From positions 1 through 64,000 of the forward strand of contig JAKPJZ010000201.1 in assembly GCA_029553955.1 (NCBI GenBank): DNA of 64,000 bases, given 5' to 3'. This stretch comes from Chloroflexota bacterium (GTDB lineage Bacteria > Chloroflexota > Anaerolineae > SpSt-313). A program made the translations under genes and the position numbers. This document shows, in pieces, positions 1 to 64,000 of the stretch. A model generated the notes under the pieces. The model saw nothing but the letters and a program-made list of their open reading frames with translations, did not search any database and was not told where the DNA came from. The number at the start of each line of letters is the position of its first letter. Positions within the stretch are counted from its first letter, which is position 1.

Positions 1-265
1 AGCACTCTTCGATCACGGTGATCGAGCTTGTATCCTCCGACACGGCGGGGTCGAGGGTGGGCACGTCACCGACGCCAAAGTTGGCGCGCACCACGTTGGG
101 GCGCACGGCCTTGGGGGCGGGCCCGGGGGTGGCGGTGACGACCTTCTCGATGGTCTTCGTCTCCGGCGTTGCCTGCGGGGCCGCTGTGGGGGCGGGGGTG
201 GCGCAGCCCGCGATAGCCGGGACCAAGAGCGCGATGAGCGCCAGGACAAGCATTGCCTTTCGCAT
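1..265 (-). CDS. N-terminus of ABC transporter substrate-binding lipoprotein (family 5, peptide type), partial
   Basis: The reverse strand from an ATG at 265 stays open to the window edge, giving 88 codons. Residues 1-20 form a lipoprotein signal peptide ending in AIAG, with the lipidated Cys at 21. A short Ala/Thr/Pro-rich linker follows. The segment near residue 73, TLDPAVSEDTSSITVIE, matches the start of family-5 (OppA/DppA-like) binding domains. Such proteins capture peptides or other small solutes outside the membrane for an ABC importer. A strong ribosome binding site (GGAGGAGAA, 272-280) fixes the start. The rest of the gene and its permeases lie outside the window, so the substrate cannot be inferred. 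Confidence 0.75.
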   Translation of the reverse strand, partial: MRKAMLVLALIALLVPAIAGCATPAPTAAPQATPETKTIEKVVTATPGPAPKAVRPNVVRANFGVGDVPTLDPAVSEDTSSITVIEEC

Positions 266-899
266 TGTGAGTTCTCCTCCCGATAGAACCTGCTGAAGAG
301 TTCGATCCTGCGACGGTGGCTAGATACGCCAGCTTGCCAGGCTACTGCCTCTCGAAGCCGAGATCACCTCCCTTCGCTTCTTTGCACAAGCGTTCATGGC
401 GGCGGGCGGTGCGGGCTACCGTGGGGGACTGCACGGCCCCGGCGATGCCCGAGCGTGTGGGCTCAGCCCGCGCTGCGTTGCGCCGGCACAAGCCGGTCGG
501 AACGTTCCCTGGGCAGCCCGGCAGGTGCTGCCGATGCCAGTACGTCGAACCCAGCCAACTATGATGGCGGCATCACCTGCCCTCGCTGGAGGGAGACAGG
601 GAATGCCTGGAATGTGGTCGATATGGGAAAGAGAAGCGCTGCTTGGCTATCGTTGGGCCAGGCCACGTTCTGCTACCAGAGCCCGAGCGCGGCCGCTCGA
701 GTGCACATATCTGGCTGTGACGCGCCGGCCGGCGCGCTGCCGCGACCGGCGCTCTGGATCAGAGCGCGCAAACGATACCTGATCGAGGAATACCTTGTAA
801 GTCTACAACCTCTTACTAGAGTCGGGAAGAGCCATTCGGACCTCGCCTATAGTACGAACGTACTACTTGATGGGGGGCCAACAGTACTATTGAGGCGTT

Positions 900-950
900 C
901 TTGCTGTGTTGGCCGGGGCGCCCGCGGGCGGCCCCGGCCAACACAGCAAG
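900..950. repeat. Long palindrome with CCCGCGGG axis
   Basis: Two perfect 20-bp arms (900-919 and 931-950) flank an 11-bp centre that itself contains the palindrome CCCGCGGG. It lies just beyond the terminator of the minus-strand sigma/membrane-protein pair. No T-run follows on either strand, so it is not a standard intrinsic terminator. The axis motif recurs in palindromes with unrelated inner arms elsewhere in the window (7207, 21751, 22897, 27366, 33927, 35264, 39007). Confidence 0.85.
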
Positions 951-954
951 AACC

Positions 955-986
955 CAAGACAAAGGGCGGCTTGTGCAAGCCGCCCT
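955..986 (-). terminator. Intrinsic terminator after the membrane-protein gene
   Basis: On the minus strand a hairpin with 11-bp arms (AGGGCGGCTTG and its complement, 963-986) is followed by a T-rich tail, TTTGTCTT. It lies 36 bp after the stop codon at 1022, the expected place for termination of the 2109-1022 transcript. Confidence 0.7.
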
Positions 987-1021
987 CCGCTGTGTTGCCG
1001 GGCTATGCGGGCCTGGCCGCC

Positions 1022-1390
1022 CTAGGCCGCGCGGGCCATGCTTTCTCTATGGGCCGGGCTCATCTGCTGGGCGCGATGGTGCCAGATCAGGGCCACCAGC
1101 CCGGCTACCGAGACGGCCGAGCTCACGGCTGCGGCGCCGATGAGGATGCCGCGCCGGTAGTTGCGCGGGCGCTGCAAGACGACCCGTGGCGCTCGCCGCT
1201 CGCGCGCTACGGCCGCCAGCTCGCGCCCGAGTTCCTGGCGAAACGACGCTGCGGGCGCCACCGACGCCAGGGCCGCGCGCAACCTGTCGGCCAACAGCGG
1301 CAGCGCTGCGTCGTCTTGCGCAGGGGGCTGGCCTCTCTTGGCTCTGAGGGCGGCCGCGATGCTGAATCCAGCCGGTCTCCATACAGACAC
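1022..1390 (-). CDS. Small single-pass membrane protein, possible anti-sigma partner
   Basis: The 122-residue protein has a basic, Arg/Ala-rich N-terminal half predicted to be cytoplasmic. One hydrophobic segment at about 81-104 is followed by a short polar tail. The GTG start at 1390 is preceded by AGAGGAGAG. The gene is the next one downstream of an ECF sigma factor on the same strand, 143 bp away, and is followed by a terminator. That position is typical for a membrane-bound anti-sigma factor. However, no zinc-finger HxxxCxxC anti-sigma motif is present, so the role is an inference from context. I recognise no named family. Confidence 0.6.
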   Translation of the reverse strand: MSVWRPAGFSIAAALRAKRGQPPAQDDAALPLLADRLRAALASVAPAASFRQELGRELAAVARERRAPRVVLQRPRNYRRGILIGAAAVSSAVSVAGLVALIWHHRAQQMSPAHRESMARAA

Positions 1391-1533
1391 GTTCGTTCAC
1401 TCTCCTCTCGGTCGGCGCTGACGCGAGCCTTGCTCATAGCCACAAGCTCATCTTCGCAGTGACGGCTTCTAGCCGCTTGTGGCGCGGGCGTGCCAGGGTC
1501 TGAAGCGGCTCAAGCCGCCACTACGGACCTCGT

Positions 1534-2109
1534 CTACTGCTCTTTCTGCAGCTCTTCCTGTAGGGCCAGCAGCGTTCGATGATAGAGCGATTTGATGGCG
1601 CCCTCGCTGCGCCCCATGATGGCGCCAATCTCGGCGTTCGACAGCCCTTCGCTGAACTTGAGGATCAGCAACTGCTGGCGCTCGGGGCTGAGGCGCCGCA
1701 CCGCCCGGCGCAGCGACTCGGCGCGCTCTTGGGCCTCGGCCTGCTCCTGCATCGTCTGGTGCGGCGTGGCGAACAGGCTGGCATCGTCGAGCGCGATGGT
1801 CTGCCGCTTTTCGCGGTCGCGGTACCAGTTGGCGACAAGATTGTGCGCGATGCGATAGAGCCAGGCCGAAAACGGCGCTCCGTAGTCCACATAGCGCTCG
1901 ATGTGAGAGAGTGCCCGGTAAAAGGTCCGCGCCGTGAGATCTTCGGCTTCATGGTGATTGCCTACGCGATGATAGACATAGTTGTAGATGCGGCTCACGT
2001 AGCGCTCGTAGAGCGCGCCAAAGGCGACCGGGTCGGCCTGCGCGCGCGCAATGAGCTCAGCCTCTGGGGCATCCTCGCCGGCCATCATCGTCAGAGGGTC
2101 CCTATCCAA
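1534..2109 (-). CDS. ECF-type RNA polymerase sigma factor (sigma-70 family)
   Basis: This 191-residue protein has the two-domain layout of ECF sigma factors. Region 2 spans about residues 30-95 and includes FGALYERYVSRIYNYVYH and the acidic HHEAEDL stretch. Region 4 spans about 128-180 with the helix-turn-helix LSNAEIGAIMGRSEGAIKS. It would direct core RNA polymerase to a dedicated promoter set. The reading frame opens with TTG at 2109, seven bases after AAGGA. The in-frame ATGs at residues 8-9 have a poorer ribosome binding site. The membrane protein downstream may control it. No target promoter can be identified from sequence alone. Confidence 0.9.
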   Translation of the reverse strand: MDRDPLTMMAGEDAPEAELIARAQADPVAFGALYERYVSRIYNYVYHRVGNHHEAEDLTARTFYRALSHIERYVDYGAPFSAWLYRIAHNLVANWYRDREKRQTIALDDASLFATPHQTMQEQAEAQERAESLRRAVRRLSPERQQLLILKFSEGLSNAEIGAIMGRSEGAIKSLYHRTLLALQEELQKEQ

Positions 2110-2158
2110 AGTAGGTCCTTGCTTCTAGAACCCTGGGCGAGCGGATTCGTTGCGCCAG

Positions 2159-2203
2159 GTCGAAAGACCTGACAGGTCTCCGAGACCTGTCAGGTCTTTC
2201 GAC
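2159..2203. repeat. gacctgtcagg-type palindrome
   Basis: A perfect palindrome with 22-bp arms around a single central base. Its core, CTGACAGGTCTC, recurs in diverged form at 14989-15010, 28517-28567 and 38160-38190. It ends one base before the stop codon of the degV gene at 2204, so it probably also acts as the 3' hairpin of that transcript. There is no T-run. Confidence 0.9.
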
Positions 2204-3049
2204 TCACTCCATGGGGCAGATGGCGAGGCCAATGACGCCAGGCCCGCCATGGGTAGCGATGGTCGGCCCGGTCTCGGCGTGCCACAGTCTGGCACAGTTG
2301 AAGCGTGTGCGCACGGCCTCTTCGAGGGCCAGCACCTCGGTCAGGCAATCGGCGCCGCCGACCCCGCACCACACCGGCGTCTGCCGGCCGAACTCGGCCT
2401 CGGCCAACTCGAGCATGCGCTCCACGGCCCTGGCCTTGGTGCGCACCTTCTCGCCCACGGCGAGCTTGCCCTGCGCCATGTGCACGATGGGCTTGATCCT
2501 GAGCATGGTGCCCACCAGGGCTTCCACGCCGCTGACCCGCCCCCCGCGGCGCACGTACTCGAGCGTATCGAGCACGAGCCAGGTGCGCATCCTGGCGCGC
2601 AGCGCTTCCAGGCGGGCCACGACGACGGCCGCCGACTGCGTGCCGCCCGCGACCATCTCGCCGGCGGCCACAGCCAGCAGCGTCTGGCCGACGGATATGG
2701 CCTGGGTGTCGAAAATGTGGATCGAACGCTCGGGGAGCATGTCGCGGGCCGTCTGCGCCGAGAGCACGGCGCCGCTCAGCCCACTGGAGAGGAGGATGCA
2801 CAGCACCTCGCTGCCGTCGGCTGTCAGCTCCTTGAACAGGTCCAGAAACTCGCCGGCCGAGGGCTGCGAGGTGACGGGCAGCACCTGGCTGGCCCGCAGC
2901 CGCTCGTAGAACTCGGCGGGGCCGATATCGACGCCGTCCGAAAAGGTCCGGTCGCCAAAGGAGATCTTGATGGGGATGACGTGGATGCCGAGAGGCTCGG
3001 CCATGCCGCGCGTGATGCTCGAGGCGCTATCGACCACAACCTTGATCAT
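2204..3049 (-). CDS. DegV family fatty-acid-binding protein (copy 1)
   Basis: The 281-residue product matches DegV proteins end to end. It starts with the core strand motif KVVVDSASSIT, has the lipid-site loop TSQPSAGEF at about 62-70, and contains the LEYVRRGGRVSG segment near 162. DegV proteins bind a fatty acid; in the FakA/FakB system they present it for phosphorylation by FakA. No fakA is in the window. A paralogue is encoded immediately upstream (3137-3979) and a third, more distant one at 41263. A sigma-70-like promoter lies at 3097-3125 between the two tandem genes, so each may be expressed separately. Confidence 0.9.
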   Translation of the reverse strand: MIKVVVDSASSITRGMAEPLGIHVIPIKISFGDRTFSDGVDIGPAEFYERLRASQVLPVTSQPSAGEFLDLFKELTADGSEVLCILLSSGLSGAVLSAQTARDMLPERSIHIFDTQAISVGQTLLAVAAGEMVAGGTQSAAVVVARLEALRARMRTWLVLDTLEYVRRGGRVSGVEALVGTMLRIKPIVHMAQGKLAVGEKVRTKARAVERMLELAEAEFGRQTPVWCGVGGADCLTEVLALEEAVRTRFNCARLWHAETGPTIATHGGPGVIGLAICPME

Positions 3050-3096
3050 CGCTCTGCTCCCCTTTCGCGGGCGTGTACGTTGCCTGACCTTACTCT

Positions 3097-3125
3097 ATTC
3101 TACCGCCTGGGAGCCAGGGCGTCAA
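3097..3125 (-). promoter_or_regulatory. Promoter of degV copy 1
   Basis: On the minus strand TTGACG (3125-3120) and TAGAAT (3102-3097) are separated by 17 bp. The -10 box is 48 bp ahead of the ATG at 3049, consistent with a short leader. Confidence 0.6.
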
Positions 3126-3136
3126 TTGCAGGCAGG

Positions 3137-3979
3137 CTATTCTGCGGGCACGACGCCCATGCCGAGGACGCCCGGGCCGACGTGGGTGCCGATGATCGGC
3201 CCGACATCGGCCTTGAGGGCCTGCTGGCAGCAGAAGCGCGCCCGGGCCGTCTCCTCGAGCTCGGCGCACTCGTCGGGGCAGTTGCCGTGGGCCAGCCCCA
3301 ACCACGCGGGCCTGTCGCTTGCCATCTCTGCTTCGAGGAGCGCCAGCATGCGCTCGACAGCCTTGGCCTTGGTGCGCACTTTTTCCGACGGCTCGATGCG
3401 CCCGTTCTCAATGGTCAGGAGCGGCTTGAGCTTGAGCATTGTGCCCAGGAAGGCCGCGGCGCCGCCAATGCGCCCGCCCTTTTGCAGATACTCGAGCGTA
3501 TCGACGACGAAAAGGATGCGCATCTGCGCGCGCATGCGCTCGAGCCGGGCCAGGATGGCCTCGAGCGGCTGCCCGGCCTGGGCCATCTGCGCGGCAGCGA
3601 GCGCCATCAGGCCTTCGCCGATCGACACGGAGAGGCTATCGAAGACGTGTATCGAACGGTCGGGCAGCATCTCGCGCGCGGCCTCAGCCGAGGAGAGGGT
3701 GCCGCTCAGCTTGTGTGAGATCACGATGCACAGCACCTGGCTGCCGTCGGCGGTCAGCTCCTGGAAGCGGCTCAGGAACTCACCGGCCGAAGGTTGCGAG
3801 GTGATCGGCAGCGTGCGGCTCGCGGCCAGCCGGGTGTAGAAACTGGGGCCGTCAAGGTTGACGCCATCGAAGAAGGACTCTTCGCCAAAGGCTACCTTTA
3901 GCGGGATCAGATGCACGCCCAGGCTCTGAGCCATGCGGGGCGTGATGCTCGACGCGCTATCGACCAGGATCTTGATCAT
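3137..3979 (-). CDS. DegV family fatty-acid-binding protein (copy 2)
   Basis: The product is 280 residues and collinear with the neighbouring DegV protein: KILVDSASSIT at the N-terminus, TSQPSAGEF in the lipid pocket and LEYLQKGGRIGG near 162. I place the start at the ATG at 3979, preceded by AGAGGAG. The frame is open for 36 more codons upstream, but that extension has no DegV similarity. The two genes face the same way and look like a tandem duplication that has since diverged. Presumed function is fatty acid binding for FakA-type kinase activity; which acids each copy prefers cannot be told from sequence. Confidence 0.9.
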   Translation of the reverse strand: MIKILVDSASSITPRMAQSLGVHLIPLKVAFGEESFFDGVNLDGPSFYTRLAASRTLPITSQPSAGEFLSRFQELTADGSQVLCIVISHKLSGTLSSAEAAREMLPDRSIHVFDSLSVSIGEGLMALAAAQMAQAGQPLEAILARLERMRAQMRILFVVDTLEYLQKGGRIGGAAAFLGTMLKLKPLLTIENGRIEPSEKVRTKAKAVERMLALLEAEMASDRPAWLGLAHGNCPDECAELEETARARFCCQQALKADVGPIIGTHVGPGVLGMGVVPAE

Positions 3980-4067
3980 CTCTCTCGCTCCTCTGGTGCA
4001 ACCGCTCGTGCGCTGTGGGGTTATTGCCATGGGCGTGCAAGCACGTGGCATGCCACTGGGCGCAGAT

Positions 4068-4097
4068 TTGGCAGGGAGGTGGTTCAACGTGTATACT
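4068..4097 (+). promoter_or_regulatory. Promoter of the fabF-like gene
   Basis: TTGGCA (4068-4073) and TATACT (4092-4097) are 18 bp apart in the gap between the divergent degV and ketosynthase genes. This would give a leader of about 70 nt before the TTG start at 4171. Confidence 0.55.
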
Positions 4098-4170
4098 TCG
4101 TGCCAGACGCCTAATAGTAGTAACCGCTGTGTGGATCGAAAGTTGCGCCGGCAAGCGAAGGAGGACTGTC

Positions 4171-5415
4171 TTGGACCACCGAGTCGTTATCTCGGGCATG
4201 GGCATGATCTCGCCGTTGGGCCTCTCGGTGGAGGAGACCTGGCAGGGCCTCCTGGCCGGCCGCTCGGCCGTGGCCCCCATCGTCGAGTTCTCCACAGAGG
4301 GCTTCCCGACGCGGATGGCCGCGCAGGTCAGAGGCTTTGATGCGCTGAACTACCTGGGTCACAAGGATGCGCGACGGGCGGGCCGTTTCACCCAGTTCGC
4401 TGCGGTGGCGATCAGTGAGGCCATCATCCAGTCCAAGCTGGATATGGACAGCGAGGACCGCACGCGAGTGGGCCTGCAGATCGGCAGCGCCATCGGCGGG
4501 CTGGCGGTGATCGAGGACCAGACCATGGTGCTGCGCGAGAAAGGGGTGCGGCGCATCAACCCGGTGTTTGTGCCCACCGTCATCGTCAGCGCGGCGCCCT
4601 GCCAGTTGGCGGTGCTCTGGCACATCCAGGGGCCGACCCATGCGCCGGCTGCGGCCTGTGCGACGGGCATTGTGGCCCTCGGTGAAGCGATGCGCAACAT
4701 CAAGTGGGGCGACGCCGACGTCGTCCTGGCCGGCGGCACCGAAGCGACTATCACTCCGCTGGCACTGGCGGCCTTTAGCCGGCTGGGTGCGCTCTCGACG
4801 CGCAACGACGACCCGGCGCACGCCTGCCGGCCTTTCGATGTGGCGCGCGACGGGACGGTGATCGGCGAAGGCGCGGCCGTGGTGGTGCAAGAGACCGCCG
4901 AGCACGCGCAGCGTCGCGGGGCGCGCATCCTGGCCGAGGTGCTGGGCTACGGCTTTACTGAAGATGGCTTCCACATGACGGCGCCGGAGCCCAACGGCGA
5001 GGGGGCGGCACGGGCGATGCGCCTGGCACTGCGCGAGGCGGGCATCGCCGCCGACGAGGTAGACCTGATCGTGCCCCACGGCACCGGCACGCCGCTGAAC
5101 GATGTGGCCGAGACGCGGGCCATCCACACGGTGTTTGGCGAGCACGCGCGGCGCCTGCTCATCAGCTCGAACAAGGGCTCGATCGGCCACACGCTGGGGG
5201 CGGCCGGCGCGGTCTCGTCGGTGGTCGGCATCAAGGCCATCCTCGAAGGGGTGGTACCACCTACGGCGAACCTGGAGAATCCCGACCCGGCGTGCGACCT
5301 CGACTATGTGCCGCACCAGCCGCGGCCGGCGCGGGTGAACACCGTGCTCGTCAACGCCATCGGCTTTGGCGGCCAGAACGCCAGCCTCATCCTGCGTCGC
5401 TGGCAAGGCGAGTAG
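4171..5415 (+). CDS. fabF: Beta-ketoacyl-ACP synthase II type (FabF)
   Basis: The 414-residue protein is a condensing enzyme of fatty acid elongation, joining malonyl-ACP to an acyl chain. The catalytic triad falls at Cys163 (in AAACATGIVALGEA), His303 (VPHGTGTPLND) and His340 (SNKGSIGHTLGAAGA), the same numbers as in E. coli FabF. I chose the TTG at 4171 because AAGGAGGA (4158-4165) sits 5 nt ahead and family similarity begins there; the frame is open further upstream. The gene stands alone, not in a fab cluster, so it may be a second or specialised ketosynthase. It lies opposite two degV genes, which also concern fatty acids. Confidence 0.9.
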   Translation: MDHRVVISGMGMISPLGLSVEETWQGLLAGRSAVAPIVEFSTEGFPTRMAAQVRGFDALNYLGHKDARRAGRFTQFAAVAISEAIIQSKLDMDSEDRTRVGLQIGSAIGGLAVIEDQTMVLREKGVRRINPVFVPTVIVSAAPCQLAVLWHIQGPTHAPAAACATGIVALGEAMRNIKWGDADVVLAGGTEATITPLALAAFSRLGALSTRNDDPAHACRPFDVARDGTVIGEGAAVVVQETAEHAQRRGARILAEVLGYGFTEDGFHMTAPEPNGEGAARAMRLALREAGIAADEVDLIVPHGTGTPLNDVAETRAIHTVFGEHARRLLISSNKGSIGHTLGAAGAVSSVVGIKAILEGVVPPTANLENPDPACDLDYVPHQPRPARVNTVLVNAIGFGGQNASLILRRWQGE

Positions 5416-5425
5416 CATTCGCGCT

Positions 5426-5511
5426 GTCATTGCGAGCGCAGCGAAGCAATCTCTTGCCAGGACAGGGCAACCCTGCCGCATTGGAGATCGCTTCGCTGCG
5501 CTCGCAGTGAC
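5426..5511. repeat. tcattgcgag-type inverted repeat (MITE-like)
   Basis: Two 28-bp arms, 5426-5453 and 5484-5511, are inverted copies with two mismatches and begin GTCA(T/C)TGCGAGCGCAGCG. The 30-bp centre is unrelated. The same end sequence, tcattgcgag, marks the repeats at 19491-19643 and 28598-28777. Confidence 0.85.
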
Positions 5512-5569
5512 TGTGAACGAGATCAGGGCGGAGAGAGATTGCTCTGTTGCGCCTTTTGTGCTACACTAC

Positions 5570-5708
5570 GAGCCGATCCGAAAAGTCGCAGCCTAGCCCC
5601 TTGTGGGCGTCGTAGATAGCGCATCTGGCGCCACCGCGAGGCGAAACGGGCACAAGCCGCCTGTGGTGGCGAAGGGGCCCTGGGCTGCGCGACGTTTCGG
5701 ATGGGCTC
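5570..5708. repeat. 139-bp inverted-repeat element, family B copy 1
   Basis: The element begins GAGCCGATCCGAAAAGTCGC and ends with an imperfect inverted copy; both arms are about 30-35 bp. TAC is present on both flanks as a possible 3-bp target duplication. The interior motif GCGAAACGGGCACAAG and the stretch AGCCCCTTGTGGGCGTC recur, slightly changed, in the element at 16380-16528. A short match to the latter also sits at 6516-6530. It ends 37 bp before the ATG at 5746, so it contributes to that gene's leader region. Confidence 0.75.
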
Positions 5709-5745
5709 TACGTGGCGCATGACATCGCCGACAGAGAGGACAAGC

Positions 5746-6408
5746 ATGAACCGCAGTGTCCGGTGCCTGCTCGTGTGCTGCCTGTTCCTCGGTGTGCTGC
5801 CACTTGTAGCAGCAACGTTCGCGCAGCAGGGTGCACAGGTCATCATCACCAGCCCGCAGCAGAATGCGACGGTGCGCGGGCTGGTGGTGGTGAAGGGGAG
5901 TGCGACTGTACCTTCCTTCCAGTTCTACAAGGTAGAGTACGGCCGTGGTGCCGACCCAAGCGATTGGCACATCGTAGGCTCGACGCATCCGGAGCCGATC
6001 ATCGACGGCGTGCTGGCTCAGTGGGACACGACCAGCCTGCCCGACGGTGTATATACGTTGCGCCTGCAGGCCGTCAAGATGGACGGCAACTATGACCAGA
6101 GCTTTGCGCGGGAGATTGTCGTCGCCAACAAGCGCGCGACAGAGACGCCGACTTCGGCGGCCACGCCCGAGCCGACGCAGTCTGGTCCGACAGCGACTCC
6201 GGGGCCGACGGCAACCCTGGCCATCCTGCAGCCGACGGCAGCCCTGGCGCGGCCGTCGCCGACGCCAACGCCGGTGCGCTCGCAGCGGGCGAGCCTGCCG
6301 TCGCTGCCCGTGGCGACGTGGCGCGAGGCTGTCTGCATGGGTGCAGGCACGATGGGGGCGATTGTGGCGGTGCTGGGCCTGGTCTTTGCCTTGCGGCGCT
6401 TGCTGTAG
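5746..6408 (+). CDS. Secreted, C-terminally anchored protein with Ig-like domain and Thr/Pro linker
   Basis: The 220-residue product has a signal peptide (about residues 1-27, ending near FAQQ). A beta-rich domain of roughly 90 residues follows, containing ITSPQQNATVRGLVVVKGSA and LPDGVYTLRLQAV, a pattern seen in Ig-like or Big-type extracellular domains. Next comes a Thr/Pro-rich linker (about 135-185) and a C-terminal membrane helix ending in Arg-Arg (about 197-220). It is therefore probably displayed on the outside and held in the membrane at its C-terminus. The start at 5746 is preceded by AGAGAGGA. Function is unknown; Pro/Thr linkers of this kind are common in Chloroflexota surface proteins. 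Confidence 0.75.
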   Translation: MNRSVRCLLVCCLFLGVLPLVAATFAQQGAQVIITSPQQNATVRGLVVVKGSATVPSFQFYKVEYGRGADPSDWHIVGSTHPEPIIDGVLAQWDTTSLPDGVYTLRLQAVKMDGNYDQSFAREIVVANKRATETPTSAATPEPTQSGPTATPGPTATLAILQPTAALARPSPTPTPVRSQRASLPSLPVATWREAVCMGAGTMGAIVAVLGLVFALRRLL

Positions 6409-6495
6409 CGGGGTCTGGAGCACGAAGGTCGCGAAGAACAATCGCAGCTATCGGCTACCTGCCGCGTGAATGGGCGCATAGGCCGACGTGTCAAG

Positions 6496-6524
6496 AAGGG
6501 GCTAGTCCTTAGGATTAGCCCCTT
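6496..6524. terminator. Hairpin between the surface-protein gene and pth
   Basis: Arms AAGGGGCTA (6496-6504) and TAGCCCCTT (6516-6524) enclose a further TCC/GGA pairing. It lies 88 bp after the stop at 6408 and 27 bp before pth. There is no long T-run, so it may slow rather than stop transcription. The right arm resembles part of the family-B repeat. Confidence 0.5.
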
Positions 6525-6550
6525 GTGGCGTTGCACAAAGGGGGGGTGCC

Positions 6551-7135
6551 TTGCATCCTGGCGATACGCTCCTGGTTGTGGGCCTGGGCAACCCCGGCGC
6601 CGAGTATGCCGGCAACCGGCACAATGCCGGCTTTCAGTGCGTGGCGCGCTTTGCCGAGCGGCATGGGCTGCGCTTTAGCTTTTACCGCTTTCGGGCCTCG
6701 ATTGCGGAGGGCACGGTGGCGAGGAGGCACGTGCTGCTGGCGCGGCCGCTGACGTACATGAACGAGTCGGGGCAGGCCGTGGCCCCCCTGGTGCGGCGCT
6801 ACACCGTGCCGCTGAGCGACGTATTGATTGTGTACGATGACCTGGACCTGCCCCTGGGCAGGATCCGCTTGCGGGCGCGGGGCAGCTCTGGCGGGCACCG
6901 TGGCCTGGATTCTATTGTGCGCCACCTGGGGACGACCGAAGTGCCGCGGCTGCGTCTCGGCATCGGCCGGCCGCCCTATGGCGATGCGGTGGACTATGTG
7001 CTGAGCGATTGGCGGCCCGACGAGGGTATTGCGATGGAGACGGCCTACGACCGGGCTGTGGAGGCCATCGAGTGCTTTATCGCGGAGGGGATCGTTGCAG
7101 CGATGAACAAGTTCAATGCCGGCGATCCAGATTAG
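6551..7135 (+). CDS. pth: Peptidyl-tRNA hydrolase
   Basis: The 194-residue protein releases peptides from peptidyl-tRNA that has dropped off the ribosome. Family motifs are all present: VVGLGNPGAEYAGNRHNAGF with the catalytic His at residue 24, YMNESGQAV near 70, YDDLDLPLGRIRLR near 97 and GGHRGLDSI near 115. Length matches the bacterial family. The TTG start at 6551 follows a G-rich ribosome binding site (6539-6546). It precedes mfd on the same strand, an order seen in several bacterial genomes, but a 296-bp gap holding a palindromic element separates them here. Confidence 0.95.
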   Translation: MHPGDTLLVVGLGNPGAEYAGNRHNAGFQCVARFAERHGLRFSFYRFRASIAEGTVARRHVLLARPLTYMNESGQAVAPLVRRYTVPLSDVLIVYDDLDLPLGRIRLRARGSSGGHRGLDSIVRHLGTTEVPRLRLGIGRPPYGDAVDYVLSDWRPDEGIAMETAYDRAVEAIECFIAEGIVAAMNKFNAGDPD

Positions 7136-7139
7136 TCGT

Positions 7140-7353
7140 TCTTCCGCAGGTCTGCAAGGAGGTTTGACCGGGTGAAGGCTTTGCGCCATCCCGGTACGGT
7201 ACCTTGAGGGGGGAAGCGGGTTTGCCTGAGCCAGGCGCCGTTCGCCGCCCGCGGGCGGCGAACGGCGCCTGGCTCAGGCAAACCCGCTTCCCCCCTGGGT
7301 CTGATCCGGGAGGTGGCGGAGCAGGTGCCCCGGACCCTACCCAGGCCGTCTGG
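7140..7353 (-). repeat. Palindrome-core intergenic element (copy at pth-mfd), with 90-bp perfect palindrome 7207-7296
   Basis: Positions 7207-7296 form a perfect 90-bp palindrome with no loop and axis CCCGCGGG. Read on the minus strand, the sequence ahead of it (7353-7297) contains CTCCGCCACCTCCCGGATC. The sequence after it (7206-7150) contains CCGTACCGGGATGGCGC and ACCCGGT. Both flanks match the element family described at 35215-35412. The copy at 33927-34055 shares most of the arm sequence, but here each arm carries an extra 7 bp (AGGCGCC and its complement) at mirror positions. No T-run follows. No tRNA or known riboswitch could be recognised. Confidence 0.8.
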
Positions 7354-7431
7354 CCTTGCGCTCTGCTGCCACATGCGAGAAGACGGACCAGTCCAGGGTA
7401 TGGCTGGTCGTGATTATTGGGAGGCCTTTCT

Positions 7432-10400
7432 ATGCAATTGTCTGGGCTGGTGCCCTTGATTGAGGCGCTGCCGGGGGTGCGGCGCCTGAGTAAGGACTTG
7501 GATCAAGGCTCGCTCGCCGCGCTGCGGGGCGCGGCCTTGGGCGTGCCCGAGGCGGCGCGGGCGGCGGTGGTGGCGGCCCTGGTGCGCCATTGGCAAGGCC
7601 CGGTGCTATGGGTGACGGCGGGGCCCGAACGCGCGCGCCTGGCGCACGACGAGCTGGGGCTGTGGACGGGCGAGCCACGGCGCGTGCAGCACTTTCCGGC
7701 GCCGGAAGCGCTCTTCTACGATCGCACGCCCTGGGAGCCGGAGACGGTGCGCCAGCGCGTGGCCGTTCTGGCGCAGCTTGCCGGGGCGCTGGAAGAGGAG
7801 GCCGCGCCCATCATCGTGGCGCCGGCTTGGGCGTTGATGGTGCGCACGGTGCCGGCGGCGCTGCTCAAGGGCGGCATTCGCGCCCTGAAGGTGGGGCAGT
7901 TCCGGCCCCCGGCCGAGCTGGCGGCGGCCTGGCTGCGCTTTGGCTACCAGCCGGTGAGCGTCGTCGAGGAGCCGGGCTCGTTCAGCATGCGCGGCGGCAT
8001 TGTCGACGTCTACCCGCCCAACCTGCCGCAGCCAGTGCGCCTCGAGTTCTTTGGCGATGAGATCGACAGCCTGCGCGCCTTCGACCCGGCCACGCAGCGC
8101 TCGGGGCAGGCGCTCGATGCGGTGCAGGTGGTGCCGGCGAGCGAGGCCTTTATGAGCCAGGGGCCGCGTGCCGCGAGCGCCCTGCGCCAGGGCGGCTGGC
8201 GCGACCTCGTGCCCGCCCACGGCCAGCGCCTGGAGCGCGACGTGGAGCGGCTCGAGCGGGGCGAGGCCTTCCTGGGTATGGAGTATTACCTGCCCTACCT
8301 CTACCCGCAGCCGGCCACGCTGCTCGACTATGTCGATGGCCAGGCGCTGGTGATCGCCGATGACCTGCTGGCCATCAAGGCCGAGGCGCAGGCGCTGGAG
8401 GGCCAGGCGGCCGACCTGCGGGCCGAGCTGCAGTGCGAACGGGAGTTGCCGGTCACCTGGCCGGTGCCCTACCTGGCATGGGGCGAACTCGCCGAGCGCC
8501 TGGCGGCCAAGGGGGCGCTGAGCCTGGCCTACGATGCCGCGCCGGAGGAGCTGCTGCTGGCCGAAGAGGAGAGCTTTCAGCCGGGCCTGCGCTACGGCGG
8601 CCGTATGAAGCAGGCGCTCGACGACGTGCGCCGCGTGCTCGAGGCCGGCGGCCGGGCGGTGCTGGTCAGCCGGCAGACGGCGCGTCTGCGCGAGCTGCTC
8701 GCCGAGCTCAACCTCAGCGTGTACCCGCGGGAGGCGATCATCGCCGTGCCGCCGGCCGGCTCGCTGACGATGGTGCAGGGGTCGCTCTCGGAGGGCTGGG
8801 CATTGGCCGGCGAGCGGCTGGCCGTGCTCACCGACGCCGAGCTGTATGGCTGGCGGCGCTCACAGCCCCGGCGGCAGCGGCGAGCGCGCGCCCTGGCGCC
8901 CGAGGCCTTCTTCGCCGATCTGCGCGAGGGCGAGTATGTGGTGCACATGGACCACGGCGTCGGCATCTACCGCGGCCTGGTGCGCAAGACCGCGGGCGAT
9001 ACGGAGCGCGAATACCTCGAGGTCGAGTACCAGGGCGGCGACCGGCTGTTCGTGCCGGCGCAACAGGTCGACCGGCTCACGCGCTACGTCGGCGGCGAAG
9101 CGCACGAGGTGACGTTGCAACGGCTGGGCACCGCCGACTGGGCGCAGATCAAAGCGCGCACGCGGCGCGCGGTGGAGGATATCGCCCGCGACCTGCTCGA
9201 GCTCTATGCGACGCGTGAGGTCGTGCCCGGCCATGCCTTCGCCTCCGACAACCAGTGGCAGCTCGAGCTGGAGGAGTCATTCCCCTACGACGAGACACGC
9301 GACCAACTGCAGGCGCTGTCCGAGGTCAAGGGCGATATGGAAAAGCCCAAGCCGATGGATCGCCTGATCTGCGGCGATGTGGGCTATGGCAAGACCGAAG
9401 TGGCCCTGCGCGCGGCGTTCAAGGCGGTGATGGACGGGCGGCAGGTGGCGGTGCTCGTGCCGACGACGGTGCTCGCCCAGCAGCACTATTACACGTTCGA
9501 GGAGCGCCTGCGTGCCTTCCCGGTGAAGGTGGAGATGCTCTCCCGCTTCCGCACCCACCAGGAGCAGAAGGGCATCCTGGAAGAACTGGAGGCGGGCACG
9601 ATCGACATCATCATCGGCACGCACCGGCTCATCCAGCGCGACGTCAAGTTTGGGAACCTGGGCCTGCTCATCGTCGACGAGGAGCAGCGCTTTGGCGTGG
9701 GCCACAAGGAGCGGCTCAAGCGCCTGCGTCGCGAGGTCGATGTGCTCACCCTCAGCGCCACGCCCATCCCGCGGACGCTGTACATGGCGCTGACCGGCGT
9801 GCGCGATATGAGCACCATCAATACACCGCCGGAGGACCGCCTGCCCATCCGCACCCAGGTGGTGGAGTATGACGAAGGGCTGGTGCGCAAGGCTATCCTG
9901 CGCGAGCTGGACCGGGGCGGCCAGGTGTTCTTTGTGCACAACCGCGTGCAGGGCATCTACCAGATGACGCAGCAACTGCAAAGGCTGGTGCCCGAGGCCA
10001 GCTTTTGCGTGGGTCACGGCCAGATGGACGAGGGCGAGCTGGCGCGGGTGATGCTCGACTTTGCGGCGGGCAGGTACGATGTGCTCGTCTGCACGACGAT
10101 CATCGAGAGCGGCCTCGACATTCCCAACGTCAACACGATCATCATCAATCGGGCCGATCGCTTTGGCCTGGCGCAGCTCTACCAACTGCGCGGACGCGTG
10201 GGGCGTAGTGCGAACCGCGCCTATGCCTACCTGCTCTACAACCGGCACCAGCAGCTCACGCCGGTGGCCGGGCGGCGGCTCGAGGCGCTGCTCGAAGCCG
10301 CCGAGCTGGGCGCGGGCTTTCAGATCGCCATGCGCGACCTGGAGATCCGCGGCGCCGGCGAGATGCTGGGGCCCGAGCAGCACGGGCATATCGTGGCGGT

Positions 10401-10947
10401 GGGCTTTGACCTCTACTGCCGCATGCTGGCCCAGGCGATCAAACGGCTGAAGGCGGCGGTGGACAGCGGCCAGGCCGCGGAGCCGGCAGCGCTCACGGCG
10501 GCGGAGGGCGGCGTGGTGGTGGACCTGCCGCTCTCGGCGCACCTGCCCGAGAGCTATGTGGCCGATACGGCCCTGCGCCTGCGGCTCTATCGCCGCCTGG
10601 CCGAGGTGGGCCAGCCCGAGGAGGTGGAGGCGCTGCAGCAGGAGCTGGCCGAGCGCTTTGGCCCGCTACCTGCAGCGGTGCAGAACCTGCTCTACCTGCT
10701 GCGGCTGAAGGTGCTGGCGACGCGGGCCGGGGTGGCGGCCGTGGCGACGGAGGGCCACGACGTGGTACTGCGCTTCCCGGACCTGTTGCCGCCCGCGGTG
10801 ATCCAACAGGCGCACCGTTTCGGTAGCCGGGTGGCCGTCGGCCGCAACCGGCTCGCCATTGCTCGCGAGGAGCGCTGGCGCGAGCTGCTGGTGGCGCTGC
10901 TCATCGTGCTGGCCCAGCGGGTCGGCGCCGAGGCCGTCGCGGCGTAG
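7432..10947 (+). CDS. mfd: Transcription-repair coupling factor
   Basis: The 1171-residue protein removes RNA polymerase stalled at DNA lesions and recruits the UvrABC repair machinery. An N-terminal UvrB-like region (about 1-350) is followed by the CarD-like RNA-polymerase-interacting domain (EYVVHMDHGVGIYRG, near 502). The translocase has Walker A GDVGYGKTEVALRAAF (near 645) and the DEEQ box LLIVDEEQRFGVGHKE. Motif VI is LYQLRGRVGRSANRAYAY, and a C-terminal TRCF domain closes the protein. The frame opens five codons earlier, but the ATG at 7432 has GGGAGG at a proper distance and is preferred. Length is normal for the family and no motif is missing. Confidence 0.97.
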   Translation: MQLSGLVPLIEALPGVRRLSKDLDQGSLAALRGAALGVPEAARAAVVAALVRHWQGPVLWVTAGPERARLAHDELGLWTGEPRRVQHFPAPEALFYDRTPWEPETVRQRVAVLAQLAGALEEEAAPIIVAPAWALMVRTVPAALLKGGIRALKVGQFRPPAELAAAWLRFGYQPVSVVEEPGSFSMRGGIVDVYPPNLPQPVRLEFFGDEIDSLRAFDPATQRSGQALDAVQVVPASEAFMSQGPRAASALRQGGWRDLVPAHGQRLERDVERLERGEAFLGMEYYLPYLYPQPATLLDYVDGQALVIADDLLAIKAEAQALEGQAADLRAELQCERELPVTWPVPYLAWGELAERLAAKGALSLAYDAAPEELLLAEEESFQPGLRYGGRMKQALDDVRRVLEAGGRAVLVSRQTARLRELLAELNLSVYPREAIIAVPPAGSLTMVQGSLSEGWALAGERLAVLTDAELYGWRRSQPRRQRRARALAPEAFFADLREGEYVVHMDHGVGIYRGLVRKTAGDTEREYLEVEYQGGDRLFVPAQQVDRLTRYVGGEAHEVTLQRLGTADWAQIKARTRRAVEDIARDLLELYATREVVPGHAFASDNQWQLELEESFPYDETRDQLQALSEVKGDMEKPKPMDRLICGDVGYGKTEVALRAAFKAVMDGRQVAVLVPTTVLAQQHYYTFEERLRAFPVKVEMLSRFRTHQEQKGILEELEAGTIDIIIGTHRLIQRDVKFGNLGLLIVDEEQRFGVGHKERLKRLRREVDVLTLSATPIPRTLYMALTGVRDMSTINTPPEDRLPIRTQVVEYDEGLVRKAILRELDRGGQVFFVHNRVQGIYQMTQQLQRLVPEASFCVGHGQMDEGELARVMLDFAAGRYDVLVCTTIIESGLDIPNVNTIIINRADRFGLAQLYQLRGRVGRSANRAYAYLLYNRHQQLTPVAGRRLEALLEAAELGAGFQIAMRDLEIRGAGEMLGPEQHGHIVAVGFDLYCRMLAQAIKRLKAAVDSGQAAEPAALTAAEGGVVVDLPLSAHLPESYVADTALRLRLYRRLAEVGQPEEVEALQQELAERFGPLPAAVQNLLYLLRLKVLATRAGVAAVATEGHDVVLRFPDLLPPAVIQQAHRFGSRVAVGRNRLAIAREERWRELLVALLIVLAQRVGAEAVAA

Positions 10948-10956
10948 CGAGCTTGT

Positions 10957-11114
10957 TCCCTCTCCCCCGAGGGGGAGAGGGTTAGGGTGAGGGGGAACTC
11001 CGGGGTCTGGCGAGCGCCGGGATGTGCTCGAAGTGGCTTGCCGGCGAGCGGGATTGGCCGCTGACACGGCGTTTCACCCTCACCCCCGCCCTCTCCCTGA
11101 GGGAGAGGGTGAAG
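10957..11114. repeat. ccctctccc REP-like repeats, left pair
   Basis: Two copies of a repeat built on CCTCTCCC and GGGAGAGG arms plus the tail TTAGGGTGAGGGGG lie in opposite orientation at 10957-10996 and 11072-11114. Related sequences at 11551-11663 lie on the other side of the DUF559 gene. The repeats separate mfd from that gene and could also form hairpins at the 3' ends of both converging transcripts. Confidence 0.85.
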
Positions 11115-11125
11115 CTGTCGCCCGC

Positions 11126-11509
11126 CTAGAGAAGCGGCGCGGAGTCCGAGCCCTCCTCGCAGGCGGCCAGAATGGCCTCGAGCACCGCTTCCAGTCTCTG
11201 CTGCACATCGGCATTCGTGAAGCGGATCACGCGAAAGCCCTGGCCCTCCAGCCATGCCGTACGGGCCGCATCGTACTCGGGCCGCTCCACATGCGAGTCT
11301 CCATCGACCTCGACGATGAGGTGGCTGGCTAGGCAGCAAAAGTCAGCGATGAAACGGCCGATGGGGTGTTGGCGCCGGAACTTGAAGCCCTCCAACTGCC
11401 TGGCCCGCAGGTGTGCCCAGAGCTTCTGTTCGGATGCAGTCAGGGCTTGCCGTAGCGCTCGAGCGTTGGCGAGGGTCTTGGGCCGGACGCGTTGTCTCAT
11501 ATCTGGCAT
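11126..11509 (-). CDS. DUF559 family protein (Vsr-like endonuclease fold)
   Basis: The 127-residue product matches DUF559 along its length: SEQKLWAHLRARQLEGFKFR near 28, then HPIGRFIADFCC, LIVEVDGDSH near 66, and GFRVIRFTNADV near 92. The pattern FIADF...LIVEVDGDSH supplies the Asp and Glu-x-Asp residues of a PD-(D/E)XK-type nuclease, the fold shared with very-short-patch repair enzymes. Function of the family is not established. AAGGAGG lies 9 nt before the ATG at 11509. It sits between copies of one REP-like repeat on both sides (10957-11114 and 11551-11663), as though gene and repeats travel together. Confidence 0.85.
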   Translation of the reverse strand: MPDMRQRVRPKTLANARALRQALTASEQKLWAHLRARQLEGFKFRRQHPIGRFIADFCCLASHLIVEVDGDSHVERPEYDAARTAWLEGQGFRVIRFTNADVQQRLEAVLEAILAACEEGSDSAPLL

Positions 11510-11550
11510 TATGGCCGTCCTCCTTCGAAAGGCTCGCCATGGCGAAGAAG

Positions 11551-11663
11551 TCCCCTCACCCTAACCCTCTCCCCGCGGGGGAGAGGGGATAGGCTTGCCA
11601 CGGTGCGGAGTCCCCCTCACCCTAGCCCTCTCCCCTGCGGGGGAGAGGGCTAGGGTGAGGGGG
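11551..11663. repeat. ccctctccc REP-like repeats, right pair, with 52-bp hairpin
   Basis: One copy lies at 11551-11590. The second, 11612-11663, is an almost perfect inverted repeat with about 24-bp arms of the form CCCCCTCACCCTAGCCCTCT. The minus-strand sulfatase-fold gene ends inside this copy: its stop codon TAG (11650-11652) and last residues EGEAPSP are encoded by repeat sequence, which suggests the insertion reshaped that C-terminus. Confidence 0.9.
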
Positions 11664-13245
11664 CTTCTCCCTCTGACGCGACGTGGACAAAGTGGTACGG
11701 GGTGAGCCAGGGGGAGTAGTAGCTCTCGTCGGGGAGCAGTGCATAGCCGACGCCGAGGTACTCGCTGAGGATGAGCCGGAAGGTGTTCACCGGCGTGATG
11801 CCGGCGTACAGGTGCTCTGTGCCCCCGGGCAGGCAGTAGGCGTTGAGGATGGACGTGCGCTCGCGGAGGTCCGTACGCTCGGCGCTCGCCCAGCTCAGCC
11901 GCGAGCCGGGGCCGTGGTCGGCCTGCAGCACGATGATGGGCGGCCGGGCAGAGCCGGCCAGGATGGCGTCGAGCACCGGCGCGATCTGCGTGTTGACCCA
12001 GCTCACCTGCCCGGTGTAGCCCGCGATGTACTCCTCGGTGGTGCCCCCGGCGCCGATGAAGTGTGGCCCGTCGGAGAATTCGAACTCGCGATTGGGCGTG
12101 ATCTTGTCGCCGTTGGGGCCAAAGACGAACGGCGGGTGCGGCGCGGCGATGTGCGCCAGCACGAACAGAGGTCCCTGCTTCTGCGGCATCTGGGCCAGGT
12201 GCGCAATGGCGTAGAGCAGGCGCTGCCGGTGCATTTCGTGCTGCATCTCGATGAGGGGCGTAAGCGGGGTCGAGTTCAGGATGCCGCTCTCGAACTGGGA
12301 GAGCGACCAGCCGGCGCTGAGGAAGACATCGGCCGCAGCGAGCTCTTGGTCGGCATAGCCGGTCGAGATGGCCACGTAGGTGTAGCCTGCCTGCTTGAGC
12401 AGCTCGGCCACGGCGTTGTGGGCCAGCAGATCCTGCAGCGGCGTGCGGTCCTCGCAGTCCTCGCCGACTTGCGCGGCGAGCTCGTCGAGGTAGGTCATGT
12501 TGAGCGACGACCCCAGCGAGAGGTAGGTCTGGACATAGTTGCTGCGGCTGCGCTCGGCGATGTAGAAGCCTCGCTGAGTTAGGCCGGCGAGAAAGCCGGC
12601 GTTGTCGTAGCCGTAGAGGTCCTGAAGTACGTCGGCGCGGGCGTAGCCGTCGAGGATGATATAGTAGATGTCGGGCGGCTCGGTGGGCGTAGGTGTGGCT
12701 GTTGGCGGCGTGGCGGTGGCGGCCCCGTGCGTTGGTTCGGGCGCGTGCGTGGCGGGCGCCCGGGTCTTGAGCGCAGCGACGGCGCCGGCGTTTGGCCGCG
12801 GCGCGGCGGTCGCGCGCGCGAACAGCGTGGGGGCCATGCCGATGAGCGGCATGGCGACCAGGGCCAGGCCGGCGATGGTCAGGATGCCGGCGACGGGCTG
12901 CAGTTGCCCACGGTGCTTGAGCACAATGGCGACGGTCAGGCCGAGCAGCGCCAGACAACCGAGCCCCACGAGCGCTTCGCTCACCGCACTGCGGCGGCCG
13001 AACAGGGCGAGCAGGCGCCCGTAGGAAAAGAAGAGGAGCCAGAAGACCGAGAGCGTGATCGCCGCGGCCTCCAGGCTCTTCATCAGCCGCGCGCCCACGA
13101 GCAGCAGCAGCGTGGTGATGCCGGCGAGGATGGCGACGGGCAGCAAAAGCTCTCTGGGGCGCACAAAGTCGAGGTTGCTGGCCAGGAGCGACAGCAGCGG
13201 GAAGGCGACAAAGAGAAAGGGCTGGACGACGGTGAGCCGCTTCAC
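11650..13245 (-). CDS. Membrane-anchored sulfatase / alkaline-phosphatase-superfamily protein
   Basis: The 531-residue protein has four to five membrane helices in residues 1-140, then a Thr/Pro linker (about 150-190). A large extracytoplasmic domain of the sulfatase/alkaline phosphatase fold follows. Recognisable parts are DIYYIILDGYARADVL (metal-binding Asp, near 192), FVLAHIAAPHPPFVFGP near 360 and IIVLQADHGPGS near 446. These resemble LtaS-like or phosphoglycerol-transferase-type membrane enzymes that modify envelope polymers. The usual Ser/Thr nucleophile position is not certain here. The GTG start at 13245 overlaps the stop of the upstream methyltransferase by 4 bp, so the two are co-translated. 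The extreme C-terminus is encoded by a REP-like repeat. Confidence 0.75.
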   Translation of the reverse strand: MKRLTVVQPFLFVAFPLLSLLASNLDFVRPRELLLPVAILAGITTLLLLVGARLMKSLEAAAITLSVFWLLFFSYGRLLALFGRRSAVSEALVGLGCLALLGLTVAIVLKHRGQLQPVAGILTIAGLALVAMPLIGMAPTLFARATAAPRPNAGAVAALKTRAPATHAPEPTHGAATATPPTATPTPTEPPDIYYIILDGYARADVLQDLYGYDNAGFLAGLTQRGFYIAERSRSNYVQTYLSLGSSLNMTYLDELAAQVGEDCEDRTPLQDLLAHNAVAELLKQAGYTYVAISTGYADQELAAADVFLSAGWSLSQFESGILNSTPLTPLIEMQHEMHRQRLLYAIAHLAQMPQKQGPLFVLAHIAAPHPPFVFGPNGDKITPNREFEFSDGPHFIGAGGTTEEYIAGYTGQVSWVNTQIAPVLDAILAGSARPPIIVLQADHGPGSRLSWASAERTDLRERTSILNAYCLPGGTEHLYAGITPVNTFRLILSEYLGVGYALLPDESYYSPWLTPYHFVHVASEGEAPSP

Positions 13246-14630
13246 TCCTCACCCTCCCGCACCATGAGGTAGAGCGTGCGCTCGCTGTCTCGTATCGGCG
13301 CCGACCGCACGATGCGGAAGCAGCGGGCAAACGCTTCCTCAAAGGCCTGCTGTGCATAGCCGGGAAAGATGTCGTCGCGCGTGGCCAAGAGCCGCTGCAC
13401 CTGCGAGTCGCTCTTGGGGACGAACTCGACTATCAGCGCGCGGCAGATGCGGCGCAGGAACGCGGCGATGCGGGCCAGGGGCAGGTTGTTGCCGATGGCC
13501 AGATGGTGGATGAGCGCCAGGGCCAGCGCCAGGTCGGCCGGGCCGCGCTCGGCGAGCGACGCGCGCTCCTCGTTGGCCCAGCCGATGGCTGGGCTGGGGT
13601 TGGTGAGGTCCACCAGCAGCGGCAGGACGTGCGTTTCGCCGTCGCGGGCGCAGTCGAGATAGTTGCCCTCCACGCAGGCCGGGTCGCTGTCAAAGGCCAC
13701 CGTCAGCGCGCCGCGGCCGGCGGCGATGCGGCTGAAGCGGCCGGTGTTGGCGCCCAGGTCCCATACGAGGCGCGGCGCGGGGGTCACGGCGTCGACGAAG
13801 CTCGACACGAGCTCGGCCTTGTGCTCCAGGGCGGCGGGGCCATAGTTGGTGGCCGCGTAGTAGCCGGCCCAGGCGCCACGGGGCCGCCACTTGAGGCCGG
13901 CGACGGCGGCTTCAAGGTTCTCGACGAGGGCCAGGAAGGCGGGGCGTTCGATGCGGTGGCGGCTGACGTCGACCGGTTTGTCGCCATAGCGCGCCTCGCT
14001 CTGCGCGTGCAGGTGGATGTGCGTGAGCAGCGAGAAGCGGAAGCGGGTGGAGGCGGGCAGCAGGCGGCTGGCCAGGCTGAGCGGCACGCCGTCGATGTAG
14101 GTGCGCAGCAACTGGCCGAGGCGCACGTCGCGGTAGCTCATCAGCGCCAGCGGCGCCAGAAAGTGCTGGCAGAACTGCCGGTAGGCGATCCAGGGCGCGC
14201 CCTCGCGGTAGCGCTCGAACGACAGCGTGTCGATCAGCAGCGGCTTGCCGCCCATGAACTGGATGTTGTAGGCGCTGCAGTCTTTGAGCGAGAGGCCGCA
14301 GGCGAGCGCGCGCTGCTGAATGCGCAGGGTGGCCAGCGCCGCGTCCTTGAGCTGGCTGAAACTCCACTCGTAGGGATAGGAGATGAATGGCACGCGCTCG
14401 GGCCGCAGGACCTTGTAGGCCCCCTCGGCGGGAGGCCGCTGGGGCGAGACCTCTTCGTGGGCGATCAGCAGCCCATCGGCGACGAGGCCCTGGTAGAGGC
14501 CGGAACTGAGCAGGAGGTCGTAGTGCTCCCTGTAGGCCAGGTTCACCTGGCGATACAATACGCCATCCTGCTCGTAGACAAAGCCGCTGGGGTCGCGAAA
14601 CGATGCCGGTACAGCCTCGCTAGCGTGCAT
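13242..14630 (-). CDS. Two-domain SAM-dependent methyltransferase-like protein
   Basis: In this 462-residue protein, residues 1-230 form a conserved N-terminal region with YEWSFSQLKDAALATLRIQ and LKDCSAYNIQF; the latter recalls a kinase-like catalytic loop. Residues about 280-460 form a class I methyltransferase domain with the SAM-binding motif VWDLGANTGRFSRIAAGRG near 290 and a following acidic residue in FDSDPACVEGN. The family is seen beside membrane sulfatase-fold proteins, and here it sits between one such gene (4-bp overlap) and a small DPGTGS membrane protein (11-bp overlap). The substrate is unknown; an envelope glycan or lipid is a reasonable guess from the neighbours. Confidence 0.75.
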   Translation of the reverse strand: MHASEAVPASFRDPSGFVYEQDGVLYRQVNLAYREHYDLLLSSGLYQGLVADGLLIAHEEVSPQRPPAEGAYKVLRPERVPFISYPYEWSFSQLKDAALATLRIQQRALACGLSLKDCSAYNIQFMGGKPLLIDTLSFERYREGAPWIAYRQFCQHFLAPLALMSYRDVRLGQLLRTYIDGVPLSLASRLLPASTRFRFSLLTHIHLHAQSEARYGDKPVDVSRHRIERPAFLALVENLEAAVAGLKWRPRGAWAGYYAATNYGPAALEHKAELVSSFVDAVTPAPRLVWDLGANTGRFSRIAAGRGALTVAFDSDPACVEGNYLDCARDGETHVLPLLVDLTNPSPAIGWANEERASLAERGPADLALALALIHHLAIGNNLPLARIAAFLRRICRALIVEFVPKSDSQVQRLLATRDDIFPGYAQQAFEEAFARCFRIVRSAPIRDSERTLYLMVREGEE

Positions 14631-14865
14631 CGGCAGCCCCGCTGGGCGGCTCGCGGCGGCGGCCGGCGAGGCGCCGGAAAAAGCCCGAGATGTTGCGCCA
14701 GTAGACCCTGATGGTCACACCCACGGCCAGCAGGCCGGCCAGGAGGATCTGAAGCAGGTAGCTGCCGGTGCCCGGGTCGAGGTAGGCCCGCGCCGGCCAC
14801 GGCACGATGACAAGGACCAGCAGGTAACTAACGGTTAGTGTGGCAATGACGCGTAGACGAGTCAT
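14620..14865 (-). CDS. Small membrane protein with YLDPGTGS motif
   Basis: An 81-residue protein. It has an N-terminal hydrophobic segment (about 5-24), the loop AYLDPGTGSYLLQ, and a second membrane helix (about 36-56), then a basic Arg-rich tail. The YxDPGTGS motif marks a small family often encoded with sulfatase-fold and methyltransferase genes, the same arrangement seen here. I take the ATG at 14865; the frame is open upstream but that part has no hydrophobic character. It overlaps the methyltransferase start by 11 bp and is the first gene of the three-gene unit. Its biochemical role is unknown. Confidence 0.7.
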   Translation of the reverse strand: MTRLRVIATLTVSYLLVLVIVPWPARAYLDPGTGSYLLQILLAGLLAVGVTIRVYWRNISGFFRRLAGRRREPPSGAADAR

Positions 14866-15237
14866 GGCTTCCGCTTTCCTCGGCCAGCTCGGTGGCCCGC
14901 ACGAGACGTGCCCGACCGTGGGCCATATCATGCCTCAAGTTGTCGATTCGCGCAAGTTGCCAGATTCCCTCACCTGGCCCAGACCTGACAGGTCTCCGAG
15001 ACCTGTCACACCCATTCCCATGGCGGGCAGGCGATTGGCAAAAACCCAGCCAGACGCCTGCCCATACCCGCGGGTGGGACCCCCCTACCGTTCCCCCGTC
15101 GCGGGGGAACGGTAGGGGGGCTCCACCCTGCAGCAGGAGAAACCGTCTGTCAGCCGCGGCCCAGGCTGGGTCGAGTTTTTGCCAGAAGGCGGGCGCTGAC
15201 CACCCGCCAGGGAAATCGGTGTGTCAGGTCTGGCCAC
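14866..15237. other. Intergenic region holding a MITE-like element
   Basis: Between the divergent-end gene pair there is no open gene. 14989-15010 is a gacctgtcagg-type palindrome (CTGACAGGTCTCCGAGACC). 15000-15230 is the terminal-inverted-repeat element described separately, which leaves only about 7 bp to the amrS stop codon. The interval 14866-14988 shows nothing recognisable beyond the upstream region of the minus-strand operon. Confidence 0.6.
15000..15230. mobile_element. MITE-like element, copy 1 (231 bp)
   Basis: The ends are 28-bp imperfect inverted repeats: GACCTGTCACACCCATTCCC on the left (15000-15027) and, read inward from the right (15230-15203), GACCTGACACACCGATTTCC. Within it lies a G/C-rich hairpin with 18- to 19-bp arms (15080-15120). 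There is no transposase gene. A second copy at 37845-38168 shares the ends and both inner flanks, including GGCGGGCAGGCGATTGGCA and CTGCAGCAGGAGAAACCGTC. Two dispersed copies with common termini are the hallmark of a non-autonomous element. Confidence 0.85.
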
Positions 15238-16251
15238 TCACAACCCCACGCCGTCGATCTTGGTGCCGCAGTACGCGCACGCGCCGTCCTTCAGGTGGCG
15301 CTCGGTGACGGCAAAGCCGTAACGCCCGATCACCGTGCGCCCGCAGCCGGGGCAGGAGGTATCCTCACCGCGTAGGCCGGGCAGGTTGCCGATGTAGACG
15401 TAGCGCAGGCCGGCCTCGCGGCCGATGTCGTGGGCGCGTTGCAGCGTGGCGGCCGGCGTCGGCGGCGCATCGGTGAGGCGGTAGGCCGGGTGGAAGCGGC
15501 TGATATGCCAGGGCGTGCCCACGCCCAGCTCGCGGGCGATAAAGCCGGCCAGGTCGGCGAGTTCCGCGGGGTCATCGTTGTGGCCGGGAATGATCAGCGT
15601 GGTGACCTCGAGCCAGATGCCCTGCCGGCGCATCAGCGTGAGGGCATCGAGCACCGGCTGCAGCCGCGCGTCGCACAGCCGTCGGTAGAACTCGTCGCGG
15701 AACGATTTGAGATCGACGTTGGCGGCGTCGAGGTAGGGATGGTAGGCCTCGAGCATCTCGGGCGTCATGTAGCCGTTGGTGACAAAGATGTTGGCCACGC
15801 GCTCGCGCCGCGCCAGGAGGGAGACGTCGTAGACATATTCGAAGGCGATGGCGGGCTCGGTGTAGGTGTAGGCGATGCTGCGGCAGCCATAGTGGCCGGC
15901 CGCGGCGACGATGGCCTCGGGCGCGAGCCGGTGGCCCTCGATGCTCTGCAGGTCGCGCGGCATCTGCGAGATTTCCGCGTTCTGGCAAAAGCTGCAGCGC
16001 AGGTTGCAGCCCGCGCTGGCGATGGAGAAGGCGCTCGAGCCGGGGTGGAAGTGAAAGAGCGGCTTTTTCTCGATGGGGTCGATGGCGCGCGCGATGAGCT
16101 CGCCGTAGATGAGCGAGTGAAGCGTGCCGGCGCGGTTCTCGCGCACGCCGCACACGCCGCGCCGGCCCGGCTGGATGGTGCAGCGGTGGGCGCACAGCCG
16201 GCACTGCACGGCCTGGCTGTCGAGCTTGTCGTAGAGACGCGCTTCTTGCAT
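15238..16251 (-). CDS. amrS: AmmeMemoRadiSam system radical SAM enzyme
   Basis: The 337-residue protein is a radical-SAM enzyme related to pyruvate formate-lyase activators. The 4Fe-4S cluster motif is CNLRCSFCQN near residue 80. An N-terminal Cys-rich stretch (CRLCAHRCTIQPGRRGVCGV) and a C-terminal zinc-ribbon-like pair (CPGCG, CAYCG) fit AmrS. The AmrS family is named for co-occurrence with MEMO1 and AMMECR1 homologues; neither is in this window. I chose the ATG at 16251 because AAGGAG lies 6 nt upstream. That ribosome binding site can pair with CTCCT just before it (loop AAGA), and a 76-bp palindrome abuts this hairpin, so translation may be regulated. Confidence 0.9.
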   Translation of the reverse strand: MQEARLYDKLDSQAVQCRLCAHRCTIQPGRRGVCGVRENRAGTLHSLIYGELIARAIDPIEKKPLFHFHPGSSAFSIASAGCNLRCSFCQNAEISQMPRDLQSIEGHRLAPEAIVAAAGHYGCRSIAYTYTEPAIAFEYVYDVSLLARRERVANIFVTNGYMTPEMLEAYHPYLDAANVDLKSFRDEFYRRLCDARLQPVLDALTLMRRQGIWLEVTTLIIPGHNDDPAELADLAGFIARELGVGTPWHISRFHPAYRLTDAPPTPAATLQRAHDIGREAGLRYVYIGNLPGLRGEDTSCPGCGRTVIGRYGFAVTERHLKDGACAYCGTKIDGVGL

Positions 16252-16257
16252 GCATGA

Positions 16258-16375
16258 CTCCTTCTTAGGAGGGGTTTTGGCGGGTTTGGGTGCACCTGCC
16301 CCCGCCGCGGCGGGGGCAGGTGCACCCAAACCCGCCAAAACCCCTTTCAGGGCAAGAGCCGGGTGGGCGCGAAGC
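16258..16375 (-). repeat. Palindrome-core intergenic element upstream of amrS, with 76-bp perfect palindrome 16270-16345
   Basis: 16270-16345 is a perfect palindrome with axis CCGCGG and outer arms GGGGTTTTGGCGGGTTTGGG. On the minus strand it is preceded by GCGCCCACCCGGCTCTTGCC, matching the leading flank of the element at 35215-35412. It is followed by CCTAAGAAGGAGTC, which contains the amrS ribosome binding site in the place where other copies carry CTTAAGG. Confidence 0.8.
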
Positions 16376-16379
16376 AGGT

Positions 16380-16528
16380 GAGCCGGCTAGGGCGTGTCTG
16401 CAAACCCGTAGCATAGCCCCCTTGGCCGCCGCAGGCGGCTTCGTGGGCGTCTTGGGCGGCGAGACTGGTGCCACAGAACGGCAAAACGGGCACAAGGCCC
16501 TAGGTTACGCCACTTTTCGGATAGGCTC
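16380..16528. repeat. 149-bp element, family B copy 2
   Basis: The right end (ATCCGAAAAGTGG read inward, closing with GAGCC) and the interior GCAAAACGGGCACAAG match the copy at 5570-5708. The left terminus is more diverged. Its right boundary falls at the stop codon of the flavoprotein gene at 16528. Confidence 0.65.
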
Positions 16529-17634
16529 TATGGCCGCAGCTTGCGCAGGTAGTATCCCGGCACGCGCCGTGCGAGCTCGCGGTAGCCGGCCTGGCCGGTG
16601 AGCATGCGCATCATGCCGGCCACGATGGTGGCGTCGCGCACGCCGATCTCGAAGCACAGGCGCGGCCAGGTGTAAAAGAGCCGTGCCAGCCAGCGTGCGA
16701 CGCCCAGGTCGCGGCCGATCTGTTCATAGGCGCGCTGCGAGTAGCCGGCCACATCGCCCGAGAGGATGGCCTCGGCGGCCAGCCGTCCACTGGTGAGGGC
16801 GTGGCGGATGCCCTCGCCGCTCAGGGGGTCCATCAGCCCCGCTGCGTCGCCCACGAGGAGCGCACGACCGCGCTGCAGAGGCTCGTGCCGGCAGAAGAAG
16901 GGAAGGGCGTGGCCGCGCGGCCGCACGTCGCCTGCCGGCAACCCCAGGCGCAGCGCCGACGCGACCAGTGCGCGGCGCAGCTCGCGCCCGCCGCCGCGAA
17001 AGGCGCCGATGCCTACAGAGAGATGCTCGCCCTTGGGGAACACCCATGCGTAGCCATCGCGTATGGTGCCAAAGAGGAAGAGGGCCGTAGTGGCGTACGC
17101 CTCCATGGTCTGCGCGGCGGCCGGCAGTTCGGCCTCGAGCGCCACGCCGGCGGCGAGCGGGCGGCGCAGGCCCACGCCGCGGGCAACGAGGGAAGAGGCG
17201 CCGTCGGCCCCGATAACATAAGCGGCGCGGTAGCGGGCGCGATTGGTGCGCACCGCCGCGCCGGCCGGCCCTTCCTCGATGGCGGTCGCCCCCTCGCCAT
17301 CGTGCACCTCGGCCTGCGCCTGCGCCAGAAGCAGGGTGTCGAAGCGGTCGCGCATGACCATGGCGATGGCGCCGCCCGCCAGGTCGTGCTGCACTTCCTG
17401 GCCTCCGAGCAGGAAGCGCACCCTGGTGACCTGTCGCTCGACCGCCTGCGCACAGGGCGCGGGCAGGCTGGCGATGACATTGGCGGGGATGCCCCCACCA
17501 CAGGGCTTGTAGCGCGGCAGTTGTTGCCGCTCGAGCACGAGCGTGCGGCAGCCTGCCGCACCCAGGACGTGAGCGGCCATGGCGCCGCCCGGCCCTCCGC
17601 CCACGATAATCACATCAAAACATTTGTCTGGCAT
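16528..17634 (-). CDS. Geranylgeranyl reductase family FAD-dependent oxidoreductase
   Basis: The 368-residue protein has an N-terminal Rossmann FAD motif VIIVGGGPGGAMAAHVLG (residues 9-26), the family segment RYKPCGGGIP near 41 and the second FAD motif GDAAGLMDPLSGEGI near 265. This is the layout of geranylgeranyl reductases, which saturate isoprenoid chains of quinones, carotenoids, chlorophylls or lipids. Length is normal. The substrate cannot be told because the neighbours (amrS and a phospholipase-D-like gene) do not belong to one isoprenoid pathway. The ATG at 17634 is the natural start. Confidence 0.85.
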   Translation of the reverse strand: MPDKCFDVIIVGGGPGGAMAAHVLGAAGCRTLVLERQQLPRYKPCGGGIPANVIASLPAPCAQAVERQVTRVRFLLGGQEVQHDLAGGAIAMVMRDRFDTLLLAQAQAEVHDGEGATAIEEGPAGAAVRTNRARYRAAYVIGADGASSLVARGVGLRRPLAAGVALEAELPAAAQTMEAYATTALFLFGTIRDGYAWVFPKGEHLSVGIGAFRGGGRELRRALVASALRLGLPAGDVRPRGHALPFFCRHEPLQRGRALLVGDAAGLMDPLSGEGIRHALTSGRLAAEAILSGDVAGYSQRAYEQIGRDLGVARWLARLFYTWPRLCFEIGVRDATIVAGMMRMLTGQAGYRELARRVPGYYLRKLRP

Positions 17635-17736
17635 AGCCCCGCGACTCTACATGGTAGTGCTTCAGAGCCTCTGGTGAACCGTAGAGACGCCTCACCCCCA
17701 CTCTGCGCCCTCTGCGGTGAACCTCGTGTGTCTGTG

Positions 17737-18999
17737 CTATGGCTTGGCCTCCAGCGCCCGCTGGCGCACGCGCTCGTACTCCTCAAGGTACTGCTGCGCC
17801 ACGCTGGCGCTGTGGATGATGAGGACGTTCTCGTCGTTGCTCTGGTCGGCGCTGGCGGTAAAGTTGAACGAGCCGGTGACGACGATCGAGTCGTCGATGA
17901 TGATGACCTTGTGGTGCATCACGTAGGGGTTGCCGTCGAGCAGCACGTCGAGACCGGCCTGCTTCATGGGCGGGTACTCAGCATGGGCGGTGTCGGCGCC
18001 GCGGCGCTCAAACACCCCCGCGACGCTGACTCCGGCCTTGGCCCGCTGCAGCATCGCCTCGCCGATGTTGTCGTCGGTGAAGGAGAAGGCCATGAAGCGG
18101 ATGCTCTTTTGCGCCTTGCCCAGCAGGGCGACCAGTTTTTCCGACACCTTGTCTTCGGGGGCGAAATAGTTCTCGACCAGCGTGCCGTCGATGGTGACTT
18201 GAGGCTGTATCGTGTTGCGCGGCGAGGTCGGCCCGAACTGCTGCTTCTCGAACATCTCGGCGAACTCGGTCTGGTAGTTGCGAGCCAGCGCTTCCGATTC
18301 GATGATGATGGCATTGTTGTTGTTGCGGTAGGTGCAGTTGATCGTCAGGTTCCAAGAGCCGGTGAGCACGGTGTGGCCGTCGATGATGACGAACTTGTTG
18401 TGCATGATGGCGCCACGCTTGTCTTCGACGACGGGCACGCCGCCCTGCGTGAGCTGCTGGACGGCCTTTTCCTCCAGGTTGTCGGTGTCGGTCACCAGGC
18501 GCACGGTCACGCCCCGCTGTTTCGCCGCCAGGAGCGCGGCGGCGATGTTCTCCAGGTCCAGCTCGTAGGCGGCCACGTCGATGCTGTGCTGCGCCCCGGC
18601 GATGAGCTGCACGAGGTCTTCGTCGATGCCGCCGACGTGGTCGGCCGCCGTGTCGGGGTAGGTTGGGGTAGTGAAGTGGACCTGGTACCAGGTGGCTCGC
18701 GGGATGCTCGTCGGCGGCGGCGGCGTGCTCGATGCCGGCGGCAGCGGCGTGCTTACGGTCGCTGGCGGCGGCGCGGTCGCTGTTGGCGGCGGTGGCGGTG
18801 GCGCGGTCGCCGTGGGTAGGGGCAGCCCCATGGCCTCGAGCACGCCGGTGCGCAGCTCTGTGAGCCCTGGCTGATGCCAAAAGCCCGCCGGCACATCGAA
18901 CACCATGGCAGCCATGATGATGACGATGAGGACGAGGATGAGGGCCAGTGGACCGCGGACGGCTGCATTCGACGCGGCTCGGCGAGTTCTTCTAGACAT
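17737..18999 (-). CDS. Membrane-anchored phospholipase D-like protein
   Basis: The 420-residue protein has an N-terminal membrane anchor (about 15-36), a long Pro/Thr/Ala linker (about 60-100) and two phospholipase D domains. Both HxK(x4)D motifs are complete: His200-Lys202-Asp207 (MHNKFVIIDG, then TGSWN) and His362-Lys364-Asp369 (MHHKVIIIDD, then TGSFN). The superfamily cleaves or transfers phosphodiester bonds in phospholipids or nucleic acids through a phospho-His intermediate. Being outside the membrane, it probably acts on lipids or extracellular DNA. AAGGAG precedes the ATG at 18999. It follows a 109-residue gene with only 15 bp between them. Confidence 0.85.
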   Translation of the reverse strand: MSRRTRRAASNAAVRGPLALILVLIVIIMAAMVFDVPAGFWHQPGLTELRTGVLEAMGLPLPTATAPPPPPPTATAPPPATVSTPLPPASSTPPPPTSIPRATWYQVHFTTPTYPDTAADHVGGIDEDLVQLIAGAQHSIDVAAYELDLENIAAALLAAKQRGVTVRLVTDTDNLEEKAVQQLTQGGVPVVEDKRGAIMHNKFVIIDGHTVLTGSWNLTINCTYRNNNNAIIIESEALARNYQTEFAEMFEKQQFGPTSPRNTIQPQVTIDGTLVENYFAPEDKVSEKLVALLGKAQKSIRFMAFSFTDDNIGEAMLQRAKAGVSVAGVFERRGADTAHAEYPPMKQAGLDVLLDGNPYVMHHKVIIIDDSIVVTGSFNFTASADQSNDENVLIIHSASVAQQYLEEYERVRQRALEAKP

Positions 19000-19014
19000 G
19001 GCAGCACTCCTTGA

Positions 19015-19344
19015 CTATGGGCAGCGGACCAACTCGCGCGCGGCGTCGATGAGGGCGAGCAAGCGCACCAGGAACTCGGACTCCTCCAGCACGGCACGGC
19101 TGGCCACCAGGTCGTTGATCTGGCGAGCCACCCGGCGCACCGGCGCCACCGCATCGGCGATGGCTGCATCGTCGAGCGGCTGGCCGCCCTGCTCCTCAGC
19201 GGCCATGAGCTGACCGGCCAGACTCAGGGCCCAGCGGAGCAAGATGTCGGCAGCGGCATCCTCCAGGTCGGAGGTCAGCCGCTCATCCTGCAGGATAAGC
19301 TCGGCGGCCTGGGGGGGCAACTGCTGTGGAGGTTGGCTGGCCAT
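19015..19344 (-). CDS. Small acidic helical protein of unknown function
   Basis: The 109-residue protein appears almost entirely alpha-helical, Ala/Leu/Glu/Asp-rich, and has no signal peptide or membrane segment. It lies 15 bp ahead of the phospholipase-D-like gene on the same strand, so they are probably co-transcribed. I recognise no family. Confidence 0.55.
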   Translation of the reverse strand: MASQPPQQLPPQAAELILQDERLTSDLEDAAADILLRWALSLAGQLMAAEEQGGQPLDDAAIADAVAPVRRVARQINDLVASRAVLEESEFLVRLLALIDAARELVRCP

Positions 19345-19679
19345 GGCGGATCCTCCGCGAGACCCGGCGTGTGGTTACAGCTCCAGTATATCACGACGCG
19401 CCGCGGAAGACAACGCGGCCAGAGACGCGGAAGGACGGGAACCACCAGGGCCACAAAGGCGGAGGATACCCATTCACACTGCCATTGCGAGTACCCCACA
19501 GTTTGCCGAACTCTGGGGTACTGAGCTGAGACATGGTCCTGTCATTGCGAGTATCCCATGCCGCCGCGCGGCATGTGCAAGCACAGAGACTACTGCCGTC
19601 ATTGCGAGGAGGCCGCAGCCGCCGACGAAGCAATGACAGGCCAGGGTTCTGTGCTGGGCCCAGGCTGCGGAAGACCGGC
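19345..19679. other. Intergenic region filled with tcattgcgag-type repeats
   Basis: No gene is visible in these 335 bp. A hairpin with GTACCCC/GGGGTAC ends lies at 19491-19521, next to CCATTGCGA. The stretch 19548-19643 contains TGTCATTGCGAGTATCCCA, TGTGCAAGCACAGA and TCATTGCGAGGAGGCCGCAG in a row. It is repeated in inverted orientation at 28680-28777 with few changes. The 5' part (19345-19480) shows nothing recognisable. Confidence 0.7.
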
Positions 19680-20030
19680 TCAGCCGCTCACGGGCTCCGG
19701 CGCCAGCGCCTTGTCGAGGCGGTCGGCCAGTTGCTCTTTGGAGACGGCGCCGATGAGGCGGCTGATCTCCTGGCCCTGGTCGAAGACGAGGACGGTGGGC
19801 ACGCCGCGCAGCTGAAAGCGCACGACCAGGCCGCCGGCCTGGTCGGCGTTGACCTGCACAAAGCGCGCGCGGTCGCGATAGTCGCGAGCCAGTTCTTCGA
19901 TGACCGGCGCCAGCCGGCGGCAGTGGGGGCACCAGGGGGTGAAGAACTCGACGAGCACGGGCGATGGCTCACCGAACACGACCTGGTCGAAGCTGTGCTC
20001 GTCGGCCTGCGGAAGGTTCTGAACAGCCAT
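19680..20030 (-). CDS. Thioredoxin
   Basis: The 116-residue protein is a single thioredoxin domain. The redox centre is FFTPWCPHCRRLAP with Cys34 and Cys37. The dipeptide between the cysteines is Pro-His rather than the usual Gly-Pro, resembling DsbA-type centres and suggesting a more oxidising potential. The cis-proline loop GVPTVLVF is present near 75. No signal peptide is visible, so it acts in the cytoplasm. The gene follows a CoA-binding protein on the same strand; the upstream stop and this ATG are separated by a single base, so translation is coupled. Confidence 0.9.
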   Translation of the reverse strand: MAVQNLPQADEHSFDQVVFGEPSPVLVEFFTPWCPHCRRLAPVIEELARDYRDRARFVQVNADQAGGLVVRFQLRGVPTVLVFDQGQEISRLIGAVSKEQLADRLDKALAPEPVSG

Positions 20031-20031
20031 A

Positions 20032-20466
20032 TCACTCCCTCACGGTCAGCCCCCGGCTGACCGGCCAGCGTTTCTTCTCGACCATAGCGCAGGCATCGTA
20101 GACCACCGCAATGCCGTGCGCCCGGCAGTAGGCGACGGCTGCCGGCGATTCGGCCCCCGGCTGCAGCCATACCCGGCGCAGCCCCAGGCGCGCACAGTCC
20201 TGGATCACCTGCTCGGTCGCTGCTGGCGGCACCACCACGTCGATCACCTCGGGGCGCTCGGGCAGCGACTCCAGCGAAGGGTAGATGGTCTGGCCGTCGA
20301 CCTGCTGGGCGTTGGGGTTGACGCCGTAGACCCGGTAGCCGGCCTCGCGCAGGTTCCTAAAGATGCGGTAGCCGAACTTGGTCGGGTTCTGCGACACACC
20401 CACCACAGCCCAGATGCGGCGGCCGACAAAGTCGGCGATGAGCGTGGCCTGATCTTCGCCGGGCAT
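20032..20466 (-). CDS. CoA-binding domain protein
   Basis: The 144-residue protein is a stand-alone CoA-binding (Rossmann-like) domain of the YccU type. Motifs are WAVVGVSQNPTKFGYRIF near 20, GYRVYGVNPN near 43, DVVVPPAATEQVIQDCARLG near 76 and VWLQPGAES near 99. Members bind CoA in vitro, but their physiological role is unclear. AGGAGG precedes the ATG at 20466. It forms a two-gene unit with the thioredoxin downstream. Confidence 0.88.
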   Translation of the reverse strand: MPGEDQATLIADFVGRRIWAVVGVSQNPTKFGYRIFRNLREAGYRVYGVNPNAQQVDGQTIYPSLESLPERPEVIDVVVPPAATEQVIQDCARLGLRRVWLQPGAESPAAVAYCRAHGIAVVYDACAMVEKKRWPVSRGLTVRE

Positions 20467-20499
20467 GCCTGCCTCCTGGGGTTCAGCATGACTGGCAGC

Positions 20500-20690
20500 C
20501 TGTCGGAGCTAACTCGCCACTCTGAGCATCCTGGCAACAGCCGGGCAGTCTGCTCCGCTGCCACCGGGCTCTGGCCCAGGAGCGGGTTCGGGGGTGGCCC
20601 TGCCGGCCGCCCCTGGCGCGCCAGGGCCACCCCCGAACCCGCCTTAAGGTTTCCGAACCGTGTTCGCGCGCGACGTCAAACCCGGTGGCC
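20500..20690 (+). repeat. Palindrome-core intergenic element (copy 20.5 kb)
   Basis: The leading flank GCTCCGCTGCCACCGGGCTC (20549-20568) is followed by an inverted repeat with 20-bp arms (20582-20601 and 20623-20642). Its centre holds CCTGGCGCGCCAGG plus an insertion. The trailing flank CTTAAGG, GAACCGTGTTCGCGCG and AAACCCGGTGGCCGG closes it. Same order as at 35215-35412. The rest of the 458-bp gap contains a separate 13-bp-arm hairpin (20751-20782, ACCGTAGTAACGA) and the promoter of the next gene. Confidence 0.75.
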
Positions 20691-20750
20691 GGCCAGGATT
20701 GGTCTATTCCGATGGGCTGCTAGGCGCAATACCTTTCAAATGGGGTGGCC

Positions 20751-20782
20751 ACCGTAGTAACGACTACGGTCGTTACTACGGT
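20751..20782. repeat. Perfect hairpin, 13-bp arms
   Basis: ACCGTAGTAACGA (20751-20763) and its complement (20770-20782) flank the 6-bp loop CTACGG. It is flanked by two direct GCTGCTAGGCG copies (20717 and 20807). It lies about 85 bp upstream of the -35 box of the IolB-like gene and could be a regulatory site or part of a small repeat. Confidence 0.6.
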
Positions 20783-20865
20783 GCGCCCGTTAGTCGAAGG
20801 ATATTGCTGCTAGGCGTCAGTATAGGGAGCGATGGGATGGTGTCAAGGCTGGGCGCGCGTGAGGC

Positions 20866-20893
20866 TTGCGTTTTGGGTGGGATGCGTTACAAT
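20866..20893 (+). promoter_or_regulatory. Promoter of the IolB-like gene
   Basis: TTGCGT (20866-20871) and TACAAT (20888-20893) are 16 bp apart. Transcription would begin near 20900, leaving a leader of about 25 nt with GGAGGTG before the TTG start at 20925. Confidence 0.55.
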
Positions 20894-20924
20894 GGGGTGG
20901 CCGAACAACTACCGGAGGTGCAAT

Positions 20925-21743
20925 TTGCAGCGCGTATTTCGCTACGGGCGCCAGCCGGGCTACAACAGGTTGGTGGGACCGGGTGAGGCGGGCCTCGAGC
21001 ACCTGGAGTTTGGGGTACTGCGCGTGCCCCGCGACGCCGAGTTCAGCGCCCACCTGGAGGGGCGCGAGGCGGTGCTGGTGATCCTGAGCGGCGCCTGCGT
21101 GGTGCAGGTCGATGGCCAGCGCTGGAACCTGGAGCGGGCCAGCGTCTTTGCCGGGCCGGCCATGGCCGTCTACGTGCCGCGGCACCGGCAGTACGTGGTG
21201 ACCGGAGTCAAACCGGCTGACGTGGCTGTCTATAGCGTGCGGTCCGACCAGGATTACGAGCCGCGCCTGGTCGAGCGGCAGCAGATTGCGCTGGAATGGG
21301 AGGGCGCGCCGGGGTTCCGCAGGCGTGTCTGCTCCATCATCGACGAGGGCTTTCCCGCCAACCGCCTGCTGGTGGGCGAGACCTTTGTCGAGCCGGGCCA
21401 GTGGGCGAGCTACCCCCCCCACAAACACGATGAGGACCGCTACCCCGATGAAGTGCGCCTCGAGGAGGTGGCCTTCTTCCAGGTGGACCCGCCGCAGGGC
21501 TATGCGCTCCAGCACATCTACTCGGCCGAGCGCGGCCTCAACCGGGTGTACGCGGTGGGCAACGACGATGCCTGTGCCATGGCCCACGGCTACCACCCGT
21601 TGGCCGCCGCGCCTGGCTACGCGTTCTACTATCTCTGGGGCATGGCGGGCAGCGGCCATGTGATCCGCTCGTCGGTCGACCCGGAGCACGCCTGGGTGGC
21701 GGCCGAGACGGGGACGCCCCAGCCTATTGCCGTTCCTGAGTAG
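20925..21743 (+). CDS. IolB-like 5-deoxy-glucuronate isomerase family protein
   Basis: The 272-residue double-cupin protein matches the IolB/KduI-like family. An N-terminal cupin half includes VILSGACVVQVDGQRW and a C-terminal half includes SYPPHKHDEDRYPDEVRLEE, whose His-x-His and Glu residues bind metal. HPLAAAPGYAFYYLWGMAG lies near the end. IolB converts 5-deoxy-glucuronate in inositol breakdown. No other iol genes are adjacent, so substrate assignment is by family only. The TTG at 20925 is chosen from CGGAGGTG seven bases upstream. The gene has its own promoter and is followed by an imperfect palindrome. Confidence 0.8.
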   Translation: MQRVFRYGRQPGYNRLVGPGEAGLEHLEFGVLRVPRDAEFSAHLEGREAVLVILSGACVVQVDGQRWNLERASVFAGPAMAVYVPRHRQYVVTGVKPADVAVYSVRSDQDYEPRLVERQQIALEWEGAPGFRRRVCSIIDEGFPANRLLVGETFVEPGQWASYPPHKHDEDRYPDEVRLEEVAFFQVDPPQGYALQHIYSAERGLNRVYAVGNDDACAMAHGYHPLAAAPGYAFYYLWGMAGSGHVIRSSVDPEHAWVAAETGTPQPIAVPE

Positions 21744-21750
21744 TTGCCCA

Positions 21751-21804
21751 GGGGGTTAGGAGTGCGTTTGCTGCCCGCGGGCGGCAGACCCACTCCTAAC
21801 ACCC
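21751..21804. repeat. Imperfect palindrome with CCCGCGGG axis
   Basis: A 54-bp inverted repeat with five mismatched positions, starting GGGGGTTAGGAGTG and centred on CCCGCGGG (21774-21781). It lies 8 bp after the IolB-like stop codon and 22 bp before the next ATG. It appears to be a decayed relative of the perfect palindromes at 7207 and 33927. Confidence 0.75.
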
Positions 21805-21825
21805 CCACTCAAGGAGGACTGGTCC

Positions 21826-22899
21826 ATGGATGCCACTGAGCAGCTCCTGAAGGAGCTCACCGAGGCGCCCGGGCTGCCGGGCTATGAAGGCGAGGCGCGG
21901 GCGGTCATGCGCCGCGCGCTGGAGGGCACGGCGGCCGAGATTACGCAGGACGGCCTGGGCAGCCTCATCGCCACGCTGCCGGGCAGCGCCGAGCGGCCGC
22001 GCATCATGCTGGCCGGGCACCTGGATGAGGTCGGCTTTATCGTCCGGTTCATCACCGAGAACGGCTTTATCCGCTTCCTGCCGCTGGGCGGCTGGTGGGA
22101 TCAGGTGCTGCTCGCGCACCAGGTGGTCATCAAGACGCGCAAGGGCGATGTGGTGGGCGTGATCGGCGCCAAGCCGCCGCACATGCTGAAGGAAGAGGAG
22201 CGCAACAAGGTCGTCGAGAAGGACGCCATGTACATCGACGTCGGCGCCAGCAGCCGGGCGCAGGTGGAGGAGCTGGGCGTACGTGTCGGCGACCCTATCG
22301 TGCCGCGCACCGAGTTCACCGTGCTGGCCGGCGGCACGACCTACCTCTCGAAGGCGTGGGATAACCGCGTGGGCTGCGCCCTGGTCGTGGCGGCGTTCCG
22401 CGCCCTCAAGGGCCGGCCGCATGCCAACACGCTCTACGGCGTGGGCACGGTGCAGGAAGAGGTGGGCCTGCGCGGCGCCCGCACCAGTGCCCATGCCGTG
22501 GACCCCGACGTGGGCCTGGTGATGGAGGTGGCCATCGCGGGCGACCTGCCCGATATGAAGCCCGAGGAGGGCGCGACCAGGCTGGGTGGCGGCGTGTCGC
22601 TGTTGGCGTACGACGGCAGCATGATCCCCAACCTGAAGCTGCGCGACTTGGCGATCGACACGGCGCAAGCGGCCGGCATCCCCTACCAGATCGACCTCAT
22701 GCCCCGCGGCGGCACCGATGGCGGGCCGATCCATCAGAACCGTAGCGGCGTGCCTGGGCTGGTCATCGGCGTGCCGACGCGGCACATCCATAGCCACCAG
22801 GGCATCATCAGCCGCGACGATTTCGATGCGGCGGTGCGGCTGGTGGTGGCGCTGATCGAGCGCCTCGACGCCACGACGGTGGCCGGCCTGACACCGTAA
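21826..22899 (+). CDS. M42 family metallopeptidase (glutamyl/deblocking aminopeptidase type)
   Basis: The 357-residue enzyme is a dinuclear metal aminopeptidase of the TET-forming M42 family. Metal and catalytic residues are visible in AGHLDEVGFIV, WDNRVGCAL, VQEEVGLRGA, PRGGTDGGPIHQ and PTRHIHSHQG, in the correct order. These enzymes trim N-terminal residues from peptides in the cytoplasm. AAGGAGGA precedes the ATG at 21826. The stop codon TAA (22897-22899) forms the first three bases of the palindrome that separates it from the convergent gene. Confidence 0.93.
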   Translation: MDATEQLLKELTEAPGLPGYEGEARAVMRRALEGTAAEITQDGLGSLIATLPGSAERPRIMLAGHLDEVGFIVRFITENGFIRFLPLGGWWDQVLLAHQVVIKTRKGDVVGVIGAKPPHMLKEEERNKVVEKDAMYIDVGASSRAQVEELGVRVGDPIVPRTEFTVLAGGTTYLSKAWDNRVGCALVVAAFRALKGRPHANTLYGVGTVQEEVGLRGARTSAHAVDPDVGLVMEVAIAGDLPDMKPEEGATRLGGGVSLLAYDGSMIPNLKLRDLAIDTAQAAGIPYQIDLMPRGGTDGGPIHQNRSGVPGLVIGVPTRHIHSHQGIISRDDFDAAVRLVVALIERLDATTVAGLTP

Positions 22900-22990
22900 T
22901 CGGAAGGGTGGGGTTGTGGACGGGCGATGCCGTTGGCCTCCCGCGGGTGGCCAACGGCATCGCCCGTCCACAACCCCACCCTTCCGATTA
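22897..22990. terminator. 94-bp palindrome spanning both convergent stop codons
   Basis: The arms 22897-22938 and 22949-22990 are exact complements (42 bp); the centre adds CCCGCGGG with one mismatched pair. The first three bases are the TAA of the M42 peptidase gene on the plus strand. The last three are the TAA of the DUF1786 gene on the minus strand. No T-run follows either arm. It probably acts as a shared 3' hairpin protecting or terminating both transcripts. Confidence 0.85.
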
Positions 22991-24046
22991 CCACAACCCC
23001 TCGCCCGCTCCATAGTGCTGGCGCGTGGCTGCGACGAGCCCGAAGCAGCCGGCGAGCATCATGTTGCCGTAGGGCGCGGCCAGGTAGTAGCCGAGGCCCG
23101 CGGCGAGCGCGCGGCGCGGGCCGGTGACGGCGACGAGAGGCGTCTCGCTCCATGGGCGATACGCCGGGTCGATGGCGGCGCCGTGGCCGTTGCCGGCGCG
23201 CACGGCTTCGTCGCTGAGCGTGCCTTGCACCAGCCCCTGCACCAGCGACTGCAGCGCCTCACGGTCAACCAGCACCGTATGGTGCTCGAAGAGGCCCCAG
23301 ATGCGTGTGCCCCGCACCAGTGCCCCCAGGATGTGCTGATTGCCGATGTTGAGCGCGACCAGGCCCGCCTCGCGCTGCCCGGCGACCTGTGGGTCGCACA
23401 AGGCCCCCCAGATAGCCGCCGCGGCCGTGTCCATGAGAATGGCGCCGGGGCAGGCTCGTTGGATGGCCAACATGCGCGTGAGCTGGGGCGGCGGCGTGGG
23501 GTAGAGCAGGCGCGCCAGCTCGCCGCCCGCGGCAAGGAAATCGCGCCACAGGCCAAAGCGCAGCACGCGGTTACGGCCGCTGAGGCACTCGCCGTGGTCC
23601 TGGACGGCAACGGCGACGGTCGCAGGCAGCGCCACGTCGTAGGGCGCAAGGGCCGCGCGCAGGCGCTGGAGGTCCACGTCGCCGGTGGTGATGGCGGCCG
23701 CCGCAGGTTCGGGGCTGTGCTCGACGATCTGCACGCCCAGGCGGCGCACCTCGTCGAGGTTGTCGCGCACGGTGAGCGCGGCCCGGGGCGTGGCGTAGGC
23801 GGGCAGCCCGGCGCGGATGTGGCGCTTGAGGGCGCTGGCACAGGCGCCGCCGCCCATAAGCGCGCCGCTCAAGTAGACCGCCTGCCCGGCCGCCGTGGCC
23901 TGGCGGATGCGCCCGGCGACGATCACGGTGGGCGCGGGGAGGACGAGCTGCACACAGTCCTCCACGGGCTGCGCGGCATCGTAGAGTAGGATGTCTTGGG
24001 TGCCGCCGCCAATGTCGACGGCGAGGATGCGGGTGGTATCGACCAT
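22988..24046 (-). CDS. DUF1786 family protein
   Basis: The 352-residue protein matches DUF1786, sometimes labelled as a pyruvate-formate-lyase-activating protein although it is not a radical-SAM enzyme. The N-terminus ILAVDIGGGTQDILLYD resembles the phosphate-1 loop of the actin/Hsp70/sugar-kinase ATPase fold. Further conserved parts are YLSGALMGGGACASALKRHI near 57, AVQDHGECLSGRNRVLRFG near 148 and a C-terminal GNMMLAGCFGLV. An ATPase or nucleotide-binding role is inferred from the fold. It converges with the M42 peptidase gene across a palindrome. Confidence 0.8.
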   Translation of the reverse strand: MVDTTRILAVDIGGGTQDILLYDAAQPVEDCVQLVLPAPTVIVAGRIRQATAAGQAVYLSGALMGGGACASALKRHIRAGLPAYATPRAALTVRDNLDEVRRLGVQIVEHSPEPAAAAITTGDVDLQRLRAALAPYDVALPATVAVAVQDHGECLSGRNRVLRFGLWRDFLAAGGELARLLYPTPPPQLTRMLAIQRACPGAILMDTAAAAIWGALCDPQVAGQREAGLVALNIGNQHILGALVRGTRIWGLFEHHTVLVDREALQSLVQGLVQGTLSDEAVRAGNGHGAAIDPAYRPWSETPLVAVTGPRRALAAGLGYYLAAPYGNMMLAGCFGLVAATRQHYGAGEGLW

Positions 24047-24140
24047 TTCATTGCTTTCTAGAGGCGAGCAAGGTCCAAGAGTTGTGCCAGACCCCTTTGT
24101 CGTGCGCGCATACGGCTCAAGCCATCACTACGAAGGGCCG

Positions 24141-24995
24141 TCAGAGCTTGCCCGCCAGCATGCGTCGCGTGACGAGCGCGGCCCGGGCCAGGTTGGCGCG
24201 CGCACGGGCCAGGCTCCAGGCCTGCAGGACGAGCGGGCTGAGCTCGAGGGTGATGTCGCCCCGGAAGCCGTCGCGCGCCAGGGCGTGCAGCAAGGGCGCC
24301 AGCGGCAGCACGCCCTCGCCCGGCATCTGGTGATGCTTGACGTAACTGAAGAGCCACGGGCGGTCGAGCCAGCGTGGCGGGCGGCGCAGGTCGCTCAGGT
24401 GCACGTGGGCCAGCCGGTCGCGCATCAGCTCGTAGGTCTCTAGCAGCGGGTAGGGCGACGAGCCGGCGTGGGTGGTGTCGAGCGTCATGGTGACCCCGCA
24501 GCGCTCCGCCAGCCGGCGCAGCGCCGGGATGCGCCAGAACGGGTACAGGTGATCGCGGGGGGCGAAATAGCCCGGGTTCTCGATGGTGAGCTGCGTGCCT
24601 GTGCCCTCGAGACGCCGGCGCGCGTCGAGCATGCGGGCGACAAAGCCGGCGGCGCGGCTGCCATCGGGCTGCATGGCCTTGGGCGGGTGGACGACGATGG
24701 TCGACGCCCCCAGCGTGAGGGCCAGCTCGACGAGGCGCGGCAGCGCCTGGCGCTCGCGCTGCCAGCCGGGCAGCGCGAAGAGGGGCGGGTGCACGGCAAG
24801 CACGGGCATGCCAACCGCGGCGGCCAGGCGGGCGATGGACCGCGGCGAGCGCAGCAGCATCTCGGGTGCAACGTCGAGCTCGACGCCGTCGCAGCCGGCC
24901 TCGCGGGCCACCTCGAAGGCGCAGCGCAGCGGGTAGACGTAGAGGGCGCCGCTGGCAAAGAGCACGCGCGGGCCGCCATCCATTGCCTGGCTCAC
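24141..24995 (-). CDS. Sugar phosphate isomerase/epimerase family protein (xylose-isomerase-like TIM barrel)
   Basis: The 284-residue protein has the AP-endonuclease-2/xylose-isomerase-like barrel pattern. Motifs are EAGCDGVELDVAPE near 31, VLAVHPPLFALPG near 64, TQLTIENPGYFAP near 133 with the metal Glu, TMTLDTTHAGSS near 168 with Asp and His, and LAHVHLSDLR near 193. The family includes isomerases, epimerases and dehydratases of sugars; the exact substrate is not evident. The GTG start at 24995 overlaps the stop of nadD by 4 bp, so the two are translationally coupled. Confidence 0.8.
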   Translation of the reverse strand: MSQAMDGGPRVLFASGALYVYPLRCAFEVAREAGCDGVELDVAPEMLLRSPRSIARLAAAVGMPVLAVHPPLFALPGWQRERQALPRLVELALTLGASTIVVHPPKAMQPDGSRAAGFVARMLDARRRLEGTGTQLTIENPGYFAPRDHLYPFWRIPALRRLAERCGVTMTLDTTHAGSSPYPLLETYELMRDRLAHVHLSDLRRPPRWLDRPWLFSYVKHHQMPGEGVLPLAPLLHALARDGFRGDITLELSPLVLQAWSLARARANLARAALVTRRMLAGKL

Positions 24996-25618
24996 TGCGC
25001 CCCTGCCCCAGCCGCAGCGACTGGCCGGTAGAGCCCCTGCTCGCGGACATACGCCTCTACGCTATCTGGCACCTGGTAGCGGATCGGCAGGCCCGCGCAC
25101 ACGCGGCGCCGCAGGTCGTGCGAACTGATGCCGACCTCGGGCATGTCGAGCACGTGGGTGCGCGCCGAGAGGCCCGGCAGGGCCGCTTCGAGCGCCTGCA
25201 GGTCGGCGCAGAAGCCTGGCCGCGCCGCGACGGCGAGCTGGGCGCGTGCCAGAATGCCCGCCGGGTCACGCCAGGTGAGGATACTGGCCAGGGAGTCGAG
25301 CCCCATCAGGAAGAAGAGCTCGGCCTCGGGGCCCAGCGCCTGCTGCAAGTGCGCCAGGGTATCGACGGTGTACGACGGCCCGGGCCGGGTGAGTTCCACC
25401 TCCGAGATGGCGAAGGCGGGGTTCGAGGCGATGGCCAGTTGCACCATGCGCAGGCGGCCGGCCACGGGCGAGTAGGGCTGGCCCAGCTTGTGTGGCGGGT
25501 CTTTGGCTGGGATAAAGAGCACCCGCGCGAGCTGCAGGCGCACGCGCGCCTCTTCGGCCAGCATCAGATGGCCGTAGTGGATCGGATCGAAGGTACCACC
25601 GAGCACGCCGATTCTCAA
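24992..25618 (-). CDS. nadD: Nicotinate-nucleotide adenylyltransferase
   Basis: The product transfers AMP from ATP to nicotinate mononucleotide, the penultimate step of NAD synthesis. The nucleotidyltransferase signature GGTFDPIHYGHLMLAEEA opens the protein and ISSHDLRRR near 165 corresponds to the family ISSTxIR motif, with His in place of Thr. From the TTG at 25618 it is 209 residues, the usual length. The frame is open 38 codons further upstream, but that part is derived from a repeat and has no similarity; an ATG at 25651 is the alternative. A 4-bp overlap joins it to the epimerase-like gene. Confidence 0.88.
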   Translation of the reverse strand: MRIGVLGGTFDPIHYGHLMLAEEARVRLQLARVLFIPAKDPPHKLGQPYSPVAGRLRMVQLAIASNPAFAISEVELTRPGPSYTVDTLAHLQQALGPEAELFFLMGLDSLASILTWRDPAGILARAQLAVAARPGFCADLQALEAALPGLSARTHVLDMPEVGISSHDLRRRVCAGLPIRYQVPDSVEAYVREQGLYRPVAAAGAGAQ

Positions 25619-25648
25619 GGATACATACCCCGGACTCCAGGGAGCGGG

Positions 25649-25753
25649 CATACGTGATGCGTGATACGCGATGCGTGACCCGCCACTGAACGCAGAGAGG
25701 GTTGCGCAGCGCACGTGCTCCTTACGTATCACGCCTCAGGTATCACGCATGAC
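25649..25753. repeat. gtatcacgc-type repeat between nadD and obgE
   Basis: GTGATGCGTGATACGCGATG (from about 25654) on one side and GTATCACGCCTCAGGTATCA on the other form an imperfect inverted repeat made of short atcacgc units. It separates the obgE stop from the likely nadD start. Confidence 0.5.
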
Positions 25754-25757
25754 GCCC

Positions 25758-27026
25758 CTACTCCCATTCAAGTTCAACGTTTCCGATGCGCACGGTGTCG
25801 CCGCTGGCCACGCCGGCCTCCTCCAGCGCCCGCTGGGCACCCGAAGCGCGCAGGATGCGCTGGAAGCGGTCGACGGCTTCTTCGTTGCCCCAGGGGGTCA
25901 TGGCCGCTGCCCGCTCGATGCGCTCGCCTTCCAGGCGGTAGGCGCCGTCGGGCTCCCGGCGCACGCGGATGGCCTCTTCGGGGCGCTCGTGGGGCCGCAG
26001 GACGGGCACGGCCTCCACCGGCGCCGGCGGCGGGGCGGCGGCAAGGAGCACGGCCACACGGCGCAAGAGGTCCCGCGTGCCTTCGCCCGTGACTGCCGAG
26101 ATGGCCATGGCCTCGGCGCCCGCCGCCTCGAGCGCCAGGCGCAGCTCGGGCCAGCGCTCGCGCACCTCGGGCACGTCCATCTTGTTCACCGCTACCACCT
26201 GGGGCTTGCGGGCCAGCTCGGCGTCGAAGAGCTGCAGCTCCTGGTTGATCTGGTGCCAGTCGGCCAGGGGGTCGTCGGCGAGGCCGTTGAGCAGGTGGAT
26301 GATGACGCGCGTGCGCTCGATGTGGCGCAAAAAGCTGGTGCCCAGGCCGGCGCCGGCGTGCGCGCCCTCGATGAGGCCGGGGATATCGGCCAGGACCAGG
26401 GCCTGCCGGTCGACCTCGGCCACGCCCAGGTTGGGCACCAGGGTGGTGAAGGGATAGTCGGCGATCTTGGGCCGCGCCGCGCTCACCGCGGCGAGCAGGG
26501 TCGACTTGCCGGCGTTGGGCATGCCCACGATGCCCACGTCGGCGAGCAGGCGCAGCTCGAGCTGGAGCCAGTGCTCATGGCCGGGCTCGCCGTTCTCGGC
26601 GGTGCGCGGCGCCTGGTTGGTAGCCGTGGCAAATGAGGCGTTGCCGCGGCCGCCGCGGCCGCCGCGGGCCACGAGCAGGCGCTGGCCGTTCTCCACCAGG
26701 TCGCCCAAGACGTTGCCCTCGGCGTCGCGCACAATCGTGCCCACCGGCACGGGGATCTCCAGGTTGGCCCCGCGCGCGCCCTGCTTGTCTTTGCTGCCGC
26801 CGTGGACGCCACGCTCGGCCCGGAAGTGGCTGCGCCGCTTGAACTCGATGAGCGTGGTCACATGCGCTGTCGCCACCAGGTAGACGTCGCCGCCCGCACC
26901 GCCGTTGCCGCCGTTGGGCCCGCCATAGGGCACGTACTTTTCGCGGCGAAAGCTGACACAGCCCGAGCCGCCGTCGCCGCTGCGCACATAGATTCTGGCC
27001 TCGTCGAAGAAGAGACCTTGCTGCAT
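25758..27026 (-). CDS. obgE: GTPase Obg/CgtA
   Basis: The 422-residue ribosome-associated GTPase has three domains. The Gly-rich Obg fold (1-158) begins FFDEARIYVRSGDGGSGCVS and contains GGPNGGNGGAGGD. The GTPase domain has G1 GMPNAGKST near 167, switch region DIPGLIEGAH near 214 and G4 NKMD near 285. A C-terminal OCT domain ends near residue 420 with GVASGDTVRIGNVELEWE. It acts in large-subunit assembly and stress control. A sigma-70-type promoter at 27056-27084 lies close upstream, so this gene starts the obgE-nadD-epimerase transcript. Confidence 0.95.
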   Translation of the reverse strand: MQQGLFFDEARIYVRSGDGGSGCVSFRREKYVPYGGPNGGNGGAGGDVYLVATAHVTTLIEFKRRSHFRAERGVHGGSKDKQGARGANLEIPVPVGTIVRDAEGNVLGDLVENGQRLLVARGGRGGRGNASFATATNQAPRTAENGEPGHEHWLQLELRLLADVGIVGMPNAGKSTLLAAVSAARPKIADYPFTTLVPNLGVAEVDRQALVLADIPGLIEGAHAGAGLGTSFLRHIERTRVIIHLLNGLADDPLADWHQINQELQLFDAELARKPQVVAVNKMDVPEVRERWPELRLALEAAGAEAMAISAVTGEGTRDLLRRVAVLLAAAPPPAPVEAVPVLRPHERPEEAIRVRREPDGAYRLEGERIERAAAMTPWGNEEAVDRFQRILRASGAQRALEEAGVASGDTVRIGNVELEWE

Positions 27027-27055
27027 GATCTGCCACCGCCTGCTGTTCTCGCGCT

Positions 27056-27084
27056 AGCATACTCTCAAGCAGAGGGTGTGTCAA
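27056..27084 (-). promoter_or_regulatory. Promoter of obgE
   Basis: On the minus strand TTGACA (27084-27079) and TATGCT (27061-27056) are separated by 17 bp, 30 bp ahead of the ATG at 27026. The array of tandem repeats starts 18 bp further upstream. Confidence 0.7.
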
Positions 27085-27101
27085 GGTGTGTGTTCGGCGG
27101 G

Positions 27102-27404
27102 CCTACCCGGCAAGAGCCCGCGACCGGCTACGGCGCTTCGCATGCCCCCGGTACGGATCCCCTTTGTGGGGTTTAGGCGGGCCGGTCTGCGCGTCCGGCG
27201 GCCCTACCCGGCAAGAGCCCGCGACCGGCTACGGCGCTTCGCATGCCCCCGGTACGGATCCCCTTTGTGGGGTTTAGGCGGGCCGGTCTGCGCGTCCGGC
27301 GGGCCTACCCGGCAAGAGCCCGCGACCGGCTACGGCGCTTCGCATGCCCCCGGTACGGATCCCCTTTGTGGGGTTTAGGCGGGCCGGTCTGCGCGTCCGG
27401 CGGC
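27102..27404. repeat. Three tandem copies of a 101-bp unit
   Basis: Units begin CCTACCCGGCAAGAGCCCGC at 27102, 27203 and 27304, an exact 101-bp period with very few differences. Each unit, read on the minus strand, contains CCGTACCGGGGGCATGCGAA, which resembles the trailing flank of the palindrome-core element. Each ends with GGGGTTTAGGCGGGCCGG, the outer arm of the palindrome at 27366. The array is thus an amplified half-element. Open frames through it are repeat artefacts. Confidence 0.9.
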
Positions 27405-27451
27405 CCCGCGGGGCCGCCGGACGCGCAGACCGGCCCGCCTAAACCCCACAA
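27366..27451. repeat. 86-bp perfect palindrome closing the 101-bp array
   Basis: Perfect two-fold symmetry about CCCCGCGGGG (27404-27413), no loop. Its left arm is the end of the third tandem unit; the right arm exists only here. It stops 16 bp before the stop codon of the UroD-family gene. Confidence 0.9.
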
Positions 27452-27466
27452 GGATTGGGGTAGACG

Positions 27467-28438
27467 TCAGTAGGCTCCTTCGCGTCGCCAGACGTCCATC
27501 ATGAGATCGTAGCGCTCGAGCGGCATGCCGGTGTAGACGCAGTTCGACGTGGAAAAGACATAGCCGCCGCCGGGCATGCCGTGTTGCAGGGCGTAGCGCG
27601 CTGAGGCGACCACCTCCTCGTCGGTCCCCGTCTGCAGCAGGCCGCAGTTGACGTTGCCGATGAGGCACACCTGGCGGCCGTACTGTTCCTTGACGGCGGC
27701 GATGTCGACGCCGGCCTGGGGGTCGAGCGAGTGCAGCGCGTGCGGCCGGCAGGCGACGAGTTGGTCGATGATAGGCATAATGTTGCCGTCGGTGTGCTTG
27801 ATGGTGTAAAAGCCCAGCTCGCGGTAGCCCGCAATCAGCCGCGCCAGGTAGGGGGTGACGAACTCGGCGAACTGGGCCGGGCTGAGGAAGGGGCCGGTGT
27901 TCAGGCAATAGTCGCTGCACAGGGCGTAGCCGTCAAAGAGCCCCTGGCCGGCGAGCGGTGCCACACTCGCGAGGCGGGCATCGGCCAGCCAAGCCTGCGC
28001 GTCTTTGACCTGCTGCGGCTCGTCGGCCAGGGTGTAGCAGAGCCGGGCCATCTCGTCACCGCCGGGCACGGCGAGGGTCGTGTCGCCATGGCAGCAGAGA
28101 AAGAACTCGTTGCCGCTAGTCTCGCGGATGGCCTCGGCGATGCGCTGTTCGCCGTCGGGTAGCCCATCGGGCGCGTGGACGAAAATGGCCGCGTGGCCAT
28201 AGTGCCGCGCAGTGTCGATGTAGACGCGGGCGCAATCGGCCACCTGCAGCCGCTGCTCGCGGGTGCTCATCTGATCCCACTGGCCAAAGCTGCGGTGCGT
28301 AGGGTGCACCTGGCCCAAGAGTTCCATCGTCAGAAAGAAGACGAGCTCGAAGGTCGGCACGTGGCCGGGGGGCTGCTGGCCCTCTAGGGCCATGATGAAG
28401 CGTTCTCGCGGCGTTAGCGGGCTGCCCGGTCCTTCCAT
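27467..28438 (-). CDS. Uroporphyrinogen decarboxylase family protein
   Basis: The 323-residue protein has the UroD-like barrel: TPRERFIMALEGQQPPGHVP at the N-terminus, DEMARLCYTLADEPQQVKD near 146, YTIKHTDGNIMPIID near 222 and HSLDPQAGVDI near 245. Members of this branch are usually not HemE but corrinoid-dependent methyltransferases or related barrels; HemE-specific residues near the N-terminus are not seen. No corrinoid protein is encoded nearby, so the substrate is unknown. The ATG at 28438 has AAAGGAG six bases upstream. Confidence 0.8.
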   Translation of the reverse strand: MEGPGSPLTPRERFIMALEGQQPPGHVPTFELVFFLTMELLGQVHPTHRSFGQWDQMSTREQRLQVADCARVYIDTARHYGHAAIFVHAPDGLPDGEQRIAEAIRETSGNEFFLCCHGDTTLAVPGGDEMARLCYTLADEPQQVKDAQAWLADARLASVAPLAGQGLFDGYALCSDYCLNTGPFLSPAQFAEFVTPYLARLIAGYRELGFYTIKHTDGNIMPIIDQLVACRPHALHSLDPQAGVDIAAVKEQYGRQVCLIGNVNCGLLQTGTDEEVVASARYALQHGMPGGGYVFSTSNCVYTGMPLERYDLMMDVWRREGAY

Positions 28439-28825
28439 TGGGGGCTCCTTTCTGTAGGTGAGCACATTATAGCAGCCTGCGGGGCATATCCCAGAATCGC
28501 CCGGGCCACATGCCGGTGGCTGGGAGACACCTGACAGGTCTCCGGAGGCCTGTCAGGTGTCCCAGCCACACTGCGGCTGTTGAGAAACTGCCCGTTTGTC
28601 ATTGCGAGGAGGCGGCCGCAGCCGCCGACGAAGCAATCTCAACGCCGGACATGGAGTTGCCTCGCTCCGCTCGCAACCAAGGGATTGCTTCGTCGGCTGC
28701 GGCCTCCTCGCAATGACAGCAGTAGTTTCTGTGCTTGCACAGGCTGCACCGCGGCCTGGGATACTCGCAATGACAGGCTGAGCAGTGACGAACGGACGCG
28801 GAGCATGCGACTGGCAATTGCATAT
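28439..28825. other. Intergenic region with two repeat types
   Basis: 28517-28567 is an imperfect gacctgtcagg-type palindrome (CACCTGACAGGTCTCC). 28598-28717 is a tcattgcgag-type inverted-repeat element with 35- to 41-bp arms. 28680-28777 is the inverted counterpart of the sequence at 19548-19643. No gene is visible. Confidence 0.7.
28598..28777. repeat. tcattgcgag-type inverted-repeat element plus fused partner
   Basis: Arms 28598-28638 and 28683-28717 (GTCATTGCGAGGAGGC ends) are inverted copies. The right arm runs on into ACAGCAGTAGTTTCTGTGC and GGGATACTCGCAATGACAGG, which matches 19548-19643 in reverse. It is a composite of two dispersed repeats. Confidence 0.85.
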
Positions 28826-28854
28826 TTGACACGGCAATCGCTTTGTGCTAACAT
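28826..28854 (+). promoter_or_regulatory. Promoter of the csp leader
   Basis: A near-consensus promoter: TTGACA (28826-28831), 17-bp spacer, TAACAT (28849-28854). Transcription should begin near 28861, about 170 nt ahead of the csp start codon. Confidence 0.8.
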
Positions 28855-28860
28855 TCACAA

Positions 28861-28938
28861 TGTGCATTGCCAGATGTATGCACGAACTCTAGGTGGCGCC
28901 CGAACCGCGAAGGCTGGGCACAGCCTCCGCGGTTTTTT
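28861..28938 (+). ncRNA. csp leader RNA / attenuator, possibly a free small RNA
   Basis: Between the promoter and csp lie two hairpins. The first pairs GTGCAT with ATGCAC (28862-28883). The second is a full intrinsic terminator: AACCGCG-aa-GGCTG, loop GGCA, the complementary arms, then six T (28903-28938). RNA ending here would be about 78 nt. Read-through would give a leader of about 170 nt for the cold-shock gene, so the element may be an attenuator or temperature switch. Confidence 0.65.
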
Positions 28939-29031
28939 GGCGCCCGGCGGTCCGCGCGCGCTGGCGGGAGTGCACAAGTATCTCCCCACACTGGTTCGGG
29001 GCACTGTTTCTTCAGAAGGAGGATCCAGTCA

Positions 29032-29253
29032 GTGGCAGAGCGAGTGACGGGTCGGGTGAAGTGGTTCAGCCGGGTCAAGGGCTATGGTTTCATCCAGCCA
29101 GACGCGGATGGTGCGGAAGACGTTTTCGTGCACTATTCCGCCATTGCGGGTGAGGGGTTCCGCAATCTCGATCAGGGCGAGCGCGTCGAGTTCACCATCG
29201 AAGACAGCCCCAAGGGGCCCCAGGCCGCTAACGTGGTGAAGCTGCCGGAGTAA
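29032..29253 (+). CDS. csp: Cold-shock protein
   Basis: The 73-residue protein is a single cold-shock domain with both RNA-binding motifs: [18 protein letters not shown] (RNP1-like) and [10 protein letters not shown] (RNP2). It binds single-stranded RNA or DNA and acts as an RNA chaperone. The start is GTG at 29032 with AAGGAGG nine bases upstream. A strong promoter, a structured leader with a terminator, and a 3' terminator at 29272 make it an independent, probably heavily regulated unit. Confidence 0.95.
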
Positions 29254-29271
29254 CAATCCGCAGACTAACCC

Positions 29272-29312
29272 CAAGCCCCGGTTCGTAGCACGAACCGGGG
29301 CTTGTTCTATTC
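29272..29312 (+). terminator. Intrinsic terminator after csp
   Basis: CAAGCCCCGGTTCG (29272-29285) pairs perfectly with 29291-29304 across a 5-nt loop and is followed by TTCTATT. It lies 19 bp after the stop codon. Confidence 0.85.
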
Positions 29313-29323
29313 TCGGTGAACCC

Positions 29324-29351
29324 TAGACAGGTCACTGGAATTGGCTATAAT
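29324..29351 (+). promoter_or_regulatory. Promoter of the hisS operon
   Basis: TAGACA (29324-29329) and TATAAT (29346-29351) with a 16-bp spacer, 38 bp ahead of the hisS start codon. Confidence 0.7.
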
Positions 29352-29389
29352 CATGGCATCATTGTTCCAGTGTAAGGAAGGGACGAGAC

Positions 29390-30670
29390 GTGTACCAAGC
29401 ACCGCGAGGGACGCAGGACGTCCTGCCGGAAGATCAGCCCTACCTGGCGACTATCGAGGCGGCGATCCGCCGCATGGCAGGCCTCTACGGCTACCGCCGC
29501 ATGGACACGCCGATCTTTGAGGCCACGAGCCTCTTCGTGCGCGGCGTCGGCGAGGGCACCGATATCGTCGACAAAGAGATGTATACGTTCGAGGACAAGG
29601 GCGGCGATTCGTTGACGCTGCGGCCCGAGTACACCGCCGGCATTATGCGCGCTTATCTCGAGCACGGCATGCACACGCGCCCGCAGCCGGTCAAGGTCTA
29701 TACCATTGGGCCCATCTTCCGCTACGAGCGCCCGCAGGCCGGCCGCTTTCGCCAGCACACCCAGGTCGATGTGGAGGCCATCGGTGAGAGCGACCCGGCG
29801 CTCGACGTGGAGATCATGAGCTTTGCGGCCCAGCTCTACAGCGAGCTGGGCTTTACGGGGCTGTCGTTCCAGGTCAACAGCATCGGCTGCCCCGTCTGCC
29901 GGCCGGGCTATGTGCACAGCCTGGTGCAATACTACCAACAGCACCGCGAGGCCGTGTGCCCCGATTGCCGGCGACGCCTGGCGCGCAACCCGCTGCGCCT
30001 GCTCGACTGCAAGGAGGAGCGCTGCCAGCCGGTGATCGAGGCCGCGCCGCGGGTGGAGCATGACCTCTGCCCCGAGTGCTCGCGGCACTTTGCATTGGTG
30101 CTGAACTACCTCGACCGGCTGGGCCGGCCCTATGTGCTCAACCATCGCCTGGTGCGCGGGCTCGACTATTACACGCGCACCGTGTTCGAGGTCTGGGCGC
30201 AGGGCATCGGCGCGCAGAACGCCCTGGGCGGTGGCGGCCGCTACGACGGCCTGGCCCAGGCCATTGGCGGCCCGCATACGCCCGCCGTGGGCTTTGCCTC
30301 GGGGATCGAGCGGGCGGTGCTGTTGATGCGCGAGCAAGAGCTGGCCGTGGCCGCCACGCCCGAGCCGCCGCTCCTGGTGGCGACGCAGGGCGACGAGGCC
30401 AAGGCGGCCGGCGTGAGCCTGGTGAACGCCTGGCGCGGGCGCGGCGTGGGCGCCGGCCTTTCCTTTGGCGAGCGCAGCCTGCGCGCCCAACTGCGCCAGG
30501 CCAACCGCGCGGGCAGCCGCTACGTTGTGATCATCGGCCCCGAAGAGATGGCGGCGGGCGTCGCAGCGGTGCGCGACATGGCGAGCGGCGAGCAGGAGAC
30601 GCTGCCGCTGGCCGTCGTCGTCGAGGCGCTGAGCGCCCGGGTGCAACCCACACAGGAGCGGGATGGCTGA
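29390..30670 (+). CDS. hisS: Histidyl-tRNA synthetase
   Basis: The 426-residue class II synthetase charges tRNA-His. Motifs are complete: APRGTQDVLPED at the start, LTLRPEYTAGIMRAYLEHG near 77, FRYERPQAGRFRQHTQVD near 106 (motif 2), RGLDYYTRTVFEVWAQG near 258 (His-specific), GGGGRYDGLAQAIGG near 280 and the C-terminal anticodon-binding domain from about 330. Four Cys pairs in the insertion at 165-230 (CPVC, CPDC, CKEERC, CPEC) are usual in this bacterial group. GTG at 29390 follows AAGGAAGGG. Its end overlaps nadK by 8 bp. Confidence 0.96.
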   Translation: MYQAPRGTQDVLPEDQPYLATIEAAIRRMAGLYGYRRMDTPIFEATSLFVRGVGEGTDIVDKEMYTFEDKGGDSLTLRPEYTAGIMRAYLEHGMHTRPQPVKVYTIGPIFRYERPQAGRFRQHTQVDVEAIGESDPALDVEIMSFAAQLYSELGFTGLSFQVNSIGCPVCRPGYVHSLVQYYQQHREAVCPDCRRRLARNPLRLLDCKEERCQPVIEAAPRVEHDLCPECSRHFALVLNYLDRLGRPYVLNHRLVRGLDYYTRTVFEVWAQGIGAQNALGGGGRYDGLAQAIGGPHTPAVGFASGIERAVLLMREQELAVAATPEPPLLVATQGDEAKAAGVSLVNAWRGRGVGAGLSFGERSLRAQLRQANRAGSRYVVIIGPEEMAAGVAAVRDMASGEQETLPLAVVVEALSARVQPTQERDG

Positions 30671-31553
30671 ACTCTGTAGCGACGGCGTAGCCGCGCCCAT
30701 GGGCGCCAGGTTCGTGCGGCGGGTTGGCATCCTGACCCACCCGCGCCTGCCCGAGACCAACGAGATCGCCGCTGACCTGGCTGCGCGTCTGGCGGGCCTG
30801 GGCGTCTCCAGCGAGGTCAGCGCGCAGCTCGACTCGGGCCCCCTGGCCGAGCAACTGCTGACTCTTGACTGCCTGGTCACGCTCGGCGGCGACGGCACCA
30901 TCGTGCGCGCGGCGCGGGCCGTGGCGGGGACGGCGGTGCCCGTCCTGGGCATCAACCTGGGCCAGCTTGGCTTCTTGGCGGAGCTGCAGCCCTCCGAGAT
31001 CGCCGGGCGGCTCGAGGCCCTGGCGCGCGGCGAGTTCCGCATCGAGGAACGCGGCCTGTTGCGTGCGACGCTGACCACGGCCGGCGGCGAACGCAGCACC
31101 TTCGATGCGCTGAACGATGCGGTGGTGGCGCGGGGCGAGCGCGTGCGCGTCATCGCCGTGGCCGTCTCCATCGATGGCCAGCCGTTCACGACCTACCGCG
31201 CCGATGGGGTCATCGTGGCCACGGCCACCGGCTCCACCGCCTATTCCCTGTCGGTCGGCGGGCCCATTCTGGCGCCCAGCCTCTGTGGCCTCATCATCGT
31301 GCCGGTGGCGCCGCACCTGATGCCCACGCGGGCGCTGGTCGTGCCCGGCTCCACCGCCATCCGCCTGCTGCTGGGCGCCGAGTACCAGGCCGTCCTCAGC
31401 ATCGATGGCCAGGTCGACCGGGCGCTGGCGGGCGGCGATGTGGTCAGCATCACGCAGAGCCCCAAGCACGCCGGCTTTGTGCGCTTTGGGCCGCCCGCGG
31501 ATTTCTATGGCACCCTGTTTCGGAGGTTACGATGGGCGGCACCCCGCCAGTAG
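30663..31553 (+). CDS. nadK: NAD kinase
   Basis: The 296-residue enzyme makes NADP from NAD. It has the family GGDGT motif (VTLGGDGTIVRAARAVAG near 75), the NDAVVARG segment near 151, the dinucleotide loop ATGSTAYSLSVGGPI near 186 and PVAPHLMPTRALVVP near 214. Start ATG at 30663 lies inside hisS (8-bp overlap) and its end overlaps the next gene by 22 bp, so hisS, nadK and the zinc-finger membrane protein form one tightly packed operon. Confidence 0.95.
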   Translation: MAELCSDGVAAPMGARFVRRVGILTHPRLPETNEIAADLAARLAGLGVSSEVSAQLDSGPLAEQLLTLDCLVTLGGDGTIVRAARAVAGTAVPVLGINLGQLGFLAELQPSEIAGRLEALARGEFRIEERGLLRATLTTAGGERSTFDALNDAVVARGERVRVIAVAVSIDGQPFTTYRADGVIVATATGSTAYSLSVGGPILAPSLCGLIIVPVAPHLMPTRALVVPGSTAIRLLLGAEYQAVLSIDGQVDRALAGGDVVSITQSPKHAGFVRFGPPADFYGTLFRRLRWAAPRQ

Positions 31554-32074
31554 CGGAATCCGACGCGCTCTATTGCGCCAACCATCCGGCGGTGGAGACT
31601 CTGCTCCGCTGCAACAAGTGTGGCAAGCCGATCTGCCAGCGCTGCGGCATCCGCACGCCGGTGGGCATCCGCTGCCGCGAGTGCGCCCAACTGCGCCGGC
31701 CGCCCATGTATGCGCTGGGGCCGCAGCACTACCTGCTGACGGCGCTGGTGGCCCTGCCGGCTTCGTTCCTGGCGGGCCTGGTGATGCAGCAGGTCGGCCC
31801 GTTCTTCGCCTTCTTCCTGGGCGGCGCGGTGGGTGGCCTGATCGCCGAGGTCGTCTACCGGGCCACCCACAAGCGCGGCCAGGGGCTGGCCTGGGTGGTG
31901 AGCGGCTGCATCCTGCTCGGCGCGCTGGCCAGCGCCGGGGCACTGGTCTTCTTTATGCCGGGCGCCCCGCTCGCGGCGCTGCTGAACCCGCAGGTGCTCC
32001 TGAGCCTCATCATGCGCTCGAACGTGGTCTATGTCGTCCTGGCCATCGCCGCAGCCTTCGCCCGTCTGAGATAG
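31532..32074 (+). CDS. B-box-like zinc-finger membrane protein
   Basis: The 180-residue protein starts with a cytoplasmic B-box-type zinc finger (CANHPAVETLLRCNKCGKPI then CQRCGIRTPVGIRCREC, residues about 15-52). Three to four hydrophobic helices follow (about 68-88, 90-112, 124-145, 158-178). Proteins with this N-terminal finger and membrane tail are common and unstudied, and some carry a rhomboid domain instead; no rhomboid serine motif is present here. It overlaps nadK, so it is co-expressed, but a function in NADP metabolism is not implied. The start at 31532 follows CGGAGG. Confidence 0.75.
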   Translation: MGGTPPVAESDALYCANHPAVETLLRCNKCGKPICQRCGIRTPVGIRCRECAQLRRPPMYALGPQHYLLTALVALPASFLAGLVMQQVGPFFAFFLGGAVGGLIAEVVYRATHKRGQGLAWVVSGCILLGALASAGALVFFMPGAPLAALLNPQVLLSLIMRSNVVYVVLAIAAAFARLR

Positions 32075-32084
32075 GTGATCAGGA

Positions 32085-32140
32085 TGCACCGGGGGGGTGC
32101 GGAGCGTGAGACCCGGTCGCACCGTGGGCTGTTCGCTCTG
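32085..32140. repeat. Trailing-flank fragment of the palindrome-core element
   Basis: GCACCGGGGGGGTGCGGAGC followed by GTGAGACCCGGTCGCACC resembles the trailing flank seen at 35366-35405. No palindrome is attached. It lies between the zinc-finger gene and recN. Confidence 0.5.
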
Positions 32141-32173
32141 CCAGGCCGTTTATGCCAGTAGGATGGAACAGCA

Positions 32174-33928
32174 ATGTTGCAGGAACTGAGCATCAGCAAC
32201 TTTGCCATCATCGACCATCTGCGCCTTGGCTTTGCGCCGGGGATGAACGTCCTCACCGGCGAGACCGGCGCGGGCAAGTCGATCATCATCGACGCCGTCA
32301 GCGCGCTCTTGGGGGGGCGCCTCTCGGGCGAGACGGTAATCCGCGCCGGCGCCGAGCGGGCCACGATCGAGGGCATTTTCGGCCTCACCCCTGCCGGGGC
32401 GACATCTCTCCAGCCGCTGGTCGACGAGCTCGGGCTCGACGACGGCGACGGGACGCTGATCCTCAGCCGCGAGCTCAACCGCTCGGGGCGCAACGTCTGC
32501 CGCGTCAACGGGCGGGCGGTCACCGTGAGCGTGCTCGAGCAGTTCGGGCAGCGCCTGGTCGACATCCACGGTCAGGGCGAGCACCTCTCGCTCTTGCGCG
32601 TGCGCGAGCACCTGGGCTTCCTCGACCGCTACGCCGGGCTTGCCGAGGCGCGGGCGACGCTGGCGACCACGTTTGCCGAGCTGCGCCGGGTGCGTCAGGC
32701 CCTGCAGGAATGCCTGCGCGACGAGCGCGAGCTGGCACGGCGCATGGACCTCTTGCAGTTCCAGGTGGCCGAGATCGACGCAGCCAAGCTCGACGCTGAG
32801 GAGGAGGAGCAGCTCCTGCAGCAGCGCACGCTGCTGGCCAATGCCGAGCGCTTGCAAGAGCTGGCCAACTCGGGCTATGCGCTCCTGAGCGGGGGCGAGC
32901 AGCACCGCCGCTCGGCGCTCGACCTCTTGGGCACGGTGCTGCACGACCTGGCGCAGCTCGAAAAGCTGGACCCGACCGTGGCCGAGCAGCGGCAGGCGGC
33001 GGAGAATGCCCTGTACCAGCTCGAAGACGTGGCGCGCGCTTTGCGTGTGTACCGCGACGGCATCGAGTTCAGCCCCGCGCGCCTCGAGCAGGTGGAGGAA
33101 CGGCTGTCGCTGCTGCAGAGCCTGAAGCGCAAGTACGGCGAGACGGTGGCCGACGTGCTGCGCTTTGGCGAGAGCGCGCGCGCCGAGCTCGAAGCCATCA
33201 GCCACAACGAGGAACGGGTGGCCGAGCTGCGCGAGCGCGAGCAGGCGCTGCTGGGCGAGGCCGGCGCGCAGGCCGCGCAGCTCTCGGTGGCGCGCCGCGA
33301 GGCCGCCGGCCGGCTGGAGCGCGCGGTGGAAGAGCAGCTTGCCGAGCTCAAGATGGAACGGGCGCGCTTTGTGGTGGCTATCGAGCGGGCGGAGGACGCC
33401 ACAGGCCCCGAGATCGACGGTCGGCGCTGGGCGCTCGATGCCACCGGGGTCGATCGCGTCGAGTTCCTCATTGCGCCGAACCTGGGCGAGCCGCCCAAGC
33501 CCTTGGCCAAGATCGCCTCGGGCGGCGAGACGTCGCGCCTGATGCTGGCGATGAAGGGCGTGCTCTCGCAGGCCGATGCCGTGCCCACGCTGATCTTTGA
33601 CGAGATCGACGCCGGCATCAGCGGCCGCGTGGGCACGCTGGTGGGGCGCAGGCTGTGGGGCCTCACCGGCAGCCACCAGGTGCTGTGTGTGACGCACCTG
33701 CCGCAGATCGCCAGCTTTGCCGATTGCCATCTGAATGTGAGCAAGGAGATTGCCGGCGAGCGCACCGTCACCCACGTGCGCCGGCTCGCCGCCGCCGAGC
33801 GCGCCCATGAGCTGGCCGGCATGCTGGGCGGCGATGGCACGAGCGCCTCGCTCCTGAACGCGGAGGAGCTGTTGGCGCAGGTCGAGGGTTGGAAGCAGCA
33901 GGAGCGACAGCCACAACAAGGGGCATGA
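32174..33928 (+). CDS. recN: DNA repair protein RecN
   Basis: The 584-residue SMC-like ATPase acts in double-strand break repair. Walker A is LTGETGAGKSIIIDAVSALL (near 31), followed by two long coiled-coil arms (about 160-235 and 290-380). The ABC signature is KIASGGETSRLMLAMKGVL near 446 and Walker B is PTLIFDEIDAGISGRVG near 472. Length and motif order are normal. ATG at 32174. The stop codon TGA overlaps the first two bases of a 64-bp palindrome. Confidence 0.96.
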   Translation: MLQELSISNFAIIDHLRLGFAPGMNVLTGETGAGKSIIIDAVSALLGGRLSGETVIRAGAERATIEGIFGLTPAGATSLQPLVDELGLDDGDGTLILSRELNRSGRNVCRVNGRAVTVSVLEQFGQRLVDIHGQGEHLSLLRVREHLGFLDRYAGLAEARATLATTFAELRRVRQALQECLRDERELARRMDLLQFQVAEIDAAKLDAEEEEQLLQQRTLLANAERLQELANSGYALLSGGEQHRRSALDLLGTVLHDLAQLEKLDPTVAEQRQAAENALYQLEDVARALRVYRDGIEFSPARLEQVEERLSLLQSLKRKYGETVADVLRFGESARAELEAISHNEERVAELREREQALLGEAGAQAAQLSVARREAAGRLERAVEEQLAELKMERARFVVAIERAEDATGPEIDGRRWALDATGVDRVEFLIAPNLGEPPKPLAKIASGGETSRLMLAMKGVLSQADAVPTLIFDEIDAGISGRVGTLVGRRLWGLTGSHQVLCVTHLPQIASFADCHLNVSKEIAGERTVTHVRRLAAAERAHELAGMLGGDGTSASLLNAEELLAQVEGWKQQERQPQQGA

Positions 33929-34055
33929 GGTAGGTTTGCCTGAGCCGTTCGCCGCCCGCGGGCGGCGAACGGCTCAGGCAAACCTACCTCCGCCCGCCCT
34001 GGGCCTGGTCCGGGAGGCGGCGGAGCAGACGCCCCGGACGCTACCCAGGTCGTAG
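33927..34055 (-). repeat. Palindrome-core element after recN, 64-bp perfect palindrome 33927-33990
   Basis: 33927-33990 is perfectly palindromic about CCCGCGGG. Its arms share GGTTTGCCTGAGCC and GTTCGCCGCCC with the copy at 7207-7296 but lack the 7 bp present on both arms there. The flank 33998-34055 (CCTGGGCCTGGTCCGGGAGG and GCCCCGGACGCTACCCAGG) matches 7294-7353. The other flank is missing because the palindrome abuts the recN stop codon. Confidence 0.85.
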
Positions 34056-34080
34056 AAAGGCGCTGGAAGGAGAACCTGTG

Positions 34081-35175
34081 ATGATCGACGAGCAACGCCT
34101 GGTCGCCTGCTTTCTTGAGCTGGTGCGCATCGATAGTCCCTCGCGGCACGAGCAGGCGATCGGCGACCGCCTGGCGCAGATGCTGCGTGCCCTGGGCGCC
34201 AGGGTCGAGCGCGACGCCATCGGCAACGTCTTTGGCCAGCTTGACGGCCAGGGCGAAGCGCTTCTGCTCAACGCCCATATGGATACGGTGGTGCCGGGCG
34301 AGGGCGTGCAGCCGGTGCGCGAGGGCGGCCTCATCCGCTCCGACGGCCGTACCGTCCTCGGTGGCGACGACAAGTCGGGCGTGGCCATTGTGCTGGAGGT
34401 CGTGCGCGCGGCCCAGGCGCAAGGCATCGCCCTGCCGCCGCTCGACATCGTCTTTAGCGTGCAGGAAGAGGTGGGCCTGGCCGGGGCCAAGGCCGTCGAC
34501 ATGACCCGGCTGCGGGCGCGGCAGGGCATCGGCCTCGACGCCGGTGGGCCGGTGGGCACGGCCGTCGTCTCGGCGCCCTCGCACGACAGGCTCGAGGCAG
34601 ATATCCACGGCGTGGCGGCGCACGCCGGCGGCGAGCCCGAGAAGGGCGTCAGCGCCATCGAGGTGGCGGCCGACGCCATCTGCCACATGCCGCTGGGGCG
34701 CATCGACGAAGAGACGACGGCCAACATCGGCATCATCTCGGGCGGCCAGGCGACCAACATCGTCTGCGACCGCGTGGAGCTGAGCGGCGAGGCGCGCAGC
34801 CATAGCGCCGCCAAGCTGGCCACGCAGGTGCAGGCCATGGTCGCGGCGCTCGAGCAGGCGGCGGCGCGGCGCGGCGTGAGCGTCGACGTCGGCGTGAGCC
34901 ACGAGTACACCGCCTATTCGCTGCGCCCCGACGACCCGCTGCTCGGGCTGCTGGCGGCGGGGGCGGCCGAGGTAGGCATCGAGCCCGCGTTCGGGCCGAC
35001 CGGCGGCGGCTCCGACGCCAACGTGTTCAACGCGGCCGGCATCCGGGTGACCAACATCTCGACCGGCATGGACCGGGTGCACACCACCAGCGAGCAAATC
35101 GCCGTGGCCGACATGGTCCGCGCGGCCGAGTGGCTGCTGGCCTGCCTGCGCCTGCGCGCCCAGGGCCGCGCCTAG
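34081..35175 (+). CDS. M20-family peptidase, PepT-like
   Basis: The 364-residue zinc peptidase has the M20 metal sites: NAHMDTVVPGEGV near 66, VLGGDDKSGVAIVLEV near 96 and SVQEEVGLAGAKAVD near 125. A dimerisation domain follows, and GPTGGGSDANVFNAAGI near 303 and DRVHTTSEQIA near 324 close the active site. The sequence resembles PepT/tripeptidase-like proteins of the M20/M25/M40 group. I chose the ATG at 34081, with AAGGAG eight bases upstream; the GTG just before it is possible. It stands alone between two palindromic elements. Confidence 0.88.
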   Translation: MIDEQRLVACFLELVRIDSPSRHEQAIGDRLAQMLRALGARVERDAIGNVFGQLDGQGEALLLNAHMDTVVPGEGVQPVREGGLIRSDGRTVLGGDDKSGVAIVLEVVRAAQAQGIALPPLDIVFSVQEEVGLAGAKAVDMTRLRARQGIGLDAGGPVGTAVVSAPSHDRLEADIHGVAAHAGGEPEKGVSAIEVAADAICHMPLGRIDEETTANIGIISGGQATNIVCDRVELSGEARSHSAAKLATQVQAMVAALEQAAARRGVSVDVGVSHEYTAYSLRPDDPLLGLLAAGAAEVGIEPAFGPTGGGSDANVFNAAGIRVTNISTGMDRVHTTSEQIAVADMVRAAEWLLACLRLRAQGRA

Positions 35176-35214
35176 CGGCCTGCTGGAGGATCAACTCGTC
35201 GCTGTCGGCGGCCC

Positions 35215-35412
35215 GGGCGCAGCCGGGCCTTTGGCTCCGCTGCGCCCGGCTCTGATCCAGGAAGGGGTTTGGGCGGGTTGGGCCTTCCGGCTGCCCCTGG
35301 CGCGCCCGCGGACGCGCCAGGGGCAGCCGGAAGGCCCAACCCGCCCAAACCCCGCCATGATGGCCTCGAACCGGGCTCGCGCAGAGCGTGAAACCCGGTT
35401 GCCGGGCGGTTC
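35215..35412 (+). repeat. Palindrome-core intergenic element, best-preserved copy, 90-bp palindrome 35264-35353
   Basis: Three parts are clear. The leading flank contains GGCTCCGCTGCGCCCGGCTC and TGATCCAGGAAGG. The 90-bp palindrome has outer arms GGGGTTTGGGCGGGTTGGG and one mismatch near the axis CCCGCGGA. The trailing flank contains GAACCGGGCTCGCGCAGAGC and GTGAAACCCGGTTGCCGG. The surrounding gap, 35176-35508, holds no gene. Copies of this order occur at 7140, 16258, 20500, 38930 and 63380. Confidence 0.85.
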
Positions 35413-35508
35413 CGATCCGCTCGACACGCTGCTCGCATCTGGGTCATCGTTGTCGTGTCGTCTCTGGCCTCGGGCGCCGCTTGGCGCGTTCCAAAGGAGG
35501 GTAAACCC

Positions 35509-36423
35509 GTGGGCGGCCTGGAGAACCTCAGCACGTCTCTCATCCTCTGGCTGCAGTCGTGCGGCACCCCGGCGTTGGACTCGGTCTTCAAGATCATCAC
35601 CTTCATGGGCGACGAAAAGTTCTACCTCTTGCTCCTGCCCCTCGTCTACTGGTGCTTCGACAAGCGCCTGGGCATCCGCCTGGCCCTGCTGGTCCTTGTC
35701 TCCAACACGGTCAACCTGTGGTGCAAGTACGCCTTCATGCTGGCGCGGCCCAACGACAAGATCGTGCGCTACGTCACGACACAGGAAGGCCCCGGCTTCC
35801 CTAGCGGGCACACCCAGTCGGCGACGGTGGCCCTGGGTTACCTGGCCACGCAGGTACGGCGCTGGGGCGCCGGCATCGCGGCATTGCTGCTCATCCTGCT
35901 GGTGGGGCTCTCGCGCCTGTACCTGGGGGTGCACCACCTGTACGACGTGGTTGGCGGCCTGCTCATCGGCGGCCTGATGCTGTGGCTCTTCATTGCGGTC
36001 ACCGCGCCGGCCGAGCGGCTTTGGCGCTCGTGGCCGCGGGCGCTGCGCTACGGGGTGGCGCTGCTGGCGCCCGTGCTGCTCTTGGCCGTGCCGCCCCTCT
36101 TCCTGGGGGGCCGGGGCACCGAGGACGCCGCCAGCAGCCTGGGCGCCCTGGCCGGCTTTGCCGTGGGTGCGCAGCTCGAGGGGGAGGGGGTGCGCTTCAC
36201 CGCCGGGGGCGTGCTGGTGCAGCGCCTGCTGCGCTTCCTGCTCGGCTTTGCCCTCGTCGCCGTGATCTACTTTGGGATGAGCGCGTTGCCGCTGGAGGGC
36301 ACGCTGTGGCGCTTTGTGCGCTATGCGTGCGTGGGCCTCTTTGCCAGCGCCGGGGCGCCGTGGCTCTTTGTGCGCCTGCGGCTGGCGGGGGTAGAGGGCG
36401 TTATGGCCCCGGCGGCATCCTAA
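35509..36423 (+). CDS. PAP2-family membrane phosphatase
   Basis: The 304-residue protein has about eight membrane helices and the three phosphatase motifs of the PAP2 family: KYAFMLARPND (near 68), GFPSGHTQS (near 90) and SRLYLGVHHLYDVVGG (near 130). The C-terminal half (about 170-300) adds more helices. Relatives hydrolyse lipid phosphates such as phosphatidic acid or undecaprenyl pyrophosphate at the membrane. The GTG at 35509, eight bases after AAAGGAGG, is the most likely start. It converges with the next gene across a hairpin. Confidence 0.88.
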   Translation: MGGLENLSTSLILWLQSCGTPALDSVFKIITFMGDEKFYLLLLPLVYWCFDKRLGIRLALLVLVSNTVNLWCKYAFMLARPNDKIVRYVTTQEGPGFPSGHTQSATVALGYLATQVRRWGAGIAALLLILLVGLSRLYLGVHHLYDVVGGLLIGGLMLWLFIAVTAPAERLWRSWPRALRYGVALLAPVLLLAVPPLFLGGRGTEDAASSLGALAGFAVGAQLEGEGVRFTAGGVLVQRLLRFLLGFALVAVIYFGMSALPLEGTLWRFVRYACVGLFASAGAPWLFVRLRLAGVEGVMAPAAS

Positions 36424-36434
36424 CGCCTTGTGTT

Positions 36435-36489
36435 GGGGGTATTCGGCGGGATGGGCGGCCACAGGCCGCCCATCCCGCCGAATACCCCC
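36435..36489. terminator. Hairpin between convergent genes
   Basis: Perfect 26-bp arms (36435-36460 and 36464-36489) with a 3-nt loop ACA, beginning GGGGGTATTCGGCGGGATGG. It sits 12 bp after the PAP2 stop and 33 bp before the stop of the opposing gene, so it can serve both. The outer arm resembles that of the palindrome-core elements. Confidence 0.8.
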
Positions 36490-36521
36490 TAAAGGGCCAT
36501 GGCTGGAGGGAAGCGCAACGC

Positions 36522-37733
36522 TCAGCGCTCGGGGTCGCTCTGGGGCGCGTCGCCCTCCGGCCCGGCCGCAACGTCACCCTCGGGCGCGCTGGGCTCCGCA
36601 GGCTCCGCCGGCGGGCTGTCCGCAAGAGCGTCGCCCTCCGCCGGCTCGGCCGACAGATCGGCCTCATCCGGCGCCAAGGGCACGTCCAGCGCCAACAGGT
36701 CCAGTTCCTCGCCGTCGGCCGGCGCACCGTCGTCGGGCGTCTCGCCGCCATCATCCGCCGGTGCGCCGCCCTGCCCCCGCGCCACGATCTCACGGTAGAC
36801 CAGGGTCCACACGGTCGATTTGAAGACGGTGTAGATGCCGCCCACGAGGAGCAGCGCCGCGAAGACGATCAAGAGCAGCGGCACCGCGGCGACCAGCCCG
36901 GCCACGATGGAGCCGGCCAGCGCCCAGGCCGCGAGGCCGGGGACGACGGCCAGGGCCAGTGCCAGGATGGCGACTGGCGCCAGGACGATGCCGTAGGCCA
37001 GGTTGATGCCCAGCAGGATCAGCCAGGTCAGCCCGATGTCGCGCAGGTTGCGGCGCAGCGTCCAGTAGCCCTGGCGCACCGATTCGAGCACGCCTTCCTG
37101 TGCAAGCACGCAGCGGCGATAGGCGAACTCGCCGAGCAGTTCCGCGGCAACCCCGACGGCGATGGTGATGAGCAGCCACAGCAGGAAGAGCAGGATGACG
37201 CCGATGACAGCGACGACGATGAGCCATTCGATGCTCTCTGCGGCTGCGATCACGATCAGCACGACGGGTGGCGCCACGAAGAGCAAGAGCAACGCCATGA
37301 TGGCGACGGCTACCGGGATGCCGATGACGAGCTCGATGGCGAAGAGGCGCAGGAAGCGCGCCCAACCCATGCGGAAGCCGCTGCCGACGCTGGTCGTTTC
37401 GGTGCGCTCGACCTCGTCGACCATGCCGATGAGGGCGCCGCGGGCCGTATTGGCCACCACGATGCCGAGCACGACCATCAGCAGCACGAACGCCACGATC
37501 GCCAGGATAATGAACACGACCATGGCCGCACCGATTTCGGGCTGGATGTGCAGGCGCGAGAGGTCTGAGCCGTCGAGGACGTACTGTACCCCCGAGCCGG
37601 CCTGACTGCCACCCCCGCCCCCACTGCCACCCCCGCTGCCGCTAAAGATAGCCAGGAGGACGCCAAAGAGCCACAGGGCGCGGTGGCGCCAGGTGATCTG
37701 CCACGCTCGCTTGAGAATAGCCGTATAGTTCAT
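36522..37733 (-). CDS. Multi-pass membrane protein with acidic C-terminal tail
   Basis: The 403-residue protein has a short Gly/Ser-rich loop (about 32-47), then about six membrane helices between residues 68 and 310, and an Asp/Glu/Ala/Pro-rich tail (about 320-403) with no predicted fold. The N-terminus YTAILKRAWQITWRHRALWL is typical of a membrane protein family widespread in Chloroflexota and Actinobacteria with no assigned function. The tail is probably cytoplasmic and disordered. No neighbour suggests a role. Confidence 0.7.
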   Translation of the reverse strand: MNYTAILKRAWQITWRHRALWLFGVLLAIFSGSGGGSGGGGGSQAGSGVQYVLDGSDLSRLHIQPEIGAAMVVFIILAIVAFVLLMVVLGIVVANTARGALIGMVDEVERTETTSVGSGFRMGWARFLRLFAIELVIGIPVAVAIMALLLLFVAPPVVLIVIAAAESIEWLIVVAVIGVILLFLLWLLITIAVGVAAELLGEFAYRRCVLAQEGVLESVRQGYWTLRRNLRDIGLTWLILLGINLAYGIVLAPVAILALALAVVPGLAAWALAGSIVAGLVAAVPLLLIVFAALLLVGGIYTVFKSTVWTLVYREIVARGQGGAPADDGGETPDDGAPADGEELDLLALDVPLAPDEADLSAEPAEGDALADSPPAEPAEPSAPEGDVAAGPEGDAPQSDPER

Positions 37734-38293
37734 GTCCTACCTCCTCAGCCAAAAAAGCGACTGCAACAGCAGCCAATTTCGCCCCATCCGGGTGACTGCC
37801 TGGCGGTATGCTCCGCACCAGCCCGGCTTCGATCTTTCGGGGGAAACCTGACACACCGATTTCCATGGCGGGCAGGCGATTGGCAATAACCAGCCAGACG
37901 CCTGCCCATACCCACGGGCGGGCCCCCCTACCGTTCCCCCGTCGCGGGGGAATTGGGCTGTCTTCCGCGGCACTAGATCGCTCGCTTGCCGTTTCTTGGC
38001 CACACAGGACGCGGTCGAGCGCCCCCATTCCCCCGCGACGGGGGAACGGTAGGGGGGCCCCCACCCTGCAGCAGGAGAAACCGTCTGTCAGTCGTGGCGC
38101 GAGCTGGACCGAGTGCTTGCCAGAAAGCCGGCGCTGGCCACCCGCCAGGGAAATTGCTGTGACAGGTCTCCGAAAACCTGTCAGGTTTCGTCGCGGGCGG
38201 CCAGGGCGCAGCCGGCCCGCCAAACACTCCCCCCAATCAGGGCTCCGTTCCGGCCGCGCGTGCGAAGCGTGAGGCCCGGATGACGCGGCCCTC
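37734..38293. other. Intergenic region with a MITE-like element and an element remnant
   Basis: 37845-38168 is the second MITE-like copy. 38160-38190 is a gacctgtcagg-type palindrome. 38193-38285 (GGCGCAGCCGGCCCGCC, then GTTCCGGCCGCGCGTGCGAA and GTGAGGCCCGGATG) resembles the palindrome-core element without its long palindrome. No gene is visible. Confidence 0.65.
37845..38168. mobile_element. MITE-like element, copy 2 (324 bp, internally expanded)
   Basis: Termini (37845-37872 and 38141-38168) match those of 15000-15230: AACCTGACACACCGATTTCC and, read inward from the right, GACCTGTCACAGCAATTTCC. The hairpin in the middle differs from copy 1. Each 30-bp arm (37923-37952 and 38028-38057) now contains the whole copy-1 hairpin tip, and 75 bp of new sequence separates them. 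No coding capacity. Confidence 0.85.
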
Positions 38294-38899
38294 TCAGGGC
38301 GCTGGATACTCTCGTGGTGGCCCTTGCCGTCGCAGCCAGAGGACAACCCAGGCGATATAGAGCCCGGCAATGGCTGCGGTGACCGTCCACGAAACGGCAG
38401 CCTCGATCAGCGGCCACAACGGGGCCAGCCTGGCGTTGACCTCGGCCAACGCGGCTTGCAGCCACAGCGGCCCCATGCTGGGGCCCGCCAGCCGCAGCCC
38501 CAGCGCGCTAACCCACTGGCCCACTGCGGCGAGGGCCTGCCAGCCGCCCAGTGGCCCCGCAATGGACCAGGCCAGGCCCAGCCCCTGCCAGAGGAGCCAG
38601 GCCACCCCCAGCGCCGCGGGCGCCAGGTAGAGCGCCGGGTCGGGCCGTGGGCGCGGCGCCGGCGCGAGCCGGGGCTCGAGCTGCGCCCAAAAGGTCTCGG
38701 CCTGCCCGGGTGCCGTGGCCGGCGCACTGGCGCGCAGTTGCCAGCGTGCGCCCCGATACTCCTCCACAGCGGCACGGCACTCAGGGCACACCGCCAGGTG
38801 CGCGGCGACCTGTGCCTGCTCTACGTCACTCAACTCGCCGTCGAGCCAGGCCGACCAGGCGCCCGATGCGATGACATGCGGCCCTTGGCGATCGGCCAT
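38294..38899 (-). CDS. Anti-sigma factor with zinc-finger domain
   Basis: The 201-residue protein begins with an anti-sigma zinc-finger domain: AWLDGELSDVEQAQVAAHLA with VCPECRAAVEEY, giving the HxxxCxxC metal site (about residues 33-40). A Pro/Ala-rich linker follows, then two to three membrane helices (about 90-115, 120-140, 165-190). It should hold the ECF sigma factor encoded just upstream (39145-39693). The ATG at 38899 follows GGAGGAG. An unusual 78-bp palindrome (39007-39084) sits between sigma and anti-sigma genes. Confidence 0.85.
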   Translation of the reverse strand: MADRQGPHVIASGAWSAWLDGELSDVEQAQVAAHLAVCPECRAAVEEYRGARWQLRASAPATAPGQAETFWAQLEPRLAPAPRPRPDPALYLAPAALGVAWLLWQGLGLAWSIAGPLGGWQALAAVGQWVSALGLRLAGPSMGPLWLQAALAEVNARLAPLWPLIEAAVSWTVTAAIAGLYIAWVVLWLRRQGPPREYPAP

Positions 38900-38929
38900 C
38901 ACTCCTCCACTGTCAGTACCATACCCATA

Positions 38930-39130
38930 CTTGTTGCGGGCAACCGCTGGCGGTCCGGGTGGCTGCCGGCTGACCCGCTGCGCTTCGGCCCGGCGCTGGC
39001 CCGGAAGGGGAATTCTCGGCGGGGTGGCTGCCCCATGGCCGCCCGCGGGCGGCCATGGGGCAGCCAACCCGCCGAGAATTCCCCCCTTAAGATTCCGTTT
39101 CGGTCATGTGCGAAGCTCAACGCCCGGATG
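38930..39130 (+). repeat. Palindrome-core element between sigma and anti-sigma genes, 78-bp palindrome 39007-39084
   Basis: The leading flank contains GCTGCGCTTCGGCCCGGCGC and CCGGAA. The palindrome is symmetric about CCCGCGGG with one mismatch (39024/39067). The trailing flank contains CTTAAG, CGGTCATGTGCGAAGCTCAA and GCCCGGATGCCGCG. It lies in the leader of the anti-sigma gene. Confidence 0.8.
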
Positions 39131-39144
39131 CCGCGCCCCTTCGT

Positions 39145-39693
39145 TCATGTGCGCTTGTACTGGGTGGCCGCCAGCGCAGTACGTAGCAGGCCGCGCGCAT
39201 AGCTCAGGCGCGACATCACTGTGCCCATGGGGATGCCCAGCACCTGAGCGATCTCTTTGTACGATAGCCCCTCGAACTCGCGCAAGATCAGCGCCGCACG
39301 GCACTGCTCGGGCAGGCCCAAGACGGCCCGGCGCACGGCGCGCGCTCGCTCGTGGGCGAGGGCCGCGCCCTCCGGCGAGCCGGCCGGGTCGACGACGCCG
39401 TCGGGCAGGGGCTGCTCTCGGGGCGCGCGCCGCAGACAGTCGATGCTCGCCCGCACCGCCAGACGGCAGAGCCAGCTCTTGAAGGCGGCGTCGTCGCGCA
39501 GCGTCGCCAGTTGCTCCCAGGCGCGCAGGAAAGCCGCCTGGGCCACGTCATCGGCCGTCGCGGCATCGCCCGTCATGTGATAGGCGATGGCCGCGACCGC
39601 CCGGTGGTGGCGCACGACGAGCGCTCCGAATGCGTCCTTGTCGCCCCGGCGGGCGCGCGCGACCAGGGCCTGTTCCGGCTCCCCCGTGGACAT
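39145..39693 (-). CDS. ECF-type RNA polymerase sigma factor
   Basis: The 182-residue protein has region 2 (about 20-85, FGALVVRHHRAVAAIAYHMT with DDVAQAAFLRAWEQ) and region 4 (about 120-172, LPEQCRAALILREFEGLSYK then EIAQVLGIPMGTVMSRL). It directs transcription of an unknown regulon and is paired with the zinc-finger anti-sigma gene downstream. It is distinct from the sigma factor at 1534-2109. ATG at 39693. Confidence 0.92.
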   Translation of the reverse strand: MSTGEPEQALVARARRGDKDAFGALVVRHHRAVAAIAYHMTGDAATADDVAQAAFLRAWEQLATLRDDAAFKSWLCRLAVRASIDCLRRAPREQPLPDGVVDPAGSPEGAALAHERARAVRRAVLGLPEQCRAALILREFEGLSYKEIAQVLGIPMGTVMSRLSYARGLLRTALAATQYKRT

Positions 39694-39745
39694 GTCCCCT
39701 CTATCCCTTCGACTATAGGACGCACGCCATGCCGTGGATATTCGG

Positions 39746-40645
39746 TCAGCGGAGCAGGGCGGCGGCGTTGGCGCGGGGCGCGCTGAGGCCCAGGCCCTCG
39801 GCGGCGAGGGCGCATTTGGTGCGCAGCAGCGATACGGCGTGCGCGCTCAGGCGCGGCGCCAGTTCGGAGAGGGCGTAATAGTTGGCCTGACCCTTGGCGA
39901 TGATCAGCTCGGCCTGGCCCAGGGCCTGCCGCAGCTCGGGCGACATTTCGCCATCGATGGGTATGCCGAGGGTGTCGGGCCCGGCGGTGATGACCGGCGC
40001 CAGGCGGTCGAGCCCGACGGCCTGGGCGTCGGCAGAGATGGCATCGGAGGTGATGGGGCCGCCCTTGACGGCGATGGTGACGGGGCAGCCGTAGCGCTGC
40101 AGCTCGGCGATGAGCAGGGCGTCGAGGGCGATCTCGCCCACGTTATCGGCCAGGTAGACCACGCGCGGCCCGCGCCGCACCAGCTCGAGGATGGCCGCGG
40201 TATCGTCGCGGGCCAGCCCCTCAGAGAGCACGCCTTGCAGCGCCGCTTCGATGCGTTCGGGGGCCAGGTCGTAGCCGGTGCCGACGGTGCGAAAGTCGAG
40301 GTGGTTGCCGGCGATGGCCCAGCCGGCGAGCAGGCGAAAGCGCGCCAGGTCATCGGCGGTGGCATCGGCCCGCGCCTTGATGCGCGGCGCCAGTTGCAGG
40401 CCCGCGTCGTTGCAGCGCTCGCGCAGCTCGCGGAAGGGCATGGCGAGCCCTGCGCGCGCTTTGAGCAGGCGGTGCACGTGTGTGATATAGACCGACGGGA
40501 TGCGACCATAGTCGAAGGCGACGCCCAGGTCGCGCAACGCTTCGCGCAGGATGCTGCGGCGCAGGTCCTCGTCTGGAACGGCATCCAGCAGGGCGCCGCG
40601 CAGGTCGTCGATGATGCAGGCAGGGCAGGGCAGACCCGATTGCAT
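39746..40645 (-). CDS. DUF89 family damage-control phosphatase-like protein
   Basis: The 299-residue protein matches the prokaryotic branch of DUF89 (ARMT1-like). It has an N-terminal CPAC pair, LAGWAIAGNHLDF near 108 and the metal-site motif LADNVGEIALDALLI near 168. KGQANYYALSEL lies near 251. DUF89 proteins are metal-dependent phosphatases thought to remove damaged or excess phosphometabolites. A consensus-like promoter lies at 40684-40712, and a 77-bp tandem array begins 31 bp beyond it. ATG at 40645. Confidence 0.87.
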   Translation of the reverse strand: MQSGLPCPACIIDDLRGALLDAVPDEDLRRSILREALRDLGVAFDYGRIPSVYITHVHRLLKARAGLAMPFRELRERCNDAGLQLAPRIKARADATADDLARFRLLAGWAIAGNHLDFRTVGTGYDLAPERIEAALQGVLSEGLARDDTAAILELVRRGPRVVYLADNVGEIALDALLIAELQRYGCPVTIAVKGGPITSDAISADAQAVGLDRLAPVITAGPDTLGIPIDGEMSPELRQALGQAELIIAKGQANYYALSELAPRLSAHAVSLLRTKCALAAEGLGLSAPRANAAALLR

Positions 40646-40683
40646 GGCAGGTTGATCCTCCAGAGAGATGATGAGCTCGGTCT

Positions 40684-40712
40684 ATGGTACTCGCGGGCTG
40701 AGAAAGTGTCAA
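40684..40712 (-). promoter_or_regulatory. Promoter of the DUF89 gene
   Basis: On the minus strand TTGACA (40712-40707), a 17-bp spacer and TACCAT (40689-40684), 39 bp before the ATG. Confidence 0.7.
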
Positions 40713-40742
40713 CATGAGCTGGCCCGAAACCACACCCGGAGT

Positions 40743-41160
40743 CCCGAACTTGTTCGGGGCAGTCCGGGTTGGGGTACGCCCGAACAAGTTCGGGAGTCCG
40801 GGTTGGGGGCGGCCGGAGTCCCGAACTTGTTCGGGGCAGTCCGGGTTGGGGTACGCCCGAACAAGTTCGGGAGTCCGAGTTGGGGGCGGCCGGAGTCCCG
40901 AACCTGTTCGGGGCAGTCCGGGTTGGGGTACGCCCGAACAAGTTCGGGAGTCCGAGTTGGGGGCGGCCGGAGTCCCGAACTTGTTCGGGGTAGTCCGGGT
41001 TGGGGTACGCCCGAACAAGTTCGGGAGTCCGGGTTGGGGGCGGCCGGAGTCCCGAACTTGTTCGGGGTAGTCCGGGTTGGGGTACGCCCGAACAAGTTCG
41101 GGAGTCCGAGTTGGGGGCGGCCGGAGTCCCGAGCTTGTTCGGGGCAGTCCGGGTTGGGGG
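40743..41160. repeat. Tandem array, 77-bp unit, about 5.5 copies, each with two CCCGAAC-nn-GTTCGGG palindromes
   Basis: Units start at 40743, 40820, 40897, 40974, 41051 and 41128, an exact 77-bp spacing. Each holds CCCGAACTTGTTCGGG and, 36 bp on, its complement CCCGAACAAGTTCGGG, both 7-bp-arm palindromes with a 2-bp centre. Eleven such sites are present; two carry one base change. The array fills most of the gap between the divergent DUF89 and degV genes. Open frames across it arise from the repeat and are not genes. Confidence 0.95.
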
Positions 41161-41262
41161 GATGCCGACTTGCGCGGCGGGGCCGGCGGGCGTATCCTTG
41201 GCGCTGCCGCTGTGTTATACAGGCATAACCCGCAGACCTGCAGAGGCGATGAAAGGACAGCG

Positions 41263-42111
41263 ATGTGCGCTTTGCGAATTGTGGTGGATGACGGCTGCGA
41301 GGTGCCAGCGAGCCTGGTGGCGCAGCACCGCATCAGGGTCGTCCCACTGGTCGTGCGCTTTGGCGATGAGGTGTATGACGACGGGCAACTGAGCCTCGAC
41401 GAGTTTTGGGCCAAGGCGCGCACCGTGGCTCACCCCCAGACTTCACAGCCCGCTTCAGGCACCTTTGAAGGCGTGTTCCGCGAGCTGGTGGCCGGGGGTG
41501 ACGAGGTGCTCTGCATTACCATCACCAGCAAACACTCGGGCACCTACAACTCGGCCTGGCTGGCGGCCCAGCAGTTCCCCGGCAAGGTGACCGTCTTCGA
41601 CTCCTTCTCGATCGCCTTGGGCTCGGGCTTTCTGGCGCTCAAGGCGGCCCAGGCGGCGGAGGCGGGCGTGCCGCTCCCCGAAATCGTGAGCCGCCTGGAG
41701 GCCTGCCGCGACAATATGCAGTTCCCCATCCTGCTGAACACCATCGAAGACATTCGCCGTGGCGGCCGGGCCGACCACCTCATCCCCGTGGTCGAGCGGG
41801 TGCTGCAGGTGTTCGACATCAAGCCCATCCTCACCTTTGCCGACGGCCGGCTCAAGATCCTCGGCACGGTTCGCTCCTACGAACGCGGCCTGGCCCGCCT
41901 GCTCGATCTGATCGCCGGGCGCGCGCCCTACCAGGAACTGGCCATCTTTCACACGCGGCAGCCCGAGGCAGCACTGGCCTTTGCCGACCGCGTGGCCGCG
42001 CGCGTGGCGTATCCGCGCGAGCGGCTCTTGGTCACCGAGGTGGGGGCAGTGCTGGCCACGCATGCCGGGCCACAGGCCATTGGCGTGATCGGGGTGCCGG
42101 CGGGGACATAG
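41263..42111 (+). CDS. DegV family fatty-acid-binding protein (copy 3)
   Basis: The 282-residue protein is a more distant DegV paralogue. It has RIVVDDGCEVP in place of the usual DSASSIT opening, TSQPASGTFEGVF near 61, ITSKHSGTYNSAW near 86 and NTIEDIRRGGRADH near 155. Presumed function is fatty acid binding. The ATG at 41263 follows AAAGGA. It ends at a strong intrinsic terminator and has its own upstream region beside the 77-bp array. Confidence 0.88.
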   Translation: MCALRIVVDDGCEVPASLVAQHRIRVVPLVVRFGDEVYDDGQLSLDEFWAKARTVAHPQTSQPASGTFEGVFRELVAGGDEVLCITITSKHSGTYNSAWLAAQQFPGKVTVFDSFSIALGSGFLALKAAQAAEAGVPLPEIVSRLEACRDNMQFPILLNTIEDIRRGGRADHLIPVVERVLQVFDIKPILTFADGRLKILGTVRSYERGLARLLDLIAGRAPYQELAIFHTRQPEAALAFADRVAARVAYPRERLLVTEVGAVLATHAGPQAIGVIGVPAGT

Positions 42112-42126
42112 GACGTATCTGACGTA

Positions 42127-42187
42127 GACAAGGCCGCTGCCGGGGCGCCGCAACTGCGGCACCCCGGCAGCGGCCTTGTCTTTCCTT
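42127..42187 (+). terminator. Intrinsic terminator after degV copy 3
   Basis: GACAAGGCCGCTGCCGGGG (42127-42145) pairs with 42162-42180, with further GCCG/CGGC pairing inside, followed by TTTCCTT. It isolates the catabolic cluster downstream from degV. Confidence 0.85.
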
Positions 42188-42223
42188 GCGGACGGCCAGG
42201 CGACCACGCTAGAGTCATCAACA

Positions 42224-42240
42224 AAATGCAATATGCATTT
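42224..42240 (+). promoter_or_regulatory. Palindromic operator upstream of the catabolic promoter
   Basis: AAATGCA-ATA-TGCATTT is a perfect 7+3+7 palindrome ending 4 bp before the -35 box. The AT-rich context stands out in this GC-rich DNA. It may bind the ROK regulator encoded downstream or an activator. Confidence 0.6.
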
Positions 42241-42244
42241 GCTA

Positions 42245-42273
42245 TTGACAAAGAGGCCTTTAGGCAGTATAAT
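42245..42273 (+). promoter_or_regulatory. Consensus promoter of the catabolic cluster
   Basis: TTGACA (42245-42250), 17-bp spacer, TATAAT (42268-42273): a full match to the sigma-70 consensus. Transcription should start near 42280, giving a leader of about 110 nt. Confidence 0.88.
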
Positions 42274-42276
42274 ATA

Positions 42277-42291
42277 CTTACTGACAGTAAG
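42277..42291 (+). promoter_or_regulatory. Palindromic operator over the transcription start
   Basis: CTTACTG-A-CAGTAAG is a perfect palindrome covering the predicted start of transcription. A repressor bound here would block the strong promoter. Position next to a ROK-family repressor gene suggests self-regulation. Confidence 0.65.
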
Positions 42292-42392
42292 AAAGTAACC
42301 TGGTAGATGAATACCCGAGAAACCCGGCGTCCCTCCTCTGCCGCGGGCCGTTCCTCAAGGCTATCGGCAGCCATCGTCCAATCGGAAGCGCC

Positions 42393-43583
42393 ATGCGGCC
42401 AACTGTGACCACGTCGACTCTACTGAAGAGCATCAACCGCACTGCCATTCTTGATCTCCTCCGTGAGCGCAAGCCAATCTCCCGGTCCGAGATCGCAGAA
42501 CGATTGCATCTGAGTCTGCCTACAGCCATGCGTATTATCGACGATCTTGTCGAAGAGGATCTCGTGCGGCCGGCTGGCGTCAGCGAAGTGACCGGTGGCC
42601 GGCCGCGGCCACTGATCGAGCTGAACGCCGAGGCCTATGCCGTGATCGGCGTGGACCTCGGCGGCACCAAGATGCTGGCCACCGTTGCCGATCTCGCCGG
42701 CACTGTAGAGCACGAGGTCTATGTGGCCTGGGATGATGAGAGCCACGGCGACAGCCTGGGCCGCCTCTGCAGCCTCATCGAGGACCTCCTGAGCCGGCCA
42801 CGCCCTGCCGGACAGCGCATCCGCGGCATTGGCATCGGGGCGCCAGGCATCACGCTGCACGAGGAGGGCATCGTCACGTGGGCACCCAGCCTCGGCTGGC
42901 GCAACACGCCGCTGCGGGCGATCCTCAGCGAGCGTTTCGGCCTGCCCGTCTTTGTGGAGAACGATGTCAACCTCGCCGCGCTGGGCGAACTCGGTTTCGG
43001 CGCCGGCCGTGGTGCGGAGGATATGGTCTCCATCGCCATCGGTACCGGCATTGGCGCGGGGATTGTGCTCGGTGGCGCCTTGTATCGTGGCCACAATCTG
43101 GCCGCCGGCGAGATTGGCTACCTGCTGCCCGGCGTGGAATGCCTCGGCCAGCGCTACGACGGTTTTGGCGCCCTGGAGAGCCGCGCCTCGGGCACCGGCA
43201 TTGCCGATGCGGCGCGCCGGGCGCTGAGGGAGGCAGGACTGCCCCAGCCCGAGGGCGGGATCACTGCGGAAGACGTCTTTGCGGCGGCGCGAGAGGGCCA
43301 GGCCTGGGCGCAGCGCGTCGTAAGCCAGACAGTGGACTATTTGAGCCAGGCCATCGTCGCTGTGAGCGCGCTCTTGGATCCGCAGGTCATCGTGCTCGGC
43401 GGTGGCGTATCGCGCTCGGCCGACATGCTGATCGAGCCCATCCAGCGGCGCATTGACGGTGTTGTGCCCTTTGTGCCACGGTTGGTCGTCTCGCCCTTGG
43501 GGAGCCGCGCCGCGGTGATGGGGGCAATCATGATCGTGCTGAACGGTACGATGGACCATCTCGTGGTGAGAAGGCTTCCGTAA
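42393..43583 (+). CDS. ROK-family transcriptional regulator
   Basis: The 396-residue protein is of the NagC/XylR type. An N-terminal winged helix-turn-helix (about 8-62, with [20 protein letters not shown]) is fused to a ROK sugar-kinase-like domain ([20 protein letters not shown] near 83, GIGIGAPGI near 143 and [13 protein letters not shown] near 187). [20 protein letters not shown] follows near 210. The usual zinc site CxCGxxGC is replaced by [14 protein letters not shown], so no metal is expected there. It probably senses the sugar handled by the following genes and represses the promoter at 42245. Confidence 0.9.
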
Positions 43584-43617
43584 TCATCGCAGAGTGGTGG
43601 AGTCCGGGAGGGATCTC

Positions 43618-44778
<1,161 letters not shown>

Positions 44779-44810
44779 CAACTGCAGCCCAGGTTCTGTG
44801 AGGTGGAGAA

Positions 44811-46037
44811 ATGTCGGAACTCGCACTGTTGGGCGGACGTGCCGCCAAGAGCAAGCGTTTCCCGGTGTGGCCGCAGTACGACGAAAGAGAACGACGGGCT
44901 TTGCAGGAAGTGCTGGAGAGCCGTGTGTGGTGGCGGACGCCTGGCACCAAGACCCTAAAGTTCGAGCAGGAATATGCGGCCTATCATCAGGCCAAGCACG
45001 GCATCGCCGTCACCAACGGCACGGCCGCCATCGAAGTGGTCATGGCGGCCCTGGAGATCGGCTGGGGCGACGAGGTGATCGTGCCTGACTTTACCTTCGT
45101 GGCCACCGCCAGCGCCGTCCTCTTCGCCGGGGCCATGCCGGTGATGGTCGACATCCGGCCCGACACCTACTGCATTGACCCCGACCTGGTCGAGGCGGCG
45201 ATCACGCCACGGACGCGGGCCATCATCGCCGTGCACCTGGGCGGCCATCCCGCCGACCTGGACCGGCTGACCGCCATCGCGGCCAAGCACAATCTGGCGC
45301 TGGTTGAAGATAGCGCCCACGCCCATGCCAGCGAGTGGTGTGGCCGCAGGATCGGCACCTTCGGCAAGGCCGGCACCTTTAGCTTCCAGGCCTCCAAGCT
45401 GATGACGGCTGGTGAAGGCGGCATGATCATCACCAACGACGACGAGGTGGAACGCCGCGCCCGTTCGGCCCACGACTGTGGGCGGCTGCCGGGCGAATGG
45501 TTCTACGCCCACTTCCTGTACGGCTCCAACTACCGGCTGAGCGAGTGGCAGGGCGCGGTGCTCAGCGCGCAACTCAGCCGCCTCGACGAGCAGACCGCCC
45601 TGCGCGGCAAGAACGCCTGCCTGCTCGACAAGCTGCTGGGTGAGATCCCCGGCATCACGCCGCAGGCGCTCGACCCGCGCTGCACGCGCAACGGGCACTA
45701 TGCCTACATCTTCCACTATGACAAGAGCGCCTTTGCCGGCGTGCCCACTAAGCGCTTCATCGAGGCACTGGTGGCCGAGGGCATTCCGAATCAGGCGAGC
45801 TACCCACCAGTGCATGAGCTGGCAGTGTTTCAGAGCGGTGAGTACAGGAAGCGGCTCGGCCAAGAGCAGGCCAAGCAGGAACACGCCTTCCTGAAGCAGG
45901 ACTATCCCAACACCGCCCGCGGCGCTTGGGAGACGGTGTGGATTCCGCAGTACGCCCTGCTCGGCGACGAAGCGGATATGCACGAGATCGCGGCGGCAAT
46001 CAAAAAGATCCAGCAGAACGCTAAGGACTTGCTCTAG
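44811..46037 (+). CDS. DegT/DnrJ/EryC1/StrS family PLP aminotransferase
   Basis: The 408-residue enzyme belongs to the sugar aminotransferase group. PLP contacts appear in AVTNGTAAIEVVMAALEIGW near 66 and LALVEDSAHAHASEW near 164. The PLP-binding Lys lies in FSFQASKLMTAGEGGMI near 198. Relatives convert keto-sugars or scyllo-inosose to amino derivatives, or run the reverse reaction. With the Gfo/Idh dehydrogenase next to it, a dehydrogenase-aminotransferase pair acting on an amino-sugar or aminocyclitol is plausible. ATG at 44811. Confidence 0.88.
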   Translation: MSELALLGGRAAKSKRFPVWPQYDERERRALQEVLESRVWWRTPGTKTLKFEQEYAAYHQAKHGIAVTNGTAAIEVVMAALEIGWGDEVIVPDFTFVATASAVLFAGAMPVMVDIRPDTYCIDPDLVEAAITPRTRAIIAVHLGGHPADLDRLTAIAAKHNLALVEDSAHAHASEWCGRRIGTFGKAGTFSFQASKLMTAGEGGMIITNDDEVERRARSAHDCGRLPGEWFYAHFLYGSNYRLSEWQGAVLSAQLSRLDEQTALRGKNACLLDKLLGEIPGITPQALDPRCTRNGHYAYIFHYDKSAFAGVPTKRFIEALVAEGIPNQASYPPVHELAVFQSGEYRKRLGQEQAKQEHAFLKQDYPNTARGAWETVWIPQYALLGDEADMHEIAAAIKKIQQNAKDLL

Positions 46038-46069
46038 ACACCTTCACAAACTAGAGTCTCATCGCTGAG

Positions 46070-46120
46070 ACGCAGAGGGTGCTGTAGGGGCGGTTCATGA
46101 ACCGCTCCTACCCTCTGCGT
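46070..46120. repeat. Nested inverted repeat between aminotransferase and cupin genes
   Basis: ACGCAGAGGGT (46070-46080) pairs with ACCCTCTGCGT (46110-46120), enclosing the near-palindrome TAGGGGCGGTTCATGAACCG (46085-46110). This is a common type of intergenic repeat and may stabilise or end the upstream transcript. Confidence 0.7.
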
Positions 46121-46195
46121 TCTCTGCGCCTCGGCGGTAGGTGTTCTCGGCGGTTTGCGGCGAAGCTTTCGTACAAAGGGCTGGGGGTGGAGATC

Positions 46196-46609
46196 ATGGC
46201 GACAGGCCTGGAGACCTATGGCTGGGACGGCGAGGGGTACCGTCCGCTCGTCTTCTCGAGCGACTGGCAGGTGGCGATCCTCAATTGGGAGCCCGCTGCC
46301 GATCCTGCCCGCCTGGGCAAGGTCGAACGCCACGTGGGCACCGATGAGGTCTTTGTCCTCCTCCGCGGCCGAGCCGTGCTGTTCACCTGGAGCGATGCGG
46401 GAGAGTTCGCGCTTGTCGAGGCCGCCCCAGGCGTGGTGTACAACGTGACCGCCGGGACGTGGCACAGTGTCATCACCACAACGGGGGCATCGTGGATCAT
46501 CGTAGAGGCGCGCGATACGCACCTGCATGGCACCGAGATGCGCCCGATGACGCCAGGGGAGCGCGCCGAGCTCTTGGGCCGACTGCCTGCATGGGCGCAG
46601 CCGGCCTGA
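46196..46609 (+). CDS. Small cupin-domain protein
   Basis: The 137-residue product has one cupin-like beta-barrel: VERHVGTDEVFVLLRGRAVL (motif 1) and PGVVYNVTAGTWHSVITTTG (motif 2). The metal-binding His and Glu positions are partly kept (His in ERHVGTDE and TWHSV). It could be an isomerase, a binding protein or a sugar mutarotase-like enzyme. The ATG at 46196 follows GGGGGTGGAG. It belongs to the catabolic cluster by position only. Confidence 0.65.
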   Translation: MATGLETYGWDGEGYRPLVFSSDWQVAILNWEPAADPARLGKVERHVGTDEVFVLLRGRAVLFTWSDAGEFALVEAAPGVVYNVTAGTWHSVITTTGASWIIVEARDTHLHGTEMRPMTPGERAELLGRLPAWAQPA

Positions 46610-46821
46610 TGGATGCTCGGCCAGGCGTCGACGGCGCTTACAGGGGATGACTCGGCTCCGGGCAGGGGAGGCATGTGGATCTTTACTGAGCAAGGCGTAT
46701 GCCGACGCTGCCCACACACGGGGGTACCGCTTGCCACTGAAGGAGGAAGAAGCTGCAGGTAACATTGTTGATCAGGTGAACCTCTGATGGTCAGGTGAAG
46801 CGTAAACGCAAGGAGGCAAAG

Positions 46822-48225
46822 GTGAACAGGCGAAGCCTGGGCAAGATACTCGTGCTCTGCGTGTTAGTATCTGTTGTTCTCAGTTGTTCTCCCGCTGCCG
46901 CACCGACGCCGGTGCCGCCCAAACCGGAAACTGCGGCTGCACCACAGGCCACCGCGGCCTCGGAGCCTGCTGGCGGATCCGTTGAGGCATGGGCTCAGGA
47001 CATCAAGGCCAAGCTTGGTGGCACCGAGCTCAAGATTGCCGCAGCGACCCATCCGTCGATCGAGGCCTTTAAGAAGATGACGCCCCGCTTCGAAGAACTG
47101 ACCGGCATCAAGGTCAGTTGGGACGAAATGGAAGAGGGCGCCCTGGGCCAGAAGCTCGCCATGGAGGCTACTTCGGGCACGACTGGTTACGACCTGATCA
47201 TGAACTGCCCCGAGTACACGCCGTCGCTGGCAGATGCTGGCCTGCTTGAGCCCCTGGATGCATTCCTGGGCGACGCGGCAAAGACCCCCGAGTGGTTCGA
47301 TTACAAGGACATTCTGGCCAGCTATCGCGACATGCTCTCGTATCAGGACAAGCACTACGGGGTGCCCTTTGCTGGCGAGACCGTTTTCCTCTTCTACCGC
47401 AAGGACCTGTTTGAGAAGTACGGAGCCAAGGTGCCCGCCACGCTCGACGAACTGAAGGAGACGGCTGCTTTCTTCAACGGCAAGGAGCCCGGCCTCTCCG
47501 GCGTCTCGCTGCGCACCCGGCTGGGGTGGGAAGCGACGTACATGTGGTCGGTCTTCATCTTCCCCTTCGGCGGCCGTATGGTCGACCCGCAGACCGGCAA
47601 GGCTGACCTCGCCAACCCGGCGACGGCGCAGTCCTTGCAGTACATGGCCGACCTGGTCAAGCTGGCCCCCACCGGGACCGAGTCGTACTCCTTCCCTGAG
47701 GCCTGGGATGCCTTCATGCAGGGCAAGACGGCGATGATGGTGGAAGCCAACGCGGCCGCACCCGAGGTCGAGAACCCCGACAAGTCCGTCGTGGCCGGCA
47801 AGGTTGGCTATGCGCCCATGCCCGCAGGCCCGGCCGGCGCTTTCTCCGGCGTCTGGGGCTGGGGCTTTGCGATGACCAAGCCCTCGCAGAAGAAGGATGC
47901 TGGCTATGCCTTCCTGGTCTACATGACGAGCAAGGCCATGCAGCAGGAATACCTGGCCAATGGTGGCATCGTGTCGCGCGAATCGGCGCTGGGTGATCCA
48001 CAGCAGCAGGCCAAGTATCCGTACTACCAGGCCACGCTGGATACGCTGAAAGAGGCCGCGGATCTGCAGGCCAAGGGCCTGGGCGTCGTGCTTATGATGC
48101 CCGAGTGGAGCCAGATCAGCGAGGTCCTCGGCACTGAGGCTGCCAAGGCCATCGTCGGCTCGGCCACGGCGCAGCAGGCATGCGAGAGCATGCAGGAACA
48201 GGTCGCCGACATCCTCAAGCAATAG
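46822..48225 (+). CDS. ABC sugar transporter substrate-binding lipoprotein (family 1)
   Basis: The 467-residue lipoprotein has a signal peptide ending VVLS with the lipidated Cys at 22, then a Pro/Ala/Thr spacer. A family-1 binding domain follows: FEELTGIKVSWDEM near 89, GYDLIMNCPEYTPSLADAGL near 123, SYQDKHYGVPFAGETVFLFY near 172 and AFMQGKTAMMVE near 299. It should bind a sugar or sugar derivative outside the membrane. GTG at 46822 has AAGGAGG five bases upstream. A stable hairpin (48239-48275) before the permease gene fits higher expression of the binding protein. Confidence 0.92.
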   Translation: MNRRSLGKILVLCVLVSVVLSCSPAAAPTPVPPKPETAAAPQATAASEPAGGSVEAWAQDIKAKLGGTELKIAAATHPSIEAFKKMTPRFEELTGIKVSWDEMEEGALGQKLAMEATSGTTGYDLIMNCPEYTPSLADAGLLEPLDAFLGDAAKTPEWFDYKDILASYRDMLSYQDKHYGVPFAGETVFLFYRKDLFEKYGAKVPATLDELKETAAFFNGKEPGLSGVSLRTRLGWEATYMWSVFIFPFGGRMVDPQTGKADLANPATAQSLQYMADLVKLAPTGTESYSFPEAWDAFMQGKTAMMVEANAAAPEVENPDKSVVAGKVGYAPMPAGPAGAFSGVWGWGFAMTKPSQKKDAGYAFLVYMTSKAMQQEYLANGGIVSRESALGDPQQQAKYPYYQATLDTLKEAADLQAKGLGVVLMMPEWSQISEVLGTEAAKAIVGSATAQQACESMQEQVADILKQ

Positions 48226-48238
48226 TCGCGTTGTCGCA

Positions 48239-48275
48239 AGCGGTTCCGGCAGTGCCTGGCACTGCCGGAACCGCT
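48239..48275 (+). terminator. Intercistronic hairpin, 17-bp arms
   Basis: AGCGGTTCCGGCAGTGC (48239-48255) and its exact complement (48259-48275) leave a 3-nt loop, followed by CCTTTC. Placed between the binding-protein and permease genes, it probably causes partial termination or protects the upstream mRNA. Confidence 0.75.
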
Positions 48276-48299
48276 CCTTTCATGAATGGTGAAGGGTTG

Positions 48300-49214
48300 A
48301 TGCAAAGAGAGCAGGCGAGACAGAGGCCCCGACTCGGGATCAGTGGCAGTCGGGTGGCACCCTATGCTCTGATTCTGCCAGCATTCCTGGTCGTCTTTGC
48401 CCTGGCTGCGTATAGCTGTTATTGGCTCGTCCGCATGAGTGGGGCGGAATGGTCATTCGGCGCCACCTGGGAGAAAGCGACCCCGGTCGGCCTGGAGAAC
48501 TATCGCTGGCTCCTCTTCGATCGCAACAGCACGTTGTGGGAGTCGCTGAGGATTACTGCCGTCTTTCTCGTCACCACCCTGGTTGGTGAGCTCGTGATTG
48601 GGTTTGCGCTGGCTCTCCTCCTCAATGCGCAGATCGTGGGGCGCTCGATCTATACCGCCATCTTGATTATCCCGATGGTTGTGATGCCCTCCATGGTGGG
48701 CATGGTGTGGCGTTTGTACTTTTCCTTCGATGGGTTGATCAACTTTTTCTGCGAGACCCTTTTTCGCGTCAAGCTCAACTGGTACGGCACGTCGCTGGCT
48801 CTGCCTGCGGTCATCATCGTTGACATCTGGGAGTGGACACCGTTCTTTGTCCTGATCTTCCTGGCAGGTTTGCAGTCGTTGCCGCGCGAGCCGTACGAGG
48901 CTGCCATTGTCGATGGCGCATCAAGCTGGCAGATCCTGCGCAAGCTGACCATTCCTATGCTGGCGCCCCTGATCTTGACGGCGACCATCCTACGGTTCAT
49001 GGACATCCTGCGCATCTTTGACGTCATATTTGTCATGTTTGGTGGTGGCCCCGGCACGGCAACGACCACCTTGCCGCTCTACATCTACAGGCTGACGATG
49101 GTCGCCCGCAATGTGGGACGTGGCTCGGCAGCCAGCGTCATGCTGATCATCCTGATCGTTGGTCTGACCTACCTGCTGATCCGCTTGTTCGATCGCGTGC
49201 GATTCGAAGGGTGA
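48300..49214 (+). CDS. ABC sugar transporter permease, MalF-type
   Basis: The 304-residue protein has six membrane helices and the EAA loop that contacts the ATPase, EAAIVDGASSWQILRKLTIP, near residue 198. It forms the channel with the next gene product. The ATG at 48300 is preceded by GAAGGG at a short distance; an ATG at 48282 is possible. No ATPase gene is found in the cluster. Confidence 0.9.
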   Translation: MQREQARQRPRLGISGSRVAPYALILPAFLVVFALAAYSCYWLVRMSGAEWSFGATWEKATPVGLENYRWLLFDRNSTLWESLRITAVFLVTTLVGELVIGFALALLLNAQIVGRSIYTAILIIPMVVMPSMVGMVWRLYFSFDGLINFFCETLFRVKLNWYGTSLALPAVIIVDIWEWTPFFVLIFLAGLQSLPREPYEAAIVDGASSWQILRKLTIPMLAPLILTATILRFMDILRIFDVIFVMFGGGPGTATTTLPLYIYRLTMVARNVGRGSAASVMLIILIVGLTYLLIRLFDRVRFEG

Positions 49215-49221
49215 GAGGCGA

Positions 49222-50061
49222 GTGAGTATGAGACATCAACTCAAGAGGCGGACCCGCCTCACGCTCCTGAACGCGCTGGCTTTTGTCGTGGCGGCGGCCT
49301 TTCTCTTTCCCTATCTGTTCATGGTCATGTCGGCCTTCAAGTCGCGGATGGAGACCTTTGCCTATCCGCCGGTGTGGATCTTCCGTCCCACCCTGGAGCA
49401 TTTCCGGGCGATCTTTGCCGATATCGACATCATGTTCTACATGAAGAACAGTACCATCACCGCTGTGGCCAGCACACTGTTGACGATGCTTATCGCCATC
49501 CCGGCTACCTACAGTTTTGCACGCTTCCGCTTCCCTTTCAAGGAGCCAATCGCCTACGGCTTTCTCTTCCTGCAGATGGTGCCCGGGATCTCGATCGTAT
49601 TCTCGCTCTTCTTCGTCGCCCGCAGCTTCCAATTGTATGACACGCGCTTTTTCTTGGTCCTCTGCTATCTGTTGTGGAATGTGCCGTATGCCATCTGGAT
49701 GCTGCGTGGCTTTGTGGAAGCCATTCCTGTCGACCTGGAGGAGGCGGCCATGGTCGACGGCTGCTCGCGCCTCAAGGCGTTTGTGCTGGTTACGCTGCCC
49801 CTCATGGCCGGTGGGCTGGCCGCTTCGGCCATTCTCGTTTTCATCGGCGTCTGGAACGAATTTGCCCTGGCGTTCTTCCTGACATCAGTGAACTCTCGTA
49901 CCATGCCAACCACCATCGCCTTCTTTATGACCCACTCTGGGATCAAGTGGGGGCCGATGTTTGCCACGGCCACACTCGGCACACTGCCCGTGGTCATCTT
50001 TGCCCTGATTGTGCGGCGATACTTTGTCTCGGCGCTGACCTTCGGAGCGGTCAAGGGATAG
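49222..50061 (+). CDS. ABC sugar transporter permease, MalG-type
   Basis: The 279-residue protein has six membrane helices and the EAA loop DLEEAAMVDGCSRLKAFVLV near residue 174. It pairs with the MalF-type permease encoded 7 bp upstream. The transporter must use an ATPase encoded elsewhere, as in MsmK/UgpC-type systems where one ATPase serves several importers. Confidence 0.9.
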   Translation: MSMRHQLKRRTRLTLLNALAFVVAAAFLFPYLFMVMSAFKSRMETFAYPPVWIFRPTLEHFRAIFADIDIMFYMKNSTITAVASTLLTMLIAIPATYSFARFRFPFKEPIAYGFLFLQMVPGISIVFSLFFVARSFQLYDTRFFLVLCYLLWNVPYAIWMLRGFVEAIPVDLEEAAMVDGCSRLKAFVLVTLPLMAGGLAASAILVFIGVWNEFALAFFLTSVNSRTMPTTIAFFMTHSGIKWGPMFATATLGTLPVVIFALIVRRYFVSALTFGAVKG

Positions 50062-50167
50062 CGAAGGCGCGCTCGTGCAGGCTTCACTTGGCTGACGCGC
50101 TGCGAGTGGCCTGGGGCGCCGGGGCTGAGCCGCGGAAGGTCTGATTCAAGTAGAGGAGGAGGCTGTC

Positions 50168-51430
50168 ATGGATTTGGAGGAAAGAATCGCCCAGGCAGTC
50201 GCCAGCCACTCGCAGGAGGCGCTCGAACTCCTGCAGGCGCTGGTCCGCCTGCCTTCCCTGGCCGGCGACGAGAAGGGATGCCAGGATCTGGTCGCGGCCA
50301 AGATGCAGCACATGCAATTGGACATCGACGTGTGGGATCCGCCCGATGCCGAATTGGCCACCCATCCCGCCTATGTGCCCGTCGGCATGAGCTACACGGG
50401 CCGGCCCAATGTCGTGGGCACCCTGCGCGGCGCCGGCGGTGGCCGCTCGCTGATTTTCAATGGCCATGTGGACGTGGTGCCGACCGGCCCCGAAGAGCTC
50501 TGGACTCATGGGCCCTGGAGTGGCGATTTCGTGGACGGCAAGGTCTACGGCCGGGGCGCCGCCGACATGAAGGGCGGCGTGGTGGCGATGCTTCTGGCCG
50601 TTCAGGCGCTGCAGAGCGCCGGAATCCGTCTGCAGGGCGATATCATCCTCGAAAGCGTGGTCGACGAGGAGCTCGGCGGCAACGGCACGCTGGCCTGTGT
50701 GCTGCGTGGCTACAAGGGTGACGGCTGCATCTTTACCGAGCCAAGCGGCGTCAGCCGCATGGGAATCGGCAACCGCGGCGCGCAGTACTTCCGGGTGATT
50801 GTCCCTGGCCAGGAGGGCGGAACCGAGTTCAAGCACCAACTGGTCAACCCGATCGCCAAGGCCATGGAGGTCTTCCAGGCGGTTGAGGCGTACTCGATCA
50901 TGCGCGAGGCCAGCGTCTACCATCCCCTCTACGAAGGCGTCTACGACACCAAGGTTCCCCTCGGCATCTGCAAGATCGCCGCGGGCGAGTGGCCTTCGAC
51001 CGTGGCAGGGCAGTGTGTGATGGAGGGCACCATCGAATGCCTGCCGGGCGAGGACATCCACCAGGTCAAGGCGGACTTTAGAGCGTACCTGGAGGAGTGG
51101 GGGCGCAAGGACCCCTGGCTCAGGGATCATCCGCTCACAGTCGAGTGGTTCGGTCTGTGGTTTGACGCTTCCATCATCGAGCCCGACCATCCGCTGGTGA
51201 CCACCCTGGCCGAGACGGCCACCGGCGTCACCGGCGAGGCGACGTTGGTCGGTGGCGCGGGCGGCTGCGATCTGCGGCTGCAGAACCTCTATGCCCATAC
51301 GCCGGCGGTGCTCTATGGCCCTGCGGGCAGCATGATCCATGGCACTGATGAGTACGTCGAGTGGAGGCAGGTGACGACGTGCGCCGAGATCCTGGCGCGC
51401 ATGGCCGTGCGCTGGTGCGGCCAGGCCTGA
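50168..51430 (+). CDS. M20-family metallohydrolase (ArgE/DapE-like)
   Basis: The 420-residue zinc hydrolase has SLIFNGHVDVVPTGPEELW near 96, KVYGRGAADMKGGVVAMLLA near 126 and ESVVDEELGGNGTLACVL near 162, the metal and catalytic sites of the ArgE/DapE group. GHVDVVP supplies the first His and Asp. Family members cleave N-acyl amino acids or peptides. In this cluster it might deacylate an imported N-acyl sugar amide or aminocyclitol. AGAGGAGGAGG precedes the ATG at 50168. Confidence 0.88.
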   Translation: MDLEERIAQAVASHSQEALELLQALVRLPSLAGDEKGCQDLVAAKMQHMQLDIDVWDPPDAELATHPAYVPVGMSYTGRPNVVGTLRGAGGGRSLIFNGHVDVVPTGPEELWTHGPWSGDFVDGKVYGRGAADMKGGVVAMLLAVQALQSAGIRLQGDIILESVVDEELGGNGTLACVLRGYKGDGCIFTEPSGVSRMGIGNRGAQYFRVIVPGQEGGTEFKHQLVNPIAKAMEVFQAVEAYSIMREASVYHPLYEGVYDTKVPLGICKIAAGEWPSTVAGQCVMEGTIECLPGEDIHQVKADFRAYLEEWGRKDPWLRDHPLTVEWFGLWFDASIIEPDHPLVTTLAETATGVTGEATLVGGAGGCDLRLQNLYAHTPAVLYGPAGSMIHGTDEYVEWRQVTTCAEILARMAVRWCGQA

Positions 51431-51497
51431 CGCCGCCATCGCCGATGGTTCAAGAGGCCCGGCGACTGTCGGGTGATCAGAGAACACAGGGGAAACG

Positions 51498-52499
51498 ATG
51501 GGACTGAAGAATGTTCGTTATGGGCAACAGATGGTCGAAGAGGTCGGGGCACTCCTCCCCGACTCCTTTGCCGTAGCCACGATGGCCGAGCCCTGGGCAG
51601 TGGTTGCGCTTCGCCTGGGGCGAACCCCTCACTACACACTCGAGGTCGCCGATATGGGCGAGGACGCGGTGGCGCAGGCCGAACGGGCCGTGCCGCCGGT
51701 CAAGGCGATCCTCGGCGTCGGCGGTGGCGCTTCCATGGATATGGCCAAGTACATCCACTGGAAGCGCGATATCCCGCTCTATCTCATGCCGACCATCGCC
51801 TCAGTCGACGCCGGGGTCACCTCCACCGTTGCCGTTCGGGTTGACGGCAAAGTGCGTTATGTCGGACAGTCGGAACCTGAGCTCGTCGCGGTGGACTATC
51901 CGGTGGTGCGAGGGGCGCCCGCCAGGCTGAACCGGGCAGGCGTGGGCGATATTCTCTCCATCCACACGGCGCTGTGGGACTGGAAGTGTGCCTCAGAGCG
52001 GCGCCAGGAGCCATACGATGCCGCCATCGCCGGCCGCGTAGGCGAGATGGTGCAACAGATGGCGAGCATGGCCACCGACCTGCGCGACGTTACCGATGCC
52101 GGTGTGAAGCTGCTCTTCGATCTCTACAACGGCGAGAACGACATCTGCGAGGGCTGGGGCAATAGCCGGCCCGAGGAGGGCTCGGAGCACTTTTTCGCCT
52201 ACAATGTAGAGTACCTGACCGGCAAGCATTTCGTGCACGGCGAGCTGGTGTGCCTGGGCGTGTACGTCCTGTCGTACCTGCAGGGGAACCGTGCCGATTG
52301 GGTGCACGAGTTCATCAACCAGGTGGGCGTGCGCTACCGGCTGTCGGACCTGAACATTACGCAGGAAGAGTTCCGTCAGGCGCTCTTGACCCTGAACCGC
52401 TACGTTCGGCAGGAGAACCTGTTCTACTCTGTGATCGACGAGACGATTATCGACGAGCAGGTCGCCGCCAAGATTTGTGCCGACCTGGACATCCTGTGA
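51498..52499 (+). CDS. Glycerol-1-phosphate dehydrogenase-like (iron/zinc alcohol dehydrogenase superfamily)
   Basis: The 333-residue protein resembles EgsA/AraM-type sn-glycerol-1-phosphate dehydrogenases, which share a fold with dehydroquinate synthase. NAD binding is in AILGVGGGASMDMAKY near 71 and the conserved PTIASVDAGVTSTVAVR lies near 97. Metal ligands are the Asp in AGVGDILSIHTA near 148 and His in KHFVHGELVCLGVYVLSYLQ near 246. In bacteria these enzymes act outside archaeal lipid synthesis; here a sugar or cyclitol phosphate is more likely. ATG at 51498; 14 bp separate its end from the next gene. Confidence 0.8.
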   Translation: MGLKNVRYGQQMVEEVGALLPDSFAVATMAEPWAVVALRLGRTPHYTLEVADMGEDAVAQAERAVPPVKAILGVGGGASMDMAKYIHWKRDIPLYLMPTIASVDAGVTSTVAVRVDGKVRYVGQSEPELVAVDYPVVRGAPARLNRAGVGDILSIHTALWDWKCASERRQEPYDAAIAGRVGEMVQQMASMATDLRDVTDAGVKLLFDLYNGENDICEGWGNSRPEEGSEHFFAYNVEYLTGKHFVHGELVCLGVYVLSYLQGNRADWVHEFINQVGVRYRLSDLNITQEEFRQALLTLNRYVRQENLFYSVIDETIIDEQVAAKICADLDIL

Positions 52500-52513
52500 G
52501 CGGGAGGCATACA

Positions 52514-54652
52514 ATGCAGGCGTGGTGGACGAAACCGATGCGTGCGGTCACCCTCGAGTTCCCTGCCTCGGATGTGTCGACGATTGACGTCGTAGGGATT
52601 GTCGACGAGCTGCACCGCGGCGCTGTGAACCTGATCTGCGTCTTTGCGACCGGCTACTATCCTGGGGGCTCCACCTTCTACCAGAGCAAGATCGCCCCAC
52701 ACTACCCTGGTCTCGGGGAGCGGGACCTGCTGGCCGATGCCGTTTCGCGAGCCCATCAGCACGGCCAGAAGGCGGTGGCCTACATCGCCTCGATCTGGGG
52801 AGGGCGGGACCTGTTCAATGCGCATCCCGATTGGGCGCAGCGCCACGCCGACGGCACAGTGACGAGCTGGGATGATGCCTACACCACGGTGGCGATGTGC
52901 CCCAACAGCCCGTATCGCGAGTACCTGGCCTCAATCGTGCGCGAGATTGCCGACAACTATGATGTGGACGGCTTTTACTTTGACGAGCCGAGCTTCCAGA
53001 GCTGGTGCAATTGCTCCTACTGCCAGGACAAGTTCTACCGCGAGTTCCACCAGCCGCTGCCTACTCGAGAGCAGTGGGATGATCCCGTCTTTCAAAAGTT
53101 CCTGCAGTGGCGCTATCGCCAGATCTCGAGCTGGCGGCAAGAGCTCTGTGAGCTTGGGCGGCGCCAGAATCGTGGCACCTTCGTCCAGGGGGCCTTTCCC
53201 CTGTCGTTCCTCGTCCCCAAGCCGATCGAAGTGTCGGGCGTGTCGTTCGACAACCCCTACCTGGCGCGCTTCGGCGTGCCCTGGTATGTGCCGTTGGCCC
53301 ATGCGGCCGACCTGGCCCAGTCGGCCAGAGCCGGCGATCTCCTGCACTTTGAGCTCTACCGGCGCTCCGTCCACGAGCCGCTATGGTGGTACGGCGTCAG
53401 CATGCGCTACGGGCAAGACATCGCGCAGGGCAAGCAGATACTGGTCCTCAACATGATGGCGCAGTCGCCCTTCGACTTGATCGGGCTGCCCGAGGCTGAG
53501 TTGCGGCTCTCGGTGGCCGAGCTCATCGCCAACTCGGGCTCGCCGCTCTTTGCGCGCTACTATCCGGATCGTGTGGATCAGAAGGGCTGGGATACGGTCT
53601 ACGAGTGTCTGCGCGAAGCAGCCGCGCTCGAGCCCTATCTGATCGACCGCGACAGCGCCAAATACGCGGCGATCCTCTACTCTCAGGCGACGGTGGATCG
53701 CTTCGACCATGAGGCCGGCAAGCCTTCGCACCTGGCCTGCATGAAAGGCTTTGCCAAGGCGCTCCTGCAGGGGCACATTCTCTTCGATATCGTGACTGAA
53801 GAGAACCTCGCCGAGAAGCTCGGCCGCTACAAAGTGTTGATCCTGCCCAACGCCGCCTGTCTCTCGAGCGCCAGCAAGGCGGCAATCCGCGAGTTCGCGG
53901 CGCGAGGCGGCGGCGTGGTGGCCTCTTACGAGTCGGGCATGTACGACGAGTTGGGACGGCGCACGCCCGAGGACGATCTGGCTGGGGTGCTGAAGATCGC
54001 CTATGGCGAGGAGCCTGCCGCCTGGTCGGGTTTCGACGTCTACATGCAGATGGGTGAGTGCAGCGGTGTCTTCCCGAGCATCGAGGCCGGCCAGCTCGTG
54101 CCCACTGGTGGCGTGCAGGTGCCGGTCGTCGCGGCCGGTGCCGAGGTCTTGAGCCAGACGCTGGGGGGTGCGGCCGTGCACTATGGCCCCATGGGCGAGC
54201 TTTCGGGAGTCCCGGCGATCACTATGGCCGATGCCGGCGAGCAGGGACGGGCGGTGTTCATCGCCCCGGCCCTGGGCAACCGCTATGGCGAGTTCGGCGT
54301 GCCGGCACACCGTGAGCTGATGGTTGGGACCGTGCTCTGGGCGGCCGGCGAGGGGCCGCAGGTGTGCCTCGAGAAGGCGCCGCAGACGATGGCCCTCACC
54401 GCCTTTGAGCAGGCGGGTGGCGAGCGGCTGATCATCCACTTGGTGAACAGCGTGCGCGATGAGATGGCGCAGGCGATCAGCCAGGTCGCCGAGAGCAGTG
54501 GCATGCGCATCCAGGTCGCGACGTCGCGCCGGCCCAAGAAGGTTATGTTCCTGCCCGAAGGGCGAGAGCTTGACTGCTCGCTGGAGGATGGCATCCTGAG
54601 CGTCGAGATCTCAACGGTGCGCTATCACTGCCTGGTGGTGCTCGAGTTCTAG
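52514..54652 (+). CDS. Putative glycoside hydrolase with GHL6-like barrel and GH42-type trimerisation domain
   Basis: The 712-residue protein is cytoplasmic (no signal peptide). The N-terminal 380 residues form a barrel with VAYIASIWGGRDLFNAHPDW near 79 and DNYDVDGFYFDEPSFQSWCN near 149. The latter supplies the acidic pair expected of the hypothetical-glycosidase-6 family. Residues about 390-620 resemble the beta-galactosidase trimerisation domain (YKVLILPNAACLSSASKAAI, then EFAARGGGVVASYESGMYDE). A C-terminal beta-rich part follows. It probably cleaves a glycosidic bond in the imported compound. Active-site assignment is tentative. Confidence 0.72.
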   Translation: MQAWWTKPMRAVTLEFPASDVSTIDVVGIVDELHRGAVNLICVFATGYYPGGSTFYQSKIAPHYPGLGERDLLADAVSRAHQHGQKAVAYIASIWGGRDLFNAHPDWAQRHADGTVTSWDDAYTTVAMCPNSPYREYLASIVREIADNYDVDGFYFDEPSFQSWCNCSYCQDKFYREFHQPLPTREQWDDPVFQKFLQWRYRQISSWRQELCELGRRQNRGTFVQGAFPLSFLVPKPIEVSGVSFDNPYLARFGVPWYVPLAHAADLAQSARAGDLLHFELYRRSVHEPLWWYGVSMRYGQDIAQGKQILVLNMMAQSPFDLIGLPEAELRLSVAELIANSGSPLFARYYPDRVDQKGWDTVYECLREAAALEPYLIDRDSAKYAAILYSQATVDRFDHEAGKPSHLACMKGFAKALLQGHILFDIVTEENLAEKLGRYKVLILPNAACLSSASKAAIREFAARGGGVVASYESGMYDELGRRTPEDDLAGVLKIAYGEEPAAWSGFDVYMQMGECSGVFPSIEAGQLVPTGGVQVPVVAAGAEVLSQTLGGAAVHYGPMGELSGVPAITMADAGEQGRAVFIAPALGNRYGEFGVPAHRELMVGTVLWAAGEGPQVCLEKAPQTMALTAFEQAGGERLIIHLVNSVRDEMAQAISQVAESSGMRIQVATSRRPKKVMFLPEGRELDCSLEDGILSVEISTVRYHCLVVLEF

Positions 54653-54678
54653 ACTGCGGACAAGAGAGGCCGTCGGCA

Positions 54679-55806
54679 GTGAGCGAGTATGCGCGGCTTG
54701 GGGTCGCATCCATCATCAATGCCACAGGTACGATGACGAGGCTGGGCGGTTCGCGCATCCTGCCGCAGGCGCTCGAGGCCATGGTGGCCGTCTCTCAAGA
54801 GTTTGTGGATCTGAATGCCTTGCTTGATGCTGCCGGAGCGAGGGTCGCCTGCCTGACCCGCGCTCCGGCAGCCTGCATTTGTGCAGGAGCGGCGGCCGGC
54901 ATCACGCTGGCTACGGCCGGCTGCATGACGGGCAGTGACCCCGAGCGGGTGCGTCGGCTGCCGGATACGCGGGGTATGCGCTGCGAGGTCGTTCTCGACG
55001 GCGCACAGGATAACCCCTTTGTGCATGCCGTCCTGCACACTGGTGCGAGGCCGGTACGAGCCGGCAGCCGATCGAGCCCGATGCGCGGGTCTGAGCTCGA
55101 GGCCGCGCTGAGCGGGCGGACGGCTGCAGTGATGTACTTTGTGGCCTATGCGAGTGCTGGGGGTCTGCCGCTCGAGCAGGTGATCGCCACAGCGCACGCG
55201 GCAGGCGTGCCGGCCATCGTCGATGCGGCGGCGCAACTGCCCCCGGTCGACAACCTGTGGCGCTACACCGAGATGGGCGCGGACATGGTGATCTTTAGCG
55301 GCGGTAAGGACATCCGCGGGCCGCAGGCATCAGGGTTTATCCTGGGGCAGCCTGACCTCGTGCAGGCCTGCCGGCTGAACGGTAGCCCCAATGAGGAAAC
55401 TATCTGCCGAGGGATGAAGATATCCAAAGAGGGCATTGTCGGCCTGGTGGTTGCCCTGGAGCACTATCTGCAGCGAGATTTCGCGGCCGAGATGGCCGGC
55501 TACGAGCGCTTGGTGGCCCGCATGGGCGCCATGCTGGCCGGCGCGGCGGGCCTCACGGCCTACCGCGTCTGCCCGGGGCCGGCGGACATCCAACCGAACA
55601 TAATCCCGCGGCTCTTCGTGGACCCGGATCCGGCTCTGGGCGCGAGCGGCGAGGATCTGGCCTGCCGGCTCTGGCAGGGTGACCCACCGATCGCGGTGGC
55701 GATGTCACCCACAGGGATCATCATCAACCCGCAGATGCTGACGGACGATGAAGCGCTGACCATCGCGCGGCGCCTGCGCGGGGAGGCTGCCGCGCGAGCC
55801 GGCTGA
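54679..55806 (+). CDS. SelA/DgaE-like PLP-dependent enzyme
   Basis: The 375-residue fold-type I PLP enzyme resembles selenocysteine synthase and D-glucosaminate-6-phosphate ammonia-lyase (DgaE). Motifs are SIINATGTMTRLGGSRILPQ at the N-terminus, CAGAAAGITLATAGCMTGSD near 69, PAIVDAAAQLPPVDNL near 178 and the PLP-Lys in DMVIFSGGKDIRGPQASGFI near 203. In DgaE-type enzymes an amino-sugar acid loses ammonia to give a keto-deoxy acid, which would fit an amino-sugar pathway. GTG at 54679 follows GAGAGG. The cluster otherwise lacks an aldolase. Confidence 0.82.
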   Translation: MSEYARLGVASIINATGTMTRLGGSRILPQALEAMVAVSQEFVDLNALLDAAGARVACLTRAPAACICAGAAAGITLATAGCMTGSDPERVRRLPDTRGMRCEVVLDGAQDNPFVHAVLHTGARPVRAGSRSSPMRGSELEAALSGRTAAVMYFVAYASAGGLPLEQVIATAHAAGVPAIVDAAAQLPPVDNLWRYTEMGADMVIFSGGKDIRGPQASGFILGQPDLVQACRLNGSPNEETICRGMKISKEGIVGLVVALEHYLQRDFAAEMAGYERLVARMGAMLAGAAGLTAYRVCPGPADIQPNIIPRLFVDPDPALGASGEDLACRLWQGDPPIAVAMSPTGIIINPQMLTDDEALTIARRLRGEAAARAG

Positions 55807-55841
55807 GTCATGCCGGCGATGACCGAGGAGGAGGCGAGCGC

Positions 55842-56723
55842 ATGAACAAGGTTGTATTAGGCATCTTCCCACATGCCGACGACGCGGCGAGCTCCTGCGG
55901 GGGCACGCTGGCCAGGTTTGCGGCCGAGGGCTGGCGGGTGATCCTGGCACGGGTGACGAACGACGACAAGGACTCGATGGACCTGCCGAGCAAGGCTGAG
56001 ACGGAGTTGGCGAACACGATCGAGTTCCACAGGGCAGCCGAGATCATGGGCGCCGAGATTGTCGAGCTGGGCTACGTCACCGACGTGCTGGGCGACGTCA
56101 ACATGGTGGGGCTGCGCGAGCGCATCGTATACCTGTTCCGCAAGTACCGGCCCTATGCAGTGTTCACCTTCGACCCCTATGCGCACTATGAGCCGAACCT
56201 GGACCATGTGCGAACGGCGCAGGCGGTGGAGGAGGCCTTCTGGGTTTCGAACTTTCATTTGCACTATCCCGAGCACCTGGGGCAGGGCTACCAACCGCAC
56301 TGTGTGTGCGAGCGCTGGTACTTTGGCCGCGTGCTGCCCGATGCCAACTATGCCGTGGACATCACCGACTATTTTGAGCAGAAGGTGCGGGCGCTCTGTG
56401 CGCACGACAAGATGATGCGCAACACGCTCCATCAACTGCAGCTGCAGTTACGAACCTGGGGTCGCCGTGTGCCGGCCATTGACCAGGCCATCGAGGGCGA
56501 CCTGCGGCCGATGGTGGAGGGCCTGCTACGCGCTCACAATGGGGAGTTGGCGCAGAGCTTTGGCATGGCCCCGGGGCACCTCGCCGAAGCCTTTCGCGTG
56601 AACCGCTTCGGCTTTTGGGAAGAGTTCGTACAGGCAGAGAGCGAGCCCCTGCCCGGCAAGCCCGAGGAGATGTTCAATCGCTCCTGCTTTGAGCCCGGCA
56701 AGGGGCCACGGCTGTTCAACTGA
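55842..56723 (+). CDS. PIG-L family N-deacetylase
   Basis: The 293-residue protein has the PIG-L zinc motif near the N-terminus (GIFPHADDAASSCGGTLARF, the HxDD site) and a second metal region (FTFDPYAHYEPNLDHVRTAQ near 109). It removes acetyl from N-acetylglucosamine-type or related amino-sugar groups. Its presence with sugar-import genes supports an N-acetylated amino-sugar or aminocyclitol substrate. GGAGGCGAGCGC precedes the ATG at 55842. Confidence 0.9.
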   Translation: MNKVVLGIFPHADDAASSCGGTLARFAAEGWRVILARVTNDDKDSMDLPSKAETELANTIEFHRAAEIMGAEIVELGYVTDVLGDVNMVGLRERIVYLFRKYRPYAVFTFDPYAHYEPNLDHVRTAQAVEEAFWVSNFHLHYPEHLGQGYQPHCVCERWYFGRVLPDANYAVDITDYFEQKVRALCAHDKMMRNTLHQLQLQLRTWGRRVPAIDQAIEGDLRPMVEGLLRAHNGELAQSFGMAPGHLAEAFRVNRFGFWEEFVQAESEPLPGKPEEMFNRSCFEPGKGPRLFN

Positions 56724-56754
56724 TGCGAGCGACGCCCGAGAGAGGAAGGCCCCC

Positions 56755-57705
56755 GTGCGACCGCTGAGGATCTTTTTCGCTACCGATATCCATGGCTCCG
56801 AGACCTGCTTCCGCAAGTTCATCAATGCCGGTCAGGCGTATCAGGCCGACGCGTTGGTGATGGGCGGCGATATCACCGGCAAGATGATCGTGCTGCTGGT
56901 GGCCGGGGCGGGGGGCATATGGTCTGTGCAGTGGCTGGGCGCCCGCCGGACGGTGACGGGCGATGAACTGGCGGCCCTCGAGAAGGAGATCAGCATGGCG
57001 GGCTGCTACCCCTACCGCACGACGCCGGAGGAGGTGGCCGCCCTCGAGGCCGACCCCGATGAGCTCAAGCGCGTCTTCCGCACGACGATGCAGGAAGCGG
57101 TGCGGCGCTGGCTGCTGCTGGCCGAAGAGCGGCTGCGCGGCACGGGCATCGAGTGCTACGTGACGCCGGGCAACGACGATGACCTCTTCGTCGACCAGGC
57201 CTTTGCGAGCCTGAATGGGGTGACCAACCCCGAGAGCCGCTTGGTGCACATCAAGGGTGAGGTCGAAATGATCTCCAGCGGCTACAGCAATCGCACGCCG
57301 TGGAACAGCCCCCGCGAACTGGAGGAAGAGCAGCTGGCGGAAAAGATCTCGGCGCTGGCCGCACAGCTCCAGGCGCCGCAGCGGGCCATCTTCAACTTTC
57401 ACTGCCCGCCCTACGACGTAGGCCTCGACACGGCTCCCCGCCTCGATGCCACGCTCAAGCCGGTGACGGGGATTGGCGGGGTGCAGATGATCCCCGTGGG
57501 CAGCACGGCGGTGCTGGAGGCGATCACGCATTTCCGTCCCCTGCTGGGCCTGCATGGGCATATCCACGAGTCACGAGGGGCGGTGAAGGTGGGGCCGACC
57601 CTCTGCGTCAATCCGGGTAGCGAGTACACCGAGGGCATCCTGAGGGGCTGCCTGGTCCTGCTGGACGGCAAGCGCGTGCGCGATTACCTTCTCACCAGCG
57701 GCTAG
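56755..57705 (+). CDS. Metallophosphoesterase (calcineurin-like)
   Basis: The 316-residue protein has calcineurin-like metal sites: IFFATDIHGSETCFRKF at the N-terminus, DALVMGGDITG near 35, VTPGNDDDLFVDQAF near 136 and NFHCPPYDVG near 209. LGLHGHIHESRG lies near 262. It hydrolyses a phosphomonoester or diester; the substrate is unknown. The GTG at 56755 has GAGGAAGG upstream. The gene belongs to the cluster by orientation and spacing. Confidence 0.85.
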   Translation: MRPLRIFFATDIHGSETCFRKFINAGQAYQADALVMGGDITGKMIVLLVAGAGGIWSVQWLGARRTVTGDELAALEKEISMAGCYPYRTTPEEVAALEADPDELKRVFRTTMQEAVRRWLLLAEERLRGTGIECYVTPGNDDDLFVDQAFASLNGVTNPESRLVHIKGEVEMISSGYSNRTPWNSPRELEEEQLAEKISALAAQLQAPQRAIFNFHCPPYDVGLDTAPRLDATLKPVTGIGGVQMIPVGSTAVLEAITHFRPLLGLHGHIHESRGAVKVGPTLCVNPGSEYTEGILRGCLVLLDGKRVRDYLLTSG

Positions 57706-57738
57706 GTCCCGCCTCCGGCGTGTGGTAGGAGATGGCAT

Positions 57739-58485
57739 ATGGTCGAAACGGATCTGAAGGCAGAGGGCAGGCGGGTCGTCGAGCGGGGTGAGGCAGCGGG
57801 GGTCAGGCTGCGCCTGCTGGGTGGGGTGGCCATCGCACTGATCTCGCCCCGAGGTGCCAGCCATGCGCAACTGGCGCGCGAGTACGCTGATATCGACTGC
57901 GTCGGCCTGCACCGCGACGCCCGCCAGATCTCTGATCTCTTTGCCGCCCTGGGCTACGAGCACGATCAGCGCTTCAACGCCCTGCATGGCTACAAGCGCC
58001 TGATCTTCTACGACGAACAGGGACGCCATGCCGATATCTTTCTCGACCGCTTCGAGATGTGCCACACCCTCGATCTGAAAGGGCGCCTGCTCGACGGTTA
58101 CCTGACGCTGCCCGCGGTGGACCTGTTGATCACCAAGCTCCAGATTGTGCAGCTCAACGACAAGGACCTGCGCGACATCCTCGCGCTGCTCCTGGATCAT
58201 GAGATCGAGGCAACGGAAGGCTCGGGGAAGATCGATGCGGCCTATCTGGCCGGCCTGACCTCGGCCGACTGGGGCCTCCACACCACCCTGAGCGACAATC
58301 TGGCGCGCGCTCGCGACGAGTGGCCCAACTACCTCAACGAGGCGGAAGGCCAGGTGGTCGCCGCGCGCATCGAAGCCTTGCTCGTGGCCATGGAGCGGGC
58401 CCCGAAGACGCTCGCCTGGCGGCTGCGCGCCCGCATCGGCCGGCGTGTGGAGTGGTACGAGCTACCCGACGAGGTGGCTCGCTGA
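57739..58485 (+). CDS. Nucleotidyltransferase-fold protein
   Basis: The 248-residue protein has the nucleotidyltransferase superfamily pattern: VRLRLLGGVAIALISPRG near 22, YADIDCVGLHRDA near 49 with the Asp-x-Asp-like pair, and HADIFLDRF near 97. A helical C-terminal part follows. AbiEii/MNT-type and aminoglycoside-modifying-type proteins share this fold. No antitoxin-like partner is adjacent, so a toxin-antitoxin role is not supported. Function unknown; it may modify a sugar or protein. ATG at 57739 follows AGGAGATGG. Confidence 0.65.
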   Translation: MVETDLKAEGRRVVERGEAAGVRLRLLGGVAIALISPRGASHAQLAREYADIDCVGLHRDARQISDLFAALGYEHDQRFNALHGYKRLIFYDEQGRHADIFLDRFEMCHTLDLKGRLLDGYLTLPAVDLLITKLQIVQLNDKDLRDILALLLDHEIEATEGSGKIDAAYLAGLTSADWGLHTTLSDNLARARDEWPNYLNEAEGQVVAARIEALLVAMERAPKTLAWRLRARIGRRVEWYELPDEVAR

Positions 58486-58592
58486 CCGCCGCATGCCGCC
58501 GAGAATGGCGAGGGAAGGAGGTGCAAGGGAGCCAAGACCGCGCTTGGGCACCGACGCTAGCCATCCATCATACCCCATAAGGAGGTGTACCT

Positions 58593-60188
58593 GTGGCATC
58601 TGTTGATGCGGCCAAGCCAGGCCGGGGCTTTTTCGTCAGAGATGCGACCGGCCTGGTGCGCGAGTTGTCGTGGTTCGATACCTTCCTCTGCGGCTTTGGC
58701 ATCCTGAACGTGGCGTTGGGGCTGGTGCAGTCGTTCGCCTATGCGCCCTACGTCTTCCCCGGCTCCAACATGGCACTGGCCTTTGTGATCGCGTTGCCGG
58801 GCGCCTTCTTCATCGGCCTGCTCAACGCGCTGTTCACAGCGGCCATGCCGCGCTCCGGTGGTGATTATGTGTGGGTCAGCCGCTCGCTCAGCCCGGCGCT
58901 GGGCTTTGCGGTCAACTTTTTCGCCACCTTTGGGGTCGTCGCCGCTGCGGCGGTGAATATCTGGTACATGGCCTCGAACTTTCTCTCGCCGGCGCTGTAC
59001 GTGTTCGGCTTTCCGCAGGCTGCGGCCTGGGTGGCCGGCCCGCCGGCGCTGTTCCTGGCCATCCCGGCCATCGCGCTGCTGGTGCTCATCTTCTCCATGG
59101 GCCTGAACGTCGTGCGACGGGTGATGCTGGTGCTCTTCCTGGTCACCGGTGTGGGCACGCTCACCTGGCTGCTGATGCTGGCCTTCGGCTCCAACGCCGG
59201 TTTCGTGGCGGGCTTTAATGGCCTGATGGGGCCCGATGCCTACAACGGCGTCATCCAGGCCGCGGCGCAGGCCGGCCGCTCGGTCGATCCGGCCACGGCG
59301 GGCCGCAACAGCTTCTACGCGCTGATCTACGCCTTCCAAATGTACGGCGGCTTCCAGATGATCGGCTACTTTGCCGGCGAGATCAAGCGGGTGAACCGCT
59401 CGGCGCTTATGGCCATCATGACAGCGCTGGCCGCCGGGGCGGGGTTCTTCATCGTGGGCGCGCTGCTCGTCGTGCGCTACTTTGGCTACGATTTCCTGAG
59501 CTCTGTGGCCTTTCTGGCAAACGAGGCGCCCGACGCGCTCAACCTGCCCACCGGCAGCTACATCTCTTCGTTCATCATCTTTATGACCACGAACCCCATC
59601 CTGCGCATCATCGTCTCGCTGGGGTTCCTGGCCACGATCACCTGGATCCTGCTGCCCCAGATGTTGATCATCACGCGCAACATGTTTGCCTGGTCGTTCG
59701 ACCGCATCATCCCAGGCTGGGTCGCCAAGGTGAACGAGCGCACGCACTCGCCCATCAACGCGACCATCATCGCGGGTGTTCTGATCTATGTGATGCTGGT
59801 CATCACCCTGACGACCAGTTTCTGGGCCTACCTGGTGAACCTGGCCGGCGTAGGGGCGCTGGTGGGGATGGTGTTGTCGATCGCGGCTATCGTCTTCCCC
59901 TACCGGCGTCGCGATATCTTTGACAAGGCACCCAGCGTCGTGAAGAAGACGGCACTGGGCCTGCCCATCCTCACCTGGTCGGGCATTCTGACGCTGGTCA
60001 CGCAGGTCGTTGTGGCCTATGTGGCCTTCAATGCCCCGTCGATTGGCGGCGCTGTGAGCATGGTCTCGCTGCTCTCCAGCTTGGCCGTCTTCATCATCGC
60101 CTTCCCCATCTACCTGATCCCGTACTGGGTCAGCAAGAGGCGGGGGCTCGACACATCGTTGGCCTACAAGGAATTGCCACCCGAGTAG
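58593..60188 (+). CDS. APC-superfamily amino acid permease-like transporter
   Basis: The 531-residue protein has about twelve membrane helices and family motifs such as SGGDYVWVSRSLSPALGFAV near 88 and FQMYGGFQMIGYFAGEIKRV near 248. Such proteins import or exchange amino acids or amines with a cation. In this cluster it may bring in an amine-containing part of the substrate or export a product. GTG at 58593 has AAGGAGGTG upstream, separated from the nucleotidyltransferase-like gene by 107 bp. Confidence 0.88.
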   Translation: MASVDAAKPGRGFFVRDATGLVRELSWFDTFLCGFGILNVALGLVQSFAYAPYVFPGSNMALAFVIALPGAFFIGLLNALFTAAMPRSGGDYVWVSRSLSPALGFAVNFFATFGVVAAAAVNIWYMASNFLSPALYVFGFPQAAAWVAGPPALFLAIPAIALLVLIFSMGLNVVRRVMLVLFLVTGVGTLTWLLMLAFGSNAGFVAGFNGLMGPDAYNGVIQAAAQAGRSVDPATAGRNSFYALIYAFQMYGGFQMIGYFAGEIKRVNRSALMAIMTALAAGAGFFIVGALLVVRYFGYDFLSSVAFLANEAPDALNLPTGSYISSFIIFMTTNPILRIIVSLGFLATITWILLPQMLIITRNMFAWSFDRIIPGWVAKVNERTHSPINATIIAGVLIYVMLVITLTTSFWAYLVNLAGVGALVGMVLSIAAIVFPYRRRDIFDKAPSVVKKTALGLPILTWSGILTLVTQVVVAYVAFNAPSIGGAVSMVSLLSSLAVFIIAFPIYLIPYWVSKRRGLDTSLAYKELPPE

Positions 60189-60213
60189 GGCTCTCGATGC
60201 TGTCGGGGGGTTC

Positions 60214-60269
60214 AGGCAGGATGGGTTGCAGCGCCGGGTCGCCCAGCTCCGCAACCCGTCCTACCTGCC
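60214..60269 (+). terminator. Imperfect hairpin between the two transporter genes
   Basis: GGCAGGATGGGTTGC (60215-60229) pairs with the GCAACCCGTCCTACCTGCC region (60251-60269) with bulges. It lies about 26 bp after the APC gene stop. There is no T-run; partial termination or mRNA stabilisation is likely. Confidence 0.5.
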
Positions 60270-60402
60270 CCTCCGGATGAACCGCCTTGGCCTTTCGAAA
60301 CGAGCCTGTGCAGGCGCAGAGCGAGACCCAGGCGCAGCGACTGCGCCTGCTAGCCGGCAGCAGAATGCCCGCCAAGCAGACATCGTCAAATGAAGGATCC
60401 TC

Positions 60403-61632
60403 ATGCCCGAATGGCATCGTACGCTCTACACGATCTGGTTCACGCAGTTCATTGCACTTCTGGGTTTCTACTTTGTGGTCCCGTTCATCCCCTGCTACGT
60501 CCAACAATTGGGCATCAGCGATCCCAGAGAGGTGGTCCTGTGGGCAGGGATTGCGACGTCGGCCAACCCTATCGCCATGGCCGTGATGTCGCCGGTGTGG
60601 GGCGTGCTGTCGGACCGCTACGGCTACAAGATCATGGTCGTGCGTGCCAGCTTTGCGGGCGCGATTATCCTTGCCCTCATGGGTCTTGTCACGAATGTGC
60701 AGCAACTGATTGTGCTCCGGCTTGCGCAAGGTGCATTCTCGGGCACCATTGCGGCCACGACGACCCTGGTGGCCAGCACCACGCCCAAGGAGCATTCGGG
60801 GATGGCGCTGGGTTCGCTGCAGACGGCCGTCTTCCTGGGCACGTCGCTGGGTCCACTGCTCGGGGGCCTGGTGGGCGATAACCTTGGCTACCGACCCAGC
60901 TTCTGGATCACCGGGGCCTTGCTGCTGCTTTCCGGCCTGCTGGTGGTGTTCCTGGTGCCCAAGGACCCCTCGCCAACTGACGCCACAGCACGCACGCGGC
61001 GAGCGCGCTCGTGGGCTGATCTGAAGGTTCTGCTCGGCTCGGGGGCTGCACTGCTCCCCCTGCTCATCGCGCGGACTCTGTACCGGGCTGCCATGCAAGT
61101 GCCCAATCCGGCGCTGCCGCTCTTCGTACAGGCGAACATGCCGCCGGGCACGCACGTGGCGACTGTGACAGGGCTGATTACCGGCGCTTTTGCCGTCGGC
61201 TCGGCTGCCGGCTCACCGCTGGCGGGCAACTGGGGCGACCGGCTGGGATACCGCCGGCTGCTCCTCTTCGCAGGGCTGGCGGCCGGTCTCTTCTACCTGC
61301 CTCAGGCCTTTGTCCGCCTTCCGGGCTGGCTTCTGGTCTGGCAACTGCTGGCCGGGCTCGCCATCGGTGGGGCGCTGGCCGTCCTCGTAGCCATGCTGGC
61401 GCATGCCACGCCAAAGGGCTATGAAGGTGCGGTCTTTGGGCTCGACGCCAGCGCCATGGGGGTGGCCAACGCCATCGGGCCGATGCTGGGGGCCAGTGCG
61501 GCAGCAGCCTTTGGGTTGCAGATCCCCTTCGCACTCGCGGCCGCCACGTGCGTCATCAGTACACTGTTGTTGATGGTTCAGGTCGGCGCGGCGGACCTTC
61601 TTGCGCCAGTGCTGAAGCGAAGGGCACCCTGA
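60403..61632 (+). CDS. Major facilitator superfamily transporter (MdtG-like)
   Basis: The 409-residue protein has twelve predicted helices. The loop 2-3 motif A is present as GVLSDRYGYKIMVV near 67 and its counterpart in the second half as LAGNWGDRLGYRRLLLF near 274. The sequence resembles the MdtG-like efflux branch. It is the last gene of the cluster and may export a toxic intermediate or unrelated compound. ATG at 60403. No terminator is evident before gatB, which converges on it. Confidence 0.87.
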   Translation: MPEWHRTLYTIWFTQFIALLGFYFVVPFIPCYVQQLGISDPREVVLWAGIATSANPIAMAVMSPVWGVLSDRYGYKIMVVRASFAGAIILALMGLVTNVQQLIVLRLAQGAFSGTIAATTTLVASTTPKEHSGMALGSLQTAVFLGTSLGPLLGGLVGDNLGYRPSFWITGALLLLSGLLVVFLVPKDPSPTDATARTRRARSWADLKVLLGSGAALLPLLIARTLYRAAMQVPNPALPLFVQANMPPGTHVATVTGLITGAFAVGSAAGSPLAGNWGDRLGYRRLLLFAGLAAGLFYLPQAFVRLPGWLLVWQLLAGLAIGGALAVLVAMLAHATPKGYEGAVFGLDASAMGVANAIGPMLGASAAAAFGLQIPFALAAATCVISTLLLMVQVGAADLLAPVLKRRAP

Positions 61633-61826
61633 TCTGCGCGATGGGCCTGGCTCCGCCGCGTGCTCGCGCAATCGGCAACGCGACGAGCCGGCCTCCGGGA
61701 GCCTGCTACGGTTCGGTGCTGCGGATCGTGGTTGCTTGGGCCATATGGTCGATAGCCAGGGCGCGGGCGGCGATGCGCATCGCAACCTTCAGGCGCATCA
61801 TGGTCGCGTGGTGCTGAGCAGCCAAA

Positions 61827-63269
61827 TCAGGATCTTTCGCCACGGCGCCGCTCGAGCGCCTGCTGCAGCACTTCTTGAGCGAGCTGAGGGTTCGCCTGGC
61901 CGCGGGTGGCGCGCATCACCTGGCCGAAGAGGAAGCGCAGGATGGCCTCCTTGCCCGCCAGGTACTCGGCCACCGGGCCGGGGTTCTCGCTGAGCACGCG
62001 GGCCACGACGCCTTCGAGCAGGCTGCGGTCCGAGATTTGCGCCAGGCCGCGTGCCTGGGCGATCTCGGCGGGTGGCTCGCCGGTAGCCCACATCTCGGCG
62101 AGCACCTGCTTGCCGCTGGCGGCGGTGAGCCGGCCCGAAGCGATCAGGCGCAGCAGGGCTACGAGGCCGGCCGGCGTGATGCGGCTCTCTTCGATGGGCC
62201 GCTCTTCGGCGCGCAGCAGGCGAAAGAGCTCGCCGCTCATCCAGTTGGCGATGGTCTTGGCGTCGACGCCGCCCTCGGCCACGGCAGCCTCAAAGTACTC
62301 GGCCACCGGACGCTCGGCGGTCAGCACGCCGGCATCGTAGGCCGAGAGGCCATAGTCGCGCTGGTAGCGGTCGGCCTTGGCGCCGGGCAGCTCCGGCAGT
62401 TGGGCGCGCAGCCCCTCAACCCAGGCGCGCTCGAGCACCAGCGGCGGCAGGTCGGGCTCGGGGAAGTAGCGGTAGTCGTGTGCCTCTTCCTTGGTGCGCT
62501 GCTCGAAGGTGGCCTCGCGCGTTTCGTCCCACCCCATGGTGACCTGCGCCACTCGCCCGCCCGACTCGAGCACGCGCGTCTGCCGCGCGATCTCGTACTC
62601 GAGGCTGCGCAGCACGGCGCGGAAGCTGTTGAGGTTCTTGATCTCTACCTTGGTGCCGCGCTCGCCTTCGCGCGCCACTGAGACGTTGACCTCCAGCCGC
62701 AGGGCGCCTTTTTCCATGTCGCCCGAGTTGACGCCCAGGTAGCGCAGGATGGAGCGCAGCCGGGTCACATACTCGTAGGCTTCCTCGGGCGTGTGCATAT
62801 CGGGCTCGCTGACGATCTCCATCAGCGGTACGCCGGCGCGGTTGAAATCGACCAGGGTGCAGCCCTCGGCGTGGGTGAGCTTGGCCGTGTCCTCTTCGAG
62901 GTGCACGCGGCGGATGGCGATGCGCCGCCGCGCCCCCTTCACTTCGATTTCGAGGCCGCCGTCAGAGCACAGCGGATGGTCGTACTGTGAGATCTGGTAG
63001 CCCTTGGGCAGGTCGGGGTAGGGATAGTTCTTGCGGTCGAACCAGCTCACCTCGGCGATGCGGCAGCCGAGCGCCAGGCCGGTGAGCACCGTGCCGGCCA
63101 CGGCCTGGGCGTTGATGACCGGCAACGCCCCCGGCAGCCCCAGGTCGACAGGGCAGACGAGGGTGTTGGGCGGCGCCGCGGCATAGTCGGCGCGGCAGGC
63201 GCAGAACATCTTGGAGGCGGTCTGCAGTTGGGCGTGCACTTCGATGCCGATTGTGGCGTGGTAGGGCAT
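61827..63269 (-). CDS. gatB: Aspartyl/glutamyl-tRNA amidotransferase subunit B
   Basis: The 480-residue protein is the B subunit of GatCAB, which makes Gln-tRNA(Gln) or Asn-tRNA(Asn) by transamidation. N-terminal [39 protein letters not shown], the kinase-like core ([17 protein letters not shown] near 145) and the C-terminal YqeY-like domain (about 330-480, [19 protein letters not shown]) are all present. I chose the ATG at 63269 because GGAGT lies five bases upstream; four extra codons are possible. A strong promoter lies at 63305-63334. gatA and gatC are not in the window. Confidence 0.95.
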
Positions 63270-63304
63270 GGGCGACTCCATACGAGCAGCATTTGGCTGA
63301 TTTC

Positions 63305-63334
63305 ATTATAGCCCGTAGCGAGAAGCGCTGTCAA
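63305..63334 (-). promoter_or_regulatory. Promoter of gatB
   Basis: On the minus strand TTGACA (63334-63329), 18-bp spacer and TATAAT (63310-63305), 36 bp before the gatB ATG. Confidence 0.85.
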
Positions 63335-63379
63335 TCGCGCAGGCACAGGGGGTTTGTCTCATCATCGTTGGTGATCGGC

Positions 63380-63500
63380 TCTTGGGCTTCGCACGAGCCC
63401 GGTGCGGGCCTTTCGCGCAGGGGTTTGGCGGGGCGGCTGGCGTTGCTGGCCGCCCCGCCAAACCCCTGCCTCCGGTCAGAGCCGGGCGCACGAGGGCATG
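63380..63500 (-). repeat. Palindrome-core intergenic element, 53-bp palindrome 63417-63469
   Basis: On the minus strand the leading flank reads GCCCGGCTCTGACCGGAGG. It is followed by an inverted repeat with perfect 20-bp arms (63417-63436, 63450-63469), outer arm GCAGGGGTTTGGCGGGGC. The trailing flank contains GCACCGGGCTCGTGCGAAGC. Order and flanks match the copy at 35215-35412. It sits between the divergent gatB and glyA promoters. Confidence 0.8.
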
Positions 63501-63605
63501 AGCCTGTGCAGGCTTGTCCGCGCCCAAGGGGCGGCAGCGGAGCGGTGAACCCGGCCATTGCCTGGGTGCCCCACAGCTCGGGCACACCCAGCGCGGGCGC
63601 GCGGG

Positions 63606-63633
63606 TTGACGGTTCCGCCCACACTGTTATACT
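63606..63633 (+). promoter_or_regulatory. Promoter of glyA
   Basis: TTGACG (63606-63611), 16-bp spacer, TATACT (63628-63633), giving a leader of about 80 nt before the ATG at 63720. Confidence 0.7.
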
Positions 63634-63719
63634 GTCTGCAATGTCATCGGCGATAACGCCCCGGCAGCATTGTAGGATATGCTCAGGGCGTCCTCCACCA
63701 AGGTAGACAAAGGAGTGTC

Positions 63720-64000
63720 ATGACCCCCTCGTCTGATGCTGCTACCGGCTTGCAGGCGCCGCAATGGCCCATGGCGGGTGCGCCGCTGGCCGTGGCCGAC
63801 CCGGAAGTGTACGCGGCCATCCGCGCCGAGGCACGCCGGCAACAGGAGACTATCGAACTCATCGCCTCCGAGAACTATGTGAGCCGCGCCGTGCTGGAGG
63901 CCCAGGGCTCCATACTGACCAACAAGTACGCCGAGGGCTTGCCTGGCCACCGCTACTACGGCGGCTGCCAGTATGTGGATGTGATCGAGCGCCTGGCGAT
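63720..64000 (+). CDS. glyA: Serine hydroxymethyltransferase, N-terminal part
   Basis: 93 complete codons are visible before the window ends. After a short N-terminal extension (about 25 residues rich in Pro and Ala), the sequence contains [20 protein letters not shown] and [16 protein letters not shown], both hallmarks of GlyA. GlyA interconverts serine and glycine with tetrahydrofolate. AAAGGAG precedes the ATG at 63720. A promoter lies at 63606. Confidence 0.95.

What the first reader, a model, noticed from the sequence alone, without database searches (positions are those of the whole stretch)
7140..63500. A dispersed family of intergenic elements with conserved flanks and long palindromic cores whose inner arms vary
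At least six intergenic sites (7140, 16258, 20500, 35215, 38930, 63380), partial ones (27102, 32085, 33927, 38193) and probable relatives (900, 21751, 22897, 36435) share one plan. A leading flank resembles GGCTCCGCTGCGCCCGGCTC plus TGATCCAGGAAGG. Then comes a palindrome whose outer arm starts GGGGTTTGGGCGGG-like, and then a trailing flank like GAACCGGGCTCGCGCAGAGC plus AAACCCGGT. Inner arms differ from copy to copy, yet stay perfectly or almost perfectly symmetric (perfect at 7207-7296, 16270-16345, 27366-27451, 33927-33990). Most have the axis CCCGCGGG. Known REP or ERIC repeats have conserved stems; here the flanks are conserved and the stems vary while symmetry is kept. Either the RNA structure is selected regardless of sequence, or a process keeps rewriting one arm from the other.
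Basis: partly seen in the sequence, partly recalled or inferred. Interest (0 to 1): 0.85.

Follow-up and report, generated by a model that had tools for sequence, protein, structure and literature searches.

The report
Self-mirroring DNA hairpins in Anaerolineae
An uncultured Chloroflexota bacterium carries roughly 800 long hairpin-forming palindromes whose sequence changes from copy to copy while the two halves stay mirror images, best explained by DNA copying that keeps rewriting one half from the other, a mutation process known from laboratory assays but here acting across a genome.

Summary
The window holds about a dozen long, almost perfect palindromes (shuffled sequence never exceeds arms of 13). 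In an unselected 266 kb of the same draft genome there are 38, about 770 genome-wide. Arms are typically 35-50 bp and about 99.5% symmetric. 1.2 Mb of recN-anchored loci from other bacteria has none this long.

There are two classes. Class 1 sits inside a MITE: hairpin A, palindrome, hairpin B, with terminal inverted repeats; 8-bp target duplications are visible in the sister genus. Class 2 sits at gene ends, sometimes filling the gap between two convergent stop codons.

Between close copies 207 arm differences are mirrored and 18 are not. In a 14-copy alignment 18 pairs changed on both sides, none on one side, with no G-U pair. MITE ends and flanking hairpins in the same elements have decayed, so symmetry is renewed in place. 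Template-switch scars are present: a flank overwritten by the opposite flank with a 7-nt shared junction, and a non-palindromic repeat turned into a perfect palindrome.

Best explanation: quasipalindrome correction by replication template switching. Selection for RNA structure alone fits poorly. Mechanism and elements are known kinds; the scale in a bacterium is new. Function is unproven; long reads are needed.

The parts
7140..7345 (+). class 1 element: hairpin A (about 7166-7196), palindrome 7207-7296 (arms 45/45), hairpin B (about 7303-7345)
16270..16345 (.). perfect palindrome, arms 38/38, in the gap between two minus-strand genes, 19 bp upstream of the called start of 15238-16251; B-like flank on the right
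20493..20722 (-). MITE-like element: TIR-like ends (3 and 5 mismatches), B hairpin, shorter hairpin core 20582-20642 (arm 21, loop 19), A hairpin
21751..21804 (.). decayed palindrome (87% complementary)
22896..22991 (.). class 2 palindrome, arms 47/48, fills the 88-bp gap between two convergent genes and takes in both stop codons (TAA ... TTA)
27080..27365 (+). three tandem copies (period 101) of hairpin A plus left half arm, the third running into the palindrome; replication-slippage scar
27366..27451 (.). perfect palindrome, arms 43/43
33927..33990 (.). class 2 palindrome, arms 32/32, overlapping the recN stop codon, with a B-like hairpin downstream
35203..35420 (-). class 1 element, B - palindrome 35264-35353 (44/45) - A on the + strand
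36435..36489 (.). palindrome, arms 26/26, loop 3, between convergent genes
38193..38280 (-). half palindrome with hairpin A (other arm lost or replaced)
38940..39135 (-). class 1 element, B - palindrome 39007-39084 (38/39) - A on the + strand
63375..63510 (+). class 1 element with shorter core 63417-63469 (arms 21/21, loop 11)

Best explanation
These are hairpin-forming palindromes, many of them the centre of an old MITE and others at gene ends. Their two arms evolve in concert because replication repeatedly uses one arm as template for the other (quasipalindrome correction by intrastrand or sister-strand template switching). Proposed cycle: a short hairpin forms at a fork; the nascent 3' end folds back at the axis, copies the arm just made, and returns to its template at a microhomology. 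The far arm, and sometimes flanking DNA, becomes an exact mirror copy. Mismatches are thereby erased and arms can be extended. Extension would be limited by coding sequence and by loss of very long palindromes. Occasional slips delete the palindrome, leave half of it, duplicate hairpin plus half arm, or invert the loop. Shown here: symmetry, mirrored differences, decayed ends around intact palindromes, and scars of each kind. Inferred: the polymerase-level mechanism, the rate, and any benefit to the cell (gene-end copies may be used as terminators without a U-tract or as 3' protection).
For: (1) 6000 of 6032 arm positions in 152 palindromes are symmetric. Mismatches cluster in the 4-5 bases next to the axis, i.e. 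the hairpin loop (26/122 at position 2, but about 0.3% from position 6 outwards), so symmetry is enforced where a hairpin stem would form. (2) Nearest-neighbour copies differ at 207 mirrored positions against 18 one-arm positions. In a 14-copy alignment of 47 pairs, 18 pairs changed on both sides, 0 on one side only, and no G-U pair occurs in 658 cells; 0 of 500 shuffles reach these values. (3) The same elements have decayed outside the palindrome: 6-bp stems of A 82% and B 73% paired, terminal repeats about 13% off consensus and no target duplication seen. So symmetry was not just set at insertion. (4) L276:15886-16027 (arm 70/71): the left flank is the outer half of hairpin A joined to a mirror copy of hairpin B, with the join at GCTTCGC shared by A and B. 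(5) L041:5483-5571: the GTCATTGCGAG repeat, a non-palindromic quasi-hairpin in the homologues shown from L050 and L026, is here a perfect 44-bp-arm palindrome carrying the left arm twice. (6) Slippage scars: tandem 'A + half arm' at window 27080-27365, 'B + half arm' x3 in L035, palindrome deletions between short direct repeats in the sister genus, loop TGT/ACA inverted between near-identical copies L168 and L172. (7) Arms run across unique sequence up to both stop codons of convergent genes (window 22896, L039:8656, L044:4898). (8) Template switching is documented to make quasipalindromes perfect in E. coli (PMC7202029) and to create and maintain hairpins (PMC8794818).
Against: No direct view of an event between two strains: the nearest genomes are another genus, and G002's assembly breaks at these palindromes. 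The one orthologous pair found (perfect in G001 L219:4956-5006, about four mismatches in 22 in G002 L232) has no polarity. Reads are not available; bubble collapse during assembly could hide some single mismatches in mid-arm. Outer positions that could not be collapsed show about 0.7-0.8% mismatch rather than 0.2%, still far below copy-to-copy divergence. Most GTCATTGCGAG repeats have not been made perfect (4 of 22 perfect), so correction is not universal. Intra-hairpin mismatch repair could explain single-base symmetry, though not arm extension or the chimeric flank.
Confidence: 0.74

Rival explanations
1. Selection for an RNA hairpin (for example a terminator or mRNA 3'-end stabiliser) keeps the arms complementary; sequence is free, structure is not.
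For: Nearly all lie between genes (6 of 152 inside a called gene; noncoding is 21% of the sample). Convergent gaps have the highest occupancy (27 palindromes for 57 gaps) and class 2 copies sit within a few bases of stop codons.
Against: An RNA stem tolerates G-U pairs and a few mismatches; none is seen in the 14-copy set and transitions are not enriched among the mismatches (18 of 32). Stems of 35-50 bp exceed what termination needs. Only 1 of 49 stop-proximal palindromes has a U-tract. 22 lie in divergent gaps. Selection does not explain a flank overwritten by the opposite flank.
Confidence: 0.12
2. Symmetry is made only when the element inserts (for example by opening and copying a hairpin transposition intermediate), and copies are simply young.
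For: Sister-genus copies have clean 8-bp target duplications and similar palindromes, so some copies are young there.
Against: In the window's genome the terminal repeats and flank hairpins of the same elements are 13-27% decayed and no target duplication is seen while the palindrome is 99.5% symmetric. Palindromes without any MITE flank are as perfect.
Confidence: 0.07
3. Assembly artefact: the assembler made or perfected the symmetry.
For: Draft, MAG-like assembly (272 contigs, 8% contamination). Several contigs end exactly at a palindrome edge or centre, and equal-coverage bubbles could be collapsed.
Against: An inverted-read chimera would mirror the flanks too, but symmetry drops to chance right beyond the arm. 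Copies in different contigs differ in a mirrored way. The same plan is found in two other assemblies. Outer-arm positions that a small-k assembler could not merge are also symmetric. Contig breaks are what true palindromes longer than k would cause.
Confidence: 0.05
4. Arms are kept alike by mismatch or excision repair acting inside extruded hairpins or cruciforms, without template switching.
For: Fits the hairpin-loop pattern of tolerated mismatches and the single-base mirrored changes.
Against: Does not explain arm extension into flanks, the microhomology junction, duplications of hairpin plus half arm, or conversion of an arm with a multi-base indel.
Confidence: 0.1

Closest known systems
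Quasipalindrome-associated template-switch mutation (E. coli, T4, yeast; PMC7202029, PMC3820800, PMC8604942)
   Same: Imperfect inverted repeats become perfect; arms are homogenised; the spacer may invert.
   Different: Known from reporter hot spots and single events; here hundreds of natural 35-50 bp arms are held near 99.5% symmetry.
Template switching that creates and maintains hairpins in RNA genes (PMC8794818)
   Same: Double changes in stems in one step, perfect new stems.
   Different: There the stems are short and functional; here they are long, intergenic, of unknown function and very numerous.
Perfect palindromes in Nematomorpha mitochondrial genes (PMC6649704)
   Same: Nearly all long inverted repeats are perfect; arms diverge between species in concert; the authors also suggest template switching.
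   Different: Mitochondrial, coding and few; here bacterial, intergenic, about 770, mostly 70-100 bp in all, partly MITE-borne.
Volvox organelle palindromic repeats and sponge repetitive hairpin elements (PMC2670323, PMC2800124)
   Same: Dispersed intergenic palindromes; in Volvox 3-5 nt loops and one repeat inserted in another.
   Different: Organelle; in Volvox shorter stems (4-37 nt); thought of as selfish repeats.
Bacterial MITEs (PMC10969869)
   Same: Terminal inverted repeats, 8-bp target duplications in the sister genus, 180-310 bp.
   Different: A central palindrome of 60-100 bp that evolves in mirror fashion; no autonomous partner identified.
REP elements / RAYT (PMC3733652, PMC8266576)
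   Same: Dispersed intergenic palindromes; GTAG-type repeats and three Y1 transposases exist in this genome.
   Different: REP stems are 5-13 bp with a GTAG or CGTC tag; the main class here has 35-50 bp arms, no tag and no RAYT link.

Membership tests
MITE (class 1 elements) | terminal inverted repeats | tested here: met
   GGGTGCATCCAAGATC at both ends of 249-256 bp elements in G001; TAGCAGCCTGTCGGAGAG, partly decayed, in G000, 132 hits against 10 for the reversed control
MITE (class 1 elements) | target site duplication | tested here: met
   8 bp in G001: GTTGCCAA (L174), GGACTGGT (L180), GGGGTATA (L184); not seen in G000
MITE (class 1 elements) | non-autonomous, with an autonomous relative sharing its ends | not tested
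   terminal-repeat positions were listed but no transposase-bearing copy was looked for
MITE (class 1 elements) | presence/absence at orthologous sites | tested here: inconclusive
   element at G001 L219:3751-4009 is missing in G002 C431, but the G002 sequence also diverges just there
Quasipalindrome template-switch product | arms homogenised, differences mirrored | tested here: met
   207 mirrored against 18 one-arm differences; 18 pairs against 0
Quasipalindrome template-switch product | non-palindromic or imperfect relative turned perfect, return at microhomology | tested here: met
   L041:5483; L276:15886 with GCTTCGC junction
Quasipalindrome template-switch product | event rate raised in replication or repair mutants | not testable with these tools
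   uncultured organism
REP / BIME | stem of 5-13 bp with GTAG or CGTC tag | tested here: not met
   arms 24-56 bp in the main sample, mostly starting GGGG or AGGGG; only a few start (TT)GTAGT
REP / BIME | linked to a RAYT (Y1) transposase | tested here: not met
   three Y1_Tnp genes lie among repeats of other families; one has a class 1 element nearby
Intrinsic (Rho-independent) terminator | U-tract after a short stem | tested here: not met
   1 of 49 stop-proximal palindromes has 5 or more T in the next 8 bases
Known RNA family (Rfam) | match above gathering score | tested here: not met
   no match in the window

The most novel reading that the evidence does not exclude
This Anaerolineae family has an unusually active or unchecked palindrome-making process. 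It turns short hairpins between genes into 70-100 bp perfect palindromes, perhaps because its canonical SbcCD hairpin nuclease has been replaced by an archaeal-type Mre11-Rad50-NurA set. Gene ends are thereby sculpted into mirror sequences.
Probability: 0.25. Interest if true: 0.82.

Novelty: new variant of a known kind. Interest (0 to 1): 0.64.

Why it matters
Template-switch correction of palindromes is known mainly from reporter genes and scattered single events. Here one genome offers about 770 records with visible intermediate states and scars, so the rate, tract length, limits and strand bias of the process could be measured from sequence alone. It also bears on method: perfect covariation in a stem is normally read as proof of a selected RNA structure, and these stems show the same signal without any G-U intermediate and with little sign of selection on RNA.

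Tried and rejected
RAYT mobilisation: the three Y1 transposases sit among repeats of other families. Rfam: nothing. Canonical terminator: no U-tract. Loss of SbcCD as sufficient cause: G000, G001, G002 and also G017 lack a canonical SbcD and have only a divergent Mre11-like one, but G017 has no long palindrome in 94 kb, so this is at most permissive. Orthologous gaps between G000 and the sister genus: recN is 75-76% identical and the DNA after recN does not align by eye. G001 against G002: 92-94% identical DNA where syntenic, but G002 contigs break at palindromes, and only one hairpin could be compared, without polarity. No RNA covariance model was built, because direct pair counts answered the question.
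Full report
Setting. The window is 64 kb of a 159,784-bp contig (C37) of a 5.37-Mb draft genome in 272 contigs, 92% complete and 8% contaminated.

The observation. Ten shuffles of the window gave a best arm score of 13; real ones reach 45. A survey of 776 kb of the genome, mostly taken around matches to one element, found 152 palindromes with arm score 24 or more. Arms are mostly 35-50 bp and loops mostly 0-4 nt. Stretches not chosen around matches (266 kb) gave 38, i.e. about 770 for the genome. As controls, 80 recN-anchored loci from other bacteria (1.2 Mb) had no arm score of 28 or more, and 413 kb of seven other genomes of the class had one of 26 or more.

Anatomy. Class 1 elements consist of a hairpin A (ACCGGG...CGCTTCGC...CCCGGT), a short link, the palindrome, and a hairpin B (GCCGGG...GCGGAGC...CCCGGC then CCAGGAT). 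In G001 the same order lies inside a 249-256 bp MITE with terminal repeats GGGTGCATCCAAGATC and, in several copies, 8-bp target duplications; G002 has the same ends. Copies of about 182-192 bp lack all or most of the palindrome, with a junction that looks like slippage between short direct repeats. In the window's genome the MITE ends read TAGCAGCCTGTCGGAGAG and are partly decayed; target duplications are no longer seen. Class 2 palindromes have no A/B flanks and often sit at gene ends. In ten convergent gaps the palindrome nearly fills the space between both stop codons, and in window 22896-22991, L039:8656 and L044:4898 it includes both stops in mirror positions.

Symmetry. Of 6032 arm positions 6000 match; 18 of the 32 mismatches are transition-type and 14 transversion-type. 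Mismatches lie near the axis, where a hairpin has its loop. Just beyond the arm ends symmetry falls to chance. Between close copies 207 differences are mirrored and 18 are not. In 14 copies of one subfamily, 18 of 19 varying pairs show changes on both sides, none varies on one side only, and there is no G-U cell among 658. By contrast the A and B stems of the same elements are only 82% and 73% paired; part of that shortfall may come from imperfect automatic placing of these short stems.

Why a rewriting process. Selection on RNA would allow G-U pairs and mismatches and would not need 35-50 bp; it does not predict mirror copies of neighbouring sequence. Setting symmetry only at insertion fails because the ends of the same elements have decayed. 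Individual scars point to template switching. L276:15886-16027 has arms of 71 in which the left flank is outer A joined to mirrored B at the shared heptamer GCTTCGC; this was read from the aligned flanks by eye, since the automatic A/B labels are not consistent in orientation. L041:5483-5571 is a GTCATTGCGAG repeat whose homologues are not palindromic, now carrying its left arm twice. Window 27080-27365 and L035:3980-4380 show tandem copies of 'flank hairpin plus half arm'. Loop orientation TGT/ACA differs between two near-identical G001 copies. Deletion of palindromes is seen in G001 and G002. A rough inference: if mismatches arise at twice the per-site mutation rate and are removed at rate c, a standing mismatch level of 0.3-0.5% means c is about 400-700 times the per-site mutation rate. 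Whether that needs any special enzyme is not known.

Permissive factor. Sixteen of 21 genomes of the class have a canonical SbcD above cut-off. The window's family (and G017) has only a divergent one. In G000 it lies in a gene cluster resembling archaeal Mre11-Rad50-NurA. G017 has no palindromes in 94 kb, so absence of canonical SbcCD alone does not make them. This link is a correlation in one family only.

Assembly. Several contigs end at palindrome edges or centres, as expected for true palindromes longer than an assembler's k. Bubble collapse might hide mid-arm mismatches. Positions it could not merge still show mirrored changes outnumbering unpaired cells (18 to 3 in my tally of the table, columns 1-20 and 40-47). 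Reads would settle this.

What is known. Template switching that perfects quasipalindromes is described in E. coli (PMC7202029), yeast (PMC3820800, PMC8604942) and RNA-gene stems (PMC8794818). Nematomorph mitochondria hold perfect palindromes with concertedly evolving arms (PMC6649704), and algal and sponge organelles hold dispersed palindromic elements (PMC2670323, PMC2800124). A survey of perfect inverted repeats in 118,019 genomes (PMC13155455) does not mention Chloroflexota in its main text. I found no report of this density of long perfect palindromes in a bacterial chromosome, but the paper library is partial. I therefore call it a new variant of a known kind.

Noticed in passing
L192:4208-10104 (G000:C20, about 32.2-38.1 kb): An archaeal-type Mre11-like, Rad50-like and NurA gene set downstream of proS in a Chloroflexota genome; the three genomes of this family and G017 have no canonical SbcD above cut-off.
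   Followed up: partly
L168 and L172 (G001): Two near-identical MITE copies differ by inversion of the 3-nt hairpin loop (TGT against ACA).
   Followed up: partly
152 palindromes, list: Transition-type arm mismatches are mostly C on the left arm against T on the mirrored right arm (about 11 to 2 by eye) although contig orientation should be random; unexplained.
   Followed up: no
window:40734-41143: Array of CCCGAACAAGTTCGGGAGTCCGG inverted repeats; a similar repeat surrounds a Y1 transposase gene in L058.
   Followed up: no
window:5426-5511, L041:5483, L046:8580 and others: GTCATTGCGAG...CTCGCAATGAC repeat family; 22 copies in 776 kb, 4 of them perfectly symmetric.
   Followed up: partly
L035:4023-4380: Tandem copies of hairpin B plus right half arm after a perfect palindrome.
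   Followed up: partly
L264 and L269 (G000:C50, C110): 38 kb without any long palindrome; these contigs may be binning contaminants (the assembly is rated 8% contaminated).
   Followed up: no
L025:19171-19278: A 108-bp stretch with MITE-like terminal repeats at both ends (5 mismatches each) and no long palindrome between them, perhaps a minimal MITE.
   Followed up: no

Follow-up and report, generated by a model that had tools for sequence, protein, structure and literature searches.

A DUF559 nuclease-fold gene enclosed by BoxC-like triplex-type repeats in a Chloroflexota genome and the association of such genes with triplex-type repeats across bacteria

The DUF559 gene and its flanking repeats

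The window analysed here is a stretch of 64,000 nucleotides (contig 37) from a Chloroflexota genome of 5.37 Mb in 272 contigs. It contains a gene whose product matches PF04480 (DUF559) with an E-value of 2.8e-42, located between a transcription-repair coupling factor gene and a sulfatase-fold ORF (Table 1). The first-pass annotation, made from the sequence alone, had described this gene as bracketed by two repeats on each side, and it had stated that the sulfatase-fold gene takes its stop codon and final residues from the repeat. Both descriptions are correct: the gene is enclosed by CCCTCTCCC/GGGTGAGGG repeats, two on either side, and the sulfatase-fold ORF ends within one of them. The outermost left copy reads CCCTCTCCC-CCGAGG-GGGAGAGGG-TTA-GGGTGAGGG-GG. 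Our motif finder detected five triplex-type motifs in the whole 64-kb window, every one of them between 10958 and 11660.

Table 1. Genes and repeat features around the DUF559 gene (coordinates of the window).
Position	Strand	Feature	Remark
7417-10947	+	Transcription-repair coupling factor gene	One flank of the DUF559 locus
10958-10995	+	Repeat copy, type A (second loop TTA)	Fits the published TM_ECO/BoxC pattern
10958-11113	+	Mini-unit of type A and type B repeats, tails inward	125 bp from R-stem to Y-stem
11075-11113	-	Repeat copy, type B (second loop CGG)	Inverted relative to 10958-10995
11126-11509	-	DUF559 gene, 127 aa	Predicted Vsr/EDxHD-type PD-(D/E)XK nuclease fold
11527-11550	-	A-side subterminal box, TGGCGAGCC on the minus strand	From alignment with dispersed mini-units
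11551-11587	-	Repeat copy, type A	Third strand towards the DUF559 gene
11612-11663		Perfect 24-bp inverted repeat, two overlapping type-A copies (second loop CTA)	
11650-11667	-	Final codons and stop (E-A-P-S-P-stop) of the sulfatase-fold ORF	Mostly inside the repeat
11650-13245	-	Sulfatase-fold ORF	Other flank of the DUF559 locus

On its left the gene adjoins the outer end of the A/B mini-unit, so that no single clean two-ended autonomous unit can be drawn in the window. On the other side, the subterminal box is common to the dispersed mini-units described below and thereby ties the right-hand end of the gene to them. The perfect inverted repeat has a 4-nt loop and adjoins the stop codon of the sulfatase-fold gene. 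PADLOC gave no defence match. An Rfam scan around the DUF559 gene yielded no family at the gathering score, only microRNA-like matches below threshold, which we attribute to the palindromes.

Fold and conserved residues of the DUF559 protein

The PD-(D/E)XK-like residues and the Vsr-like fold proposed in the first-pass annotation both found support. The catalytic-type residues E27, D56, E67, D69 and H73, together with D80 and R83, are invariant in 37 relatives (E, D, ExDGxxH). The structure model (pLDDT 83.5) was compared with known structures by Foldseek, and its best match is the Neisseria DUF559 structure 3hrl (TM 0.90 over target), followed by the homing endonuclease I-Bth0305I (PDB 3r3p, TM 0.79 over target) and, more weakly, by Vsr (1vsr, TM about 0.5, probability 0.99). 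A Vsr/EDxHD homing-endonuclease fold with a PD-(D/E)XK core is thus supported for the window protein at the level of a predicted model, without a cleavage assay; its E. coli relative YcjD had been assigned to the PD-(D/E)XK superfamily earlier (PMC1189080).

The protein resembles the EDxHD homing endonuclease I-Bth0305I in the fold of the catalytic domain, in the E/D/H residue pattern and in belonging to mobile nuclease genes, but no intron or intein host was recognised for the DUF559 gene, dispersed repeats lie on both sides of it, and non-autonomous pairs of repeats multiply. With Vsr it shares the Vsr-like PD-(D/E)XK core, at a weaker fold match; unlike Vsr, it is flanked by dispersed repeats, and no cytosine methyltransferase gene adjoins it in the window.

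Two repeat families in the genome of the window

The genome contains 64 copies of the core CCCTCACCCTAACCCTCTCCC when at most three mismatches are allowed, and the reversed pattern, used as a control, gave 1 hit. Seven further mini-units elsewhere in the genome have the same 125-bp core as the one at 10958-11113. We aligned 14 paired units from the genome and typed them by a simple loop rule, which gave ten A+B, one B+B and three A+A pairs; their cores are exactly 125 bp long in 8 cases and 121-125 bp in 13. Most of these units have common subterminal boxes, TGGCGAGC on the A side and GGCGTTTCACCC on the B side, and the A-ends to the right of the DUF559 gene also carry a TGGCGAGCC or TGGCAAGCC box.

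There are two DUF559 genes in the genome, and different dispersed repeat families flank them. The second gene (locus L002, C163:51705-52010) is flanked by GACCCCATTCCCCCGCGACGGGGGAACG, which is found in 94 dispersed copies and not at all as the reversed control, many copies being arranged in inverted pairs exactly 89 bp apart. The pairing of two paralogues with two families is like the repeat-specific pairing in REPtrons (PMC3733652). Both families also form paired mini-units of fixed length.

Relation of the repeat to BoxC and TM_ECO

BoxC, or triplex, repeats have been known in E. coli since the 1990s and are present in hundreds of genomes, and to our knowledge no enzyme that spreads them was known before. 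The E. coli pattern of BoxC, PIT or TM_ECO is CCCTCNCCC-N3-6-GGGNGAGGG-N3-GGGNGAGGG (Holder et al. 2015, PMC4666352), and the window copy at 10958-10995 fits it exactly, the other window copies having small changes. In the same work, BoxC/TM_ECO oligonucleotides of E. coli formed an intrastrand triplex in vitro, type A was defined by the second loop TTA and type B by CCG, and close inverted pairs in E. coli always joined A with B. The repeats of our genome likewise occur as types A (TTA) and B, and inverted A+B pairs make up the window pair and 10 of the 14 paired units. The difference is that the window element is tied to a nuclease gene and that the type reaches Chloroflexota and other phyla. 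Judged by their sequence, the window repeats are members, or architectural relatives, of BoxC/TM_ECO; a triplex has been demonstrated only for the E. coli oligonucleotides. Holder et al. reported no transposase or integrase remnants and no mobility-type genes near TM_ECO sites, and DUF559 or ycjD is not mentioned there (PMC4666352).

Association of DUF559 genes with triplex-type repeats

The first-pass annotation had proposed to count how often DUF559 genes lie close to this repeat and had named the lack of any association across genomes as the refuting outcome. We compiled 104 DUF559 loci, which together span three or more phyla: they belong to Chloroflexota and Pseudomonadota, to a phylum sample built around an Armatimonadota-titled genome, and to six other genomes. 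The loci came from whole-genome family searches (a single-protein scan of public genome contigs gave only 6 relatives) and represent the best DUF559 match per genome, weaker or partial matches being under-represented; L039 and L070 are one locus counted twice, since the same genome was reached two ways. Genes for PIN, HNH and Y1 transposase proteins (n = 90) were used as controls, and motifs were called by a generic purine-triplex finder with an 8-bp perfect stem and a mirror third strand with at most one mismatch.

A triplex-type motif was found within 300 bp of the gene at 74 of the 104 DUF559 loci and at none of the 90 control loci (p = 2e-29), so that the refuting outcome was not met. In the window's own phylum the motif lies near 22 of 29 DUF559 loci (controls 0/90), and when a relaxed finder or matched flank repeats were allowed, 91 of the 104 loci qualified. 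The association did not depend on the motif: when the best local alignment between the two 250-bp flanks was taken, inverted scores of at least 40 were reached at 10/27, 14/29, 9/26 and 9/16 DUF559 loci in four samples (35-56%), at 0/30 PIN-domain genes and in 0-0.6% of same-locus control windows. Motif density is 2.2-3.3 per kb near DUF559, 0.03-0.37 per kb further out and 0-0.01 per kb in shuffled flanks. The repeats show an orientation bias: of 112 sides, 86 have the third strand directed at the gene and 26 away from it (p = 1e-8), with a mixed picture by locus (in/in 24, out/out 7, mixed 6). Chance or base composition as the cause is ruled out by the shuffles, the same-locus controls and the three control families. 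The association of DUF559 with triplex-type repeats is therefore general.

These data also bear on two other explanations. First, the repeats could be ordinary terminators or relaxed intergenic sequence such as may surround any small dispensable gene. They are indeed palindromic and mostly intergenic (PMC4666352), but such repeats are absent from all 90 PIN, HNH and Y1 loci and their density near the gene is 9-90 times that further out at the same loci; moreover, earlier work cited in PMC4666352 recorded no terminator activity for them. We regard this explanation as hardly credible. Second, the repeats could be moved in trans by another enzyme, for example a Y1 transposase of the IS200/RAYT type, with DUF559 merely carried along in a composite unit. 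A link between REPs in general and Y1 transposases is established (PMC3733652), and Y1 genes are present in these genomes; however, none of 30 Y1_Tnp loci of the same phylum had the motif within 300 or 700 bp, the examined loci had no gene other than DUF559 between the repeats, and the active-site residues of DUF559 do not vary, all of which makes mobilisation in trans very improbable.

We further surveyed 301 genomes of the window's phylum for co-occurrence, without correction for phylogeny. At least five pattern hits were present in 62 of 93 genomes with strong DUF559 matches vs 31 of 159 without (p = 1.4e-13), and 21 of these 159 genomes lacking DUF559 still have at least 20 hits. One genome of the phylum (G295) holds 1,169 hits (459 forward, 710 reverse), by far the most of all genomes sampled. 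A phage collection contained only 3 weak DUF559 relatives, which suggests that phage carriage is not the main route.

Conserved architecture and variable sequence

The sequence of the flanking repeats varies by genome, and the architecture is kept: a C-rich Y-stem, a loop, a G-rich R-stem, a spacer and a mirror third strand. One example is CCTTCCCC-TCTGA-GGGGAAGG-..-GGATGGGG, another is CCCCCTCTCC..GGAGAGGGGG-TCA-GGGGGTGAGG, and the spacer of some repeats holds a small hairpin. Loci with similar proteins tend to have similar repeats (Mantel r = 0.24, p = 0.001), a value uncorrected for common ancestry, which is a confounder. At four loci of the Pseudomonadota sample (L092, L097, L106 and L107) the repeat has the form TCTCCCCCCTTGCGGGGGAGATGTCCGGCAGGACAGAGGGGGG, and a small hairpin separates the stem from the third strand; this form may be a mosaic repeat that already has a name in some group.

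Gene-bearing units as putative mobile elements

In Deinococcus sp. NW-56 a DUF559 unit separates two genes of the hpa operon. In D. deserti, D. ficus and D. proteolyticus the ORFs of these two genes have a 4-bp overlap. The operon of D. proteolyticus also contains a close relative, at a different position, and the common block of these units ends in CACCCCCCTCCC and GGGAGGGGGGTG. A plasmid of Synechocystis B12 has a DUF1156 gene split by a DUF559 unit; in Planktothrix and Nostoc this gene is uninterrupted. Several genomes have 5-13 DUF559 matches, some with internal stop codons, and this fits the decay of mobile elements. Comparison of these sequences strongly indicates that gene-bearing DUF559 units are mobile.

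The strongest competitor to a joint dispersal of gene and repeats holds that a homing-type or passenger DUF559 gene inserts beside or between pre-existing triplex repeats, as safe sites, and that the repeats spread otherwise. It can call on the EDxHD homing endonuclease I-Bth0305I as the closest fold after the Neisseria DUF559 protein and on the repeat-rich genomes without detectable DUF559. Insertion into repeats would not, however, account for repeats that travel with the gene: the repeat sequence co-varies with the protein (by the Mantel test above, with ancestry uncorrected), two paralogues in one genome have two different families, and two Deinococcus units at different sites have the same ends. 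We consider this explanation unlikely.

A role in host genome maintenance has also to be weighed, in which DUF559 would be a Vsr-like repair nuclease, or one that cuts triplex or hairpin arms, residing beside its substrates without any part in their spread. The Vsr-like fold agrees with such a role, the Caulobacter DUF559 protein VsrA has been proposed to act in VSP-type mismatch repair (PMC12907096), and a link of triplex motifs with unstable genome regions is known from E. coli, where they go along with genome instability (PMC4666352). A repair enzyme acting in trans, however, needs no flanking substrate, the multiple and partly interrupted DUF559 matches are as in mobile elements, and the units interrupt a gene or vary in position within an operon. 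A purely maintenance role thus appears quite improbable.

A proposed dispersal system and its relation to known elements

Considering these results, we regard it as probable that the DUF559 gene belongs with its flanking repeats to a single selfish dispersal system resembling REP-RAYT, with a PD-(D/E)XK nuclease in place of the HUH transposase. The bracketing suggests that the enzyme is the long-missing partner that spreads the triplex repeats. Under this dispersal reading, the repeats would be the cognate ends of the nuclease and able to form an intrastrand triplex when single-stranded. A gene-bearing unit of about 0.5 kb (repeat-DUF559-repeat) would insert into genomes, and shorter non-autonomous end pairs (BoxC A+B, about 100-160 bp) would amplify to tens or hundreds, like REPINs with RAYT. 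The nuclease would recognise the hairpin or triplex end, probably on single strands exposed at replication forks, and cut there, after which host repair would copy the unit to new sites. The association, the architecture, the orientation bias, the fixed-length dispersal, the polymorphic or extra copies and the conserved active-site residues are observed; cutting of the repeat by the nuclease and the copying are inferred, and no cleavage or binding data exist for any DUF559 protein. We know of no strand-transfer chemistry for the Vsr/EDxHD-type fold, and because of this the route would be nearer to homing than to classical strand-transfer transposition; a homing-like cut-and-repair route in particular is a tentative inference that may well prove wrong.

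The parallel with REP sequences and RAYT drawn in the first-pass annotation stands up well. As in REP/REPIN-RAYT (TnpA-REP) systems, inverted palindromes lie on both sides of a mostly low-copy enzyme gene and recur elsewhere in the genome, often as non-autonomous inverted pairs with a fixed distance between them, and there is one repeat family per enzyme, here one for each paralogue. The differences are that the enzyme is a Vsr-fold PD-(D/E)XK nuclease rather than an HUH Y1 enzyme and that the repeat has a mirror third strand. No GTAG/CGTC tag adjoins the window repeats. The DUF559 system thus works like REP-RAYT and is not a member of it, since both the HUH Y1 enzyme and the tag are absent. 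It is also comparable to MITEs and their autonomous insertion sequences, with short paired-end non-autonomous units and a gene-bearing unit with related ends, but there is no transposase of known class and no target-site duplication was seen. A classical insertion sequence was rejected: only DUF559 lies between the repeats, with no DDE, HUH, serine or tyrosine recombinase, and the compared sites show no duplication.

If the proposal is true, it would provide a second, non-homologous enzyme type for a system of the REP-RAYT kind and a likely role for DUF559, a widespread domain whose function is unknown, and it would point to intrastrand triplex DNA as the possible natural substrate of a nuclease. 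Should DUF559 drive mobility by itself, the units would constitute a new class of element.

ycjD and BoxC in E. coli

The DUF559 gene of E. coli K-12 is ycjD. TM_ECO no. 9 lies about 170 bp away from it, according to the position in the published table, and a degenerate copy adjoins its stop codon. In open-licence PMC text we found no remark on this adjacency and no paper on DUF559 together with REP; the EefABC paper (PMC12817139) and Holder et al. (PMC4666352) treat ycjD or TM_ECO separately. So far as that text shows, what is new here is the link of a BoxC/TM_ECO-type element with DUF559, including ycjD, the repeat itself being already known. With ycjD as a candidate, the question of how BoxC spread becomes testable in E. 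coli. In its widest form, the proposal is a class of mobile elements in several phyla, E. coli K-12 included, each relying on a single Vsr/EDxHD-fold nuclease to recognise intrastrand-triplex ends and to drive the copying of itself and of non-autonomous pairs, with enterobacterial BoxC and analogous C-rich palindromes elsewhere as its footprints; we find the case for and against this evenly balanced.

ycjD is present in roughly 3,363 of 5,426 complete genomes. The fabI-sapF interval (L171 in K-12) holds ycjD in some lineages and an efflux operon in others (PMC12817139). A spread sample of chromosomes gave 13-32 BoxC places for the 37 that have ycjD and 1-19 for the 21 that lack it, the latter including a group with 1-3 places. 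Lineage is confounded with ycjD status in this comparison, and lineages without ycjD keep up to 19 copies, so that copy number is only partly linked to the gene.

BoxC pairs are present or absent between E. coli strains. No target-site duplication was recognised at the E. coli and Deinococcus sites compared, and presence or absence alone does not exclude deletion. At fepB-entC the strains show a clean 186-bp length difference, and hrpB-mrcB looks like a replacement of 15 bp by 117 bp. At alx-sstT of E. coli ATCC 25922 (L184), a BoxC pair has a 75-bp internal deletion that leaves one hairpin, and the product would resemble the solitary copies found elsewhere.
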